Below the pieces are notes generated by a model. That model saw only the letters and a program-made list of their open reading frames with translations. It had not been told where the DNA came from and did not search any database. The translations under genes were made by a program, and so were the position numbers. DNA of 23,830 nt, taken from a virus. Below are positions 1-23,830 of this stretch, piece after piece. The stretch is taken from IMG/VR virus record IMGVR_UViG_3300031840_000185, positions 1-23,830 of that record; one strand, 5' to 3'. How positions within the stretch are numbered: the stretch's first letter is position 1; the number at the start of each line of letters is the position of its first letter.

Positions 1-31
1 GTGGTAAGTATCTTACATAGAAAAAACATAG

Positions 32-58
32 TACCCCCTATACCCCCTATAAGCCCTA
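32..58. repeat. Three tandem 9-bp repeats
   Basis: Two exact copies of TACCCCCTA (32-40, 41-49) are followed by a third related copy, TAAGCCCTA (50-58), with no spacer. They lie just past the stop of the HNH gene, in the short non-coding stretch at the left window edge. No hairpin or T-run is evident, so this is not an obvious terminator. The C-rich core resembles the TACCCC part of the repeats inside the replication initiator gene at 6203-6276. A binding site is possible, but the function is unknown. Confidence 0.6.
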
Positions 59-99
59 TTTATATGGTTTTTAGCCATTTACAGCTAATTATGGAATAT

Positions 100-447
100 T
101 TACCTATGTGCTACTCCTTGACGCTTTTTATGACACATTTGGCACAATATACGCAAATTACTTAAATCGTGTGAACCACCCTTAGATATAGGTATTATAT
201 GATCTACTTGTAGCTTGTTCTGGCTTGTTCCACCACTACCACACCACACGCAAAACCTTTGTTGTTGTCTTATTATCTTACGATTACGTCTATATTCTGC
301 GTCATCATACGGTCGTTTACCTTTGTTATAGCTGTATTTCTTTTTAGGTTTAATTATTGGCTTATGTTCTGCACAATAACTTCTACTGTTGTTGTCTGGT
401 GTAAATAACCTACGACACTTTAGACACGGTCTTTGATAACTGTTCAT
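100..447 (-). CDS. HNH endonuclease with N-terminal zinc finger
   Basis: A 115-residue protein. The C-terminal half is a clear HNH nuclease: CVWC (66-69), DHIIP (82-86) with the catalytic His83, Asn97, and CQMC-H (102-106), which forms the structural zinc site with the first Cys pair. The N-terminus has a second possible zinc site, C8-x2-C11 with C25 and H28. The middle (31-65) is very basic and probably contacts DNA. HNH enzymes nick or cut DNA, and in tailed phages they serve in packaging or as homing nucleases. This one is far from the expected terminase position, so its job is unclear. It is the last gene before the left edge and follows the adenine methyltransferase after a 38-nt gap. 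Confidence 0.85.
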   Translation of the reverse strand: MNSYQRPCLKCRRLFTPDNNSRSYCAEHKPIIKPKKKYSYNKGKRPYDDAEYRRNRKIIRQQQRFCVWCGSGGTSQNKLQVDHIIPISKGGSHDLSNLRILCQMCHKKRQGVAHR

Positions 448-485
448 TTGTTAGTTCTTCATCTAAGTCATCTAATATTACTTCA

Positions 486-986
486 TCAAATATCATTACG
501 AATATTGTAACCTAAACCTGATTGTTCTATTGCTTGTATAGCTTTGTCGCCACAACCTATTAATAAACTTCCAGTACTACCTTGTTTTGCTTGTACTTTG
601 CCTTTATAAAACGCTAATCTACCTTTTACAAAACATAATATATCTGCCTTTGTTGCGTAATCGTGAAACCAACGTGTATCTGTTCTAGCAAATACTAATG
701 CAATACCGTTTCCGTGTTCTATAAGTTTCTCTAACCATAATCCAGTATCTTTGCCATAAGGTGGATTACACCACACAAATCCATACCAATCTTGTTTTAA
801 ACCGTCTAATTCTTTGTGGTAATGATTTTCTGCTGGTACCCACGGTACGCCACCTTTAGGTGCTGCAACATCTAAATCAAATGTTGTATTTAAACTTTTA
901 AATAATTCTGGTGGCGTGTACCACTCATTTGATTGAACTATGCCACCGGGGTTTTCATACCAAGTACCATTTTGTTTTTGATCCAT
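486..986 (-). CDS. Phage DNA N6-adenine methyltransferase (Dam-like)
   Basis: A 166-residue protein of the phage N6-adenine methyltransferase family (PF05869 type). Visible signatures are EWYTPPELF (21-29), the SAM-binding strand FDLDVAA (36-42) and the catalytic motif NPPYG (74-78), followed by the family's ALVFART and GRLAFYKG strands. It would transfer a methyl group from SAM to adenine N6 in the phage DNA, usually to block host restriction. No partner endonuclease is visible, so it is a solitary enzyme. It sits between the WhiB-like gene and the HNH gene in a compact run of late-positioned genes. The length is normal for the family. Its target sequence cannot be read from the protein. Confidence 0.85.
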   Translation of the reverse strand: MDQKQNGTWYENPGGIVQSNEWYTPPELFKSLNTTFDLDVAAPKGGVPWVPAENHYHKELDGLKQDWYGFVWCNPPYGKDTGLWLEKLIEHGNGIALVFARTDTRWFHDYATKADILCFVKGRLAFYKGKVQAKQGSTGSLLIGCGDKAIQAIEQSGLGYNIRNDI

Positions 987-998
987 TTCACAACTTTG

Positions 999-1655
999 TT
1001 ATTTTAATTCTACCCTTTTGTTTTGTTTTTGTTGCCATAACTCTAAATTCTTTCTTGTACACGCTTTACACCAGCTTGTTTTACCACCAATGCCTTGTGG
1101 TCTTTTACTAAACTCTTGTGCAATCTTTCTTTCACCACATTTAGTGCAGCATTTACTTACCAGCTGTCCATAGCTATCAAACTCTGGTCTTGATTTGCTT
1201 GGTTTCTCACGATCTAATAATTTATCTACTTGCTTGTTGTTTTGTATATCTATATGACAACTAACGCATATATGACTTTTTGCACCCCAGTTTTCGTTAT
1301 CACTTGCAAATCCACGTGTCTTTCTATTGCAACGCAAACAACGTTTCTTTTTTAACTTACCGTGGTAATCAAATTCAGCTTCAATAATATCTAATGTTGT
1401 AAATGTTTCTTGCATTGTCTTTAGTAAGTCCTTTGGTGGTTTTGTTTTAAATCTACGTCTAACACGTTCTGGTAAGCAATATAAACCATATTCCAAGTCT
1501 TGATCTAACGCATATTCCAAGCAATCTATGTTAACTGGACATTGTTTACATATTGTGTGGGTTTCCCAATATTGTTTATCGGTACGTTTATCTGTACCGG
1601 GGAAGAATAGATTTATCGGCATACTGTTACATAACGCCCTGTTTTGCCACGTCAT
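999..1655 (-). CDS. WhiB-like regulator fused to two zinc-ribbon modules
   Basis: A 218-residue protein. Residues 1-70 are a WhiB domain: C9 plus the C36-x2-C39-x5-C45 cluster (ICKQCPVNIDC) would hold a [4Fe-4S] cluster, followed by LEYAL and an ERVRRRF basic end. The family's G[VI]WGG turn is changed to GLYCL (57-61), adding a fifth Cys. WhiB proteins are transcription regulators that bind the primary sigma factor in Actinobacteria. Residues about 92-202 hold two similar modules, each starting EFD-x2-G-x-L and carrying two CxxC pairs (C106/C109 with C130/C133; C170/C173 with C196/C199). These look like zinc ribbons that could bind DNA or RNA polymerase. Usual phage WhiB proteins are about 80-110 residues, so the extension is unusual. 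The start ATG lacks a good ribosome site. Tandem operator-like dyads lie upstream. Confidence 0.8.
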   Translation of the reverse strand: MTWQNRALCNSMPINLFFPGTDKRTDKQYWETHTICKQCPVNIDCLEYALDQDLEYGLYCLPERVRRRFKTKPPKDLLKTMQETFTTLDIIEAEFDYHGKLKKKRCLRCNRKTRGFASDNENWGAKSHICVSCHIDIQNNKQVDKLLDREKPSKSRPEFDSYGQLVSKCCTKCGERKIAQEFSKRPQGIGGKTSWCKACTRKNLELWQQKQNKRVELK

Positions 1656-1713
1656 ATACTAACAATAACAATATTTTAGAAATTTACACTTTACCTTATA
1701 AATTTATATTATG

Positions 1714-1761
1714 CTAAGTTTGGCTTAGTGGGTATGTTCTAAGTTTGACTTAGTTAGTATG
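1714..1761. promoter_or_regulatory. Two tandem operator-like dyads upstream of the WhiB-like gene
   Basis: Two 23-bp direct copies, spaced 25 bp apart (1714-1736 and 1739-1761), differ at about three positions. Each contains an inverted repeat: CTAAG-TTTGG-CTTAG in the first and CTAAGT-TTG-ACTTAG in the second. The pair lies 60-105 bp upstream of the WhiB-like start, and the second copy overlaps the stop codon of the small Cys protein gene. This is the usual layout of a dimeric regulator site. An AT-rich stretch suitable for a promoter follows on the minus strand, but I cannot assign a -35/-10 pair. The regulator is unknown. Confidence 0.55.
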
Positions 1762-1896
1762 TAGTTTGCAGTAGTCTGTATATGTAAGGTACTTCATATT
1801 AGTTTTTTTGTTTGTACCTAAACCCCTTATTACTGGTCTTTTACAATCTTCAGCATTACATCTTTCTATATACTGATTAGTGTAATAGTTTGGCAT
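1750..1896 (-). CDS. Small Cys-rich protein, probable zinc finger
   Basis: A 48-residue ORF with a strong ribosome site (AAAAGGAG, 6 nt before ATG), which argues that it is translated. Four candidate metal ligands are visible: C13 and C18 in RCNAEDC, and C43 and H46 near the end in YCKLH. The rest is polar and basic. Small proteins of this pattern are common in phage genomes and usually of unknown role; nucleic-acid or polymerase binding is the obvious guess. Its stop lies inside the second operator-like dyad of the WhiB-like gene, so the two are closely linked, possibly in one transcript. Confidence 0.65.
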   Translation of the reverse strand: MPNYYTNQYIERCNAEDCKRPVIRGLGTNKKTNMKYLTYTDYCKLHTN

Positions 1897-1944
1897 TGTT
1901 TACTCCTTTTGTTTTGTACAGTACACACATTTTACTATAAATAT

Positions 1945-2337
1945 TTAATTGTGTGTATCGTTTTTTAATATTTCTTGCGTTTCTTTACTAACTTCAAACT
2001 TTAAACTATCAAGCACTTGATTAGATTGTGATGTAATTTCTTGATACGTTGTACTTAACAACATCAATACACTTTCACGTGGTAAAAAACGTTCTATTGC
2101 TAACCCAAGCTGTTTATAGTTTTGGTATTGAAATATTTGCATATCGTAGGTGTCATTGTCATTTAGTCGTATGCAGTATCTTGATTTAGTATGATCTAAC
2201 CAATTTATTGTGAAGTTCATACCACCTAAATGGCCATTTTTAACGTCTGGTTCTACTGGCTCTTTATCTTGTAGCCAATCGTTTAAACCCATAACATTTG
2301 TTACAAGTTCTTTTACGTCATCATAACCTGCGTTCAT
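1945..2337 (-). CDS. Hypothetical protein
   Basis: About 130 residues, soluble and acidic, with no motif I recognise. I prefer the ATG at 2337 because AAAGG lies 10 nt upstream; the in-frame ATG at 2346 leaves only one base after that site. The middle carries beta-strand-like segments (GGMNFTINWL, RYCIRL, YDMQIFQY). The C-terminal third is helical and polar. It is the first gene after the terminator at 2414-2455 and has a TATAAT box upstream, so it may open a separate transcript leading to the Cys protein and the WhiB-like gene. No function is proposed. Confidence 0.7.
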   Translation of the reverse strand: MNAGYDDVKELVTNVMGLNDWLQDKEPVEPDVKNGHLGGMNFTINWLDHTKSRYCIRLNDNDTYDMQIFQYQNYKQLGLAIERFLPRESVLMLLSTTYQEITSQSNQVLDSLKFEVSKETQEILKNDTHN

Positions 2338-2367
2338 ATCGCACATACCTTTAAGTCTATTGTATGA

Positions 2368-2373
2368 ATTATA
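2368..2373 (-). promoter_or_regulatory. Possible -10 box for the leftmost transcript
   Basis: A perfect TATAAT on the minus strand, about 31-36 nt before the preferred start of the next gene (2337) and just after the terminator at 2414-2455. The -35 region is poor (TAATGG at 17-bp spacing), so an activator might be needed. It is the only candidate start site for this segment. Confidence 0.35.
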
Positions 2374-2413
2374 GTAGTGGTGTATTTATCCCATTATTTT
2401 TGATATAGAAAGC

Positions 2414-2455
2414 AAAAAACCTACCTAACTGTATTTAGCAGACTTATGGTAGGTT
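2414..2455 (-). terminator. Rho-independent terminator of the early operon
   Basis: On the minus strand, AACCTACC (2455-2448) pairs with GGTAGGTT (2425-2418), an 8-bp stem with a 22-nt loop, followed directly by a T run (TTTTTT counting the stem end). It lies 13 nt past the stop of the 99-residue gene and ends the long operon that starts at 8014. Confidence 0.8.
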
Positions 2456-2467
2456 AATTGCTTCTTG

Positions 2468-2767
2468 TTATCTTACTTTATTTTCAATAACTGTTTTGTG
2501 ATCTAAACTATAATTGTAATAATGATTTATCTTAAATTCATCATACAATTCATCTTTTAGTTTATTATCATTGTAAATTTGATAAAGATAATATCTTGGT
2601 ATTGAATAACTTTGACCGTCTGCAAAAGTTATAACAACATTTTCATTTATTGTACCCCAATGCAAATTATCAAGTTCATTACCTTTAATGGTGCTATCTT
2701 TTTTACTCCAATCAATATCTAGTAATTTAGAATTGTTTGGAATTTTTGATAATAACTTAATATTCAT
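2468..2767 (-). CDS. Hypothetical protein
   Basis: A 99-residue protein with a strong ribosome site (GGAAAGGAG close before the ATG). I recognise no family. A beta-rich middle (VVITFADGQSYSIPRYYLY) looks like a small 'DNA-binding or clamp-like' fold seen in many short phage proteins, but that is weak. The C-terminus is rich in Tyr, Asn and Lys. It is the last gene of the operon, followed by the terminator, and overlaps nothing: its start is one base past the stop of the upstream gene. It is very AT-rich, like the neighbouring unknown gene. Confidence 0.7.
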   Translation of the reverse strand: MNIKLLSKIPNNSKLLDIDWSKKDSTIKGNELDNLHWGTINENVVITFADGQSYSIPRYYLYQIYNDNKLKDELYDEFKINHYYNYSLDHKTVIENKVR

Positions 2768-2768
2768 T

Positions 2769-3170
2769 TCACTCCTTTCCTTTGTATTCGTTTTTTATAG
2801 TACGTATTTCTTCATACTTCTTTTTAAGTATTTCTAAATGTTTTTTGTGTACACTTCTTTGATATGGTGCTGACACTTGATAATATTCTTCGTAGTGCAT
2901 TTTAGCGTAAGTTTCGGTTTGCCATAAAATCATTTCTACAATGTAAATTTCTGCAATATTGTTAATTTGAAATATAACTTGTGTACCACGTCCAATTTTT
3001 TTAAATGTTATATTGTTTTTAAAAAAAGTATCTAATTGATGTAAATTAAAATCTAATGATAAATTTTGTTTTGTATAACTTTCTATGTGATCTACAAGAT
3101 TTGTATAATAGAGTTCGTCCCAACACTCATCATACAATTTTTCTGTAATTTTAATTTGATAATTTTGCAA
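2769..3170 (-). CDS. Hypothetical protein (TTG start)
   Basis: A 133-residue protein starting at TTG (3170-3168), supported by GGAG 5 nt upstream; there is no nearby in-frame ATG. It is helical and polar, with many aromatic and charged residues: a YDECWDELYY-like helix at 13-22 and a long Lys/Glu helix at the C-terminus (109-133). No conserved motif is recognised. It has its own promoter-like sequence in the 74-nt gap upstream, so it and the 99-residue gene could be transcribed separately from the rest of the operon. Confidence 0.65.
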   Translation of the reverse strand: MQNYQIKITEKLYDECWDELYYTNLVDHIESYTKQNLSLDFNLHQLDTFFKNNITFKKIGRGTQVIFQINNIAEIYIVEMILWQTETYAKMHYEEYYQVSAPYQRSVHKKHLEILKKKYEEIRTIKNEYKGKE

Positions 3171-3202
3171 TTATACTCCAATTTGTTTTGTACGTTATTA
3201 TT

Positions 3203-3230
3203 AGTATAGCACAAAATATTTTTTTTTCAA
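3203..3230 (-). promoter_or_regulatory. Sigma-70-type promoter before the two unknown genes
   Basis: Reading the minus strand, TTGAAA (3230-3225) and TATACT (3208-3203) are separated by 16 bp, and the spacer starts with an A-tract. It lies in the only sizeable gap inside the operon (3171-3244), about 33-38 nt before the TTG start. Confidence 0.55.
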
Positions 3231-3244
3231 GTTACGTTTTTTTG

Positions 3245-3640
3245 CTATCTTAAAATTTTTCCAAATTGTTCTAATAAATAACCTACTCGTTTTGGTATTG
3301 GTTCTTGTAGGTAAAACTCTGTTGTTTCTGGTTGCTTTCTAGTTTCCCAATTAAAGTTATAGCCGTTTATTGTAAGATCAGTTATATTCCACGCAATAAT
3401 TCTTGTTTTATATTCTGTAACGTAAATAAATAGCTTTTTATCTTTAGTTGCTTGTGTGTAGTTTTTATCATACTTGTATTTCTCTATTAGCCACGGATTG
3501 TATTCACGTTGCCTAGATTTTATTTCAATTAGGTAATTATCGTTGTAGCAATCATAATGTTCGTAAATGTTTGTTGTTTCTGTAAGCTGTCCAAATACAT
3601 CTAGTTGATTTAATTTATTAATTATTTCTCGTTGCTTCAT
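3245..3640 (-). CDS. Putative PD-(D/E)XK-type nuclease
   Basis: A 131-residue protein. The pattern D30...D34...LIEIKSR (37-43, E39-x-K41), followed by a Lys-rich helix around KYKYDKN (55-61), matches the core of the PD-(D/E)XK nuclease fold (acid, then E-x-K, then a Lys/Gln helix). The segment FIYVTEYKTRIIAWNI then gives the expected extra strands. If real, it would be a small Mg-dependent endonuclease or a resolvase or repair enzyme. Its start overlaps the glycosyltransferase stop by 23 nt, so the two are co-translated. It may attack unmodified DNA, but this is inference. The assignment rests on a short motif only. Confidence 0.5.
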   Translation of the reverse strand: MKQREIINKLNQLDVFGQLTETTNIYEHYDCYNDNYLIEIKSRQREYNPWLIEKYKYDKNYTQATKDKKLFIYVTEYKTRIIAWNITDLTINGYNFNWETRKQPETTEFYLQEPIPKRVGYLLEQFGKILR

Positions 3641-4466
3641 TTTTAATCAATGCTAACCCATAGTCATTATTTTCGTTTTTTAAATGTATGCCTTTTTTAA
3701 ATATTAAGTCATTGTCTGCAAATGGCTTATAATTTACTTGATGATGAAACCTGTTAAATTTTTTTGTTAATTTTACTACGTCTGGGTGTTGATCTACTAA
3801 ACTTTGTGCAAATTCTAACCTATTGTCTGTTTCGCTATATATATCAGCATTACCACCTTTTTGTGTTGATGTTGCACGTTTACCAATTAAAAAAGTTCTA
3901 AACAAAACAGTTACCCAACCGTCTTTTAAAATTCTTAATGATAAATCTGTATCTTCGTTGTACTTGCCACGCCACCTATGTTTAATTTTATTATTTTGTA
4001 AAATACACGAATAAACACGTGTATTAAAGTGTAATGGTGGTCTTGCTTCACTTGCTGGACAAAAAATACCATAGTGCATACCAGCTTGACCAATGTTTTC
4101 ATACCTATCTACAAAATGTTCAATAATTCTAAATGGTGTTGATGTTTTACACTTTATCTTTAAATTGTTATAAAAACGTTCAACGCTTTCAATGTTGTCG
4201 TCTAAAATCCAATGCCAATCAAAGCCATTATCAATACTATGTTGCCAAACAAAATTTCTTACTGGAACAGAACCTTGACCACGTTCACTAAAGTTTTCTG
4301 GTGCTTTAATTATATTTTTTTCATCAATGACATTTGCATAATCATTGTATTCTTTTGGCTCAACCACTATTTTGTAAGGTGTGTTTGTAAATTCCATAGT
4401 TTTTACTGTTTGTCGTCTTTCCCAACGACCTTTAGATATAATATAAATTGGATATTTAGGTTTCAT
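3618..4466 (-). CDS. TET-associated-type DNA glycosyltransferase (TAGT family)
   Basis: A 282-residue GT-A fold glycosyltransferase. I recognise the phage TAGT pattern: YPIYIISKGRW (5-15), IVVEPKEY (33-40), GQGSVPVRNFVW (63-74), the metal/sugar-nucleotide motif WILDDNI (86-92), and the EDTDLSLRIL block (171-180). Known members glycosylate 5-hydroxymethylcytosine, made from 5-methylcytosine by phage TET/JBP dioxygenases, giving hypermodified DNA that resists host nucleases. No dioxygenase or C5 methyltransferase is in this window, so either they lie elsewhere in the genome or the acceptor is another hydroxylated base. The gene overlaps the 84-residue gene upstream by 11 nt and the nuclease-like gene downstream by 23 nt, forming a tight cassette. 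Confidence 0.75.
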   Translation of the reverse strand: MKPKYPIYIISKGRWERRQTVKTMEFTNTPYKIVVEPKEYNDYANVIDEKNIIKAPENFSERGQGSVPVRNFVWQHSIDNGFDWHWILDDNIESVERFYNNLKIKCKTSTPFRIIEHFVDRYENIGQAGMHYGIFCPASEARPPLHFNTRVYSCILQNNKIKHRWRGKYNEDTDLSLRILKDGWVTVLFRTFLIGKRATSTQKGGNADIYSETDNRLEFAQSLVDQHPDVVKLTKKFNRFHHQVNYKPFADNDLIFKKGIHLKNENNDYGLALIKNEATRNN

Positions 4467-4710
4467 TATTATCTATAAATAAATATTTACTTGCTTTTTC
4501 TTTTAATGGAAACCACGCTTGTTTTTCTGTTTTTCTTTGCATACCGTCAAAAACTTTATTTGTTTTATAAACGTGTTTTTTCAATAACTCGTTAAATTCG
4601 TCAAAATCTTTCTGGTTTCTAAACTTAAATTTTGCAATAATAAATGGTTCTTCTTGCTTTTTATTATTATATTCTGGTAATTCTTTATAATGTTCTTCCC
4701 AATTATTCAT
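4456..4710 (-). CDS. Small conserved-type protein upstream of the glycosyltransferase
   Basis: I take the ATG at 4710 (84 residues), which overlaps the preceding stop by 8 nt; longer in-frame starts up to 4809 would run deep inside the preceding gene and are unlikely. The core FKFRNQKDFDEF (28-39) is a strand followed by a helix, and KQAWFPLKEKASKYLFID closes the protein. Small proteins with an F-[RK]-x-x-x-D-F-x-x-F helix and a WFP or WYP end often sit beside modification genes in marine phages, but I cannot name the family. Coupling to the glycosyltransferase suggests a shared role, for example as a subunit or DNA adaptor (inference). Confidence 0.7.
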   Translation of the reverse strand: MNNWEEHYKELPEYNNKKQEEPFIIAKFKFRNQKDFDEFNELLKKHVYKTNKVFDGMQRKTEKQAWFPLKEKASKYLFIDNNET

Positions 4711-5179
4711 TTTGCCATTTCGCAATCCATTTGTCCGTATCTTCCCAACACCATTGGCTACTACTCCACGGTTTCCAATAATTATCCCTTGTGTGCATAT
4801 CTTGTACAAGTAATGCAGCTACTTGAATATTATAACGTGGAATAAACTGTGCATAGGTATTTCCAACTGGGTAATCCCAGTAAGGTATATCGTGTTTTTC
4901 TTTTACCCAACCCCACGTTCTTGGTATTGCTTGAAATAAGCCACTATCTTGATCTTGGTAGCGATATGCGTCTGCTTTATTGCGACTTTCACACCACATT
5001 ACTTTTACAGCTGTTTCTATGTTTTTTTCATCAAAATGTTCTACAAGTAATGTTGCATATTGATAACAAGTTTCTGGTACATAATTATCGCAATCAGTTA
5101 AATTTATAACTTCATCTGCAACGCCATAACCAAAATTATTTACAAGTAAAGCGTAAATTAATATGCACTTAGTTATCAA
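4703..5179 (-). CDS. Secreted lysozyme/transglycosylase-like protein (TTG start)
   Basis: A 158-residue protein starting at TTG (5179), which overlaps the upstream TGA. Residues 1-21 form a Sec signal peptide (K4, hydrophobic 6-20, cleavage near GVA-DE). The mature part has the lysozyme-like/SLT signature: MWCESR (61-66) with the likely catalytic E64, then SGLFQAIPRTW (79-89). The C-terminus is Trp-rich (KPWSSSQWCW). Four Cys (30, 38, 63, 144) could make disulfides, fitting an exported protein. It should cleave the glycan strand of peptidoglycan. It lies in the replication operon, far from the amidase/holin lysis pair, so it may act early on the wall or release host wall material, or it may be a virion protein. 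The role is uncertain. Confidence 0.75.
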   Translation of the reverse strand: MITKCILIYALLVNNFGYGVADEVINLTDCDNYVPETCYQYATLLVEHFDEKNIETAVKVMWCESRNKADAYRYQDQDSGLFQAIPRTWGWVKEKHDIPYWDYPVGNTYAQFIPRYNIQVAALLVQDMHTRDNYWKPWSSSQWCWEDTDKWIAKWQNE

Positions 5180-5868
5180 AATAAACCTATTTGTGTGTTA
5201 TTAATGCGTTCTGTTGCATAATCATAATATTCTTTTACAAGTTCTATGCCTATAAAATTACGATTTAACTTAACACAACTTACACCTGTTGTACCCATAC
5301 CCATAAACGGATCTAGTATAATTTCATTTTCTTGTGTAAAATTTTCTATTATATAATTTGATAATTCTTGTGGCATTACAGCACTATGATTTTTTAACTT
5401 TTCATTTTTACTAATTTTATTTATTGATACTAAATTTTTAATAAAATGTTTATTTGCTTCTACGTAAATATTATTTGTAAAAAATAAAATGTATTCAACA
5501 AAATTAGAAACTCTATGTTGTATTGAACTTGGTGTACCGTCTGGTTTATACCATATAATATTTTGTTGTAATTTATCTGCAAAATGTCCCATTATTCTAT
5601 AAACTTCTTTTTTATTTGAATAATTAGGTTGTATATTCCAAATTACATACTTTTTAGATACTCTTAATAATTCATCTATTATTTCAACACACCAATCAAA
5701 ATAATTTGGATTGTTATCTTCAAAAAATTCATATTTTGCTTTCATATCACTTTTTGTTTTATTGTTAGATCTGCCAATGTTGTACGGTGGACTTGTAAAT
5801 ACATAATCTACGCTGTTGTCATCAAATTCTTTTAAAGCTTGTAAGCAATCTGCATTAATCAGTTTCAT
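5176..5868 (-). CDS. Beta-class DNA methyltransferase (N4-cytosine or N6-adenine)
   Basis: A 230-residue SAM-dependent DNA methyltransferase with motifs in the beta-class order: catalytic motif IV TSPPYNIG (25-32) first, then HSAVMPQEL (161-169), motif I DPFMGMGTTG (186-195) and FIGIEL (205-210). SPPY is most typical of N4-cytosine enzymes, but N6-adenine enzymes with this variant exist. The target-recognition part is short (about 35-150). No restriction enzyme is adjacent, so it is probably a solitary protective or regulatory methylase. It overlaps the initiator gene upstream by 14 nt and the secreted lysozyme-like gene downstream by 4 nt. Its start ATG lies inside the end of the initiator gene. 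Confidence 0.85.
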   Translation of the reverse strand: MKLINADCLQALKEFDDNSVDYVFTSPPYNIGRSNNKTKSDMKAKYEFFEDNNPNYFDWCVEIIDELLRVSKKYVIWNIQPNYSNKKEVYRIMGHFADKLQQNIIWYKPDGTPSSIQHRVSNFVEYILFFTNNIYVEANKHFIKNLVSINKISKNEKLKNHSAVMPQELSNYIIENFTQENEIILDPFMGMGTTGVSCVKLNRNFIGIELVKEYYDYATERINNTQIGLF

Positions 5869-6577
5869 TTGCCCAATCCTTTAGTGCTTTTTGATCCATA
5901 GCTTTATTTACATCTTTATTTGTTGCAGTTCTTGCACCTTTGACCAAATGCACGTTATTTACTATGCCTTGTGGTGTCAATGCACCCACGCCATACGTTT
6001 TAACTAGGTTTTCTGCAATAACTGGTATATCTGTAGGTTCATACCCGGCTTCGTGTAGTTGTTTTCCTGCTGCGTAAATCTTACCCCATTGGTTTTTAGT
6101 AGGTTTTTCATATCCACATACTTTTTGTATATTATTTACATAAAGTTCTTGTATTTCTCTAGAATATAGTTCATTGGATATAGTTCTATTGAGTATAGTT
6201 TGTGTCAAGTTTTCTATACCCCTACCTGTAACGTTTTCTTTACCCCCCCTGTCAAGTTTTCTTGACACCGGGGTAAGTTTTAAGACATAAAGATTGCTTG
6301 TTTGTTCGCCTTTATCCTTAAATCGCTGCTTTACTTCTATAACGCCTTTTTCTTCTAACCCTTGTAAAGCTGTTATTGTGCTTTGTCTTGATCTATTTAC
6401 ATCTTTAGCTAATTTACTTACACTTGGCCAACACTCTTTAGTTTTATTGTCTGCATATTGTCCTAGTGCAACATACACCATTAATTCAAGTGGTTTTAGT
6501 ATTTCTAGTAACCAATGTGGTGTAATCGTAAATGTAAATTCGTATTCACTACCAATAAACTCATCTTCTTTTGTCAT
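5855..6577 (-). CDS. Winged-helix replication initiator
   Basis: A 240-residue protein. Residues about 20-100 are a winged helix of the HTH_36 type: helix TPHWLLEILKPLELMVYVAL, then CWPSVSKLAKDVNRSRQSTITALQ with the recognition helix near 61-72, and the wing ending NLYVLKL. Residues 101-135 form a charged, flexible linker. Residues about 136-240 are a second helical domain resembling DnaD/phage O-type helicase-recruiting domains (the GxGxLTPQGI block near 196-204). Such proteins bind the origin and load the helicase. The linker-coding DNA holds iteron-like repeats, as in lambda O, which supports the role. It is followed by the methyltransferase and preceded by a loader-like gene, overlapping each by 14-17 nt. 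Confidence 0.75.
   Translation of the reverse strand: MTKEDEFIGSEYEFTFTITPHWLLEILKPLELMVYVALGQYADNKTKECWPSVSKLAKDVNRSRQSTITALQGLEEKGVIEVKQRFKDKGEQTSNLYVLKLTPVSRKLDRGGKENVTGRGIENLTQTILNRTISNELYSREIQELYVNNIQKVCGYEKPTKNQWGKIYAAGKQLHEAGYEPTDIPVIAENLVKTYGVGALTPQGIVNNVHLVKGARTATNKDVNKAMDQKALKDWANETD
6203..6276. repeat. Iteron-like repeats and dyad inside the initiator gene (candidate origin)
   Basis: Three direct repeats of the form TGTnAnGTTTTCT start at 6203, 6227 and 6250 (spacing 24 and 23 bp); the first two run on into TATACCCC or TTACCCC. The third is part of a perfect 7-bp inverted repeat, TGTCAAG-TTTT-CTTGACA (6250-6267), extended outward by TACCCC (6241-6246) and GGGGTA (6270-6275). Spacing near two helical turns and position in the linker of a winged-helix initiator match the lambda O/ori arrangement. 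AT-rich DNA lies on the low-coordinate side (about 6120-6200). Confidence 0.65.
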
Positions 6578-7055
6578 TTATATCTGTTCCAATCCCATAA
6601 CGCCACCCCATTGTATTTGCTTCACTATAACTTAAACCAACATACGGTTCAAATAGTTTTCGTTGCCAATCACGTAATCCACCAAATTTGTATAAATGTT
6701 GTGTCTTATAAAACACAGCTTCAGCAAACGTTTTATAACCCTGCATTAATAAATAGGATTGTAAGCTACTTGGTGGATCTACTTGCTTATCCTCTAATGC
6801 TTTTTGTTCACGTATTGTTTGTGCTTTTTCTGTAAACGCTTGTGTCTGGAACTCTTTGCATAATCTTTTAATCTTTGACCAATCTAAAAATTCATTACCA
6901 CTTTCAAAATAATCTAATAAGACTTTACCAAATACGTCATCATCATATATTTCAAAATCTTTATATAACGATTTTACTGAATACTCACCAAGCTGTGCGT
7001 TTGGCCACCTAACTTTTAACCAATTTATCCAATATAAAAATTCATCTTTTTGCAT
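6561..7055 (-). CDS. Putative helicase loader / replication accessory protein
   Basis: A 164-residue helical protein. The N-terminal 65 residues (WINWLKVRWPNAQL ... SLYKDFE ... FLDWSKIKRLCKEF) have the spacing of the small helical domain of phage helicase loader/inhibitor proteins of the G39P type: an aromatic helix, a 'Y..FE' helix, then 'W..I...' before a polar tail. The rest is polar and ends with a GWRYGIGTD segment. Its position directly upstream of the initiator (17-nt overlap) fits a helicase-loading partner. Similarity is by pattern only; no catalytic motif or Walker motif is present, so it is not an AAA+ DnaC-type loader. Confidence 0.45.
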   Translation of the reverse strand: MQKDEFLYWINWLKVRWPNAQLGEYSVKSLYKDFEIYDDDVFGKVLLDYFESGNEFLDWSKIKRLCKEFQTQAFTEKAQTIREQKALEDKQVDPPSSLQSYLLMQGYKTFAEAVFYKTQHLYKFGGLRDWQRKLFEPYVGLSYSEANTMGWRYGIGTDINDKRR

Positions 7056-7164
7056 TTTCTTTTAACTCCATTTCTAATAAAGCAACCATTTTCTTCACTT
7101 CTTTCAACTCTTGGTCTGTTGTGATGTGTCGTAACAGTTGCTTTATGTTCTCTAATACTGTCAT
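7042..7164 (-). CDS. Small helical protein
   Basis: A 40-residue ORF that fills the gap between two genes: its ATG overlaps the upstream TAA (TAATG) and its end overlaps the next ATG by 14 nt, the layout of translational coupling. The sequence is one amphipathic helix with heptad-like Leu/Val spacing (LENIKQLL, ELKEVKKMVALLEMEL). It may be a small coiled-coil subunit. No family is recognised. Confidence 0.6.
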   Translation of the reverse strand: MTVLENIKQLLRHITTDQELKEVKKMVALLEMELKENAKR

Positions 7165-7622
7165 TAAAACGGTGGTTTTAAATCCTCTAAATCAACGACT
7201 TCTGTTGGTGTTTGTTCTGCATTAAACTTTTTTTCTGCATTATCAAACTCGTCATCATTCCAACTAGCCCACGGAAAACCTTTACCAGTATCGCAACCGT
7301 CTTTATTTGCACACTTCCACAATGGTTGTTTACCTTGTGCAGTTTCACGATTGTCCCAAACTTTTGAACCACAACTTGGACATTTAGGTTCAAACTTAGG
7401 TTTATCACCAACTGTTACTTCCTGTGTATCGTTTGTATATTTATAGGTTACTTTTTGTTCTTCTATGTAACCGTCTTTTAAATAATTAAAAAGATTGTTT
7501 GATATGTTTCTAATAACTTCTAGTTGGTTAGCTATATCGTTATTAGGATCAAACTTATCTTTTGTAAGTTCTGTTGCTGCTTTTAAAGCAACTTGTTTCA
7601 TTATTATTTCACTTTGTGTCAT
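7164..7622 (-). CDS. Zinc-ribbon protein with SSB-like C-terminal tip
   Basis: A 152-residue protein with a strong ribosome site (AAGGAG). The N-terminal 50 residues are helical (MKQVALKAATELT). A zinc ribbon follows: CPSC (81-84), then C104 and C110. The C-terminus is acidic and ends DLEDLKPPF, closely like the acidic tip of single-strand binding proteins (actinobacterial SSB ends in PPF), the site that recruits replication and repair proteins. No OB fold can be seen. It may therefore be an ssDNA-binding or replisome-recruiting factor, and it sits at the head of the replication genes. The functional reading is inference; the zinc ribbon and the C-terminal residues are directly visible. Confidence 0.7.
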   Translation of the reverse strand: MTQSEIIMKQVALKAATELTKDKFDPNNDIANQLEVIRNISNNLFNYLKDGYIEEQKVTYKYTNDTQEVTVGDKPKFEPKCPSCGSKVWDNRETAQGKQPLWKCANKDGCDTGKGFPWASWNDDEFDNAEKKFNAEQTPTEVVDLEDLKPPF

Positions 7623-7635
7623 TTATTACACTCCT

Positions 7636-7812
7636 TTATTCTTCTTCGCCTAAATTTTCCCAACAAGCGTTACATACGCTGTGGTCATCATCTTGTTCTG
7701 TTATTTCTTTTTCGCAGAACATACAATGCCCACTATAAGGTTTTGCTACGACAATACCGTTGCCTACTTGTTTATCCCAAAATTTATCTAATGGTTCACT
7801 TAGTTGTGTCAT
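7636..7812 (-). CDS. Small zinc-finger protein
   Basis: A 58-residue ORF. H29, C30 and C33 (HCMFC) with C47 and C50 (CNAC) make a four-Cys zinc site, with an acidic loop between (TEQDDD) and an acidic end (EEE). It overlaps the membrane-protein gene upstream by 17 nt and ends 14 nt before the next start, within a continuous operon. This type of mini treble-clef or zinc-ribbon protein is frequent in phages, and the partner is unknown. Confidence 0.65.
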   Translation of the reverse strand: MTQLSEPLDKFWDKQVGNGIVVAKPYSGHCMFCEKEITEQDDDHSVCNACWENLGEEE

Positions 7813-8014
7813 TACTAAACATATTATCTGCGTCTAATACTTCACCGTCTTCAAGTCGTTGCCAAAAATCTACATTAGGTTTATTTTCAACATCTTCATA
7901 ACCAAGCAATTTTGCAATAAATACTGCAACTTCGCCTAATAATGCACCTATTAGAAATATGGCAACAAAACCACCTAACACAATAAATACATCTGGATTA
8001 CTATACTTGTCCAT
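7796..8014 (-). CDS. Small membrane protein, first gene of the early operon
   Basis: A 72-residue protein with a strong ribosome site (AAAAAGGAG) just after a near-consensus promoter. Residues 9-37 are hydrophobic (VFIVLGGFVAIFLIGALL and the following stretch), giving one long or two short membrane segments; the C-terminal half is acidic and soluble (DVENKPNVDFWQRLEDGE), probably on the cytoplasmic side. Being the first gene to be made suggests a takeover or exclusion function at the host membrane, but nothing in the sequence identifies one. Confidence 0.7.
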   Translation of the reverse strand: MDKYSNPDVFIVLGGFVAIFLIGALLGEVAVFIAKLLGYEDVENKPNVDFWQRLEDGEVLDADNMFSNDTTK

Positions 8015-8041
8015 TTGTTCACTCCTTTTTGTCTTGTCTGT

Positions 8042-8069
8042 ATTATATATAAATTATTTACAATGTGAA
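8042..8069 (-). promoter_or_regulatory. Strong sigma-70-type promoter of the early operon
   Basis: On the minus strand, TTCACA (8069-8064, one mismatch to TTGACA) and a perfect TATAAT (8047-8042) are 16 bp apart. Transcription would start near 8035, about 20 nt before the first ATG (8014), with an AGGAG ribosome site between. It follows the terminator at 8133-8164, so it starts a separate transcript. Confidence 0.75.
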
Positions 8070-8132
8070 GTGTTTACAAAAAAAAGTATGTTATTATTAG
8101 ATTTCTAACACTCCATTTGTTAGTACGTATAG

Positions 8133-8164
8133 AAAAGACCGGGTTTTTATTAACCCGGTCTTTT
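8133..8164 (-). terminator. Strong rho-independent terminator after the lysis genes
   Basis: A perfect 13-bp inverted repeat (8133-8145 with 8152-8164; core AGACCGGGTT) with a 6-nt loop, and T-runs on both strands outside or at the end of the stem. It lies 25 nt past the holin stop and separates the late transcript from the early promoter. As only minus-strand genes are present, it mainly serves the minus strand, although the plus-strand T-run is the better one. Confidence 0.85.
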
Positions 8165-8189
8165 TATTTCCTGCTGCGATTGGGCTGCG

Positions 8190-8411
8190 TTAGAAAGTTT
8201 CTTTCGGCTTGTACTGTTCTAGAGCGTGTTGCATTACTGTTATAAAACTTGTTAAAAATGCTACACCTACAAGCTGTATTATTTCTGCGTCAATAATACC
8301 TGTACTGTTAGCTAACCACAATGAAATAGCTGATTGCAAACCAGTTCTAAATGCTTTTGCAAACATAAATTTCCAGTACGCTTTCCAATCTTTTTTATTT
8401 ACTTTACTCAA
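8190..8411 (-). CDS. Holin (r1t-like; TTG start)
   Basis: A 73-residue protein. The start is TTG at 8411 with AAGGAAAGG 6 nt upstream, inside the end of the amidase gene (8-nt overlap). It has a charged N-terminus (KKDWKAYWKFMFAKAFRT), two membrane segments (about 22-38 and 44-62, the second containing VGVAFLTSFITVM) and a polar C-terminal tail. Size, topology and position right after the endolysin match the r1t-type holins common in actinobacterial phages. It would form inner-membrane lesions that end the infection and release the endolysin. Confidence 0.8.
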   Translation of the reverse strand: MSKVNKKDWKAYWKFMFAKAFRTGLQSAISLWLANSTGIIDAEIIQLVGVAFLTSFITVMQHALEQYKPKETF

Positions 8412-9186
8412 TGGTAACCTTTCCTTTTTTAATTTTAGCTCTATTAACTTCTACCAACTTTGCATAAGTCATATTGCCAACAATACCGTCTGGTTTTAAT
8501 TTATATTTCTTTTGAAATAAAACCACAGCTGCTAAAGTTTTTCCACCAAAATCACCGTCTATTTGTAATTGTGTTTTGTTTATCTTGTTAAGCATTATTT
8601 GTATTTCTTCTACTTGGCTACCACTATCGCCTTTTTTAATGAGCATTGATCTAGTTACTTCTTGTACAACTTCTTGTGCTTTTGTTTCTTCTGGCACTAT
8701 GGTTAATCTATTTTCAATCCATTTACTCCAATTATCACCCGGACACGTAGTAGATTTAAAACTTCTATGTGGTCTAATATCGCCACCGACTTCTTTCCAT
8801 AGTTCTTTTACTGTCATTACAGCTTCTTTACTTGGCATATCATCTGGTTTAGATCCACCAAGCCAACACACAGCTACGTAATGCTTATTGTTATAGTTTA
8901 TTTCTTGTCTGTTGTTGCCACCTTGTGCTGCCGATCTATTTCCAAAACCTCTAGCTTCGTATAAATTACCACTATCACCTACACAAAAATTATATGCTAT
9001 ATCGTTCCAACCCCGGTCGTTTTGATGTAGTGCCTGTATCTGTCGTACTTGTGCCATTTCTTCATCTACGCTTAATGCTTTTGGATAAGCTGACCAATGT
9101 ACAACTAAACCTTTTACTTCGCCTAATTTACTAAATCTTGATTTATTGGGTTTTGCACCCCACATTTCTCTAGTTATTATCTTCAT
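8404..9186 (-). CDS. N-acetylmuramoyl-L-alanine amidase endolysin
   Basis: A 260-residue protein with two domains. Residues 1-160 are an Amidase_2/PGRP domain: zinc ligands H30 (VVHWSA), H140 (IRPHRS) and C148 (TTCPGD), with Y65 in WNDIAYNF as the expected catalytic Tyr. Residues about 180-245 are a PG_binding_1 domain (LIKKGDSGSQVEEIQ ... IDGDFGGKT ... FQKKYKLKPDGIVG). It cuts the bond between muramic acid and the stem peptide. There is no signal peptide, so it depends on the holin gene that overlaps its end. It starts one base after the metallophosphoesterase stop. Confidence 0.92.
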   Translation of the reverse strand: MKIITREMWGAKPNKSRFSKLGEVKGLVVHWSAYPKALSVDEEMAQVRQIQALHQNDRGWNDIAYNFCVGDSGNLYEARGFGNRSAAQGGNNRQEINYNNKHYVAVCWLGGSKPDDMPSKEAVMTVKELWKEVGGDIRPHRSFKSTTCPGDNWSKWIENRLTIVPEETKAQEVVQEVTRSMLIKKGDSGSQVEEIQIMLNKINKTQLQIDGDFGGKTLAAVVLFQKKYKLKPDGIVGNMTYAKLVEVNRAKIKKGKVTIE

Positions 9187-9187
9187 A

Positions 9188-10420
9188 TCAATATATATTA
9201 ATGTCTGACCACTTACGACCGTCTTTGTTGTGCATTAAAAATGCTGTAACACCGTGTAACGCTGATCCACCACCCTGTTCACTAAACCATTGTTGTCCAG
9301 ATAAATCATAAGCTGTTGAACACAATACAAGTCTATGATCTACTTCTACAGAAAAATGATGATGAAAATGACCAACTAGCAATACATCTGTATCGTATAA
9401 TTCTGCCTTAGTTTTGTTTGAACTCATCTTTGTAAACCAATTAACTACCTTTTGTTGTGCATTACCACCACCACGTGCTTGATGACCGTGTGCTATTGAT
9501 AAAACTGTATTAGGTAACACTTGTACACTTGTAGTTAGATAATTGTCTGGTATATACCAGTTGATATGTTTGAAAGCTGGTGATTTACTAAATATTTCTT
9601 GTACGCTATCAAACAATTCTGCGTCCATATTATCGCCAAAACTTGTATTAGCTTTACCACCTTGTCTGCGTTCACCGTGATTTCCCATAGTTGCCATAAC
9701 GATTACATCAGTAAACAATGGTGCAAGTATTTCTATAGTCTTAGTAAGCATACGTCTAGCTATACGCATTTGTTGTCTATTATCAAATTCTTGTTCATAT
9801 AAACCCATTGGGTAGAAGTTATTACTACAATTCTCTACTAAATCACCTAAACCACAAATTACTAATTTATCTATTGTGTATTTTTTGCGTAGGTTTTTTA
9901 GATCATCTTTAATTGCATAAATACTATCAAAATACTGCAATACCGATTGTTCTGTATTCTTTTTGCCTACTTGCCAATCAGCAAGACTAACAACCATACA
10001 ACTGTCGTGTACTTTTACTTTTGTTTTAGGTTTAGGTTTAATTTTAGATACACGATTTGCTAGTTCTTGTATGTCTTTGTCTGGTGTGCTGTTTTCACGA
10101 CTATATAAATTTGTTTTAAAATAATAAAACTTCGTAGGTTCACTTTCCCCGGTCTTTGGGTTCTTACCCCAAGCGTCCCACACTCTAAAGTTTATTGGTT
10201 CATCTTTTTTTATATAAAATGTTTTACTTGCACCTTTACCAATCCAATAATCTATCCACTCGTCCCAATCTAAATCGCCACGATCTGCTAAACCTTTTGT
10301 AGTTATCTGTCCTTTGTTGCCGTTCCACTCAACACCCGGTTTAAATCCACGTGGATAATCTTCTTTTGGCTTTTGTTCAGCTTGTTTGACTTCTATAAAT
10401 TCATTAAAGTTCAAGTTCAT
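9188..10420 (-). CDS. Calcineurin-like metallophosphoesterase
   Basis: A 410-residue protein. After a roughly 135-residue N-terminal region (WNGNKGQITTKGL, DWDEWIDYWIG), the metal-binding motifs appear in order: LADWQVG (D148-x-Q150, where most family members have D-x-H), GLGDLVE (D193), MGNHGE (N247-H248), HGH (310-312) and GHFHHH (350-355). This is the calcineurin/SbcD-type nuclease or phosphodiesterase fold. In actinophages such proteins are often called metallophosphoesterase and may act on DNA ends during packaging or host DNA degradation. The start overlaps the 90-residue helical gene by 17 nt, suggesting a functional pair. The Q substitution at the first metal site is notable but occurs in phage members. 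Confidence 0.85.
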   Translation of the reverse strand: MNLNFNEFIEVKQAEQKPKEDYPRGFKPGVEWNGNKGQITTKGLADRGDLDWDEWIDYWIGKGASKTFYIKKDEPINFRVWDAWGKNPKTGESEPTKFYYFKTNLYSRENSTPDKDIQELANRVSKIKPKPKTKVKVHDSCMVVSLADWQVGKKNTEQSVLQYFDSIYAIKDDLKNLRKKYTIDKLVICGLGDLVENCSNNFYPMGLYEQEFDNRQQMRIARRMLTKTIEILAPLFTDVIVMATMGNHGERRQGGKANTSFGDNMDAELFDSVQEIFSKSPAFKHINWYIPDNYLTTSVQVLPNTVLSIAHGHQARGGGNAQQKVVNWFTKMSSNKTKAELYDTDVLLVGHFHHHFSVEVDHRLVLCSTAYDLSGQQWFSEQGGGSALHGVTAFLMHNKDGRKWSDINIY

Positions 10421-10676
10421 ATTCCTTTGCTATACGTGCTATCGCCCTACGTAAACCCTCTTTTGTTGCTTCGTGCATTTGACACTCGTCATAAAGATAT
10501 TCTGCTATTGATCTATAACTGTATAAAAAATGGTTTTGTGTTGTTTTCTTTTTTTCTACGCATTGTTCAAGTAAATCTAAAATTATTGGTACATTTTGTG
10601 GATAACGCACTTCATAGCGTCTATTAGGTAGTTGTTTTGCTTTTTTATCTATAAAATCATCAAAATTTTTATCCAT
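10404..10676 (-). CDS. Small helical protein paired with the metallophosphoesterase
   Basis: A 90-residue basic, helical protein. YSYRSIAEYLYDEC followed by ATKEGLRRAIARIAKEY (about 52-86) resembles a helix-turn-helix: a short helix, a turn and a basic recognition-like helix. It overlaps the start of the metallophosphoesterase by 17 nt, so the two are co-translated. It could be the DNA-binding subunit for the phosphoesterase; in some phages an HTH domain sits directly upstream of this enzyme. The ribosome site is weak (AGGG). No firm family assignment. Confidence 0.65.
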   Translation of the reverse strand: MDKNFDDFIDKKAKQLPNRRYEVRYPQNVPIILDLLEQCVEKKKTTQNHFLYSYRSIAEYLYDECQMHEATKEGLRRAIARIAKEYELEL

Positions 10677-10742
10677 AAAGCCCTTGTTGTTAGTTTTAGT
10701 GTAATAGATAAATACGACAATAAAAGGTTTTATACATACAAA

Positions 10743-10766
10743 AAACCCACTAATTAAAGTGGGTTT
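10743..10766 (-). terminator. Rho-independent terminator
   Basis: AAACCCACT pairs with AGTGGGTTT around a 6-nt loop, and on the minus strand the stem ends in a run of six T. It lies 34 nt past the stop of the 80-residue gene and closes the tail/surface transcript before the metallophosphoesterase-lysis genes. Confidence 0.85.
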
Positions 10767-10799
10767 AATGTATTAGTATGTAGATATTTGTTTTTTTAA

Positions 10800-11042
10800 C
10801 TAATTATATATAGAAATTTGTTCAACTATTGCAAACATTTCATCTACTTCCCAATGTGTCAATAATTGATCTGTTTGTTCATTTTTCATTGACCACAATT
10901 CTGCTTTAGCACCGGGAAACGACCTTTTTGCAAGTTCGTTAATTATGGCACGTCTAGCTTCATTTTCTGTAACACCATTATAAATAAAGTGGTAAACAGC
11001 AAAAGAACTATCAGCACCTTTAACAATACCTTGATATTCCAT
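10800..11042 (-). CDS. Hypothetical protein
   Basis: An 80-residue soluble protein with a strong ribosome site (AAAAGGAG). It has an alpha/beta pattern: a strand pair (IVKGADSSFAVYHFIYNGV), a helix (TENEARRAIINELAKRSFPG), a strand (AKAELWSM) and a C-terminal helix. This resembles small ferredoxin-like phage proteins, but no family is recognised. It stands alone between a possible -10 box and a terminator, so it may be expressed as a single gene. Confidence 0.65.
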   Translation of the reverse strand: MEYQGIVKGADSSFAVYHFIYNGVTENEARRAIINELAKRSFPGAKAELWSMKNEQTDQLLTHWEVDEMFAIVEQISIYN

Positions 11043-11076
11043 TTTGAACTCCTTTTGTTCTTAGTACGTTATAACT

Positions 11077-11082
11077 ATTATA
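11077..11082 (-). promoter_or_regulatory. Possible -10 box before the 80-residue gene
   Basis: A perfect TATAAT on the minus strand, about 35-40 nt before the ATG at 11042, in a 63-nt gap. No -35 match at 16-18 bp, so support is weak. Confidence 0.3.
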
Positions 11083-11105
11083 TATTAGATTTTTAGAATA
11101 TGTGG

Positions 11106-11285
11106 TTATTTTCTAAAATTTATTGTTGCAAACCAAACACCAAAACTTATTAGGATCATAATACCTACAACGTCTTTAGACGTTCCAGTCAAGAGAAAAT
11201 AAGAAATCGCAAAACCCAAAATGGTGAACGTCTGTGCTGCTGTTTCTCTAAGTATCGCTATTATGCCGTTATATATTTTTTTCAT
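11106..11285 (-). CDS. Small two-segment membrane protein
   Basis: A 59-residue ORF whose ATG overlaps the TAA of the 570-residue surface-protein gene (TAATG), implying coupled translation. Two hydrophobic segments are clear: about 20-33 (FTILGFAISYFLL) and 39-54 (VVGIMILISFGVWFA), joined by a short TGTSKD turn, with Lys at both ends. It could be a second holin or antiholin, or a membrane partner of the exported protein. A 7-bp inverted repeat (AACGTCT-TT-AGACGTT, 11169-11184) lies within the coding sequence. Confidence 0.7.
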   Translation of the reverse strand: MKKIYNGIIAILRETAAQTFTILGFAISYFLLTGTSKDVVGIMILISFGVWFATINFRK

Positions 11286-12997
11286 TAAAATCTTCTAGTT
11301 ATTGGTGTAGCAATAATCTGGCCAACAATAATTACCGGGACAACTGTTTTAGCTGCTTGTGTCTTTACTGCTTGTGGCATATCACTACCAATATCTGATA
11401 ATACTACACCAGACAAATCAATATCAGTTAGTTGTCCTAATGGATTTTGTATAAATTCTTCTATACCTATTTCAACGATTACGTTTTGTATTCCATAATC
11501 TTCTACATCTGCGTTTTCTGTTGCACGTTCTACATACTCTTGTACAGCTGTTGCAATAGTTTTATCTTCTATAGATTGTTTTGCAATTATTACAACGTCA
11601 TTAGTTTCTTGTACACCAAGCACTTCAGCAACAACTTCTTTTTCTTCTTCACTAAGTTCTGCAACTGTTTCAGGTTTAGTTACTTCTACTACAACAGCTT
11701 GTACAATTTGTTTTGTTTCTTCAGTAGCTTTATCTAAATTTTGTACACTTACTTTTGCTACTTCTTTTACAACTTCTATTTTTTCTTCTACCGGTAATGC
11801 TTGAACAGCTTCAACTATTTCTTTTTCGGTAGTATCTTCTGTAATTTCAACAACTTGTATTTTTAATTCAACTTGTTTTATTACTTCTTCTTGTTCTTCA
11901 TCTGATAAATCTTCTAGTGGTGTTTCGTTATTTCTTCTACCCACTTCTTCTTGTTCGTCTGGAATAATATCCACAATTTCATCTTCTTCAAAAACCTCTT
12001 TAATAGGTTCTGTATCTTCTTCTTCATATAAATCTTCCTGTTCTATAATTATTATTTCTGGTAGATCAAGTACAATAACTTCTTCTTCTATTTCGTATTG
12101 TTCTAAATCTTGTTCTTGTATTTCTTGTATTACGTCAATAAGTTCCTGTATTTCTTCTAATTCTTCATCTGATAATTTTTCAACATCAACATCTTTTAAT
12201 ATTGATTGTTCTAATTCTTTTTGTATCGCTGCTTCTTTTTCAGCTTCAATGCGTTCAGCTTCTTCTCTGTCTGCTCTCTCTTTGTTAGTTTCGTATATAC
12301 CAGTTTCTAAAAAATTTAATTCTTCTTCTGTTGGAGGTATTGTTGTAGTCGTTGTAGTAGTAGTAGTTGTTGTAGTTTCTGGTACAACGATAGGTTCTTT
12401 ACAATCACCATTCTGATAACCAAACCACTCTTTGCTTTCAATAGCTGTAAGATATTCTTTATATGAAAGCGGATTGTTTGGGTGCTCACACCCATTTTTA
12501 TCCCAAGCCAAGTACGTAGTAATACCATCTTCAACGACTTCTTCTGCTTTGGGTAGCGTAGTTGTTGTCGTACTAGATGTCGTTGTAGTAGGTATAAAAA
12601 CATAATTATATAATACACTTTGTACAGGAGTAAAGTCGCTAGTTGTACCATTAGTATCGTGAAATGCTTTTACCTTTGCATATATATTTTGATTATCTAC
12701 AGACAATTCGTTGTATAAATACTCTGCTGTAAATGTATAACTTTGCCAAGACAATGCTTCTGTAAAACCAAATTTTGTTTGTACTGATTTATCATCAGCA
12801 GTTTCAGTAAGTCCTATATAAACTATGTAGTATTCAGGTGGGTTATCTTCATAGCCATCACTTTCCTGCCAACTAACTGTAATACTTCCATCATTATTTA
12901 ATGTATTAGTAATACCATAAGGTGTTTGTGTTTCTGTATGGTAAGCCATTACAGGTAAAGGTATCAATAAAAAAATAGCAAATAATACCCTTAGCAT
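11285..12997 (-). CDS. Exported Thr-linker, Glu-rich surface protein of unknown function
   Basis: A 570-residue protein. Residues 1-18 are a Sec signal peptide ending VMA. Residues about 20-132 form a fibronectin-III-like beta domain (ITVSWQESDG, YYIVYIGLTE, IYAKVKAFHD). A Thr/Ser linker (137-147) leads to a small domain (150-205) with two Cys (170, 199), and a second Thr run (208-219) leads to a long acidic helical part. There, LSDEELEE (275), LSDEEQEE (364) and LSEEEKEV (448) recur at about 85-90 residues, marking diverged repeats. The C-terminus has a short hydrophobic stretch (552-565) and ends TRRF, like a membrane anchor. Such Thr-linked exported proteins are typical of host surfaces. 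Placed between tail and lysis genes, it could be a surface decoy, a superinfection-exclusion factor or a wall-associated factor; none is proven. Confidence 0.75.
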   Translation of the reverse strand: MLRVLFAIFLLIPLPVMAYHTETQTPYGITNTLNNDGSITVSWQESDGYEDNPPEYYIVYIGLTETADDKSVQTKFGFTEALSWQSYTFTAEYLYNELSVDNQNIYAKVKAFHDTNGTTSDFTPVQSVLYNYVFIPTTTTSSTTTTTLPKAEEVVEDGITTYLAWDKNGCEHPNNPLSYKEYLTAIESKEWFGYQNGDCKEPIVVPETTTTTTTTTTTTIPPTEEELNFLETGIYETNKERADREEAERIEAEKEAAIQKELEQSILKDVDVEKLSDEELEEIQELIDVIQEIQEQDLEQYEIEEEVIVLDLPEIIIIEQEDLYEEEDTEPIKEVFEEDEIVDIIPDEQEEVGRRNNETPLEDLSDEEQEEVIKQVELKIQVVEITEDTTEKEIVEAVQALPVEEKIEVVKEVAKVSVQNLDKATEETKQIVQAVVVEVTKPETVAELSEEEKEVVAEVLGVQETNDVVIIAKQSIEDKTIATAVQEYVERATENADVEDYGIQNVIVEIGIEEFIQNPLGQLTDIDLSGVVLSDIGSDMPQAVKTQAAKTVVPVIIVGQIIATPITRRF

Positions 12998-13389
12998 TAT
13001 CTACAACAATTTGCTTCTATCCACGCAAGTCTAGTTTGTAGTTCTCTAATTGTATTCAAATCTTGGTCTTGATTTATAAATTGTGTTTCAAGACGAGTAA
13101 TTTGTTTTTTGATTTCGTCCCATTCCCATTTTTCAATTTGAACATATTGATTAGTGTCATTAGTCATTTCTAATTTCTGCACTTTTTCAAACAGAACAGC
13201 AATATCCCCTTGTACAAATGTACTTTCTTTTAACATTTCAAAATCTACTTCTACTTGGTTCATTCTGTTATCAATGCCTTTAAGTGTATCAACAATATCA
13301 GTAGCAGTAGATAAACCTGCACCAATAGAACCCATTAACGCTATAGCTGTTGCAACTAAGCCTATGTTATCTTTTATTTTTGCAATCAT
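12997..13389 (-). CDS. Membrane-anchored coiled-coil protein
   Basis: A 130-residue protein. Residues 8-33 (IGLVATAIALMGSIGAGLSTA and following) are a Gly/Ala-rich membrane segment. The rest is mostly coiled coil (IDNRMNQVEVDFEMLKES, IKKQITRLETQ, TIRELQTRLAWIEA) ending in two Cys. The stop overlaps the ATG of the surface protein, and the start overlaps the upstream small gene by 4 nt (ATGA). It may be a class III-type holin, or may scaffold the exported protein at the membrane. No family is recognised. Confidence 0.7.
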   Translation of the reverse strand: MIAKIKDNIGLVATAIALMGSIGAGLSTATDIVDTLKGIDNRMNQVEVDFEMLKESTFVQGDIAVLFEKVQKLEMTNDTNQYVQIEKWEWDEIKKQITRLETQFINQDQDLNTIRELQTRLAWIEANCCR

Positions 13390-13544
13390 ATTTTACAAAC
13401 ATCTCCACAATCATCATCAAACTCTTGTGATGTATCTATGAATACTGGATCATCTGTAAACATATCTTCTGGTAACTGGAATGTTTCTGTTTCATCTTTA
13501 TATGTAATTTTAAATTTATTCATTTCTATATGTAACTCACTCAT
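13386..13544 (-). CDS. Small acidic protein
   Basis: A 52-residue ORF starting at ATG 13544 (an in-frame ATG at 13553 is the alternative). It ends in an ATGA overlap with the membrane coiled-coil gene. The first half is beta-like (HIEMNKFKITYKDETETFQL); the second half is very acidic and ends DDDCGDVCKI, with a C-x3-C pair. It resembles small phage proteins with a tail-assembly or DNA-mimic look, but no function can be assigned. Confidence 0.6.
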   Translation of the reverse strand: MSELHIEMNKFKITYKDETETFQLPEDMFTDDPVFIDTSQEFDDDCGDVCKI

Positions 13545-13572
13545 TTTTCCCATTGTTTACATTAAGTAAGCA

Positions 13573-13764
13573 CTAAGACATTATACTATTAGCAATTACC
13601 CCTAATATCATAAATGTAACTGACAACCACCCGGTTAATTCCATACGTGTTGGTCGTTGATTAATACGTGTATGTATTTCGTCTATTTTACGATCTAATT
13701 CTTTTTGGTTGTCTAAAACCATTAAAAGTAGTTCTTTTTGCGTAAGTCCGTTAGTTTCTGGCAT
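13573..13764 (-). CDS. Small coiled-coil membrane protein
   Basis: A 63-residue protein. The N-terminal 40 residues form a coiled coil (TQKELLLMVLDNQKELDRKI); residues about 44-62 are a membrane segment (GWLSVTFMILGVIANSIM). This tail-anchored layout is seen in class III holins and in small phage proteins next to lysis genes. The start overlaps the HNH gene end by 14 nt. Candidate holin-like protein; the true holin is more likely the gene at 8190-8411. Confidence 0.65.
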   Translation of the reverse strand: MPETNGLTQKELLLMVLDNQKELDRKIDEIHTRINQRPTRMELTGWLSVTFMILGVIANSIMS

Positions 13765-14023
13765 AATCTAAATATGATTGTAACAGTATTCGGTATTCTT
13801 TTTTTGCTAATGATATTGAACGACCGTCATATAAATCGTGGTGTAATTTACATAACATAGCAACGTTTTCTATATCGTATTTACGTGTTTTAGATCCACC
13901 CATACCAATATCAACTAAATGTGCCATTTCTAGCTTTTGGTCATAATTAATACACGTTGGCCACTCACAACGATTGTTGGCACGTTCTAATGCGATTTCA
14001 CGCATTTTTTGTAATTCGGTCAA
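13751..14023 (-). CDS. HNH endonuclease (TTG start)
   Basis: A 90-residue HNH nuclease: C19 and C24 (RCEWPTC), MAHLVDIG with H35 as the first His, N53, and MLCKLHHDLYDG (56-67) with C58, H61 and H62. The Cys pair and C58 with a His would bind the structural zinc. The TTG at 14023 directly follows the upstream TAA; an ATG at residue 7 is the alternative start. It is the second HNH gene in the window and quite different from the first. It lies among tail and membrane genes, so it may be a mobile (homing) nuclease that settled there, but it interrupts no gene. Confidence 0.8.
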   Translation of the reverse strand: MTELQKMREIALERANNRCEWPTCINYDQKLEMAHLVDIGMGGSKTRKYDIENVAMLCKLHHDLYDGRSISLAKKEYRILLQSYLDYARN

Positions 14024-14326
14024 TTAGCTTGGTTTTGGATTATCTGTTTTAACTTGTGCTACGTGATCTTGCCAAGTGGTTGTTCCATTAACAGCGTCCC
14101 AATATTGCATATCAAGTTGGTCTGCAATAGATCCATAACCCTCTTGACGTGCTTGGATATATCCAAACTGTTGTTCGTTCCACTTTGAGTTAGCTAGATC
14201 AGTAATTGCTTGGTCATAATCATCATCAGTAAATTCAAGTCTTTCATTATTAACTTGCTTATATAAAGGTTTAGCAGCTTCAATTTCTGCTGTAGCTTCT
14301 GTTGTTAATTCCTCTAATGTTGCCAT
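14024..14326 (-). CDS. XkdW-like tail-region protein
   Basis: A 100-residue protein with a strong ribosome site (AGGAG). The C-terminal half carries the recurring marine-phage pattern ARQEGYGSIADQLDMQYWD (positions 59-77), then a Trp-aspartate helix and VKTDNPKP near the end. Proteins with this pattern are annotated as XkdW family or hypothetical and lie next to tail-fibre genes, where they may act as fibre chaperones. The N-terminal 40 residues are helical and acidic. Its position right after three fibre-like genes fits. Confidence 0.7.
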   Translation of the reverse strand: MATLEELTTEATAEIEAAKPLYKQVNNERLEFTDDDYDQAITDLANSKWNEQQFGYIQARQEGYGSIADQLDMQYWDAVNGTTTWQDHVAQVKTDNPKPS

Positions 14327-14358
14327 ATTACTCCTATCTTACTATATATTTCTTATAC

Positions 14359-14877
14359 TTACTTCTTTAAACCATATAATGTAAATGTTCCACTTGCTAT
14401 ATTGCCACTATCAAATCCAAAAAATAATCCGTCGTGTGCCTCTTGAACTGTATAAACATTTCCACCCATACTACCTCTTGTACTTGCACTTGCATTAATT
14501 GCAGAATTTTCTACTGTGATAAAACTGTACTCACTAGCATTAGCAAAATTAAATAAGTAAATAATTGCATTATTTTGTTCTCCTGTACCTGTACCTGCAC
14601 CTGTTAAAACATCAAAAGCAGTTCTATTTGTTCCACTTACATTCTGAAATGCAGCGTCTGCTCTTAATACTTTAAAAGCTCTATCATAATTTGCTGTTGA
14701 TTGTGCAGTACCTGAAACTGTTACTCTTGTGATTGGGTTTACTGCGTCTGTACTAGGAACATAATTATTTATTCTTACCATATACACATCATAAGTGCTA
14801 TCAATACCTGTTAAAGTTACACTTGCTACTGCTGATGTAACTGTTGTTTCTTGAATTTTTATTAAGCTACCTGCCAT
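14359..14877 (-). CDS. Beta-rich tail/receptor-binding candidate, copy 3
   Basis: A 172-residue protein made of beta strands with Ser/Thr/Asn/Gly-rich loops, a jelly-roll or sandwich look. It opens SLIKIQETTVTS, has ITGID-type and YDVYMVRINNY strands, a central YLFNFANASEYSFITVE strand pair, and ends FTLYGLKK. The same opening, centre and ending are found in the two genes upstream, so the three form a diverged family. The start overlaps the stop of copy 2 by one base. Placement after the fibre-like gene suggests a distal tail, host-contact role (inference). Confidence 0.65.
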   Translation of the reverse strand: MAGSLIKIQETTVTSAVASVTLTGIDSTYDVYMVRINNYVPSTDAVNPITRVTVSGTAQSTANYDRAFKVLRADAAFQNVSGTNRTAFDVLTGAGTGTGEQNNAIIYLFNFANASEYSFITVENSAINASASTRGSMGGNVYTVQEAHDGLFFGFDSGNIASGTFTLYGLKK

Positions 14878-15407
14878 TATTTAACTCCATATACTGATAC
14901 TGTTAAATCAAAATTTACACTTGCATTACTACTATGAATATTAAAACCTGTTATTTGTTCAGCTACTTTATGTACTCCAATTTGTTTTGCACCTCTAAAT
15001 CTATTACTTGCAGTATCATATCCACCTGCACCCTGTCCAATCATAAATGTATAACTTGAACTGTCATTGGGATTAAAGACATAATTAGCACTTCCTGCAT
15101 TTTCATAATTACCAAGTAAAACTGTTCCATACATATAACCTAAACTTGTAAATCTATCACTATCAAAAGCTGCTTCAGCTTTCATTGTTAATCTTGCACT
15201 ATCATATTCACTATCAGTAATTACACTTCCACCACTATCTATAAATCTATGCCTTAAGTCAATTACTCCTGTACCTGTTGTTCTGTAATCAGCAGTTTTT
15301 TCTGTAATTTTATAAACTTTGTATTTATCAGTAAAGCAATCTGTAATATCTAGTGAATTAACATCTGTCCCTGTTACTTTTTTAACTAATTCTAAACTTC
15401 CTATCAT
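14877..15407 (-). CDS. Beta-rich tail/receptor-binding candidate, copy 2
   Basis: A 176-residue paralogue of its two neighbours: opening SLELVKKVTGTDVNS, a YKVYKITEK strand, central NYVFNPNDSSSYTFMIGQ (110-127) and end SVYGVK. Identity to the other copies is low outside these points, especially in the loops, as expected for proteins under pressure at the host contact surface. It starts 3 nt after copy 1 ends, with no clear ribosome site, so translational coupling is likely. Confidence 0.65.
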   Translation of the reverse strand: MIGSLELVKKVTGTDVNSLDITDCFTDKYKVYKITEKTADYRTTGTGVIDLRHRFIDSGGSVITDSEYDSARLTMKAEAAFDSDRFTSLGYMYGTVLLGNYENAGSANYVFNPNDSSSYTFMIGQGAGGYDTASNRFRGAKQIGVHKVAEQITGFNIHSSNASVNFDLTVSVYGVK

Positions 15408-15410
15408 TAA

Positions 15411-15974
15411 CTATTCCTTAATTCCATATAAAGACATAGTTGCTGTCATATTGTTACTTCCATTATTCATAAAAAATTTAATTCTATCTACTGTGCTTGT
15501 TTGTGGCATAACACCACTTCCAAATCTCATTTCTAAACTTGTTGTCCAATCAGAAGCATCTGCAACTGCTTGATAAGTACAAAATGAATATTTACTACTA
15601 TTACCTAAGTTATAAAAATATATATATCCACTATCTCTATCATTAGAACTACCAATAGCATTAGTAAAAAATGGGCTATCTGCACCTGTGTTTCCACTTT
15701 CACTAAATGTACCTGCTGAATTTCCATTTTGTATTGCAATTTGGTATATATCAGCAGTTTCCTCTACTCCACTTTCAAAAAAGTGTAATCTCATAGTATC
15801 TCCTGATGCTAATGATTGAGTTACTGTGTATGTAAAAAAATGAACATTATATGTACTTTCTTTTAGATTTGTAAATGTTACTGAATTAACTCCACTAGGT
15901 GTTTTTGTTTCAATTAATTCTAATTTACCTAAGTCTGCACCACTTAGCCCAAATCTAGCTGCACCTAATGGCAT
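15411..15974 (-). CDS. Beta-rich tail/receptor-binding candidate, copy 1
   Basis: A 187-residue member of the triplet with a strong AGGAG site. It has about 15 extra residues at the N-terminus (AARFGLSGADLG), then LELIETKTPSGVNSVTF, YIYFYNLGNSSKYSFCTYQ in the centre and SLYGIKE at the end. The N-terminal extension could attach it to the tail. This gene alone holds the window's only two GCATC/GATGC sites (15556-15560 and 15805-15809), so its codon-pair use differs from the rest; recent acquisition or recombination is possible. Confidence 0.65.
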   Translation of the reverse strand: MPLGAARFGLSGADLGKLELIETKTPSGVNSVTFTNLKESTYNVHFFTYTVTQSLASGDTMRLHFFESGVEETADIYQIAIQNGNSAGTFSESGNTGADSPFFTNAIGSSNDRDSGYIYFYNLGNSSKYSFCTYQAVADASDWTTSLEMRFGSGVMPQTSTVDRIKFFMNNGSNNMTATMSLYGIKE

Positions 15975-15983
15975 ATTGAACTC

Positions 15984-16661
15984 CTAACTAAAATCTTGTA
16001 GTGCATTAAGTAATGGTGTACCTGCGTCTAAAAACAAAAATGTTACTAAATCAATAGCACTTGCACCTGTTGAAACTGTATATCCACCACCACCTGCTGT
16101 TTTTGCAGTTACATTACCACCACCATTTACAGTTACAGCATTAATTGCAACTGTTTTAGCACTTGAAGCGTGTTGTGTAATTTGTAGTGTAAATGTTGAA
16201 ACACCATTAGTAGGAACATTAGTAAAATCTATATCTGTAATATTTTCTGTAAGTGTTATAGATCCAGTATTTCCATTGTTCATATCTATTGCCACAACAC
16301 CACTAGAACTTGTTACTGCTACATCTGTTTCTGCGTAATCGGTTAATGTTATACCAGAAACTGTTGTATCTAAGTTAAGTGTAACTGCACCAGAAGCACC
16401 ACCACCATTTAGGTTTGTACCAGCTGTAACAGCAGTAATATCACCGTCCCCAATAAAATCTGTCCAAGCTGATCCATTGTAAAACTGTAATACGTTGGTG
16501 TCTGCTAAATAACAAAATTGTCCCTCTACAGGTGATGTAATTTGTGCGTCCCTAGCTGTACTATCGGCAAAAATACCAATACTTTGTTCCATTAAATAAT
16601 CATTTACATCTGCTGCTGTTAAAACCTCGCCAACAGCAAAAACTTTAAATCCGTTTGCCAT
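15984..16661 (-). CDS. Tail fibre-like minor tail protein
   Basis: A 225-residue protein with a good ribosome site (AAAGGA). The N-terminus GFKVFAVGEVLTAADVNDYL is the attachment domain found in many actinobacterial and marine phage fibre proteins, followed by FADSTARDAQI, a 'YNGSAWTDF' segment, then beta-repeats rich in Gly/Thr/Val (GGGASGAVTLNLDTT). The C-terminus (FTLQITQHASSAKTVAIN) is also beta. It probably trimerises at the tail tip. It lies between the minor tail gene and the three small beta-rich genes, which may be added to it. Confidence 0.75.
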   Translation of the reverse strand: MANGFKVFAVGEVLTAADVNDYLMEQSIGIFADSTARDAQITSPVEGQFCYLADTNVLQFYNGSAWTDFIGDGDITAVTAGTNLNGGGASGAVTLNLDTTVSGITLTDYAETDVAVTSSSGVVAIDMNNGNTGSITLTENITDIDFTNVPTNGVSTFTLQITQHASSAKTVAINAVTVNGGGNVTAKTAGGGGYTVSTGASAIDLVTFLFLDAGTPLLNALQDFS

Positions 16662-16706
16662 ACTTTTAGTTTATCCTTTCATTGTTTATGTTTTGTTTAT
16701 GTGTCA

Positions 16707-17936
16707 TTAATAACCTAACTTGTCTGTATCTAACTTACCAAATAATGCGTTATCTAGTCGCATAAACGCTTGTACGTCTGCATTAGATAGTTTATATGCA
16801 CAAGTAAATATATTTGGTGTGATATTGTAGCTAATACTATCAATTATTTCATTTGATGTAATTTGTGCTGGACTACCACTACCGGGTGGTGTAAGTTCTA
16901 CTTTGACCACATCACCCACTTCACGATCTAATATACTGTTCTGGTTTCCTGTTGTAGCTTCTGTTAAATCAACAACTAAGTTATCAAATCTAATTAATGC
17001 GTCTTTAAATTTACCAAGTAAAAAGTTTGCTGCGTCTAATACTTCACTATCGCTATTGTTATATAAACCTGTTCTACTAAGTGTTCTAATTAAGTATTTA
17101 CCTTGTGAAGCTGTATCTTCAACAGTTTGTGTTGATCCGGATATACGTTGTAAAGAAATTATGTTATGTATTTCATTGTCATCATTTATATAATCTACAC
17201 GTATGTATGGCACATCACTACCGTCATCACTAAACGTTGCTGCTGGTGTGCTTGGGAACGTTGTATGACGTGATTTAAACGTAATCTTGCCGTCTTTAGA
17301 CATAAACAGTAATCCATTTTCGCTACGTTCAATATTCTGCAAAACAGATAACGTGTTTTCACTAAGACTACTTAATGATTGCATTGTAGATATTCCTGTT
17401 TCAATACTTCTATCTGCACCGAACTTAATGTTTGCATTGTCTAATACATTACCTACTAACGTGCCACTATCTGTGCTACTAAAAGAAGCATTTATCAAGC
17501 TAGTGTTTGATAACTTCATAAATGCGTCTGCACCAATAAAATCTGCAAATGAATTGTTTTTATCTGGATAACTTAAATTAATATCGGTTACGAAACCTAC
17601 AAATAAATCTTTGTATGTACTGCCACCGTCTGTAGTTGCGTCAATATGTATAGCTATCAATGGTTCAATACCCGGTGAATATGGACTTGATGTATTAGTG
17701 TTTTCGTATTTACGTGCATTATTTAAAAGTCTTACTGAACACGTACCAGTTTTAAATGTGTCTAAATCTCTAGATCTACCGCGACTTATAGATACACTTT
17801 GTACATCACTTGTAACGTCTGTAAGAGGTGTTGCACCACCTAGTTCTGCACTATCTAAAACACCACGCACTAAGTCGTCTAATGTAAATGTATTTTGTGT
17901 AAAACCTATACGAACACGTACTGTTGGTTGTGCCAT
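16707..17936 (-). CDS. Minor tail protein / distal tail component
   Basis: A 409-residue protein directly after the tape measure; its start overlaps that stop (TAATG). The N-terminal part VRVRIGFTQNTFTLDDL and SVSISRGRSRDLDTFKTGTCSVRLLN (48-73) is a pattern common in actinophage minor tail proteins: a beta-domain followed by 'RGR...G...V.L.N...'. The middle has a LFVGFVTDI strand; the end (ISYNITPNIFTCAYKLS) is beta as well. It is probably the baseplate hub or distal tail protein connecting tube and fibres. Confidence 0.75.
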   Translation of the reverse strand: MAQPTVRVRIGFTQNTFTLDDLVRGVLDSAELGGATPLTDVTSDVQSVSISRGRSRDLDTFKTGTCSVRLLNNARKYENTNTSSPYSPGIEPLIAIHIDATTDGGSTYKDLFVGFVTDINLSYPDKNNSFADFIGADAFMKLSNTSLINASFSSTDSGTLVGNVLDNANIKFGADRSIETGISTMQSLSSLSENTLSVLQNIERSENGLLFMSKDGKITFKSRHTTFPSTPAATFSDDGSDVPYIRVDYINDDNEIHNIISLQRISGSTQTVEDTASQGKYLIRTLSRTGLYNNSDSEVLDAANFLLGKFKDALIRFDNLVVDLTEATTGNQNSILDREVGDVVKVELTPPGSGSPAQITSNEIIDSISYNITPNIFTCAYKLSNADVQAFMRLDNALFGKLDTDKLGY

Positions 17937-19327
17937 TACAATATATCTATTCTTGCAGCACCACCGTTTTGACGCTTAAATTCTCTTGCACCTCTAGCAA
18001 ATAAATCACTAGCTTCTTGATCTGTTGTAATTGGTGCATAGTTGTTGATTGTTATTCCTGCTGGTTGTGTTGGTGTAAACTGTGTGGCACTTGTTGCTGC
18101 CGTTGCTAATAAACCTGTTGCTGTACGTTGTGCGTCTATGTCATCTGCCGAAACAATAGGTGCTATATCTTTTTCACCTAATCCAAAATCTACTTCACTA
18201 AACTTACGCAGTTTTGGTATATCTATCTTTATACCAATCTTGCCTAATATTCTTTGTGCTTTTTCAGCAAAACTATTTAACTTGTCTGCAAACTTATTAA
18301 ATCCACGAATAATTTTATTAATCATATCTTCAAAATTCTTTGGTAAGTTTTCTAAAAATGGTGCAAGAAATTTATTAGCAAATTCTGTCATCTTTTTAAA
18401 TGCTGGTGCTAATGCTTGAAGCAGTAAAGTTACTATTGCGATAATTGGTGGTGCTAATAATGCAATCATTTCTCCAATAGATGATAAAAATGGTGCTACA
18501 CCTTTTATAGCGTCTATTAATGACGGCCCGATTTGCTGTACCATATCTACAATTACTGGTAGTAACTGTTCTGCAATAGGTAATAACTCTTGACCAAGTT
18601 GTACTTTTAATTCTTTAACTTGTGCTTGTGCTTTCCTAGATTTATTTGCAAAACTATCCTGCGTTCTATTTAGATCGCCCTGCTGTACTGTTGTTTTCTT
18701 TAATAACAACTCATAAGTAGCTAATGCACGTTCTTGCTTAGTAAGTTCATTTCTTGAACTTTTACCTGTCATTTCAAACGCTTTTGTTTCTACTTCAGCT
18801 TGTGAAATAGCAATACCATACGTTTTAAGACTTTCGTTTTCACCAAGTAACGATTTAGTAAATGCTTCTAATACTGGTTGAGCACCACCTTGTACGTTAG
18901 CAAAAGAAGCAACATCACCAGCTAATGCAGCAAGTTTTGTTCCTAGATCACCAGACGCTTCAGCTGTAAAGTCAATACCTTGTAATACTGCACCTGTGTT
19001 TGTTAGTAGTCCCTCTAATTCAAATGCAGCTAAACCAGCTTTATTTGCAAATTCCTCTACGAAACCAGATACTTGTGGTAATGCGTCCCCAAATGTTGTT
19101 TCAAATGCAGAACGTGCTTCACCTGCGTCTGAAGCTAAATTAACTAAATCTTTACCAACTGTTGCTGCTGCTGCACCAATACCTGCAATACCAAATGCTG
19201 CTGCTTTACCTATTCCAGCTGCAACACTTCCTAAACCTTGTAATGCTTTTTGTCCTTTTGTTAATGACTTAACAAACTGGTCGGTTTTACCGATTATTGC
19301 TATTGATACTTTTTTTTCAAATGCCAT
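17936..19327 (-). CDS. Tail tape measure protein
   Basis: A 463-residue protein, the largest of the tail module apart from the surface protein. The Ala/Gly-rich membrane-like N-terminal segment (GSVAAGIGKAAAFGIAGIGA), the AFETTFGDALPQV and ALAGDVASFANV blocks, and a hydrophobic middle (IGEMIALLAPPIIAIVTLLLQ) followed by a helical tail are typical of siphovirus tape measures. At about 1.5 angstrom per residue it would set a short tail of roughly 70 nm (family rule, not measured here). Position right after the chaperones supports the call. Confidence 0.9.
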   Translation of the reverse strand: MAFEKKVSIAIIGKTDQFVKSLTKGQKALQGLGSVAAGIGKAAAFGIAGIGAAAATVGKDLVNLASDAGEARSAFETTFGDALPQVSGFVEEFANKAGLAAFELEGLLTNTGAVLQGIDFTAEASGDLGTKLAALAGDVASFANVQGGAQPVLEAFTKSLLGENESLKTYGIAISQAEVETKAFEMTGKSSRNELTKQERALATYELLLKKTTVQQGDLNRTQDSFANKSRKAQAQVKELKVQLGQELLPIAEQLLPVIVDMVQQIGPSLIDAIKGVAPFLSSIGEMIALLAPPIIAIVTLLLQALAPAFKKMTEFANKFLAPFLENLPKNFEDMINKIIRGFNKFADKLNSFAEKAQRILGKIGIKIDIPKLRKFSEVDFGLGEKDIAPIVSADDIDAQRTATGLLATAATSATQFTPTQPAGITINNYAPITTDQEASDLFARGAREFKRQNGGAARIDIL

Positions 19328-19887
19328 TATTTAATTGCCTTTACTAATGCGTCATACATTTTATCGTTATATGTTTCTAGTATTTCTTTTTGGTTTCTGC
19401 TTATGGTCTTACCAACTACATAACCCTGTTTACCTAATTTGGTAAATGAACTATCGCCACGATCCCTGCTATTTCCAATCCACTTTCTATACGGAAACTT
19501 TGCACCCGGTCTTGAATGTGGCAACCTGCCTATTTCTGATTGTGTGATTGCCCTAGTACCACCACGTCTTGTTGGTACATATTGAAACCTACGACCAAAT
19601 TCCATAGATAATGCACTTGGATATCTATCGCTTGTTTTTATGTTTATCTTCGCTTCAGTACGTGTACCAGAAGCAGTAAAACCCATAGCCGAACGATTTG
19701 CTTTAGGTACTGGTTGTTTACGTCCTAACGTACGGCTATCTGCTAATTGTTCTTTTGCTATTTCTCTATGAAACTTTGCCAACGTTTTTAGAACATCTTT
19801 TTTACCATACTCTTTTAATTCTTTAACAATTTCTCTAACTTCACTATTGTCTATTGCTAAATCGGTTTTTTTAAATGTTCTTGCCAT
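19327..19887 (-). CDS. HK97-gp10-like tail/head-tail component
   Basis: A 186-residue basic protein. The N-terminal helix DLAIDNSEVREIVKELKEYG, then KTLAKFHREIAKEQL, a Gly/Arg-rich middle (ALSMEFGRRFQYVPTRRGG) and a C-terminal helix match the HK97-gp10 type, where a helix and an 'E.G' strand pair precede a basic loop. Such proteins complete the tail or its joint with the head. In most phages this gene lies before the tail tube; here it lies between the chaperones and the tape measure. It starts 1 nt after the stop of the GT fusion. The family assignment is by pattern only. Confidence 0.5.
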   Translation of the reverse strand: MARTFKKTDLAIDNSEVREIVKELKEYGKKDVLKTLAKFHREIAKEQLADSRTLGRKQPVPKANRSAMGFTASGTRTEAKINIKTSDRYPSALSMEFGRRFQYVPTRRGGTRAITQSEIGRLPHSRPGAKFPYRKWIGNSRDRGDSSFTKLGKQGYVVGKTISRNQKEILETYNDKMYDALVKAIK

Positions 19888-19888
19888 A

Positions 19889-20271
19889 TCAATTATCGTA
19901 CTTTTTGTTTATAACCCTTACTAATGCGTCAAACATTTCCATATCAAGTTGTTCTATTTCACGTGGACTTATTCCTGTTTCTATTGCTATTGAAGCAATT
20001 AAATCTATAAATCCGTTTACGCTTTTAAATTATCACTTGATCCAGTAATGTCTAGTTCTTCAACTAAACCAATCCAAGTATCGTAATCTTCTGTAACGCC
20101 ATTTCTTTTTGCACCAAGCCACGCCAAATACAACAACCACTCATAGCGTTGTTCATCTTGTAATTTAGAAACTGGTACATCAAACTTGCGTTCAAATTTA
20201 ACAATATCTGCTGGTTTAATTTTTACTTCGTACTTCGTGCCGTCTGCCATTATGACGACCATATTACCCAT
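19889..20271 (-). CDS. Tail assembly chaperone GT (made by -1 frameshift)
   Basis: Shifting -1 at the slippery TTTAAAA (20029-20023) joins the first 83 residues of the short chaperone to 44 more, giving 127 residues that end at TGA 19891-19889. The extension contains GFIDLIASIAIETGISPREI, the hallmark of the T part (a helix, then 'ETGISPREIE.LD..MFDAL'). No separate start codon or ribosome site fits the extension. In phages such as lambda, G and GT wrap the tape measure before tail tube assembly at a set ratio; the tape measure follows two genes on. The frame change is directly readable. Confidence 0.85.
20017..20271 (-). CDS. Tail assembly chaperone G (short form)
   Basis: An 84-residue protein produced without frameshifting. 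It has a beta start (VVIMADGTKYEVKIKPADI) and then helices KFERKFDVPVSKL and YEWLLYLAWLGAKRNG, the layout of gpG-like chaperones. The ATG overlaps the TAA of the small tail-tube gene (TAATG). The end carries NLKA followed by TAA. It works with the longer GT product to keep the tape measure soluble during tail assembly. Confidence 0.8.
   Translation of the reverse strand: MGNMVVIMADGTKYEVKIKPADIVKFERKFDVPVSKLQDEQRYEWLLYLAWLGAKRNGVTEDYDTWIGLVEELDITGSSDNLKA
20023..20029 (-). other. Programmed -1 ribosomal frameshift site (T TTA AAA)
   Basis: The heptamer reads T TTA AAA in the frame of the short chaperone, an X XXY YYZ slippery sequence, just four bases before its stop. A -1 slip continues into an open frame of 44 codons. 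A downstream stimulatory structure was not clearly identified by eye. Confidence 0.85.
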
Positions 20272-20678
20272 TACGAAGTAGCCCTAGTAATTGTTCCAGA
20301 AGTTGGGAACGATACGGACATAGTTGCTAATTCACCAACTGCGTTAGCTACTGGTATGTGTTGATTTACAAGCACGTTTCCAGAATAACTTGGGTTAGTA
20401 GCACTTACTGATCCACTGGTAGGTTTTACAACAAATGCTGTTGTACTACCAAGTAGTGGAAATAATGTAGCGTCCACTTCTGAAGCTGCGAAATCTTGTT
20501 GGAACTCAATAGATAGTGTTCCGTCCTTTAATCCACCAGTTCTGGATTGAAATGTATCACCCATAGCTGTTGTAACGATTTCATCAGCTGTAATATCTAA
20601 TGTAACACTTGAAACGTGGTCTGATAGATCAACGCTGTTCAAGGTAACACTAGCGTCTGTTAAAACAAATTTTGCCAA
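20271..20678 (-). CDS. Small tail tube paralogue
   Basis: A 135-residue beta protein with a strong ribosome site (AAAGGAG). The N-terminal 60 residues closely match those of the larger tail tube gene upstream: MAKFV, DLSDHVSSVTLDITADEI and GGLKDGTLSIEF versus DLSSHVTSVNLEINAEEL and GGLKDSTLSMDG. The rest (VGELATMSVSFPTSGTITR) has the tail tube ending. It arose by tandem duplication. Its compact size makes it a plausible main tube subunit, or it may be a minor tube or terminal ring protein. Confidence 0.7.
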   Translation of the reverse strand: MAKFVLTDASVTLNSVDLSDHVSSVTLDITADEIVTTAMGDTFQSRTGGLKDGTLSIEFQQDFAASEVDATLFPLLGSTTAFVVKPTSGSVSATNPSYSGNVLVNQHIPVANAVGELATMSVSFPTSGTITRATS

Positions 20679-20735
20679 TGTAAACTCCTTTCAGACTTAA
20701 TTTTATAGTTTAGTAAAGAAGTTAAGTTGTGTGTG

Positions 20736-21461
20736 TTATTCTATGCCGATTGTTGCGTGTATAGAAAAACTTGGTGTTGTTCCAGATATTGTGTAGTTAA
20801 GTCTGTAATAAGTATCTGTTATTGCACCTGCTGCACTTTGGTAATCAGCACCTATTGCAGTTATATTACTAAAGGTTATACGATCTGTTGGACTTGTAAA
20901 ACTTGAATTGTCATCTGATTGCAATTTAAAAGTTACTGTTGGTGTTGATGTACCACTAACTGCGTAACAATGAATAGCTACATAAACTTTTTCTGTTGCA
21001 CCAACTGCACCTAACTGTACCCCGGTTGAATTACCAGTAGCAGTTAATGCACCGTCTATTTCTATTTTGCCTTGTACTACTTCATCATCTGATTGTGATT
21101 TTGAAATACTAAATGGTGCTATTTCGCCAACTGCACCAAACATTTGATAACTAAATAATCTTGACTTCATAAAGTAAGCTGTATTGCCTACACCTGCGTC
21201 TGGTACTGTTGTAACAATTAATTCGTTGCCTACTGACGCACCAAGTAATGCGTCTGGTTTGTTTGCCCCAGCTTCATAAAATCCGTCCATTGATAATGTA
21301 CTATCTTTTAATCCACCTATTCTTTCACGAAAACCACCACTATTTATTGTTGTAGCGTCTAATTCTTCAGCGTTGATTTCTAGGTTTACGCTAGTTACGT
21401 GGCTTGATAAGTCGTACCCACCACTAAATACTTTACCGTCATTAAATACAAATTTAGCCAT
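20736..21461 (-). CDS. Major tail (tube) protein
   Basis: A 241-residue protein: tail-tube domain in residues 1-130 (MAKFVFNDGKVFSGGYDL, HVTSVNLEINAEEL, GGLKDSTLSMDG, then GEIAPFSISKSQSDD) plus a C-terminal beta domain (about 140-241; KVYVAIHCYAVSG, VTFKLQSDDNSSF, YYRLNYTISG) that looks like an Ig-like surface domain. Such C-terminal domains decorate tails of many siphoviruses. The gene lies 57 nt before the smaller paralogue and overlaps the gene upstream by 8 nt. I favour this copy as the main tube protein on size and order, but either could be. Confidence 0.75.
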   Translation of the reverse strand: MAKFVFNDGKVFSGGYDLSSHVTSVNLEINAEELDATTINSGGFRERIGGLKDSTLSMDGFYEAGANKPDALLGASVGNELIVTTVPDAGVGNTAYFMKSRLFSYQMFGAVGEIAPFSISKSQSDDEVVQGKIEIDGALTATGNSTGVQLGAVGATEKVYVAIHCYAVSGTSTPTVTFKLQSDDNSSFTSPTDRITFSNITAIGADYQSAAGAITDTYYRLNYTISGTTPSFSIHATIGIE

Positions 21462-21678
21462 TTACTTCTTCCCACGCTTCATTAACATCTGGTGTGCTTT
21501 TATCATCTTTTATAAACGTGCCGTCTTTCTTTCTCGCACGCCTTTTTTTAATAGTAGTAGGTTCTATATGACCACCTTTTATTAATGACTTAGCAACATT
21601 TTCATCATCTATAGTTATGGTTTCGCCTTTTACTTTATCCATAACTTTTTTGTTACCTATAATTTTATATTTAGCCAT
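21454..21678 (-). CDS. Small basic head-tail region protein
   Basis: A 74-residue protein: a beta start (KYKIIGNKKVMDKVKGETITIDDE), then NVAKSLIKGGHIEP, a pattern of short phage proteins in the head-tail gene block where a 'G..v.l.de.A..LI..GhvEp' segment follows the strands. A Lys/Arg-rich run (KKRRARKKDG) and an acidic end follow. It overlaps both neighbours (1 nt and 8 nt). The function is not known; a packaging or connector role would fit its place. Confidence 0.65.
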   Translation of the reverse strand: MAKYKIIGNKKVMDKVKGETITIDDENVAKSLIKGGHIEPTTIKKRRARKKDGTFIKDDKSTPDVNEAWEEVNG

Positions 21679-22097
21679 TATGATCCTTTCGTATAAACTT
21701 CTATTGTCAAATTAGCACCAACACCGTCAATGCCGTTTAAATTTACATCTGCTGCGTAATTAGTCATATTAACTACCCTTGCGTCTGTATCAGTTAATCC
21801 TAAAGTCTTATTGTTATATATTACTTGCCTTACGCTTGAACTACCACTACCTGTAATAAAAGCGTCTAGTTTATCTTGTGCTGTTCTACTATCTGCACGT
21901 TGTACTGCAACTAACATATCAAATGTATATAGATCAGTTCCCCTTTGCATAGCTAAATCAAACTCTATTTCTGTTGGTATAAAGATTGCAACCGGGAAGT
22001 TTATTGCGTTATCTGGAACTGTATCGTAGCAACGAAGTCCACTAATGTTGCTTACAGTTGTTTTTAAACCGTCCCTAATCTCGGCAAGTGTAGCCAT
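21678..22097 (-). CDS. Tail terminator protein
   Basis: A 139-residue protein: IRDGLKTTVSNISGLRCYDTVPD opening, INFPVAIFIPTEIEFDLAMQRG, YTFDMLVAVQRADSRTAQDKLDAFI and GSSSVRQVIYNN, the consistent order of actinophage tail terminators (gpU-like fold: helix, strand, strand, helix). It caps the tail tube and joins it to the head connector. The start overlaps the connector gene stop (TAATG). Confidence 0.7.
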   Translation of the reverse strand: MATLAEIRDGLKTTVSNISGLRCYDTVPDNAINFPVAIFIPTEIEFDLAMQRGTDLYTFDMLVAVQRADSRTAQDKLDAFITGSGSSSVRQVIYNNKTLGLTDTDARVVNMTNYAADVNLNGIDGVGANLTIEVYTKGS

Positions 22098-22729
22098 TAG
22101 GAAACACCTAAAACTGTGCCTTTACGAAATGGTGCAATTAATCGTGTTATTTCTCTATTTTGTTGAATATTGACTACGCCAAAATCACCAACACCAGCAA
22201 CGCCTAGTGGTGCGTTTCGCATAGCAAATAGTTCACTAGCTAACATTAATGTAGCTTGTTTAATTTGGTCTGGAACACTTGCATAACCCCATTTTGCAGT
22301 TATCTCTGCACGTGGTCTGTTACTTGAAAAATCTAGTGGCCACTCGTGATTACCGTCTGAAATTAGTTCTATTATATAAAATGGATTTCCTGTAATACCA
22401 CCAACTATGCCGTTAATTGGTAATACTTGATAGTCTGTACTTGCTACGGTTTCTTCGTATGTACCGTCATCATCATCATCATATTTAACAACTAACCCGG
22501 TAGTTGTTGAAATGTCATCTACACGTAATCTATATAGATCATTAGTAAAAAATTTACGTGCAGAAGCTGAAGTATCTTGGTAAAAGTATCTGCCACAAAA
22601 AGCGTCTATTTGACGACTAGCTGCATTTACTGCGTCATCAATTAAAGTATCATCTGCCGTATCGCTTGTAGGTATGCCAACAAACGTCTTTAATTCGTTC
22701 TGTGTACAGTAGCCATTAGTAATTGCCAT
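22097..22729 (-). CDS. Head-tail connector, gp6-like
   Basis: A 210-residue protein with the gp6-like adaptor opening: YCTQNELKTFVGIP, then TLIDDAVNAASRQIDAFCGRYFYQ, a helical bundle with the 'ID.fcgR.F' motif, followed by a beta part (DDDDDGTYEETV) and the helix QIKQATLMLASELFAMRNAP. gp6-type proteins form the ring under the portal and link it to the tail. It lies after the capsid gene and two tiny genes, as expected. Confidence 0.85.
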   Translation of the reverse strand: MAITNGYCTQNELKTFVGIPTSDTADDTLIDDAVNAASRQIDAFCGRYFYQDTSASARKFFTNDLYRLRVDDISTTTGLVVKYDDDDDGTYEETVASTDYQVLPINGIVGGITGNPFYIIELISDGNHEWPLDFSSNRPRAEITAKWGYASVPDQIKQATLMLASELFAMRNAPLGVAGVGDFGVVNIQQNREITRLIAPFRKGTVLGVS

Positions 22730-22735
22730 AAGATA

Positions 22736-22801
22736 TTATCTACCTTTCTTTCGGCCTTTACCTTTGCCACCTTTCATTTTTTTACCGTAATGTTTTGGCA
22801 T
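22736..22801 (-). CDS. Tiny very basic protein
   Basis: A 21-residue ORF (opening MPKHYGKKMKGG, all Gly/Lys/Arg after that). Its ATG shares one base with the upstream TAA (TAATG). Mini-proteins of the same look, 'MPKHYGKKMKGGK', recur beside capsid genes in marine and freshwater phages, which supports real translation. It is very likely a DNA- or capsid-interacting basic peptide. Too short to prove from sequence alone. Confidence 0.5.
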   Translation of the reverse strand: MPKHYGKKMKGGKGKGRKKGR

Positions 22802-22980
22802 TACTTCTTTTTTTCTACTTTTTTTTCAGCTTTAGGTTTTGCAGTTTTTGTTTCAACTGATCCACCAGCTTTTTTAATTGCGTCTTTAACTGCTTTAGCA
22901 CGTTCTGCCTTTCCATAGAGTTCATAACCCTTAAGTTCTTCTTTAAGTGCTGCTATTAATTCTTTGTCTTGTTTTGCCAT
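22801..22980 (-). CDS. Small helical capsid-region protein
   Basis: A 59-residue ORF with AGGAAAG close before the ATG. It opens AKQDKELIAALKEEL and continues GYELYGKAERAKAVKDAIKK, a helical pair with a 'GYE.YGk.eRak.Vk.ai.k' motif widespread in actinophage genes next to the major capsid protein, then ends in a Lys/Ala-rich tail. Its role is unknown: possibly a minor capsid or head protein. Confidence 0.75.
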   Translation of the reverse strand: MAKQDKELIAALKEELKGYELYGKAERAKAVKDAIKKAGGSVETKTAKPKAEKKVEKKK

Positions 22981-23000
22981 AATTCTTTCCTAAATGGTCT

Positions 23001-23024
23001 GGTGTGTTAGTTGCCCAACACACC
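23001..23024 (-). other. Hairpin after the capsid gene
   Basis: An 8-bp perfect stem, GGTGTGTT with AACACACC, around an 8-nt loop, 15 nt past the capsid stop. No T-run follows, so it is not a typical terminator. It may partly terminate transcription or protect the 3' end of capsid mRNA, giving a higher capsid level than that of genes downstream. Confidence 0.5.
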
Positions 23025-23039
23025 AAAACCATAATTTAA

Positions 23040-23830
23040 TTAGAAACTAGGTGTAATTAAACCTGTTCCTTGTATTTTTGTAATTCCGGTTGGGTATCTT
23101 CCAGAAGCAAAAGCAACATAACCATAAACAACCATTTTAGTTGTTAATGATCCTGCGTTTGTTTCTTCAAACTTCAACTGGAATAAATTATCTTCAAATA
23201 AGATATGGTCATCAGCTTTTACCACATAGATTTGGTCTTGGTCTGAACCACCACCGTCTGTTGTAGTAATGTTAGCGTCTGTGATTACTGGAAGTCCTAA
23301 TAGGTTTCCAACAACATTTCCATAAGCTGCTGCGTCGCCAATACCCATAGCATTGTCTGGATTATTTCCAGCTGGTAATACCAATGGTCTGTTTGAACTA
23401 TCAACACCAGCAGTAAAGAAGCCCCAGCGTCTTGGGTGCATAATTATTGCTTGTGCTGGTGCAAATCTGTTTGCATTAACTTTTTGCACAGCGTCTGCTA
23501 ATTTTGGATATGCTTCAGCAACAGTTGGACTTGCGTCTGTATATGTTACTGTGTTAATTCCAGATACGTTTCTAATTCCTAATGGTTGTCCAGAAGAACC
23601 AGAACCGTCAATCATCAAACTATCTAATTTTGTATAATAAGCTGCTACCAAGTCTTGGAAAATAATGTTTTCCATTGAGAAACCCGGTTGTCCACCACGC
23701 TCAAGTGCTTGACGTGAAACGTCTTGCTGACCTGCAACAGTATCAACATTAACTGTTAATAAGGTGTCGTCCATATCGGTTTCTTGTACAGCTGAATTTT
23801 CAGAAGCCTGTTCGGCTGCTGCTGATCCAG
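23040..23830 (-). CDS. Major capsid protein, HK97 fold (N-terminus cut by window edge)
   Basis: At least 262 residues are visible; the frame stays open through the right edge, so the start is outside. An internal Met at 23774 is not the start. The visible N-terminal part has AGQQDVSRQALERG, the classic HK97-type capsid segment, followed by a helix (FQDLVAAYYTKLDSLMIDGSG), then TYTDASPTVAEAYPKLADAV, MHPRRWGFF, the 'LLGLPVITDANI' loop and a C-terminal VYGYVAFASGRYP segment. It builds the icosahedral shell. Portal, protease and terminase should lie beyond the right edge. Confidence 0.92.
   Translation of the reverse strand, partial: GSAAAEQASENSAVQETDMDDTLLTVNVDTVAGQQDVSRQALERGGQPGFSMENIIFQDLVAAYYTKLDSLMIDGSGSSGQPLGIRNVSGINTVTYTDASPTVAEAYPKLADAVQKVNANRFAPAQAIIMHPRRWGFFTAGVDSSNRPLVLPAGNNPDNAMGIGDAAAYGNVVGNLLGLPVITDANITTTDGGGSDQDQIYVVKADDHILFEDNLFQLKFEETNAGSLTTKMVVYGYVAFASGRYPTGITKIQGTGLITPSF

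Follow-up and report, generated by a model that had tools for sequence, protein, structure and literature searches.

The classic cases of restriction-site loss in phages are T7, which has lost GATC and CCNGG, and Staphylococcus phage K, which has lost GATC. Actinomarina, whose phages concern us here, is uncultured and very small-genomed, and its phage-defence repertoire is barely known. Non-temperate double-stranded DNA phages avoid restriction sites, and in coliphages this avoidance is relaxed where a hydroxymethylase modifies the cytosine (Rusinov et al., 2018; PMC6286503). In phage XP12, all cytosines are 5-methylcytosine, and the DNA of AXL1, from the same group, resists most enzymes (PMC9206674). 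Finally, a phage sequence of 29 kb and 35.5% GC has been reported in association with the single cell AG-919-G14, and the accessible part of its description makes no mention of site avoidance or DNA modification (PMC7771536).

Here, we analyze a stretch of viral DNA of 23,830 nucleotides (IMG/VR record IMGVR_UViG_3300031840_000185; hereafter the window), which very probably derives from a phage of Candidatus Actinomarina, or of a close relative, that has been cleared, mostly synonymously, of the sites of many type II enzymes present in its host population. As in the phages of Rusinov et al., type II sites are nearly eliminated from the phage and not from the host, and, much as in the coliphages, avoidance is relaxed in relatives, here ones whose cytosine is predicted to be modified. 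Unlike in those cases, far more words have been lost together, asymmetric ones included (as judged against six phages); the host is an uncultured marine Actinomarina, and the modification genes of the relatives are of the dCMP-methylase type. The purge-or-modify pattern as such is thus already known from coliphages (PMC6286503), whereas the novelty lies in how many words are involved, in the clade of the host and in a modification route predicted to yield 5-methylcytosine. A literature search found no direct precedent for GANTC avoidance in phages.

Words missing from the window

The initial annotation had described GANTC as completely absent, and an exact count confirms this: GAATC, GATTC, GACTC and GAGTC each occur 0 times in 23,830 bases. 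The same count yields 0 for GCGC, whose absence had been noticed by eye, as well as for CATG and TCGA (1..23830, unstranded; exact counts and codon shuffles). The zero counts of CATG and TCGA had escaped the first reading, which understated the finding. The roughly 70 GANTC sites originally expected hold as a value from base composition, but ignore dinucleotide bias. A first-order Markov model expects 29.6, shuffling of synonymous codons 29.3 (minimum 16 among 200 shuffles), and shuffles that also keep the dinucleotides at codon boundaries 20.8 (minimum 13 among 60); over all shuffles, the expectation is 21–33. For the other three words, 10–20 (GCGC), 21–91 (CATG) and 10–23 (TCGA) copies are expected. 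A further set is almost absent across the same interval by the same measures (1..23830, unstranded), comprising GCATC, CCATC, CASTG, GTSAC and CCWGG as well as GGATG, GAAGG, CATCG, GCNNGC and CCGC. All these words lie far below a model that preserves codons and composition; the loss is therefore not peculiar to GANTC, as had been supposed. By contrast, GATC was rightly called common (52 copies; 41–45 in codon shuffles), and GTAC, AGCT, TGCA, CTAG and ACGT are likewise at or near expectation, which argues against a general avoidance of palindromes.

The words were lost mostly through synonymous codon choice, which can be read directly from the genes of the window, all of which lie on the minus strand. 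For instance, a TCN codon for serine after aspartate or glutamate would create GANTC; at such positions the window has 0 TCN and 44 AGY codons, compared with 205:192 elsewhere (p 1.5e-13). Likewise, CCA or CCT for proline before GG would create CCWGG, and the counts are 0 CCW to 9 CCS there and 192:25 elsewhere, while CAT, which would create CATG where the next codon supplies a G, is used 0 times against 20 CAC for histidine before G (61:25 elsewhere). No codon bias of such size was found in host genes.

These observations bear on two explanations that dispense with selection by restriction. It could be argued that composition, codon usage or protein constraint removed GANTC by chance, the more so as the expectation drops from 70 to about 21–33 once the low GC content and the strong strand skew are considered. 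Yet no codon shuffle fell below 13, the 44 Asp/Glu-Ser dipeptides exist and are always encoded with AGY, and non-purged relatives with 80–90% identical proteins have normal counts, which leaves this account virtually no probability. The words might also have been lost by mutation, for example by deamination at methylated sites, to which GCGC and TCGA would be prone through their CpG. We regard this as very improbable, since CATG and GANTC contain no CpG, the CpG palindromes ACGT and CCGG are retained, and the change from TCN to AGY in serine codons takes two base changes.

The host and its restriction-modification genes

Several genes of the window point to an actinobacterial host. A WhiB-domain protein, a marker of actinobacterial phages, is encoded at 999..1655 (minus strand; PF02467, E 1.2e-12), and the HK97-type major capsid protein at 23040..23774 (minus strand; PF05065), which is cut by the contig end, has its nearest named relatives in phages of Mycobacterium (46%; tblastn). 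Among named phages, no close DNA matches of the window were found. We used the tail tape-measure-like protein (17936..19327, minus strand) as the query for collecting relatives, and an alignment scan of a genome collection led to a 29.7 kb contig (L078) of the Candidatus Actinomarina single cell AG-919-G14 with a 54% match. The phage on this contig belongs to the same clade, with WhiB and about 35% GC, and is also purged of GANTC (0 versus 55 expected), TCGA and GCGC; unlike the window, it keeps some CATG and CCGC. The DNA of the cell itself does not share this depletion: in 220 kb sampled, GANTC occurs 681 times versus 749 expected (0.91), and host values range from 0.91 to 0.97 of expectation.

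Given WhiB and the relative in the Candidatus Actinomarina single cell, the clade of the window phage belongs to Actinomarina, an actinobacterium, and not to an alphaproteobacterium; the window phage itself would infect a species of this genus or of a close relative. An alphaproteobacterial host, in which GANTC would have been lost in connection with cell-cycle methylation by CcrM and not through restriction, has in its favour only general knowledge, namely that GANTC is the CcrM site and that SAR11 is abundant in the sea. Besides the WhiB protein, the mycobacteriophage-like capsid and the single-cell relative, it is contradicted by the pelagiphage HTVC010P, which keeps GANTC (51 of 76), and by the many unrelated words that vanish along with GANTC; we therefore give it hardly any credence.

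In keeping with this, a survey of 42 Actinomarina-family genomes gave no support to the CcrM- and HinfI-type enzymes to which the initial annotation had pointed. The RAMA domain (PF18755) was found in 0 of 42 genomes, the CcrM equivalog NF050803 had no match above its cut-off (below which Caulobacter falls as well), and the search for a HinfI-like restriction-modification system, for homologs of CcrM/HinfI-type methyltransferases or for another GANTC-specific enzyme identified none in this set. Moreover, GANTC has disappeared together with many other words, and one HinfI-type enzyme would not account for such a genome. What the survey did reveal are C5 methyltransferases in 9 and D12 methyltransferases in 7 of the 42 genomes, HsdM-type matches that pass the cut-off in 5, and, in most of them, a beta-class methyltransferase that is conserved and seems to stand alone. 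The partner endonucleases are of the NgoPII (GGCC), Bsp6I (GCNGC) and MvaI/BcnI (CCWGG or CCSGG) types, with a weak EcoRII-C match in addition; PADLOC, run on the host partner proteins, returned little. Only the MvaI/BcnI type fits a word avoided by the phage, whereas GGCC and GCNGC are not avoided. About one restriction-modification system is seen per host genome, compared with dozens of avoided words, so that a population-wide diversity must be assumed; judging by these gene sets, the restriction pool of the host is diverse.

Although these mismatches between host enzymes and avoided words weigh against it, the long-term escape from host restriction proposed at the outset remains the best explanation, if not in its form of a single GANTC-specific enzyme. 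It is favoured because the loss is synonymous, affects both strands, is not shared by the host and is weaker in those relatives for which a DNA modification is predicted. The host population would harbour a variety of type II enzymes that select for the loss of sites, and an incoming genome free of sites would be uncuttable whatever enzyme a given cell carries. Host restriction would be the selecting agent, and a GANTC-cutting enzyme presumably exists in this population. The cleared words also supply a list of predicted host enzyme specificities.

Breadth of the purge among relatives

To delimit the purge, we used an iterative search in which 8,712 candidate words were compared with codon shuffles and each accepted word was masked. 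For the window it yields 6 independent depleted words, and for the phage of the Actinomarina single cell 15. Groups B and D reach 28 and 25, respectively, and the 249 kb pooled from the close relatives of group A at least 45, both palindromic and asymmetric and on both strands. In host DNA, it finds 0 in 220 kb and 0 in 140 kb (360 kb in total). Single contigs of 16–30 kb have 3–15 depleted words versus 1–7 in each of six comparison phages, with single-genome counts being limited by sequence length. The search recovers the GATC loss already described for phages K and T7, but these two phages show few words and keep GANTC. The asymmetric words in the pooled relatives, among them GCATC, GGATG, CCATC, GTCAC, CACTG, CCTTC and GTCTC, are depleted whichever way round they are read, a sign that the target is double-stranded DNA and that effects on mRNA or codon pairs are not the cause. 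The partial depletions of GGAG and GAGC may be of other origin, such as the avoidance of Shine-Dalgarno sequences.

GANTC is among the most universally purged sites of the group: it lies below 0.15 of expectation in 72 of 87 low-GC relatives, and is zero in 64 of those 72. In one contig (G021), the first 8 kb have normal site numbers, and we considered a prophage junction; as this part contains phage genes in opposite orientation, a chimera or mosaic is likelier.

The window also encodes DNA-modifying enzymes of its own. These are a phage Dam-like N6-adenine methyltransferase (486..986, minus strand; PF05869, E 5.6e-15), of which a 90% identical copy exists in the relative G020, and a beta-class methyltransferase of unassigned specificity (5176..5868, minus strand; PF01555, E 7e-37) with DpnA (5hfj) and CcrM (6pbd) as PDB neighbours, which possibly provides the phage's own site protection. 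A glycosyltransferase of the TET-associated or beta-glucosyl-HMC-alpha-glucosyltransferase-like type lies at 3618..4466 (minus strand; PF20691, E 2.5e-41; phrog_842), and no partner for it was found within the window. An origin of the pattern in the methyltransferases of the phage, which would cause or require the loss of these words, is very unlikely: there are two in the window and diverse ones in relatives, but the set of methyltransferases does not follow the avoided words, PF01555 genes being present in groups whose CCWGG/CCGG patterns are opposite, and no paired phage endonuclease was found. We also considered methyltransferase content as a cause of the differences between groups in CCWGG/CCGG and GATC, and rejected it because the matches are inconsistent.

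Non-purged relatives and their nucleotide cassette

The remaining low-GC relatives include two groups with capsids 87–89% identical to that of the window. Non-purged relatives have normal site counts despite proteins 80–90% identical; the 28.3 kb contig G074 from these two groups, for instance, has 32 GANTC (50 expected), 55 TCGA and 38 GCGC. The strongest support for restriction comes from these relatives, whose capsids reach 89% identity to that of the window and which include all five contigs with the cassette described below, and purged phages beside non-purged sisters constitute a natural experiment on the strength and diversity of restriction in the open sea. At positions with identical residues, the sites of G074 are kept in 0/19 cases in the window, 0/42 in G002, 0/43 in G016, 0/41 in G078 and 3/43 in the AG-919-G14 phage, whereas about one third of control palindromes are kept in purged phages; among non-purged relatives, the retention of purged words and control palindromes does not differ significantly. 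On a tree of the capsids, the distribution of non-purged phages requires a minimum of two changes of state on starred branches. The non-purged groups also differ in early genes, such as the amidase.

Between its exonuclease and replication genes, G074 carries a cassette encoding a MazG-like pyrophosphohydrolase, a thymidylate-synthase-like (TS-like) protein and a dihydrofolate reductase (DHFR). The corresponding interval of the window, from the replication-initiation protein to the exonuclease, is contiguous (5855..10420, minus strand; from the ORFs), and tblastn for the cassette was negative in the window. A scan with the TS-like protein revealed four further cassette contigs, all non-purged. 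Among 25 contigs compared over the early region, the five with the cassette have 4.4–6.2 sites per kb (four words summed), while 19 of the 20 without it are purged, each with at most two GANTC. The exception (L258) is non-purged, and its first gene corresponds to the one that in L299 follows directly downstream of the cassette; with this contig excluded, the association between cassette and purge is significant (Fisher 2.4e-5), in a comparison that rests on five cassette contigs, two of them (L300 and L301) near-copies.

All five TS-like proteins have an aspartate at the Asn177 position of thymidylate synthase (D188, aligned with Asp179 of T4 gp42) and an invariant catalytic cysteine (C156), and with this asparagine exchanged for aspartate, thymidylate synthase becomes a dCMP methylase (PMC8670742). 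The residue three positions before the cysteine is an asparagine, in place of the Asp/Glu typical of T4-type hydroxymethylases; since D145N abolishes the activity of the T4 enzyme (PMC6400193), a dCMP methylase is favoured. The nearest named relatives come from Xanthomonas, Stenotrophomonas and Pseudomonas phages, and the two examined carry genes for TS, dCMP deaminase and DHFR, preceded directly in one of them by a gene annotated as a pyrophosphohydrolase. The relatives of the window share with XP12 and Pamexvirus the MazG-like, TS-like (35–39% identity of the protein) and DHFR genes and the aspartate at Asn177 (PMC9206674, PMC8670742), but lack a dCMP deaminase between TS and DHFR; moreover, the window itself has no cassette, and the modification of its relatives is predicted from their genes. 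Given the aspartate, the adjoining DHFR gene and the kinship to the XP12 group, our best guess is that the cassette makes 5-methylcytosine DNA. As a candidate cytosine-modification system, its function is directly checkable.

Relatives with the cassette would then keep their sites, protected by the predicted modification. We lean slightly towards the view that phages of this clade meet a diverse restriction pool of the host by switching between two mutually exclusive states of the whole genome, in which they either clear dozens of words or replace cytosine by a modified base by means of the cassette. On this view, the cleared words would document which restriction specificities occur in an uncultured host population. 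It is also conceivable, if rather unlikely, that the non-purged phages infect hosts that restrict little and that the cassette is incidental, given that a host species is assigned for one contig only and that early genes differ as noted. Against this, the two cassette lineages are diverged and both non-purged, coliphages link hydroxymethylase with kept sites in the same way (PMC6286503), and several non-purged phages still lack GCATC, which is strongly purged elsewhere. This word remains scarce in G074 (1 of 38), L298 (0 of 14) and L300 (1 of 18), and GAACC is among the few others missing. The non-purged phages thus seem to meet at least one of the enzymes that the purged ones meet, and selection by some enzymes probably continues on the words absent from them.

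Word loss among the relatives and in a pelagiphage

The phage relatives differ in the words that they have lost. When groups A and D are set against B and C, the majority (42 contigs) have lost CCWGG and kept CCGG, while nine have lost CCGG and kept CCWGG, two of which have additionally lost GATC; no cause for these differences was found. In the non-purged relatives with the MazG/thymidylate-synthase-like/DHFR cassette (L299, L300, L301 and L179+L180), GATC is overrepresented, reaching 1.4-2.0 times the number expected from codon shuffles. Pelagiphages have word loss of their own: in the first 30 kb of Pelagibacter phage HTVC010P (L194), the observed and codon-shuffle expected counts are 0/57 for CTNAG, 0/37 for ACGG, 1/31 for ACGT and 0/22 for CATCG.

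Site density along one contig

In IMGVR_UViG_3300021962_000594 (L183+L184), GANTC, CATG and TCGA occur 21, 35 and 23 times at 1-8000, and 0, 0 and 1 times at 8001-25424, with the fall at about 8 kb. This contig is probably chimeric or mosaic, because the genes of its left part (1-8000) are phage genes in reversed orientation. Site density could serve to detect chimeric contigs.

Modification-related and HNH genes in the phages

The window, part of a purged phage, encodes a TET-associated glycosyltransferase-like protein (TAGT/HMC-glucosyltransferase family; 3618-4466) and contains no TET or hydroxymethylase gene; the glycosyltransferase-like gene was not found in the other early-region contigs compared. 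Two small HNH proteins of the window (100-447 and 13751-14023) resemble the HNH part of IscB. Among the relatives, short ORFs of 213-233 aa match the C5-methyltransferase profile only in part (G020, 14643-14960; G002, 28300-28533; G079; G078) and may be half-enzymes.

Methyltransferases and a likely defence island in Actinomarina

A beta-class DNA methyltransferase of about 280 aa (e.g. L106, 1483-2313) is conserved in most of the 42 Actinomarina-family genomes, where it seems to stand alone; it may act as a core epigenetic regulator in Actinomarina. In an Actinomarina genome (L165), genes for a GHKL ATPase and a D12 methyltransferase lie next to that for a DarT1-associated NADAR antitoxin (647-1360), and this group likely constitutes a defence island.

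What the first reader, a model, noticed from the sequence alone, without database searches (positions are those of the whole stretch)
999..1655. WhiB domain fused to a duplicated zinc-ribbon module
Known phage WhiB proteins are short. Here the [4Fe-4S] domain is followed by two modules that share EFD-x2-G-x-L and two CxxC pairs each. The G[VI]WGG turn is changed to GLYCL, adding a Cys. It could bind sigma factor through WhiB and DNA or polymerase through the ribbons, making a redox-sensitive host-takeover factor.
Basis: partly seen in the sequence, partly recalled or inferred. Interest (0 to 1): 0.7.

Follow-up and report, generated by a model that had tools for sequence, protein, structure and literature searches.

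The report
Phage WhiB fused to twin zinc-finger modules
A marine phage of the abundant ocean bacterium Candidatus Actinomarina carries a bacterial-type iron-sulfur transcription regulator (WhiB) fused to two related zinc-finger modules of a type otherwise seen in phage nucleases; it is probably a regulator that brings its own DNA-gripping part, and it corrects a published note that the fused part is a toxin.

Summary
ORF 999-1655(-), 218 aa, has a PF02467 WhiB domain (E 1.2e-12) followed by two related modules, each with EFD-x2-G-x-L and two CxxC pairs (profile-profile P 5.7e-10; shuffled controls 0.0076 or worse). In 17 diverse relatives exactly 12 cysteines are invariant: four WhiB ligands plus 4+4. 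The window is a fragment of a tailed phage of Ca. Actinomarina; a 71%-identical gene lies on a phage contig of single cell AG-919-G14. Published work noticed that gene's double size but called the added part ADP-ribosyltransferase-like; we find no such domain. Module 2 is the treble-clef-like ribbon that precedes Endo VII/HNH domains in other phage proteins, here without a nuclease. The gene is core to the clade: just upstream of HNH, a probable cos site and terminase. Among 134 sampled viral WhiB frames only this clade has two modules; eight others carry a shorter tail with two CxxC. Best reading: a sigma-A-docking regulator with a built-in, probably DNA-binding, part. Sigma contact residues are conserved; DNA binding and targets are inferred. 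New variant of a known kind.

The parts
999..1655 (-). WhiB-ribbon-ribbon gene, 218 aa plus stop
   Evidence: open frame; intact in all full-length relatives
1458..1649 (-). WhiB (Wbl) domain, four Cys C9/C36/C39/C45, W3/F17/F18
   Evidence: PF02467 E 2.7e-15, 1.2e-12; S. venezuelae WhiB 8dy7 E 1.1e-8
1473..1487 (-). altered turn GLYCL (residues 57-61) in place of G[VI]WGG; Cys60 not conserved
   Evidence: position 60 is C/A/G/S, position 59 is Y/F, followed by invariant P62-E63-R64-V65-R66
1245..1385 (-). module 1 (residues 91-137): Cys4 module with C106, C109, C130, C133 invariant
1032..1193 (-). module 2 (residues 155-208): nuclease-type Cys4 ribbon with C170, C173, C196, C199 invariant
   Evidence: PHROG 1035 (endonuclease VII) E 1.1e-7 on the module alone; model pLDDT about 80 with hairpin then helix; same ribbon N-terminal to Endo VII in Manuel gp3 and A3Wally gp146 and to HNH in L018
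100..447 (-). HNH endonuclease, conserved downstream neighbour
   Evidence: PF01844 E 2.9e-14; synteny
486..986 (-). Dam-like DNA adenine methyltransferase, variable cargo between whiB and HNH
   Evidence: PF05869 E 5.6e-15; present in only some relatives at this spot
1945..2346 (-). conserved upstream neighbour, 133 aa, no known family
   Evidence: not detected in L036, L047-L049
1..99 (-). end of the genome, probable right cos end downstream of HNH
   Evidence: window and six other contigs stop at the same aligned base; left ends of relatives begin about 14 nt further on

Best explanation
A phage-encoded Wbl transcription factor that carries its own nucleic-acid-binding part. The N-terminal WhiB domain binds a [4Fe-4S] cluster and docks on region 4 of the host primary sigma factor, as WhiB1, WhiB3 and WhiB7 do. 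The two C-terminal Cys4, treble-clef-like modules, of the kind that precede phage Endo VII/HNH nuclease domains, bind one Zn each and grip DNA next to the -35 region, playing the part that the AT-hook plays in WhiB7 or the partner WhiA plays for WhiB. It is probably made with the early genes and steers host RNA polymerase to phage promoters, most likely those of the terminase/structural module that lies just across the genome end. Shown: domain content, duplication, 12 invariant Cys, conserved sigma-contact residues, lineage-wide conservation, gene order. Inferred: metal content, sigma docking, DNA binding by the modules, late-gene target.
For: WhiB domain over the Pfam cut-off; best solved relatives are WhiB of the S. 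venezuelae entries 8dy7/8dy9 and Mtb WhiB1. WhiB1-sigma contacts are W3, F17, F18, V59, W60 (PMC7363131): here W3 and F17 are invariant in 17 of 17, F18 in 14 of 17, position 59 always Y/F, and the host sigma A ends in CRLRHPS.... Exactly 12 invariant Cys. Duplication P 5.7e-10. Both modules are conserved at least as strongly as WhiB (mean pairwise identity 0.72 and 0.76 against 0.63). Both modules are modelled with a similar strand plan, module 2 with a helix starting at the second CxxC. Ribbon type shared with DNA-acting phage enzymes. Host WhiBs in 42 Actinomarina genomes lie in open frames of at most 141 aa. Constant placement upstream of HNH, probable cos and TerS/TerL. Wbl proteins need a partner or tail for site choice (PMC6282962; PMC10245118).
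Against: No experiment. The canonical G[VI]WGG turn is absent. AlphaFold models are weak (pLDDT 47 full length, 62 C-terminal part) and fold matches are weak (best VIA Z 3.9, Hpy99I Z 3.5; best BFVD E 3.6e-3). Cys4-Zn elements at HNH sites act to hold the fold, unlike zinc fingers that read sequence (PMC4081073). No shared operator was found upstream of the gene: the CTAAG-N5-CTTAG pair at 1714-1753 is not in relatives.
Confidence: 0.5

Rival explanations
1. Dominant-negative host regulator, like WhiB of mycobacteriophage TM4: it competes with host WhiB-type proteins for sigma A or for host promoters, shutting down host genes and blocking superinfection; the modules raise affinity for host DNA.
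For: TM4 WhiB inhibits whiB2 expression and blocks secondary infection (PMC8612146; PMC3861242). The TM4 turn (L55, V56, V58) is also non-canonical (PMC3390391). Most Actinomarina genomes carry 2-3 ordinary WhiBs to compete with.
Against: TM4 WhiB is not known to carry such a tail (from general knowledge); the tail here is conserved at least as strongly as WhiB and the gene is tied to the HNH/terminase end of the phage genome.
Confidence: 0.2
2. A packaging or DNA-processing accessory: the nuclease-type modules bind near the genome end and work with the adjacent HNH protein and terminase, with WhiB tying this to transcription or to redox state.
For: Always upstream of HNH, and in L030, L032, L036 and L047-L049 directly abutting or overlapping the HNH frame; HNH, probable cos, TerS and TerL follow. 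Module 2 is the ribbon of Endo VII/HNH proteins.
Against: WhiB domains are known as transcription factors; other genes often sit between it and HNH. No nuclease family matches the modules as a whole.
Confidence: 0.15
3. WhiB fused to an ADP-ribosyltransferase-type toxin domain, as published for the AG-919-G14 homologue (PMC7771536).
For: Published statement about the homologous gene.
Against: No ADP-ribosyltransferase family in Pfam, PHROG or NCBIfam scans of the protein; PF03496 has no match in the window record or the AG-919-G14 genome at E 10; the C-terminal half is two Cys4 modules joined by short linkers.
Confidence: 0.03
4. The modules are a structural or protein-protein interaction tail (for example to RNA polymerase or a phage protein) with no nucleic-acid binding.
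For: Treble-clef modules often mediate protein contacts (general knowledge); weak fold matches include protein-binding zinc domains.
Against: The sequence-level relatives are DNA-acting enzymes. The modules hold invariant basic positions (K104, R105, R108, R111, K168, K172, R176, R185, K197).
Confidence: 0.12

Closest known systems
WhiB7/WblC with AT-hook
   Same: Wbl domain followed by a covalently attached DNA-binding part; sigma A docking (PMC6282962, PMC10245118)
   Different: AT-hook of a few residues there; two Cys4 modules of about 50 aa each here; G[VI]WGG turn missing
WhiB of mycobacteriophage TM4 and other phage WhiBs (PHROG 472, 1333, 10071, 14459)
   Same: phage-encoded Wbl domain; altered turn in TM4
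   Different: those PHROGs score only the WhiB part; the tail here adds no score
Ribbon preceding phage Endo VII / HNH nucleases (PHROG 1035, 2633, 2340; Streptomyces phage Manuel gp3, Microbacterium phage A3Wally gp146, L018)
   Same: C-x2-C-GE-x-K ... F ... G ... C-x2-C pattern, aligned to module 2 with E 1.1e-7
   Different: no nuclease domain follows here, and the module is doubled
Viral WhiBs with one C-terminal zinc-like module (L151, L160, L209, L230, L243, L246, L259; L260 with two C2H2-like fingers)
   Same: WhiB plus a tail with two CxxC
   Different: short tails of about 35-66 aa with other Cys patterns, not the tandem nuclease-type modules
AG-919-G14 phage WhiB (Ca. Actinomarina, PMC7771536)
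   Same: same gene, 71% identical
   Different: published reading (ADP-ribosyltransferase-related fusion) is not supported here

Membership tests
WhiB-like (Wbl), PF02467 | profile score over the curated cut-off | tested here: met
   48.6 bits against 23.6
WhiB-like (Wbl), PF02467 | four Cys, CxnCx2Cx5C | tested here: met
   C9, C36, C39, C45 invariant in 17 of 17
WhiB-like (Wbl), PF02467 | G[VI]WGG turn (typical, not universal: about half of the sampled viral WhiBs with a recognisable turn keep it exactly) | tested here: not met
   G[LV][YF][CAGS][LVM]PE in this clade; viral sample. The domain is called WhiB-type on the profile and the Cys ligands.
WhiB-like (Wbl), PF02467 | aromatic residues that contact sigma A region 4 | tested here: met
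   W3, F17 invariant; F18 in 14 of 17; Y/F at the Trp position
WhiB-like (Wbl), PF02467 | [4Fe-4S] cluster and sigma A binding | not testable with these tools
   needs purified protein
Endo VII/HNH-associated ribbon | sequence match of module 2 to the ribbon part of nuclease PHROGs | tested here: met
   PHROG 1035 E 1.1e-7, 2633 E 2.8e-6
Endo VII/HNH-associated ribbon | nuclease domain present in the same protein | tested here: not met
   no HNH/Endo VII Pfam match; the protein ends soon after module 2. It has the ribbon but is not filed as a nuclease.
Treble-clef fold | zinc knuckle, hairpin, helix carrying the second CxxC | tested here: inconclusive
   secondary structure fits; fold matches weak
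ADP-ribosyltransferase toxin (PF03496) | profile match | tested here: not met
   no match at E 10; no match
WhiB7 class (AT-hook) | RGRP AT-hook after the turn | tested here: not met
   no RGR in the protein sequence

The most novel reading that the evidence does not exclude
A two-part phage specificity factor: a Wbl domain that seizes the host primary sigma factor, with tandem modules borrowed from nuclease ribbons that read phage promoter DNA, giving a Wbl protein that needs no partner for site choice and redirects the polymerase of a widespread ocean bacterium.
Probability: 0.35. Interest if true: 0.62.

Novelty: new variant of a known kind. Interest (0 to 1): 0.45.

Why it matters
Wbl proteins mostly lack a recognisable DNA-binding part, and how they choose promoters is an open question; WhiB7's AT-hook is described as the only recognised exception (PMC6282962). 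A natural Wbl with a large covalent zinc-type tail makes that question testable in one polypeptide. It is a core gene of phages infecting Ca. Actinomarina, a small and widespread marine actinobacterium known from uncultured genomes, and the evidence replaces a published toxin reading with a regulator reading. Viral WhiBs with one zinc-like tail in other contigs suggest that phages repeatedly attach such modules to WhiB.

Tried and rejected
Extra Cys of GLYCL as a fifth ligand: rejected, C/A/G/S among relatives. Cys169: not conserved. ADP-ribosyltransferase fusion: no match. Tail as a known extension of phage WhiB: rejected, PHROG WhiB scores do not rise with the tail. Weak Pfam matches of the modules (BIR, Stc1, Sir2) are all under their cut-offs and were read only as 'Cys4 zinc-like'. 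Palindromes CTAAG-N5-CTTAG upstream of the gene: two copies, 14 of 100 shuffles give as many (one mismatch allowed), absent in relatives. First full-length AlphaFold run too shallow; Foldseek PDB matches not significant, including hits to Rhs/Tc shells (TM 0.17), which were ignored. PDB profile search with the C-terminal half: nothing up to E 10. NCBIfam: nothing meaningful. PADLOC: no match for this protein. Plasmid collection: only the WhiB part matches.

Full report
Observation. The ORF at 999-1655 on the minus strand is open and 218 aa long. Residues 3-64 match Pfam WhiB (PF02467) at E 1.2e-12, about twice the curated cut-off in bits. The nearest solved structures are WhiB in the S. venezuelae entries 8dy7/8dy9 and Mtb WhiB1. 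After residue 90 come two modules with EFD-x2-G-x-L followed by C-x2-C ... C-x2-C. BLASTP of the two modules gives E 2e-6, and hhalign of the family profiles gives P 5.7e-10 against 0.0076 at best in ten column-shuffled controls. Whether the pair arose by internal duplication or by two acquisitions of one module type is not settled: module 2 is 43% identical to the ribbon of the HNH protein in L018, module 1 about 30% identical to module 2.

Family. The whole three-part protein was found in IMG/VR contigs and in one bacterial genome record, contig 11 of the Ca. Actinomarina single cell AG-919-G14. No intact relative is in GenBank phages or plasmids; there only the WhiB part matches. Seventeen diverse members align; 12 Cys are invariant and every other Cys column varies. 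The Cys in GLYCL is Ala, Gly or Ser in six of the seventeen. WhiB is the more variable part (mean pairwise identity 0.63), module 1 0.72, module 2 0.76.

Host and genome. The AG-919-G14 contig is a phage genome syntenic with the window, so the host of this phage type is Ca. Actinomarina. In 42 Actinomarina genomes every other WhiB lies in an open frame of at most 141 aa; only the phage contig has the fusion. Host WhiBs that were read have GIWGG or GVWGG. Gene order in about 24 contigs is p164 - HTH_36 protein - SLT lysozyme - (variable genes, often p131 and p133) - WhiB/ribbons - (variable cargo, such as the Dam-like methyltransferase) - HNH - usually about 250 nt - TerS - TerL - portal. In L030, L032, L036 and L047-L049 the HNH frame abuts or overlaps the WhiB gene. 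All nine TerL-related records that hold any WhiB hold it in a frame of 216-229 aa; the other sixteen records searched are shorter or incomplete and hold no WhiB, which proves nothing.

Genome end. The window and six other contigs end at the same aligned base...CAC, about 100 nt downstream of HNH. Other contigs begin about 14 nt further on, and contigs that run through contain the missing 14 nt. This fits a cos site with a 14-nt 3' overhang lost in library preparation (inference). So window position 1 is very probably a natural genome end.

The modules. Alone, module 2 matches PHROG 1035 and 2633 (endonuclease VII) at E 1.1e-7 and 2.8e-6 and PHROG 2340/2255 nucleases more weakly; module 1 alone matches nothing meaningful. 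In Streptomyces phage Manuel gp3 and Microbacterium phage A3Wally gp146 the same ribbon sits directly before an Endo VII-type domain, and in L018 it sits far N-terminal to an HNH domain. Here no nuclease domain follows. AlphaFold models are weak overall (pLDDT 47 and 62), but module 2 reaches about 80, with a hairpin around the first CxxC and a long helix starting at the second CxxC, the treble-clef plan. Fold matches are consistent but weak: Hpy99I beta-beta-alpha-Me endonuclease Z 3.5; HNH, treble-clef and Stc1-domain viral proteins.

How unusual. They hold 134 WhiB frames with median tail 17.5 aa. Six have four CxxC in the tail and all are this family, including two distant members (L148, L205). 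Eight more have two CxxC in a shorter tail and ten have one. Attaching a zinc-like module to WhiB therefore recurs in viruses; the tandem nuclease-type version was found only in this clade.

Published reading. [quoted passage not shown] We find no such family in the protein, and PF03496 has no match in the window or in that genome.

Mechanism. WhiB1 contacts sigma A region 4 through W3, F17, F18 and V59/W60 (PMC7363131). W3 and F17 are invariant here, F18 nearly so, and Y/F replaces W60; the host sigma A keeps RHP in region 4. WhiB7 is described as the only Wbl with a recognised DNA-binding motif, an AT-hook (PMC6282962). The simplest reading is that the twin modules are this phage's answer to the same need. 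The position before HNH, genome end and terminase makes the structural (late) genes a natural target, which is inference. Rivals are a TM4-like host-regulator competitor, a packaging accessory, and a protein-interaction tail.

Limits.

Noticed in passing
1-99: Window position 1 is probably a physical genome end (cos): seven contigs end at the same aligned base, relatives start about 14 nt further on, and run-through contigs contain the missing 14 nt, as expected for a 3' overhang lost in sequencing.
   Followed up: partly
3618-4466: TET-associated glycosyltransferase (PF20691, E 2.5e-41) beside an N4/N6 methyltransferase (5176-5868) and a Dam-like methyltransferase (486-986): possible DNA base hypermodification; a TET/JBP partner was not searched for.
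   Followed up: no
L151, L160, L209, L230, L243, L246, L259, L260: Other viral WhiB frames carry a single C-terminal zinc-like module (two CxxC, or C2H2-like fingers in L260), a recurring architecture.
   Followed up: partly
1714-1753: Two copies of CTAAG-N5-CTTAG 25 nt apart upstream of the WhiB gene, not present in relatives.
   Followed up: yes
7164-7622: Small protein with a further zinc-like Cys stretch (CPSCGSKVWDN...WKCANKDGC); no Pfam match.
   Followed up: no
L145, L159, L189, L194: Viral WhiB frames whose C-terminal tails of about 193 aa lack CxxC and share a conserved end (WPDPLPEHIASAIFMGCSYVMNLGK); could be a fusion or an overlapping reading frame.
   Followed up: no

Follow-up and report, generated by a model that had tools for sequence, protein, structure and literature searches.

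A TAGT-type glycosyltransferase gene in an actinophage-like genome

The DNA analyzed here (the window) comprises all 23,830 bases of one IMG/VR record, which belongs to the record class of fragments and has a G+C content of 33%. The minus strand carries all of its WhiB, capsid, tail, endolysin, and regulatory genes, and the virus, judged from its sequence, is an actinophage-like siphovirus. Given the presence of WhiB, its host is probably an aquatic actinobacterium. At positions 999 to 1655, the WhiB domain is joined by a cysteine-rich C-terminal part, with weak profile matches to endonuclease VII and Lar-like restriction-alleviation proteins. Close to the lysis/tail region, positions 11285 to 12997 encode a secreted-looking protein of 570 aa that contains acidic repeats and long stretches of threonine, the counterpart of which is longer (717 aa) in the sister record G050. 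The features that concern us are the following.

486..986, minus strand: Dam-type N6-adenine methylase (PF05869, 5.6e-15), a variable slot
2468..3170, minus strand: two small ORFs of 99 and 133 aa, absent from the sister phages and from the relative L002
3245..3640, minus strand: PD-(D/E)XK-like protein of 131 aa (weak assignment); backbone gene, 3' border of the exchange slot, outside the cassette
3618..4466, minus strand: TAGT-type glycosyltransferase of 282 aa (PF20691, phrog_842), predicted GT-A fold, intact catalytic motifs
3644..4713, minus strand: exchange unit W-MP + TAGT, 1070 bp, between two AAAATGAA direct repeats
4456..4710, minus strand: W-MP protein, 84 aa from its ATG; putative TAGT partner domain outside Pfam families
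4703..5179, minus strand: SLT transglycosylase-like gene (PF01464, 7.6e-5); backbone, 5' border of the exchange slot
5176..5868, minus strand: N4/N6 DNA methylase (PF01555, 7e-37), a second variable slot

The first-pass annotation had placed a TAGT-type glycosyltransferase between a small upstream ORF and a downstream PD-(D/E)XK-like ORF, with overlaps on both sides. All three ORFs were confirmed and run in the same direction, on the minus strand, and the TAGT overlaps the upstream ORF by 11 nt and the downstream one by 23 nt. The TAGT product matched PF20691 over the entire model (positions 1 to 205 of 205) with an E value of 2.5e-41 and 142.3 bits, for a gathering score of 27.5, and matched phrog_842 with an E value of 6e-40. 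The motifs DDN, WRGKYNEDTDLSLR, and FHHQV are conserved; inspection for DXD-like and acceptor-site motifs recovered DDN, NEDTDLSLR, and HH. Structure prediction was performed on a homologous W-MP-TAGT fusion (L013), the core of which was modeled mostly with a pLDDT above 90 and matched GT-A UDP-sugar transferases in the PDB. The solved GT-A folds nearest to this model were mostly protein glycosyltransferases at low TM-scores (0.25 to 0.41), with collagen and mucin-type enzymes as the best Foldseek matches. The GT-A matches were generic, and structural comparison gave no firm clue to the acceptor. We regard the TAGT as a predicted nucleotide-sugar-dependent GT-A transferase, a property shown for the family and modeled here on the homologue.

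A small domain, W-MP, accompanies TAGT

Profile searches of the two ORFs that overlap the TAGT gene had been proposed with the first-pass annotation. The downstream ORF had no Pfam match; its L002 homologue aligned to PDDEXK_14 with an E value of 0.043, below the cutoff, and a D..EIK motif is visible, leaving the PD-(D/E)XK assignment weak. The product of the upstream ORF matched no Pfam family even at an E value of 10 and is a candidate undescribed domain, here called W-MP, with the pattern W-x2-MPE[FY] ... F..xxD...F ... W[FYH]P and conserved P, F, W, and P residues.

We fetched 25 loci from viral contigs with the window TAGT and found W-MP just upstream of TAGT, or fused to its N terminus, in 24 of the 24 that could be assessed (L026, which starts inside TAGT, was left out). 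The reverse search, with W-MP sequences only, returned at least 527 relatives in viral contigs, and a TAGT stood beside W-MP on the same strand in every one of the 80 best loci. Among 50,697 named phages, all nine matches of the W-MP query were W-MP-TAGT fusions, and the window W-MP used as a tblastn query had no match there. The broad W-MP alignment A3 gave no usable result as a scan query. Across 84,980 bacterial and archaeal genomes, somewhat stricter patterns retrieved six W-MP loci, each with a TAGT (6/6); as pattern-based scans miss distant forms, this count covers the closer ones. The scarcity of W-MP in these genomes suggests that W-MP-TAGT is mainly a phage module. Eight distinct public phages that we checked carry W-MP: Kuja, PTm1, henriette, Aeh1, 65, POP12, 1.124.O, and 1.076.O.

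Three architectures were encountered, namely, stand-alone W-MP, ParB_N-W-MP, and W-MP-TAGT fusion, with at least eight switches on the TAGT tree, and the W-MP and TAGT ORFs mostly overlap or abut across loci. W-MP and TAGT have thus been joined and separated repeatedly, a good indication that they act together. Of the cassette first proposed, the small upstream ORF proved to be the conserved partner, a role that the first-pass annotation had not given it, and the PD-(D/E)XK-like gene was removed from it: W-MP, not the nuclease-like gene, appears to be the true, obligate partner of TAGT.

The ParB_N part of the ParB_N-W-MP proteins has Pfam support, with two proteins scoring under the gathering threshold, and is also backed by comparison of models with ParB/Noc structures; the W-MP part is partly of low confidence in both structure models. 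Plasmid matches were rejected as W-MP homologues, since those inspected aligned through ParB_N only. Other phages have ParB_N joined to N6/N4 DNA methylases. The ParB_N-W-MP proteins of many TAGT loci resemble these fusions but have a glycosyltransferase as the partner enzyme, and the window W-MP differs from both in lacking ParB_N.

Other arrangements were seen at single loci. In Aeh1 (L055, from position 4882) and in POP12 (L057, from position 4831), another short ORF that resembles W-MP comes after the W-MP-TAGT fusion, and a contig from a bacterial genome (L155) has an open frame of 690 residues comprising W-MP, TAGT, and about 300 further residues.

W-MP and TAGT are exchanged as a unit between sister phages

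A search with the nuclease-like gene retrieved seven sister phages with collinear flanking DNA of 70 to 96% identity. No TAGT was found anywhere in the records of these phages, in which the nuclease-like gene is kept at 88 to 98% identity. The first-pass annotation had considered this gene an unusual companion of the TAGT; its presence in seven near-identical phages without TAGT marks it as a backbone gene, and we rejected it as a functional partner. The SLT transglycosylase-like gene on the other side is likewise backbone, with about 95% identical DNA in the sister phages.

In the window, each of the two AAAATGAA repeats holds the ATG of the next gene. In 4 of the 7 sisters, the W-MP + TAGT unit is absent from start codon to start codon, and the transglycosylase gene continues into the beginning of the nuclease-like gene. 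In G052 and G054, a C5-cytosine methylase (PF00145) begins at the same ATG as the unit. G053 has an apparently interrupted gene at this place, with the look of a C5-type methylase from its first residues only. Because the sisters have either an empty slot or a C5-methylase-type gene there, the W-MP + TAGT cassette can be considered one allele of a DNA-modification slot.

The N4/N6-type methylase that had been noted upstream of the TAGT is present (PF01555), and in the sisters its slot is empty or holds other genes. It is missing from L002, which of the TAGT-bearing relatives is the closest (77% TAGT identity) and which keeps W-MP + TAGT; we therefore rejected it as a required partner. The Dam-type methylase gene, which the earlier annotation did not mention, stands in a slot that is filled by other methylases in the sisters, and the N4/N6 and Dam-type slots vary independently of one another among these genomes. 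The two small ORFs at 2468-3170 correspond to a gap between positions 20586 and 21429 of the reverse complement in the sister alignment, and a profile search found no confident family match for either.

The otherwise collinear lineage thus has at least four variable slots (5176-5868, 3644-4713, 2468-3170, and 486-986), which together form a modification island. Their contents are mostly DNA-modification genes (N4/N6, C5, and Dam types) but include a PAPS-reductase-like gene in G052 and a TRM-like gene in G050. At the HNH-TerS junction of G051 and G056 (L165/L172), a ParB_N-like protein runs on into DNA-methylase-like sequence, apparently another ParB_N-methylase fusion, and G056 has a further methylase-like gene at its TerL-portal junction; both slots belong to the segment beyond the window.

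Known base-hydroxylating enzymes are not found with the cassette

The first-pass annotation had seen neither a TET/JBP dioxygenase nor a C5 methylase in the window. Profile searches agreed and found no hydroxymethylase there either. TET/JBP (PF12851) was absent from all 50 IMG/VR records of the TAGT set (26 including the window and 24 further long ones) and from the 7 sisters, as was the thymidylate-synthase-type hydroxymethylase family (PF00303) from the same 50 records (∼1.46 Mb) and 7 sisters; most of these records are fragments, like the window, and hydroxylases of an unrecognized kind would escape the profiles. As positive controls, the TET protein of Nonlabens phage P12024L (2.8e-29) and the hydroxymethylase of T6 were detected. 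No PF00145 C5 methylase was found in the 34 IMG/VR records with W-MP-TAGT, and the C5-type genes of the sister phages stand in place of TAGT, not beside it.

It had been suggested that the other parts of a hypermodification pathway might lie outside the window. The near-complete sister record G050 (29.3 kb) spans TerS to an HNH gene, which is the same HNH gene as at the left end of the window, and in G052 and G056 HNH is joined to TerS. From this layout, we estimate that genomes of the lineage are about 30 kb long and that the window is without TerS, TerL, portal, and protease (∼6 kb) only. In relatives, this segment holds those four genes, and its extra content consists of optional methylase genes only; no hydroxylase was found in the TerS/TerL/portal/protease segments of the sisters, some of which have methylase-like genes there. 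A location of missing parts outside the window is thus unlikely, and a check of the remaining genome for TET or hydroxymethylase genes, performed on the sisters including G050, was negative. The other suggestion, of an acceptor that neither TET nor hydroxymethylase produces, gains support from the lack of both enzymes in the TAGT-set IMG/VR records and the sisters.

The G011 record is T7-like and 42 kb long, and its genes include those for RNA polymerase, primase-helicase, PolA, portal, and capsid. Its W-MP-TAGT lies between primase-helicase and PolA, and no methylase was found at a Pfam threshold of 1e-7. Large W-MP-TAGT myoviruses do have PF00303 proteins: in Aeh1 the sole full-length match is a canonical thymidylate synthase, whereas the proteins of Kuja and phage 65 are divergent and might make a hydroxylated base.

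The cassette differs from described TAGT systems

PMC13216743 and PMC13390438 describe the TAGT of T2/T6 as a beta-glucosyl-HMC-alpha-glucosyltransferase working on glucosyl-hmC DNA, and the former predicts a GT-A fold for the T6 enzyme. The window TAGT shares with it the family (PF20691/phrog_842), the length (∼280 aa), and a setting of phage DNA hypermodification. In contrast, the T6 gene overlaps gene 42 (hydroxymethylase) by 4 nt, its genome carries alpha-GT, the first 45 kb of T6 are without a W-MP domain, and a profile of W-MP-type TAGTs misses the T6 TAGT. Two components of the T-even gentiobiosyl-hmC pathway were thus not found with the cassette: the dCMP hydroxymethylase (PF00303 absent from the window and sisters) and the alpha-GT (PF11440, in T6 alone among 30 records).

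The TET/JBP-TAGT cassette of P12024L (gp26-gp28) contains a homologue with 27% identity to the window TAGT. P12024L has TET and is without W-MP; the reverse holds for the window and for every W-MP-TAGT phage searched, and for TET/JBP this search covers the window fragment, 7 sisters, and 49 further IMG/VR records. A C5 methylase is expected alongside TET, and in the 34 W-MP-TAGT records none accompanied the TAGT. The methylase of the P12024L cassette itself (L058, 18039-18674) has an N6/N4-type look (DPPYG motif) and no PF00145 match.

According to PMC13216743, 288 of 753 glycosyltransferase-bearing phage genomes have TAGT without alpha-GT or beta-GT ("solitary TAGT"), for which novel transferases were suggested. 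The window appears to share this gene content and is best read as a member of the class; the passages of that paper on TAGT describe no companion domain such as the W-MP found here. On these comparisons, the cassette is a TAGT member predicted to work like a DNA-hypermodification glycosyltransferase, and it falls outside the TET-TAGT and T-even hmC pathways as tested.

The TAGT family itself was already established; the new part is the W-MP partner domain with its three architectures and the exchange at a methylase slot. The literature searched, a scope apart from the founding TAGT paper (10.1093/nar/gkt573), contained no description of this partner or exchange and no report of hypermodification by ParB with a glycosyltransferase.

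Proposed function of the W-MP-TAGT cassette

The acceptor is most likely DNA, because the cassette and DNA methylase genes replace one another at a shared start codon, because ParB_N is a domain that phages otherwise join to DNA methylases, because of the replication and terminase neighborhoods of the cassette (W-MP-TAGT adjoins terminase genes in many loci), and because of the activity assigned to the T2/T6 TAGT (PMC13216743, PMC13390438). In the mechanism that we propose, the TAGT, with its GT-A fold, would take a sugar from a host nucleotide-sugar and place it on bases of phage DNA. W-MP would bind TAGT and target or license it on DNA, a task for which many relatives may enlist ParB_N. The acceptor would be either an unmodified base or the product of an unrecognized or host enzyme.

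To our knowledge, phage DNA glycosylation always requires that the base be hydroxylated first. Here a pair of genes enters a methylase slot by itself, in near-identical phages and unaccompanied by any known hydroxylase, which suggests that sugar can be put on DNA by a shorter route. We consider it probable that W-MP and TAGT together make up a DNA glycosyltransferase of two components that is self-contained, spreads by horizontal exchange, and has no need of a phage TET/JBP or hydroxymethylase, serving as an anti-restriction allele, a role suggested by the slot exchange with C5-methylase-type genes or with nothing. A narrower version, put forward tentatively and with less than even odds, is that W-MP-TAGT adds the sugar directly to an unmodified base from a single 1-kb cassette, with W-MP as an essential DNA-targeting or activating subunit, as its obligate linkage to TAGT would suggest. 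The cassette offers a concrete test case for what solitary TAGT enzymes do, and such a small enzyme pair might serve to label or protect DNA.

Alternatives were weighed against this proposal. Use of the classical pathway, in which TAGT acts on 5hmC or 5hmU made by an unrecognized enzyme or by a hydroxylase from another part of the phage genome, outside the window, seems rather unlikely: the placement of TAGT beside gene 42 in T6 and beside TET in P12024L, the fragmentary window record, and the divergent proteins of Kuja and phage 65 speak for it, but TET and PF00303 are missing from the TAGT-set records and the sisters, Aeh1 offers only its canonical thymidylate synthase, and W-MP + TAGT moves alone between otherwise collinear genomes. 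We find it still harder to believe that the acceptor is a capsid, tail, host, or other phage protein. The top Foldseek matches are protein glycosyltransferases, and in 1.076.O the TAGT gene lies between portal and head-morphogenesis genes, which counts against a DNA acceptor; however, those matches are generic and low scoring, and the allelic swap with DNA methylase genes, the position between primase-helicase and PolA in G011, the ParB_N linkage, and the DNA activity assigned to the T2/T6 members (PMC13216743) all argue the other way.

Improbable, too, is a pair in which a neighboring N4/N6 or Dam methylase modifies the base before TAGT acts. The window has both methylases, the P12024L cassette includes an N6/N4-type one, and 1.124.O has a Dam-type gene two genes downstream of TAGT; yet L002 dispenses with the N4/N6 gene, T7-like G011 has no methylase at the threshold used, and the methylases of the lineage vary slot by slot. 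The unit first imagined, TAGT with a PD-(D/E)XK nuclease that cuts unmodified DNA, has in its favor the 23-nt gene overlap, and we now give it almost no credence, as the nuclease-like gene is backbone and other genes lie downstream of TAGT at most loci.

In keeping with the preferred reading, a two-component DNA glycosyltransferase, some cassettes include putative sugar-tailoring genes. In L009, W-MP and TAGT are separated by a gene for an FkbM-type methyltransferase, and in L019 an epimerase-like gene comes directly after TAGT; epimerases (UDP-sugar epimerase) and a second glycosyltransferase family are also among the neighbors in the 80 best W-MP loci. Finally, Kuja phage (L052, 3581-6269) and a metagenomic phage (L016, 8585-10846) each carry a tandem pair of W-MP-TAGT fusions, perhaps for two sugars or two acceptors.

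Follow-up and report, generated by a model that had tools for sequence, protein, structure and literature searches.

Does a set of repeats inside a viral initiator gene mark the place at which replication starts? The window, by which we mean the whole stretch of DNA analysed here, is a virus record of 23,830 bases whose recognisable genes lie mostly on the minus strand, and a sequence-only reading had placed a candidate replication origin inside one of them. Anatomy and DNA-level conservation both support this prediction, and we consider it highly likely that positions 6167-6268 form the intragenic, lambda-like replication origin of an Actinomarina phage. The limits first proposed, 6203-6276, do not describe the whole unit: their low end stops too short, and the constrained unit extends from 6268 down to 6167 (Table 1). 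For phages of uncultured Actinomarina, which are tiny marine actinobacteria, this would place a probable replication origin to approximately 100 bp.

Table 1. Features of the initiator gene, the proposed origin and the adjacent upstream gene (window coordinates).
Feature	Position	Strand	Basis
164-aa gene directly upstream of the initiator	6561..7055	-	Homologues in 15/15 records searched
Replication initiator gene, 240 aa, HTH_36 winged helix and helical C-terminal domain	5855..6577	-	Pfam, PHROG, AlphaFold2
Winged-helix DNA-binding domain, residues 19-99	6281..6523	-	Pfam, AlphaFold2, Foldseek
Block under synonymous constraint, codons 104-137, with iterons and AT-rich repeats; proposed origin	6167..6268	-	pS in 14 sequences
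Iteron 1, perfect dyad TGTCAAG-AAAA-CTTGACA, TGTCAAGAAAACTTGACA; frame differs from iterons 2 and 3	6250..6267	-	Repeat search, dyad count, relatives
Iteron 2, GGTAAAGAAAACGTTACA, 5/7 arm pairs	6227..6244	-	Repeat search, dyad count
Iteron 3, GGTATAGAAAACTTGACA, 4/7 arm pairs	6203..6220	-	Repeat search, dyad count
AT-rich repeat 1, AACTA within AACTATA	6196..6200	-	Triple in 33/33 family genes
AT-rich repeat 2, AACTA, 15 nt from repeat 1	6181..6185	-	Family gene comparison
AT-rich repeat 3, AACTA, 14 nt from repeat 2, in another reading frame	6167..6171	-	Family gene comparison
Helical C-terminal domain, residues approximately 140-213; exchanged among family members	5939..6160	-	AlphaFold2 and relatives

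The initiator and the repeats within its gene

The 240-aa protein carries the hallmark of HTH_36 phage initiators, PF13730 in its N-terminal part (residues 27-78, E 1.6e-13, 50.6 bits against a cut-off of 25). It matches 21 PHROG families, most of them replication initiation proteins (best 1.3e-17), including 'replication initiation O-like' at 8.2e-11. An AlphaFold2 model built with 22 sequences (mean pLDDT 66.8) comprises a winged helix at approximately residues 19-99, a linker at residues 102-136 that is predicted to be disordered (pLDDT below 50), and a helical domain from residue 140. With these boundaries the array does sit, as had been proposed, between the winged helix and the C-terminal domain. 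The top PDB match of the model in Foldseek is weak (5kbj, a Rep-DNA complex, E 0.0084), and weaker ones are to other initiator and DnaD N-terminal domains amid many winged-helix regulators.

Viral contigs were scanned with a protein query (25 loci) and an alignment query (38 loci), many of the loci being on the same contigs. Four distant loci (L059-L062) of the 38 are excluded from the family count, and the resulting set of 33 genes omits L014 and L022 (which closely resemble L013 and L021), the partial genes L015, L016, L017 and L023, and duplicate contig copies (L027-L053 where repeated).

A mechanical repeat search recovered the predicted direct repeats at 23-24-bp spacing as three 18-bp iterons starting at 6203, 6227 and 6250 (spacing 24 and 23), and the 7-bp perfect dyad is present at 6250-6267 with a 4-bp centre. 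In iterons 2 and 3 the dyad is imperfect. At 0-1 mismatch the iteron pattern occurs in the window only at these three sites; a fourth, at 18342, has 3 mismatches and is no more than chance would produce, and the pattern search found no second iteron array in the window. The dyad of iteron 1 is perfect (7/7 arm pairs) in 13/14 near relatives. Dyad symmetry is also retained through paired changes, as in AGTAACG-AAAA-CGTTACC of L039. In L054-L058 the iterons are hard to recognise with the anchoring used, having 1-6 of 7 arm pairs.

How unusual these repeats are was assessed by recoding codons 100-139 synonymously 2,000 times with the protein fixed. The observed three-copy repeat score of 27/32 was reached by none of the 2,000 recodings (best 26). 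The dyad alone is unremarkable, with arms of at least 7 arising in 77/2000. An equal repeat score is reached by three further 120-nt segments elsewhere in the window, which overlap one another (starts 12041-12081); that of the iterons therefore stands out only when the protein and the conservation are taken into account. The gene holding these segments, which are the only others with that score, lies at 11285-12997 and encodes a 570-aa acidic protein with Thr-rich runs.

Adjoining iteron 3, in AT-rich DNA, is a triple of AACTA that was absent from the earlier description. The triple is kept in 33/33 family genes, with spacings of 15 and 14 nt in 28 and of 16 and 15 nt in 5 (L054-L058). The tract (6156-6200) is 73% AT, and its stability is below that of 94% of the window's 45-nt segments. 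At 14-15 nt apart, the repeats form no trinucleotide run of the DnaA-trio kind.

Selection on the DNA and rival explanations

The synonymous divergence (pS) in codons 104-137 is 0.040, versus 0.533 elsewhere in the gene, among 14 near relatives. None of 20,000 random codon sets of equal size was as low, and among 140 contiguous blocks outside the region pS went no lower than 0.427. The constrained block of the near clade spans from the opening codon of iteron 1 to the third AACTA, and a sliding profile along the gene also shows the synonymous constraint. Across 12 far relatives, codons 100-144 (numbered as in L019) have a pS of 0.192, versus 0.535 elsewhere (both sets omit L039, L046 and L054-L058). 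Thus, in relatives whose initiators can be aligned, the repeats are conserved far more than coding constraint would account for; together with the recoding result, these frozen synonymous sites bear out the suggestion that the DNA encoding the linker is under selection.

A change of reading frame separates the two levels of selection further. In 14/14 near relatives the reading frame of iteron 1 (frame 1) is shifted by one from that of iterons 2 and 3, while all iterons are in frame 0 in 12/12 far relatives, and the peptide encoded by iteron 1 is VSRKLDR in the near clade versus S(K/Q)ENLTT in the far clade. Compared with L018, L012 has one extra base ahead of iteron 1 and one fewer behind it; the iteron cores (GTCAAGAAAACTTGAC and GTCAAGAAAACTTAAC) have 15/16 bases in common, and the peptides are VSRKLDR and SQENLTT, respectively. 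As judged from these alignments, compensated indels have altered the peptide of iteron 1 while preserving its DNA, a change for which selection on the protein is a poor explanation. The compensated frameshift is a natural experiment that separates DNA selection from protein selection.

The locus shows four features of a lambda-like origin: binding-site-like repeats inside the initiator's own gene, dyad symmetry of the iterons, an adjacent AT-rich tract, and selection on the DNA beyond the protein. GC skew, which had been put forward as a check, has a single sign across the whole window with no switch at the iterons. Six longer relatives also have one sign along the initiator strand, except in one end bin of the contig from a single-cell genome. 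Given that the contigs are fragmentary or of uncertain completeness and that the window's genes are mostly on one strand, the skew is uninformative, and we rejected it as an origin locator.

We propose that the HTH_36 winged helix of the initiator would bind the three dyad iterons, with their A4 centres 23-24 bp apart, and build a nucleoprotein complex on them. The adjoining AT-rich tract would then melt, one strand being held via the AACTA repeats, which are spaced 15 and 14 nt, and the exchangeable C-terminal domain would recruit a helicase or helicase loader. The unstructured protein linker may be the place where the gene can carry origin DNA.

Winged-helix initiators often autoregulate, and adjacent dyad sites would suit a repressor array; moreover, CTTGACA resembles a -35 box. 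The repeats could thus be operators through which the initiator or another regulator controls transcription of the operon. We consider this improbable, however, since the sites lie mid-gene, approximately 310-375 nt past the start codon, with no promoter-like site overlapping the iterons and no terminator-like site in 6050-6700, and since the constraint extends over the AT-rich repeats, which an operator array would not need.

Slightly less probable still is that the segment serves mainly for recombination, as a site where C-terminal modules are swapped, its similarity among relatives reflecting recent exchange and not function. Exchange does take place here: identity between the initiators of the window and L011 drops from 87% in the N part to 41% in the C part, versus 56% and 57% for L011 and L021, and from such comparisons the C-terminal domains have evidently been swapped among relatives (L011-L014, L021 and L063), 3' of the origin array. 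Yet recent exchange alone would not preserve motifs through frame changes, nor would it keep the AACTA triple beside the unrelated iterons of other phages or in the non-coding DNA of L191 (see below). The conservation of the proposed origin may well have exchange as a by-product.

Selection for mRNA structure, in the form of an iteron 1 hairpin with an outer stem, is very unlikely. An 88-nt stretch of the window does fold well (-22.5 kcal/mol, z -2.63, 3/200 shuffles as stable), but the outer TACCCC/GGGGTA pair pointed out in the sequence-only reading, although present in the window, is conserved in 0/32 other family members, and the TACCCC arm occurs in 1/33, the window alone. The inner stem is broken without compensation in L013, fold energies among relatives range from -10.1 to -27.9, and the constraint is equally strong beyond the hairpin, in iteron 3 and the AT repeats. 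We also rejected a terminator reading of the hairpin, no terminator having been found in 6050-6700. Just as implausible is selection for an S-K-E-N-L-T-T peptide repeat of which the DNA repeat is a consequence: far-clade iterons do share a single frame, and the peptides they encode are (P/G)SKENLTT-like repeats, but iteron 1 is off-frame and encodes VSRKLDR in 14/14 near relatives, synonymous sites are frozen with 0/2000 recodings reaching the repeat score, and the linker is predicted to be disordered.

Known origins and the AACTA repeats beyond the family

The array is very probably an intragenic origin that functions as lambda's does, now in a new host group. In lambda, each iteron is an inverted repeat and an AT-rich tract adjoins (PMC7466680); judging from that description, the window shares with lambda ori imperfect inverted-repeat iterons with an A-rich centre, a 20-24 bp spacing, the AT-rich tract and the intragenic location. 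We located the lambda iterons at 39034, 39054, 39078 and 39101 in gene O, each 18 bp long and with spacings of 20, 24 and 23. There are thus four iterons versus three in the window, and their sequences are unrelated; in addition, the O gene has no AACTA, and the window initiator has no match to Pfam Phage_rep_O (PF04492) at E 0.1. The origins of plasmid Reps usually lie outside the rep gene.

Iteron plasmids (RK2 with TrfA, F with RepE) are similar in having a winged-helix initiator, iterons and short unwinding-element repeats, and TrfA is described as binding one strand of the unwinding-element 13-mers sequence-specifically, all four 13-mers being needed (PMC4081077). These Reps have two winged-helix domains (PMC4081077), whereas the window initiator is modelled with a single one followed by a helical C domain, and its array is intragenic. 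The repeats of SPP1 oriL lie within gene 38, whose product binds them (PMC6316719), and by that description this gene, too, carries both direct repeats and an AT-rich unwinding element. SPP1 differs in having a second origin and the helicase loader gp39 (PMC6316719), while the window yielded no second array in the pattern search and no loader among adjacent proteins. For the mycobacteriophages Miko and Rachaly, which have a RepA-like HTH initiator, the origin has been suspected to lie within repA or immediately before it, as in lambda (PMC7157519); the authors reported no repeated motifs in the stretch analysed, in contrast to the explicit iterons and AT repeats of the window. The unwinding element of V. 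cholerae ori2 is reported to contain (G/A)ATCA repeats (PMC10797057).

The most novel point is that the AACTA triple recurs beside unrelated iterons in the HTH_36 initiator genes of unrelated phages. Intragenic iterons followed by AT-rich DNA are found in other phage initiators (for example in Parageobacillus JGon-2020a, Arthrobacter Salgado and the oral phage D_HF5_3), with iteron sequences that differ from the window's. Among 24 initiator clusters, AACTA, a motif first spotted by eye, is the 5-mer most often tripled within 45 nt (8/24, followed by AAGAA with 7/24), and 4 of these 8 clusters are the Actinomarina-phage family itself. As a universal motif AACTA was rejected, since 16/24 clusters are without three copies within 45 nt and lambda O is without AACTA altogether.

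Two DNA-only viral scans, for triples of AACTAT and of GAACTA (the second pattern picked after seeing the results of the first), gave at least 264 matches. Among those listed, 20 fall within an open reading frame downstream of a winged-helix signature in sense, and 0 do so in antisense. Half of the 20 sense matches listed belong to the Actinomarina-phage family; the other 10 have unrelated iterons (L168, L206, L183, L203, L218, L299, L351, L363, L368 and L392). HTH_36 was detected in 7/7 of the non-family matches scanned with Pfam (L168, L183, L299, L351, L363, L368 and L392, the scan having left out L203, L206 and L218), and the protein of L367, which is cut at its start, had no Pfam match. 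Pairwise BLAST indicates that the winged helix is the part common to most lineages. The frames of the repeats vary across lineages (1,2,0 in L183; 2,1,0 in L363; 1,0,2 in L083). In L191 (121-620), a 93-aa winged-helix gene stops ahead of three iterons and an AACTATA triple, the latter again spaced 15 and 14 nt, in DNA that has no long open frame in this orientation.

Direct repeats are found upstream of the AACTAT pattern in 25 and downstream in 6 of the 122 matches listed. The GAACTA pattern shows no such upstream excess (23 versus 30 of the 142 matches listed), its repeats being mostly simple tandem ones. Of 296 host-phylum genomes, 4 contain the GAACTA triple, 3 a control GAATCA triple and 5 the reversed control, so that the motif is no more frequent there than a control pattern. 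One GAACTA match was inspected in each of the 4 genomes, and none of these is in a recognisable initiator. The literature on phage origins, searched with terms other than the motif itself, yielded no account of AACTA repeats.

It is possible, if rather less than probable, that many phages with HTH_36 initiators share an unwinding-element code, AACTA(T) three times at approximately 13-16 nt, beside lineage-specific iterons. One melted strand would be captured through AACTA by the shared winged helix or by a conserved host factor, and the modules for iteron recognition and for C-terminal helicase loading would evolve and swap freely. Should AACTA be such a code, DNA alone could suffice to locate the origins of many phages not yet annotated, and cultured phages with the same array, such as Microbacterium phage Margaery or Parageobacillus phage JGon-2020a, would allow a direct test of how the melted strand is held by phage initiators. 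Other initiators, found via a shared C-terminal domain (L096-L146), often carry linker repeats with AT-rich DNA behind them, in which the repeats are of the AAGAA type and not AACTA.

Host and neighbouring genes

A contig of the Candidatus Actinomarina single-cell genome AG-919-G14 (CACMQN010000011) encodes an initiator 55% identical to that of the window, with the same array, and carries homologues of most window genes (major capsid protein, 86%). A 29-kb phage sequence of AG-919-G14, with WhiB, has been described (PMC7771536), and the passages of that account on the phage sequence mention no origin. WhiB is also encoded in the window, as identified with Pfam. Based on WhiB and the genes shared with the AG-919-G14 contig, the host of the window virus is probably Actinomarina.

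That the gene directly upstream of the initiator might encode a helicase loader is a guess which sequence and fold searches did not bear out. Its product has no Pfam match at E 0.1; the best PHROG hit (0.0019) covers 4/15 members and is to a family with an unrelated label, and neither PDB sequences (nothing better than 0.27) nor Foldseek (nothing better than E 4.2) pointed to a function. Family, PDB and Foldseek searches identified no adjacent protein as a helicase loader.

Elsewhere in the window, the WhiB-like protein (999-1655) has 218 residues, with the WhiB domain at residues 3-64 followed by a long extension. Two DNA methyltransferase genes, N6_N4_Mtase (5176-5868) and Dam-like (486-986), are patchy among relatives, and the former overlaps the end of the initiator gene. 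A TET-associated glycosyltransferase (TAGT, E 2.5e-41) is encoded at 3618-4466, with no match in the 6 longer relatives; its presence suggests that the DNA of this phage may contain modified bases.

Follow-up and report, generated by a model that had tools for sequence, protein, structure and literature searches.

What role could a large, apparently exported surface protein, translationally coupled to a small membrane protein, play in a phage? The window, which is the whole stretch of 23,830 nucleotides analysed here (IMG/VR virus record IMGVR_UViG_3300031840_000185, positions 1 to 23,830), encodes such a protein, designated P1, together with a partner of 59 residues, designated P2. In the preliminary description, the design of P1 was called very unusual for a lytic phage, and superinfection exclusion, host-surface mimicry and a wall-disrupting device were suggested as roles. 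The design turned out not to be rare in these phages, but merely unannotated. From the analysis presented below we infer that, among the three roles, the best fit is obtained for superinfection exclusion or surface remodelling, while wall disruption is weakened. The features of the window that are relevant here are the following, (-) denoting the minus strand.

11285-12997 (-): P1, predicted exported modular surface protein, 570 aa (reading frame and translation)
12944-12997 (-): P1 residues 1-18, predicted signal peptide with a signal-peptidase-I-like site and no lipobox
12599-12940 (-): P1 residues 20-133, head, FN3-fold domain (AF2 model, VIA, Foldseek)
12557-12589 (-): P1 residues 137-147, Thr/Ser linker 1 (sequence)
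12398-12556 (-): P1 residues 148-200, two-Cys module with C170 and C199 (sequence)
12341-12376 (-): P1 residues 208-219, Thr linker 2 (sequence)
11753-12310 (-): P1 residues 230-415, acidic stalk of variable length (sequence)
11372-11752 (-): P1 residues 416-542, conserved helical tail (family comparison and model)
11288-11347 (-): P1 residues 551-570, C-terminal hydrophobic segment and RR (sequence)
11106-11285 (-): P2, 59 aa, two predicted membrane segments, start overlapping the P1 stop (TAATG)
12997-13389 (-): P3, N-terminal membrane segment and coiled coil, TAATG-coupled to P1
13573-13764 (-): m13764, small coiled coil and C-terminal membrane segment, adjoining P1 in most relatives
14359-15974 (-): three paralogous fibre-like genes, upstream of P1 (genomic context)
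8404-9186 (-): endolysin, Amidase_2 and PG_binding_1 (domain matches)
8190-8411 (-): holin, r1t-like (phrog_443; close homologue in L038)
999-1655 (-): WhiB-domain protein, 218 aa, a clue to the host (domain match)

All parts of P1 that had been listed before (signal peptide, FN3-like domain, Thr linkers, two-Cys module, acidic region and RR end) were found on the minus strand, and the TAATG-coupled protein of 59 residues with two membrane segments is P2. The N-terminal hydrophobic segment of P1 is closed by the signal-peptidase-I-like site after VMA, residues 230-540 have a net charge of -73 with 31% Asp and Glu, and the C-terminus consists of the hydrophobic segment TVVPVIIVGQIIATPIT followed by RRF. 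TAATG occurs at both junctions of the gene, upstream from P3 to P1 and downstream from P1 to P2. For the family, whose members range from about 490 to 1000 aa, 57 distinct full-length P1 proteins were compared, derived from the 61 closed ORFs in the loci plus the window. A hydrophobic C-terminus with at least two K/R within the last eight residues was identified in all 57, and a strongly hydrophobic N-terminus, at the threshold used, in 56. The dN/dS ratios were 0.12 and 0.29 for the P1 head (two pairs), 0.21-0.43 for the P1 tail (three pairs) and 0.02-0.13 for P2 (three pairs), indicating purifying selection on all three. Together with the terminal features, these ratios imply that the layout of P1 exceeds chance. 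A C-x28-C spacing is present in 31 of the 57 proteins, and either C-x28-C or C-x11-C in 43. No lipobox-like motif was found when the first 45 residues of the 54 P1 proteins with an adjacent P2 were scanned, nor was an LPXTG-like motif seen before the C-terminal hydrophobic segment when the window P1 was read directly. In many P1 proteins this segment contains R, Q or P, so that by inspection it would be a weak transmembrane anchor.

Searches of the libraries gave little for either protein. In Pfam, P1 matched nothing but low-complexity models, and these weakly; it matched no model in NCBIfam or in PADLOC, which covers host defence rather than exclusion by phages, and a single family in PHROGs, weakly and with unknown function; a profile search against the PDB returned only a weak mucin match. 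For P2, no convincing match was obtained in Pfam, PHROGs or NCBIfam, and none of 19 P2 members matched a holin family in Pfam or PHROGs. No INPHARED record was matched by tblastn with P1, the PA14-type P1 or a P2. A structure search of BFVD returned FN3 matches, among them phage FN3-domain tail proteins; the matches include proteins of uncultured phages, one of them named SUEL lectin, which may be relatives. No paper describing the pair of P1 and P2 was found in the literature searches.

The two genes were found to travel together. One scan of IMG/VR with P1 as query identified 142 relatives (80 retained as loci), and one scan with P2 identified at least 580 (80 likewise retained); 79 of the latter were read as the P2-first set (L066 being set apart, since it was already in the first set), and about 10 contigs are common to both sets. 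A P2 homologue is present in 78 of the 80 P1 loci, the other two contigs ending at or just past P1. P1 and P2 overlap by 1, 4, 7 or 8 bases at 75 of these 78 junctions; a small gene is inserted at two of the others, and at the third P1 is split over two frames. In the reverse direction, an ORF lies at the expected place upstream of P2 in 73 of 79 loci; its C-terminus is hydrophobic in 72, and it matches the window P1 by blastp (E<=1e-3) in 71. Altogether, where the ORF upstream of P2 could be read, it has a P1-type tail in 72 of 73 cases, the one clear exception being L189, also seen as L041, with a small gene inserted between P1 and P2. As judged from gene order and similarity, P1 and P2 form a widespread, previously unlabelled pair.

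A surface complex had been proposed that comprised P1, P2 and the product of the membrane coiled-coil gene directly before P1. The partnership of P1 and P2 is upheld by their pairing in both search directions and their joint absence from some relatives, described below, and the two proteins may well form a complex. The membrane coiled-coil gene is indeed present, as P3 (12997-13389), but a homologue was identified in only one of the 80 P1 relatives, which places P3 outside the conserved unit. The layout of P3 is i-spanin-like. Its only copy, 89% identical, is in L003, which suggests a joint transfer of P3 and the P1 head.

The AlphaFold model of full-length P1 was poor (pLDDT 58, 27 sequences), with a confident part at residues 20-133 (pLDDT about 85). 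This part matched FN3 with a VIA Z of 11.9 (101 residues aligned, 2.4 A) and a Foldseek E of 3e-4, and the head of the window P1 is accordingly modelled as a seven-strand FN3 beta sandwich; the sequence itself did not reach Pfam fn3. The model confidence for the acidic stalk and the C-terminus was low, hence no fold is claimed for either. A separate model of a second head type, found in L030 and further members (pLDDT 78, 11 sequences), resembles a CBM-like jelly roll, with a Foldseek E of 2e-5 to CBM16 and CBM29 as best VIA match (Z 10.1, 121 residues, 3.1 A). In the P1 of L190, a PA14 domain was detected at 27.8 bits (Pfam cut-off 24), and the linkers are rich in Pro and Glu in place of Thr, while the heads of L162 and L193 comprise several tandem FN3-like units, as judged by eye. 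FN3, CBM-like and PA14 are all binding folds, a shared fold by itself showing no ligand.

These heads appear to be exchanged while the tail and P2 stay constant. L011 and L069 are 97% identical over the last 150 residues of P1 and 100% in P2, but only 27% over the first 130 residues; conversely, the window and L003 share 96% in the P1 head and 46% in the tail. Over 54 proteins, the P2 distance correlates with the distance of the P1 tail at a rho of 0.87 and with that of the head at 0.44, a difference which may be explained in part by the adjacency of tail and P2. The head and the tail of P1 thus evolve apart, as far as these comparisons indicate.

In the window, P1 and P2 lie between the fibre genes and the lysis genes. 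P1 is located downstream of fibre-like paralogues here and in many relatives; in some others it comes after endolysin and holin instead. An endolysin-cluster gene was identified in 76 of the 80 P1 loci, an r1t-type holin cluster in 64 and a second holin type in 8, and among the 59 P2-first loci that extend 2.5 kb or more downstream, an endolysin and a holin-like gene are present, up- or downstream, in 48 each. Three types of phages at least carry the pair. Those of lineage a have about 29 kb, WhiB and siphovirus-like tail genes, and those of lineage b have about 44 kb and other structural genes and are devoid of WhiB; one lineage-b record of 58,316 bases repeats its first 30 bases at 43,859. 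The L190 type is represented by a contig of 85.5 kb which encodes WhiB and Hsp20 and, after P2, a CHAP-domain protein. WhiB was found in 5 of the 40 records searched. In all these types, P1 and P2 are placed by gene content in the late region, beside endolysin and holin genes, and their expression is likely to be late as well.

Several further observations concern these neighbouring genes. The fibre-like paralogues (14359-15974, minus strand) are beta-rich, and relatives such as L024, L049 and L053 contain two tandem triplets. Two PHROG hemolysin families match 3 and 2 of 19 members of the m13764 family, and any likeness to XhlA/hemolysin would be weak (best E 0.03-0.04). At 4703-5179 on the minus strand of the window, a protein with a hydrophobic N-terminus followed by an SLT transglycosylase domain would be a second, separately exported wall enzyme. 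In the slot of the endolysin (8404-9186 in the window), DUF5675 (PF18925) is present in L016 (11414-12166), L030 (11507-12283) and L131 (1153-1911); there it is joined to PG_binding_1 in place of Amidase_2 and therefore probably represents the catalytic moiety of an endolysin. The WhiB domain of the window (999-1655) has a long Cys-containing C-terminal extension.

Relatives were also fetched by structural genes and then scored for the P1 tail and P2. Of 80 lineage-a loci, 12 extend as far as the endolysin; 7 of these have both the P1 tail and P2, the other 5 neither. Of 40 lineage-b loci, 22 extend that far, 21 with both and 1 with neither. Two lineage-b loci have at least 6 kb downstream and no endolysin: L290 ends just past P1, and L319 is devoid of P1 and P2. 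All six records without the pair still contain the endolysin together with a holin-like and an m13764-like gene, the last two assigned partly by eye, and in one of them, L234, endolysin and holin share 84-85% identity with their counterparts in the window. Rows without P1 fall in at least two places of a 16-row tree, the supported group L234/L238/L239 (97/99) and the distant pair L279/L280; L249, the contig of which ends 1.3 kb downstream, was left out of these rows. The joint presence or absence implies that gain or loss affects P1 and P2 as one unit, and the retention of endolysin and holin without them that they are accessory rather than core lysis machinery. The pair seems dispensable for lysis in these phages. 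A core role in lysis was considered and is weakened by these relatives, as is the wall-disrupting device proposed in the preliminary description.

The probable hosts were approached through bacterial genomes. For an Actinomycetota MAG, G001, 41 relatives of 0.6-1.1 Mb were identified in a family search. One of these, G078 (about 1.1 Mb), contains a contig of 29,719 bases which is syntenic with the window phage, with identities of 87% for the capsid, 75% for the endolysin, 84% for the holin, 71% for the WhiB protein and 71% for P2; P1 is cut by the contig ends, and further WhiB genes are present in G078 outside this contig. PMC7771536 describes a Ca. Actinomarinales single-cell phage of 29 kb with 35.5% G+C and a double-length WhiB. 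Phage size, G+C (35.3-35.5% for the window-type phage) and double-length WhiB agree, and from this the hosts are probably Ca. Actinomarinales.

Thr tracts occur in 34 of the 42 genomes of the probable host family, and the linker style of P1 is thus that of the host. A host membrane protein with Thr linkers was identified in two of these genomes. At L116 (G050:C3), a sortase-like ORF, assigned by eye, and a protein with many membrane segments, an extracellular domain and two poly-Thr linkers lie side by side (1-1281 and 1288-2754), probably as a host gene pair, and the latter protein is also present in G001:C29. The likeness to host surface proteins, which had been offered as mimicry, holds for this style only. 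Outside phage contigs, the family search gave weak matches only, which were read as host Thr-linker proteins. A scan of genome contigs gave six loci; a single contig, G001:C30, was read through and turned out to be phage DNA. P2 was found in one of 396 sampled genomes of the phylum, namely G001, on contigs C30 and C36, of which C30 alone was read through. An origin of the P1 tail and P2 from host genes was rejected on these grounds.

The computational results establish the architecture of P1, the pairing with P2, the swapping of heads, the position in the lysis region, the joint presence or absence and the link to the host, whereas the topology, a complex, late expression, the ligand of the head and any masking of receptors are proposals. 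The preferred reading, which is held tentatively, is that P1 and P2 form an accessory late surface-display module of phages infecting planktonic actinobacteria and mask receptors, for superinfection exclusion and for protection of the progeny from debris. P1 would be exported through its signal peptide, and its C-terminal hydrophobic segment, with RR inside, would hold it in the cytoplasmic membrane together with the co-translated P2. Stalk and linkers could carry the exchangeable head (FN3, CBM-like or PA14) through the wall to the outside, where it would bind and mask glycans or proteins that serve as receptors of the own and of related phages. Late superinfection would thereby be stopped, and released progeny would be kept off the lysing cell and its debris, as by T5 Llp, but by another route. 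The swapping of binding-fold heads on a constant tail and P2 counts for masking, as does the presence or absence of the pair as a unit while the lysis genes stay. The conserved termini of P1, the closer correlation of P2 with the tail than with the head and, in the window, the location of P1 downstream of the fibre genes, which recalls that of Llp next to pb5, point the same way. A co-variation of head type with fibre type is predicted by masking. A first analysis was positive for two of the three fibre genes; a stricter test, using gene order and shuffles within lineage, was positive for one of the three slots. Such co-variation does not appear robust in these sequences, which counts against receptor masking. 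So does a late timing, which would be less useful for exclusion than an early one, and so does the location of P1 after endolysin and holin rather than fibres in some relatives. The C-terminal segment, by inspection a weak anchor, and the lack of a PADLOC match also count against it. Somewhat more doubtful is the wider proposal of a new and very common class of surface conversion in planktonic actinobacteria: many unrelated phages would have the stalk and its partner (P1 tail and P2) in common and interchange lectin-like heads on it, so that infected cells, coated with receptors made by the phage, select the phages that adsorb.

The main competitor, which we consider rather unlikely, makes the pair a lysis accessory, either a wall-spanning tether or a device for lysis timing, in hosts with an extra outer layer. 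P1 would link membrane and surface like a u-spanin minus the lipid anchor, and P2, with its two membrane segments and charged ends, would be a holin- or antiholin-like partner. The position beside endolysin (76/80 P1 loci; 48/59 P2 loci) and holin-like genes (48/59), the CHAP-domain protein after P2 in the L190 type and the export signal and C-terminal hydrophobic segment, which resemble the topology of T1 gp11 as given in PMC6139136, all speak for it. Against it stand the records (5 of 12 in lineage a, 1 of 22 in lineage b) which keep endolysin and a holin-like gene without the pair, the absence of a lipobox from all 54 P1 scanned, the match of P2 to no holin family, and the swappable binding heads, which a spanin does not need. 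A Cys pair, moreover, is present in 43 of 57 P1, whereas periplasmic Cys is given for 0 of 58 u-spanins in that source. An adhesin is improbable: P1 would attach infected cells or membrane fragments to other host cells or to particles and thereby free the progeny beside new hosts. The plan of variable binding head, Thr/Pro-rich linkers, stalk and membrane anchor in the proteins read, the CBM-like and PA14 heads and hosts that would be dilute plankton are in line with this, but adhesion alone leaves the joint conservation of P1 with P2 unexplained. It is very improbable that P1 is a fibre or another particle surface protein with a misleading signal-like N-terminus. P1 is close to the fibre genes in the window, and phage tail proteins among the BFVD matches also have FN3 domains, but the signal-like N-terminus (56/57) and the hydrophobic C-terminus with its RR/RK end (57/57) are conserved among the distinct P1, P1 is paired with a protein of two membrane segments, and it is present in phages with differing structural genes.

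Under the preferred receptor-masking reading, the pair would be a concrete candidate for superinfection exclusion in a presumed monoderm, with P2 at no fewer than 580 places in IMG/VR. If it were a lysis factor instead, it would represent a spanin-like device outside Gram-negatives, and in either case a large family that now lacks annotation would gain a function. Among marine bacteria, the probable hosts rank with the smallest and most common, and phage effects on their surface are little understood.

The pair would belong with phage-encoded host-surface proteins. None of the libraries and annotated phage collections searched names P1. The surface proteins of the host with Thr linkers share the signal-like N-terminus, the extracellular domain and the poly-Thr linkers; they have many membrane segments after the linker, whereas P1 has one terminal segment, a tail found only in phages and, in the window, no LPXTG-type signal. 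With the phage FN3-domain tail proteins of BFVD, the FN3 fold is common, but P1 is predicted to be exported, membrane anchored and paired with P2. The u-spanins of the T1 gp11 type, as described in PMC6139136, have an N-terminal export signal, a long extracytoplasmic part and a C-terminal hydrophobic segment like P1, the gene of which is also in or beside the lysis cassette. P1 differs from them by the missing lipobox, by Cys pairs in most members, by its binding-fold heads, by the absence of P1 and P2 from some relatives keeping the lysis genes, and by a host presumed to be monoderm. In outline it resembles a u-spanin, but it departs from this class in two traits for which it was examined, having no lipobox and, in most members, a pair of Cys. 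For T5 Llp, PMC9586334 describes an exported envelope protein encoded by the phage, the gene of which adjoins pb5; Llp is an early protein, and it has been proposed to block adsorption and the loss of progeny to debris. Like Llp and Cor, P1 would be a phage-encoded exported envelope protein; its gene lies downstream of fibre-like genes in the window and many relatives, but after endolysin and holin in others. Llp, in contrast, is a small Gram-negative outer-membrane lipoprotein, while P1 (570 aa in the window) lacks a lipobox, has a stalk and a head that can be exchanged, and has P2 as its constant partner. By analogy, P1 may be likened to Llp in its proposed function, yet it is not an Llp.
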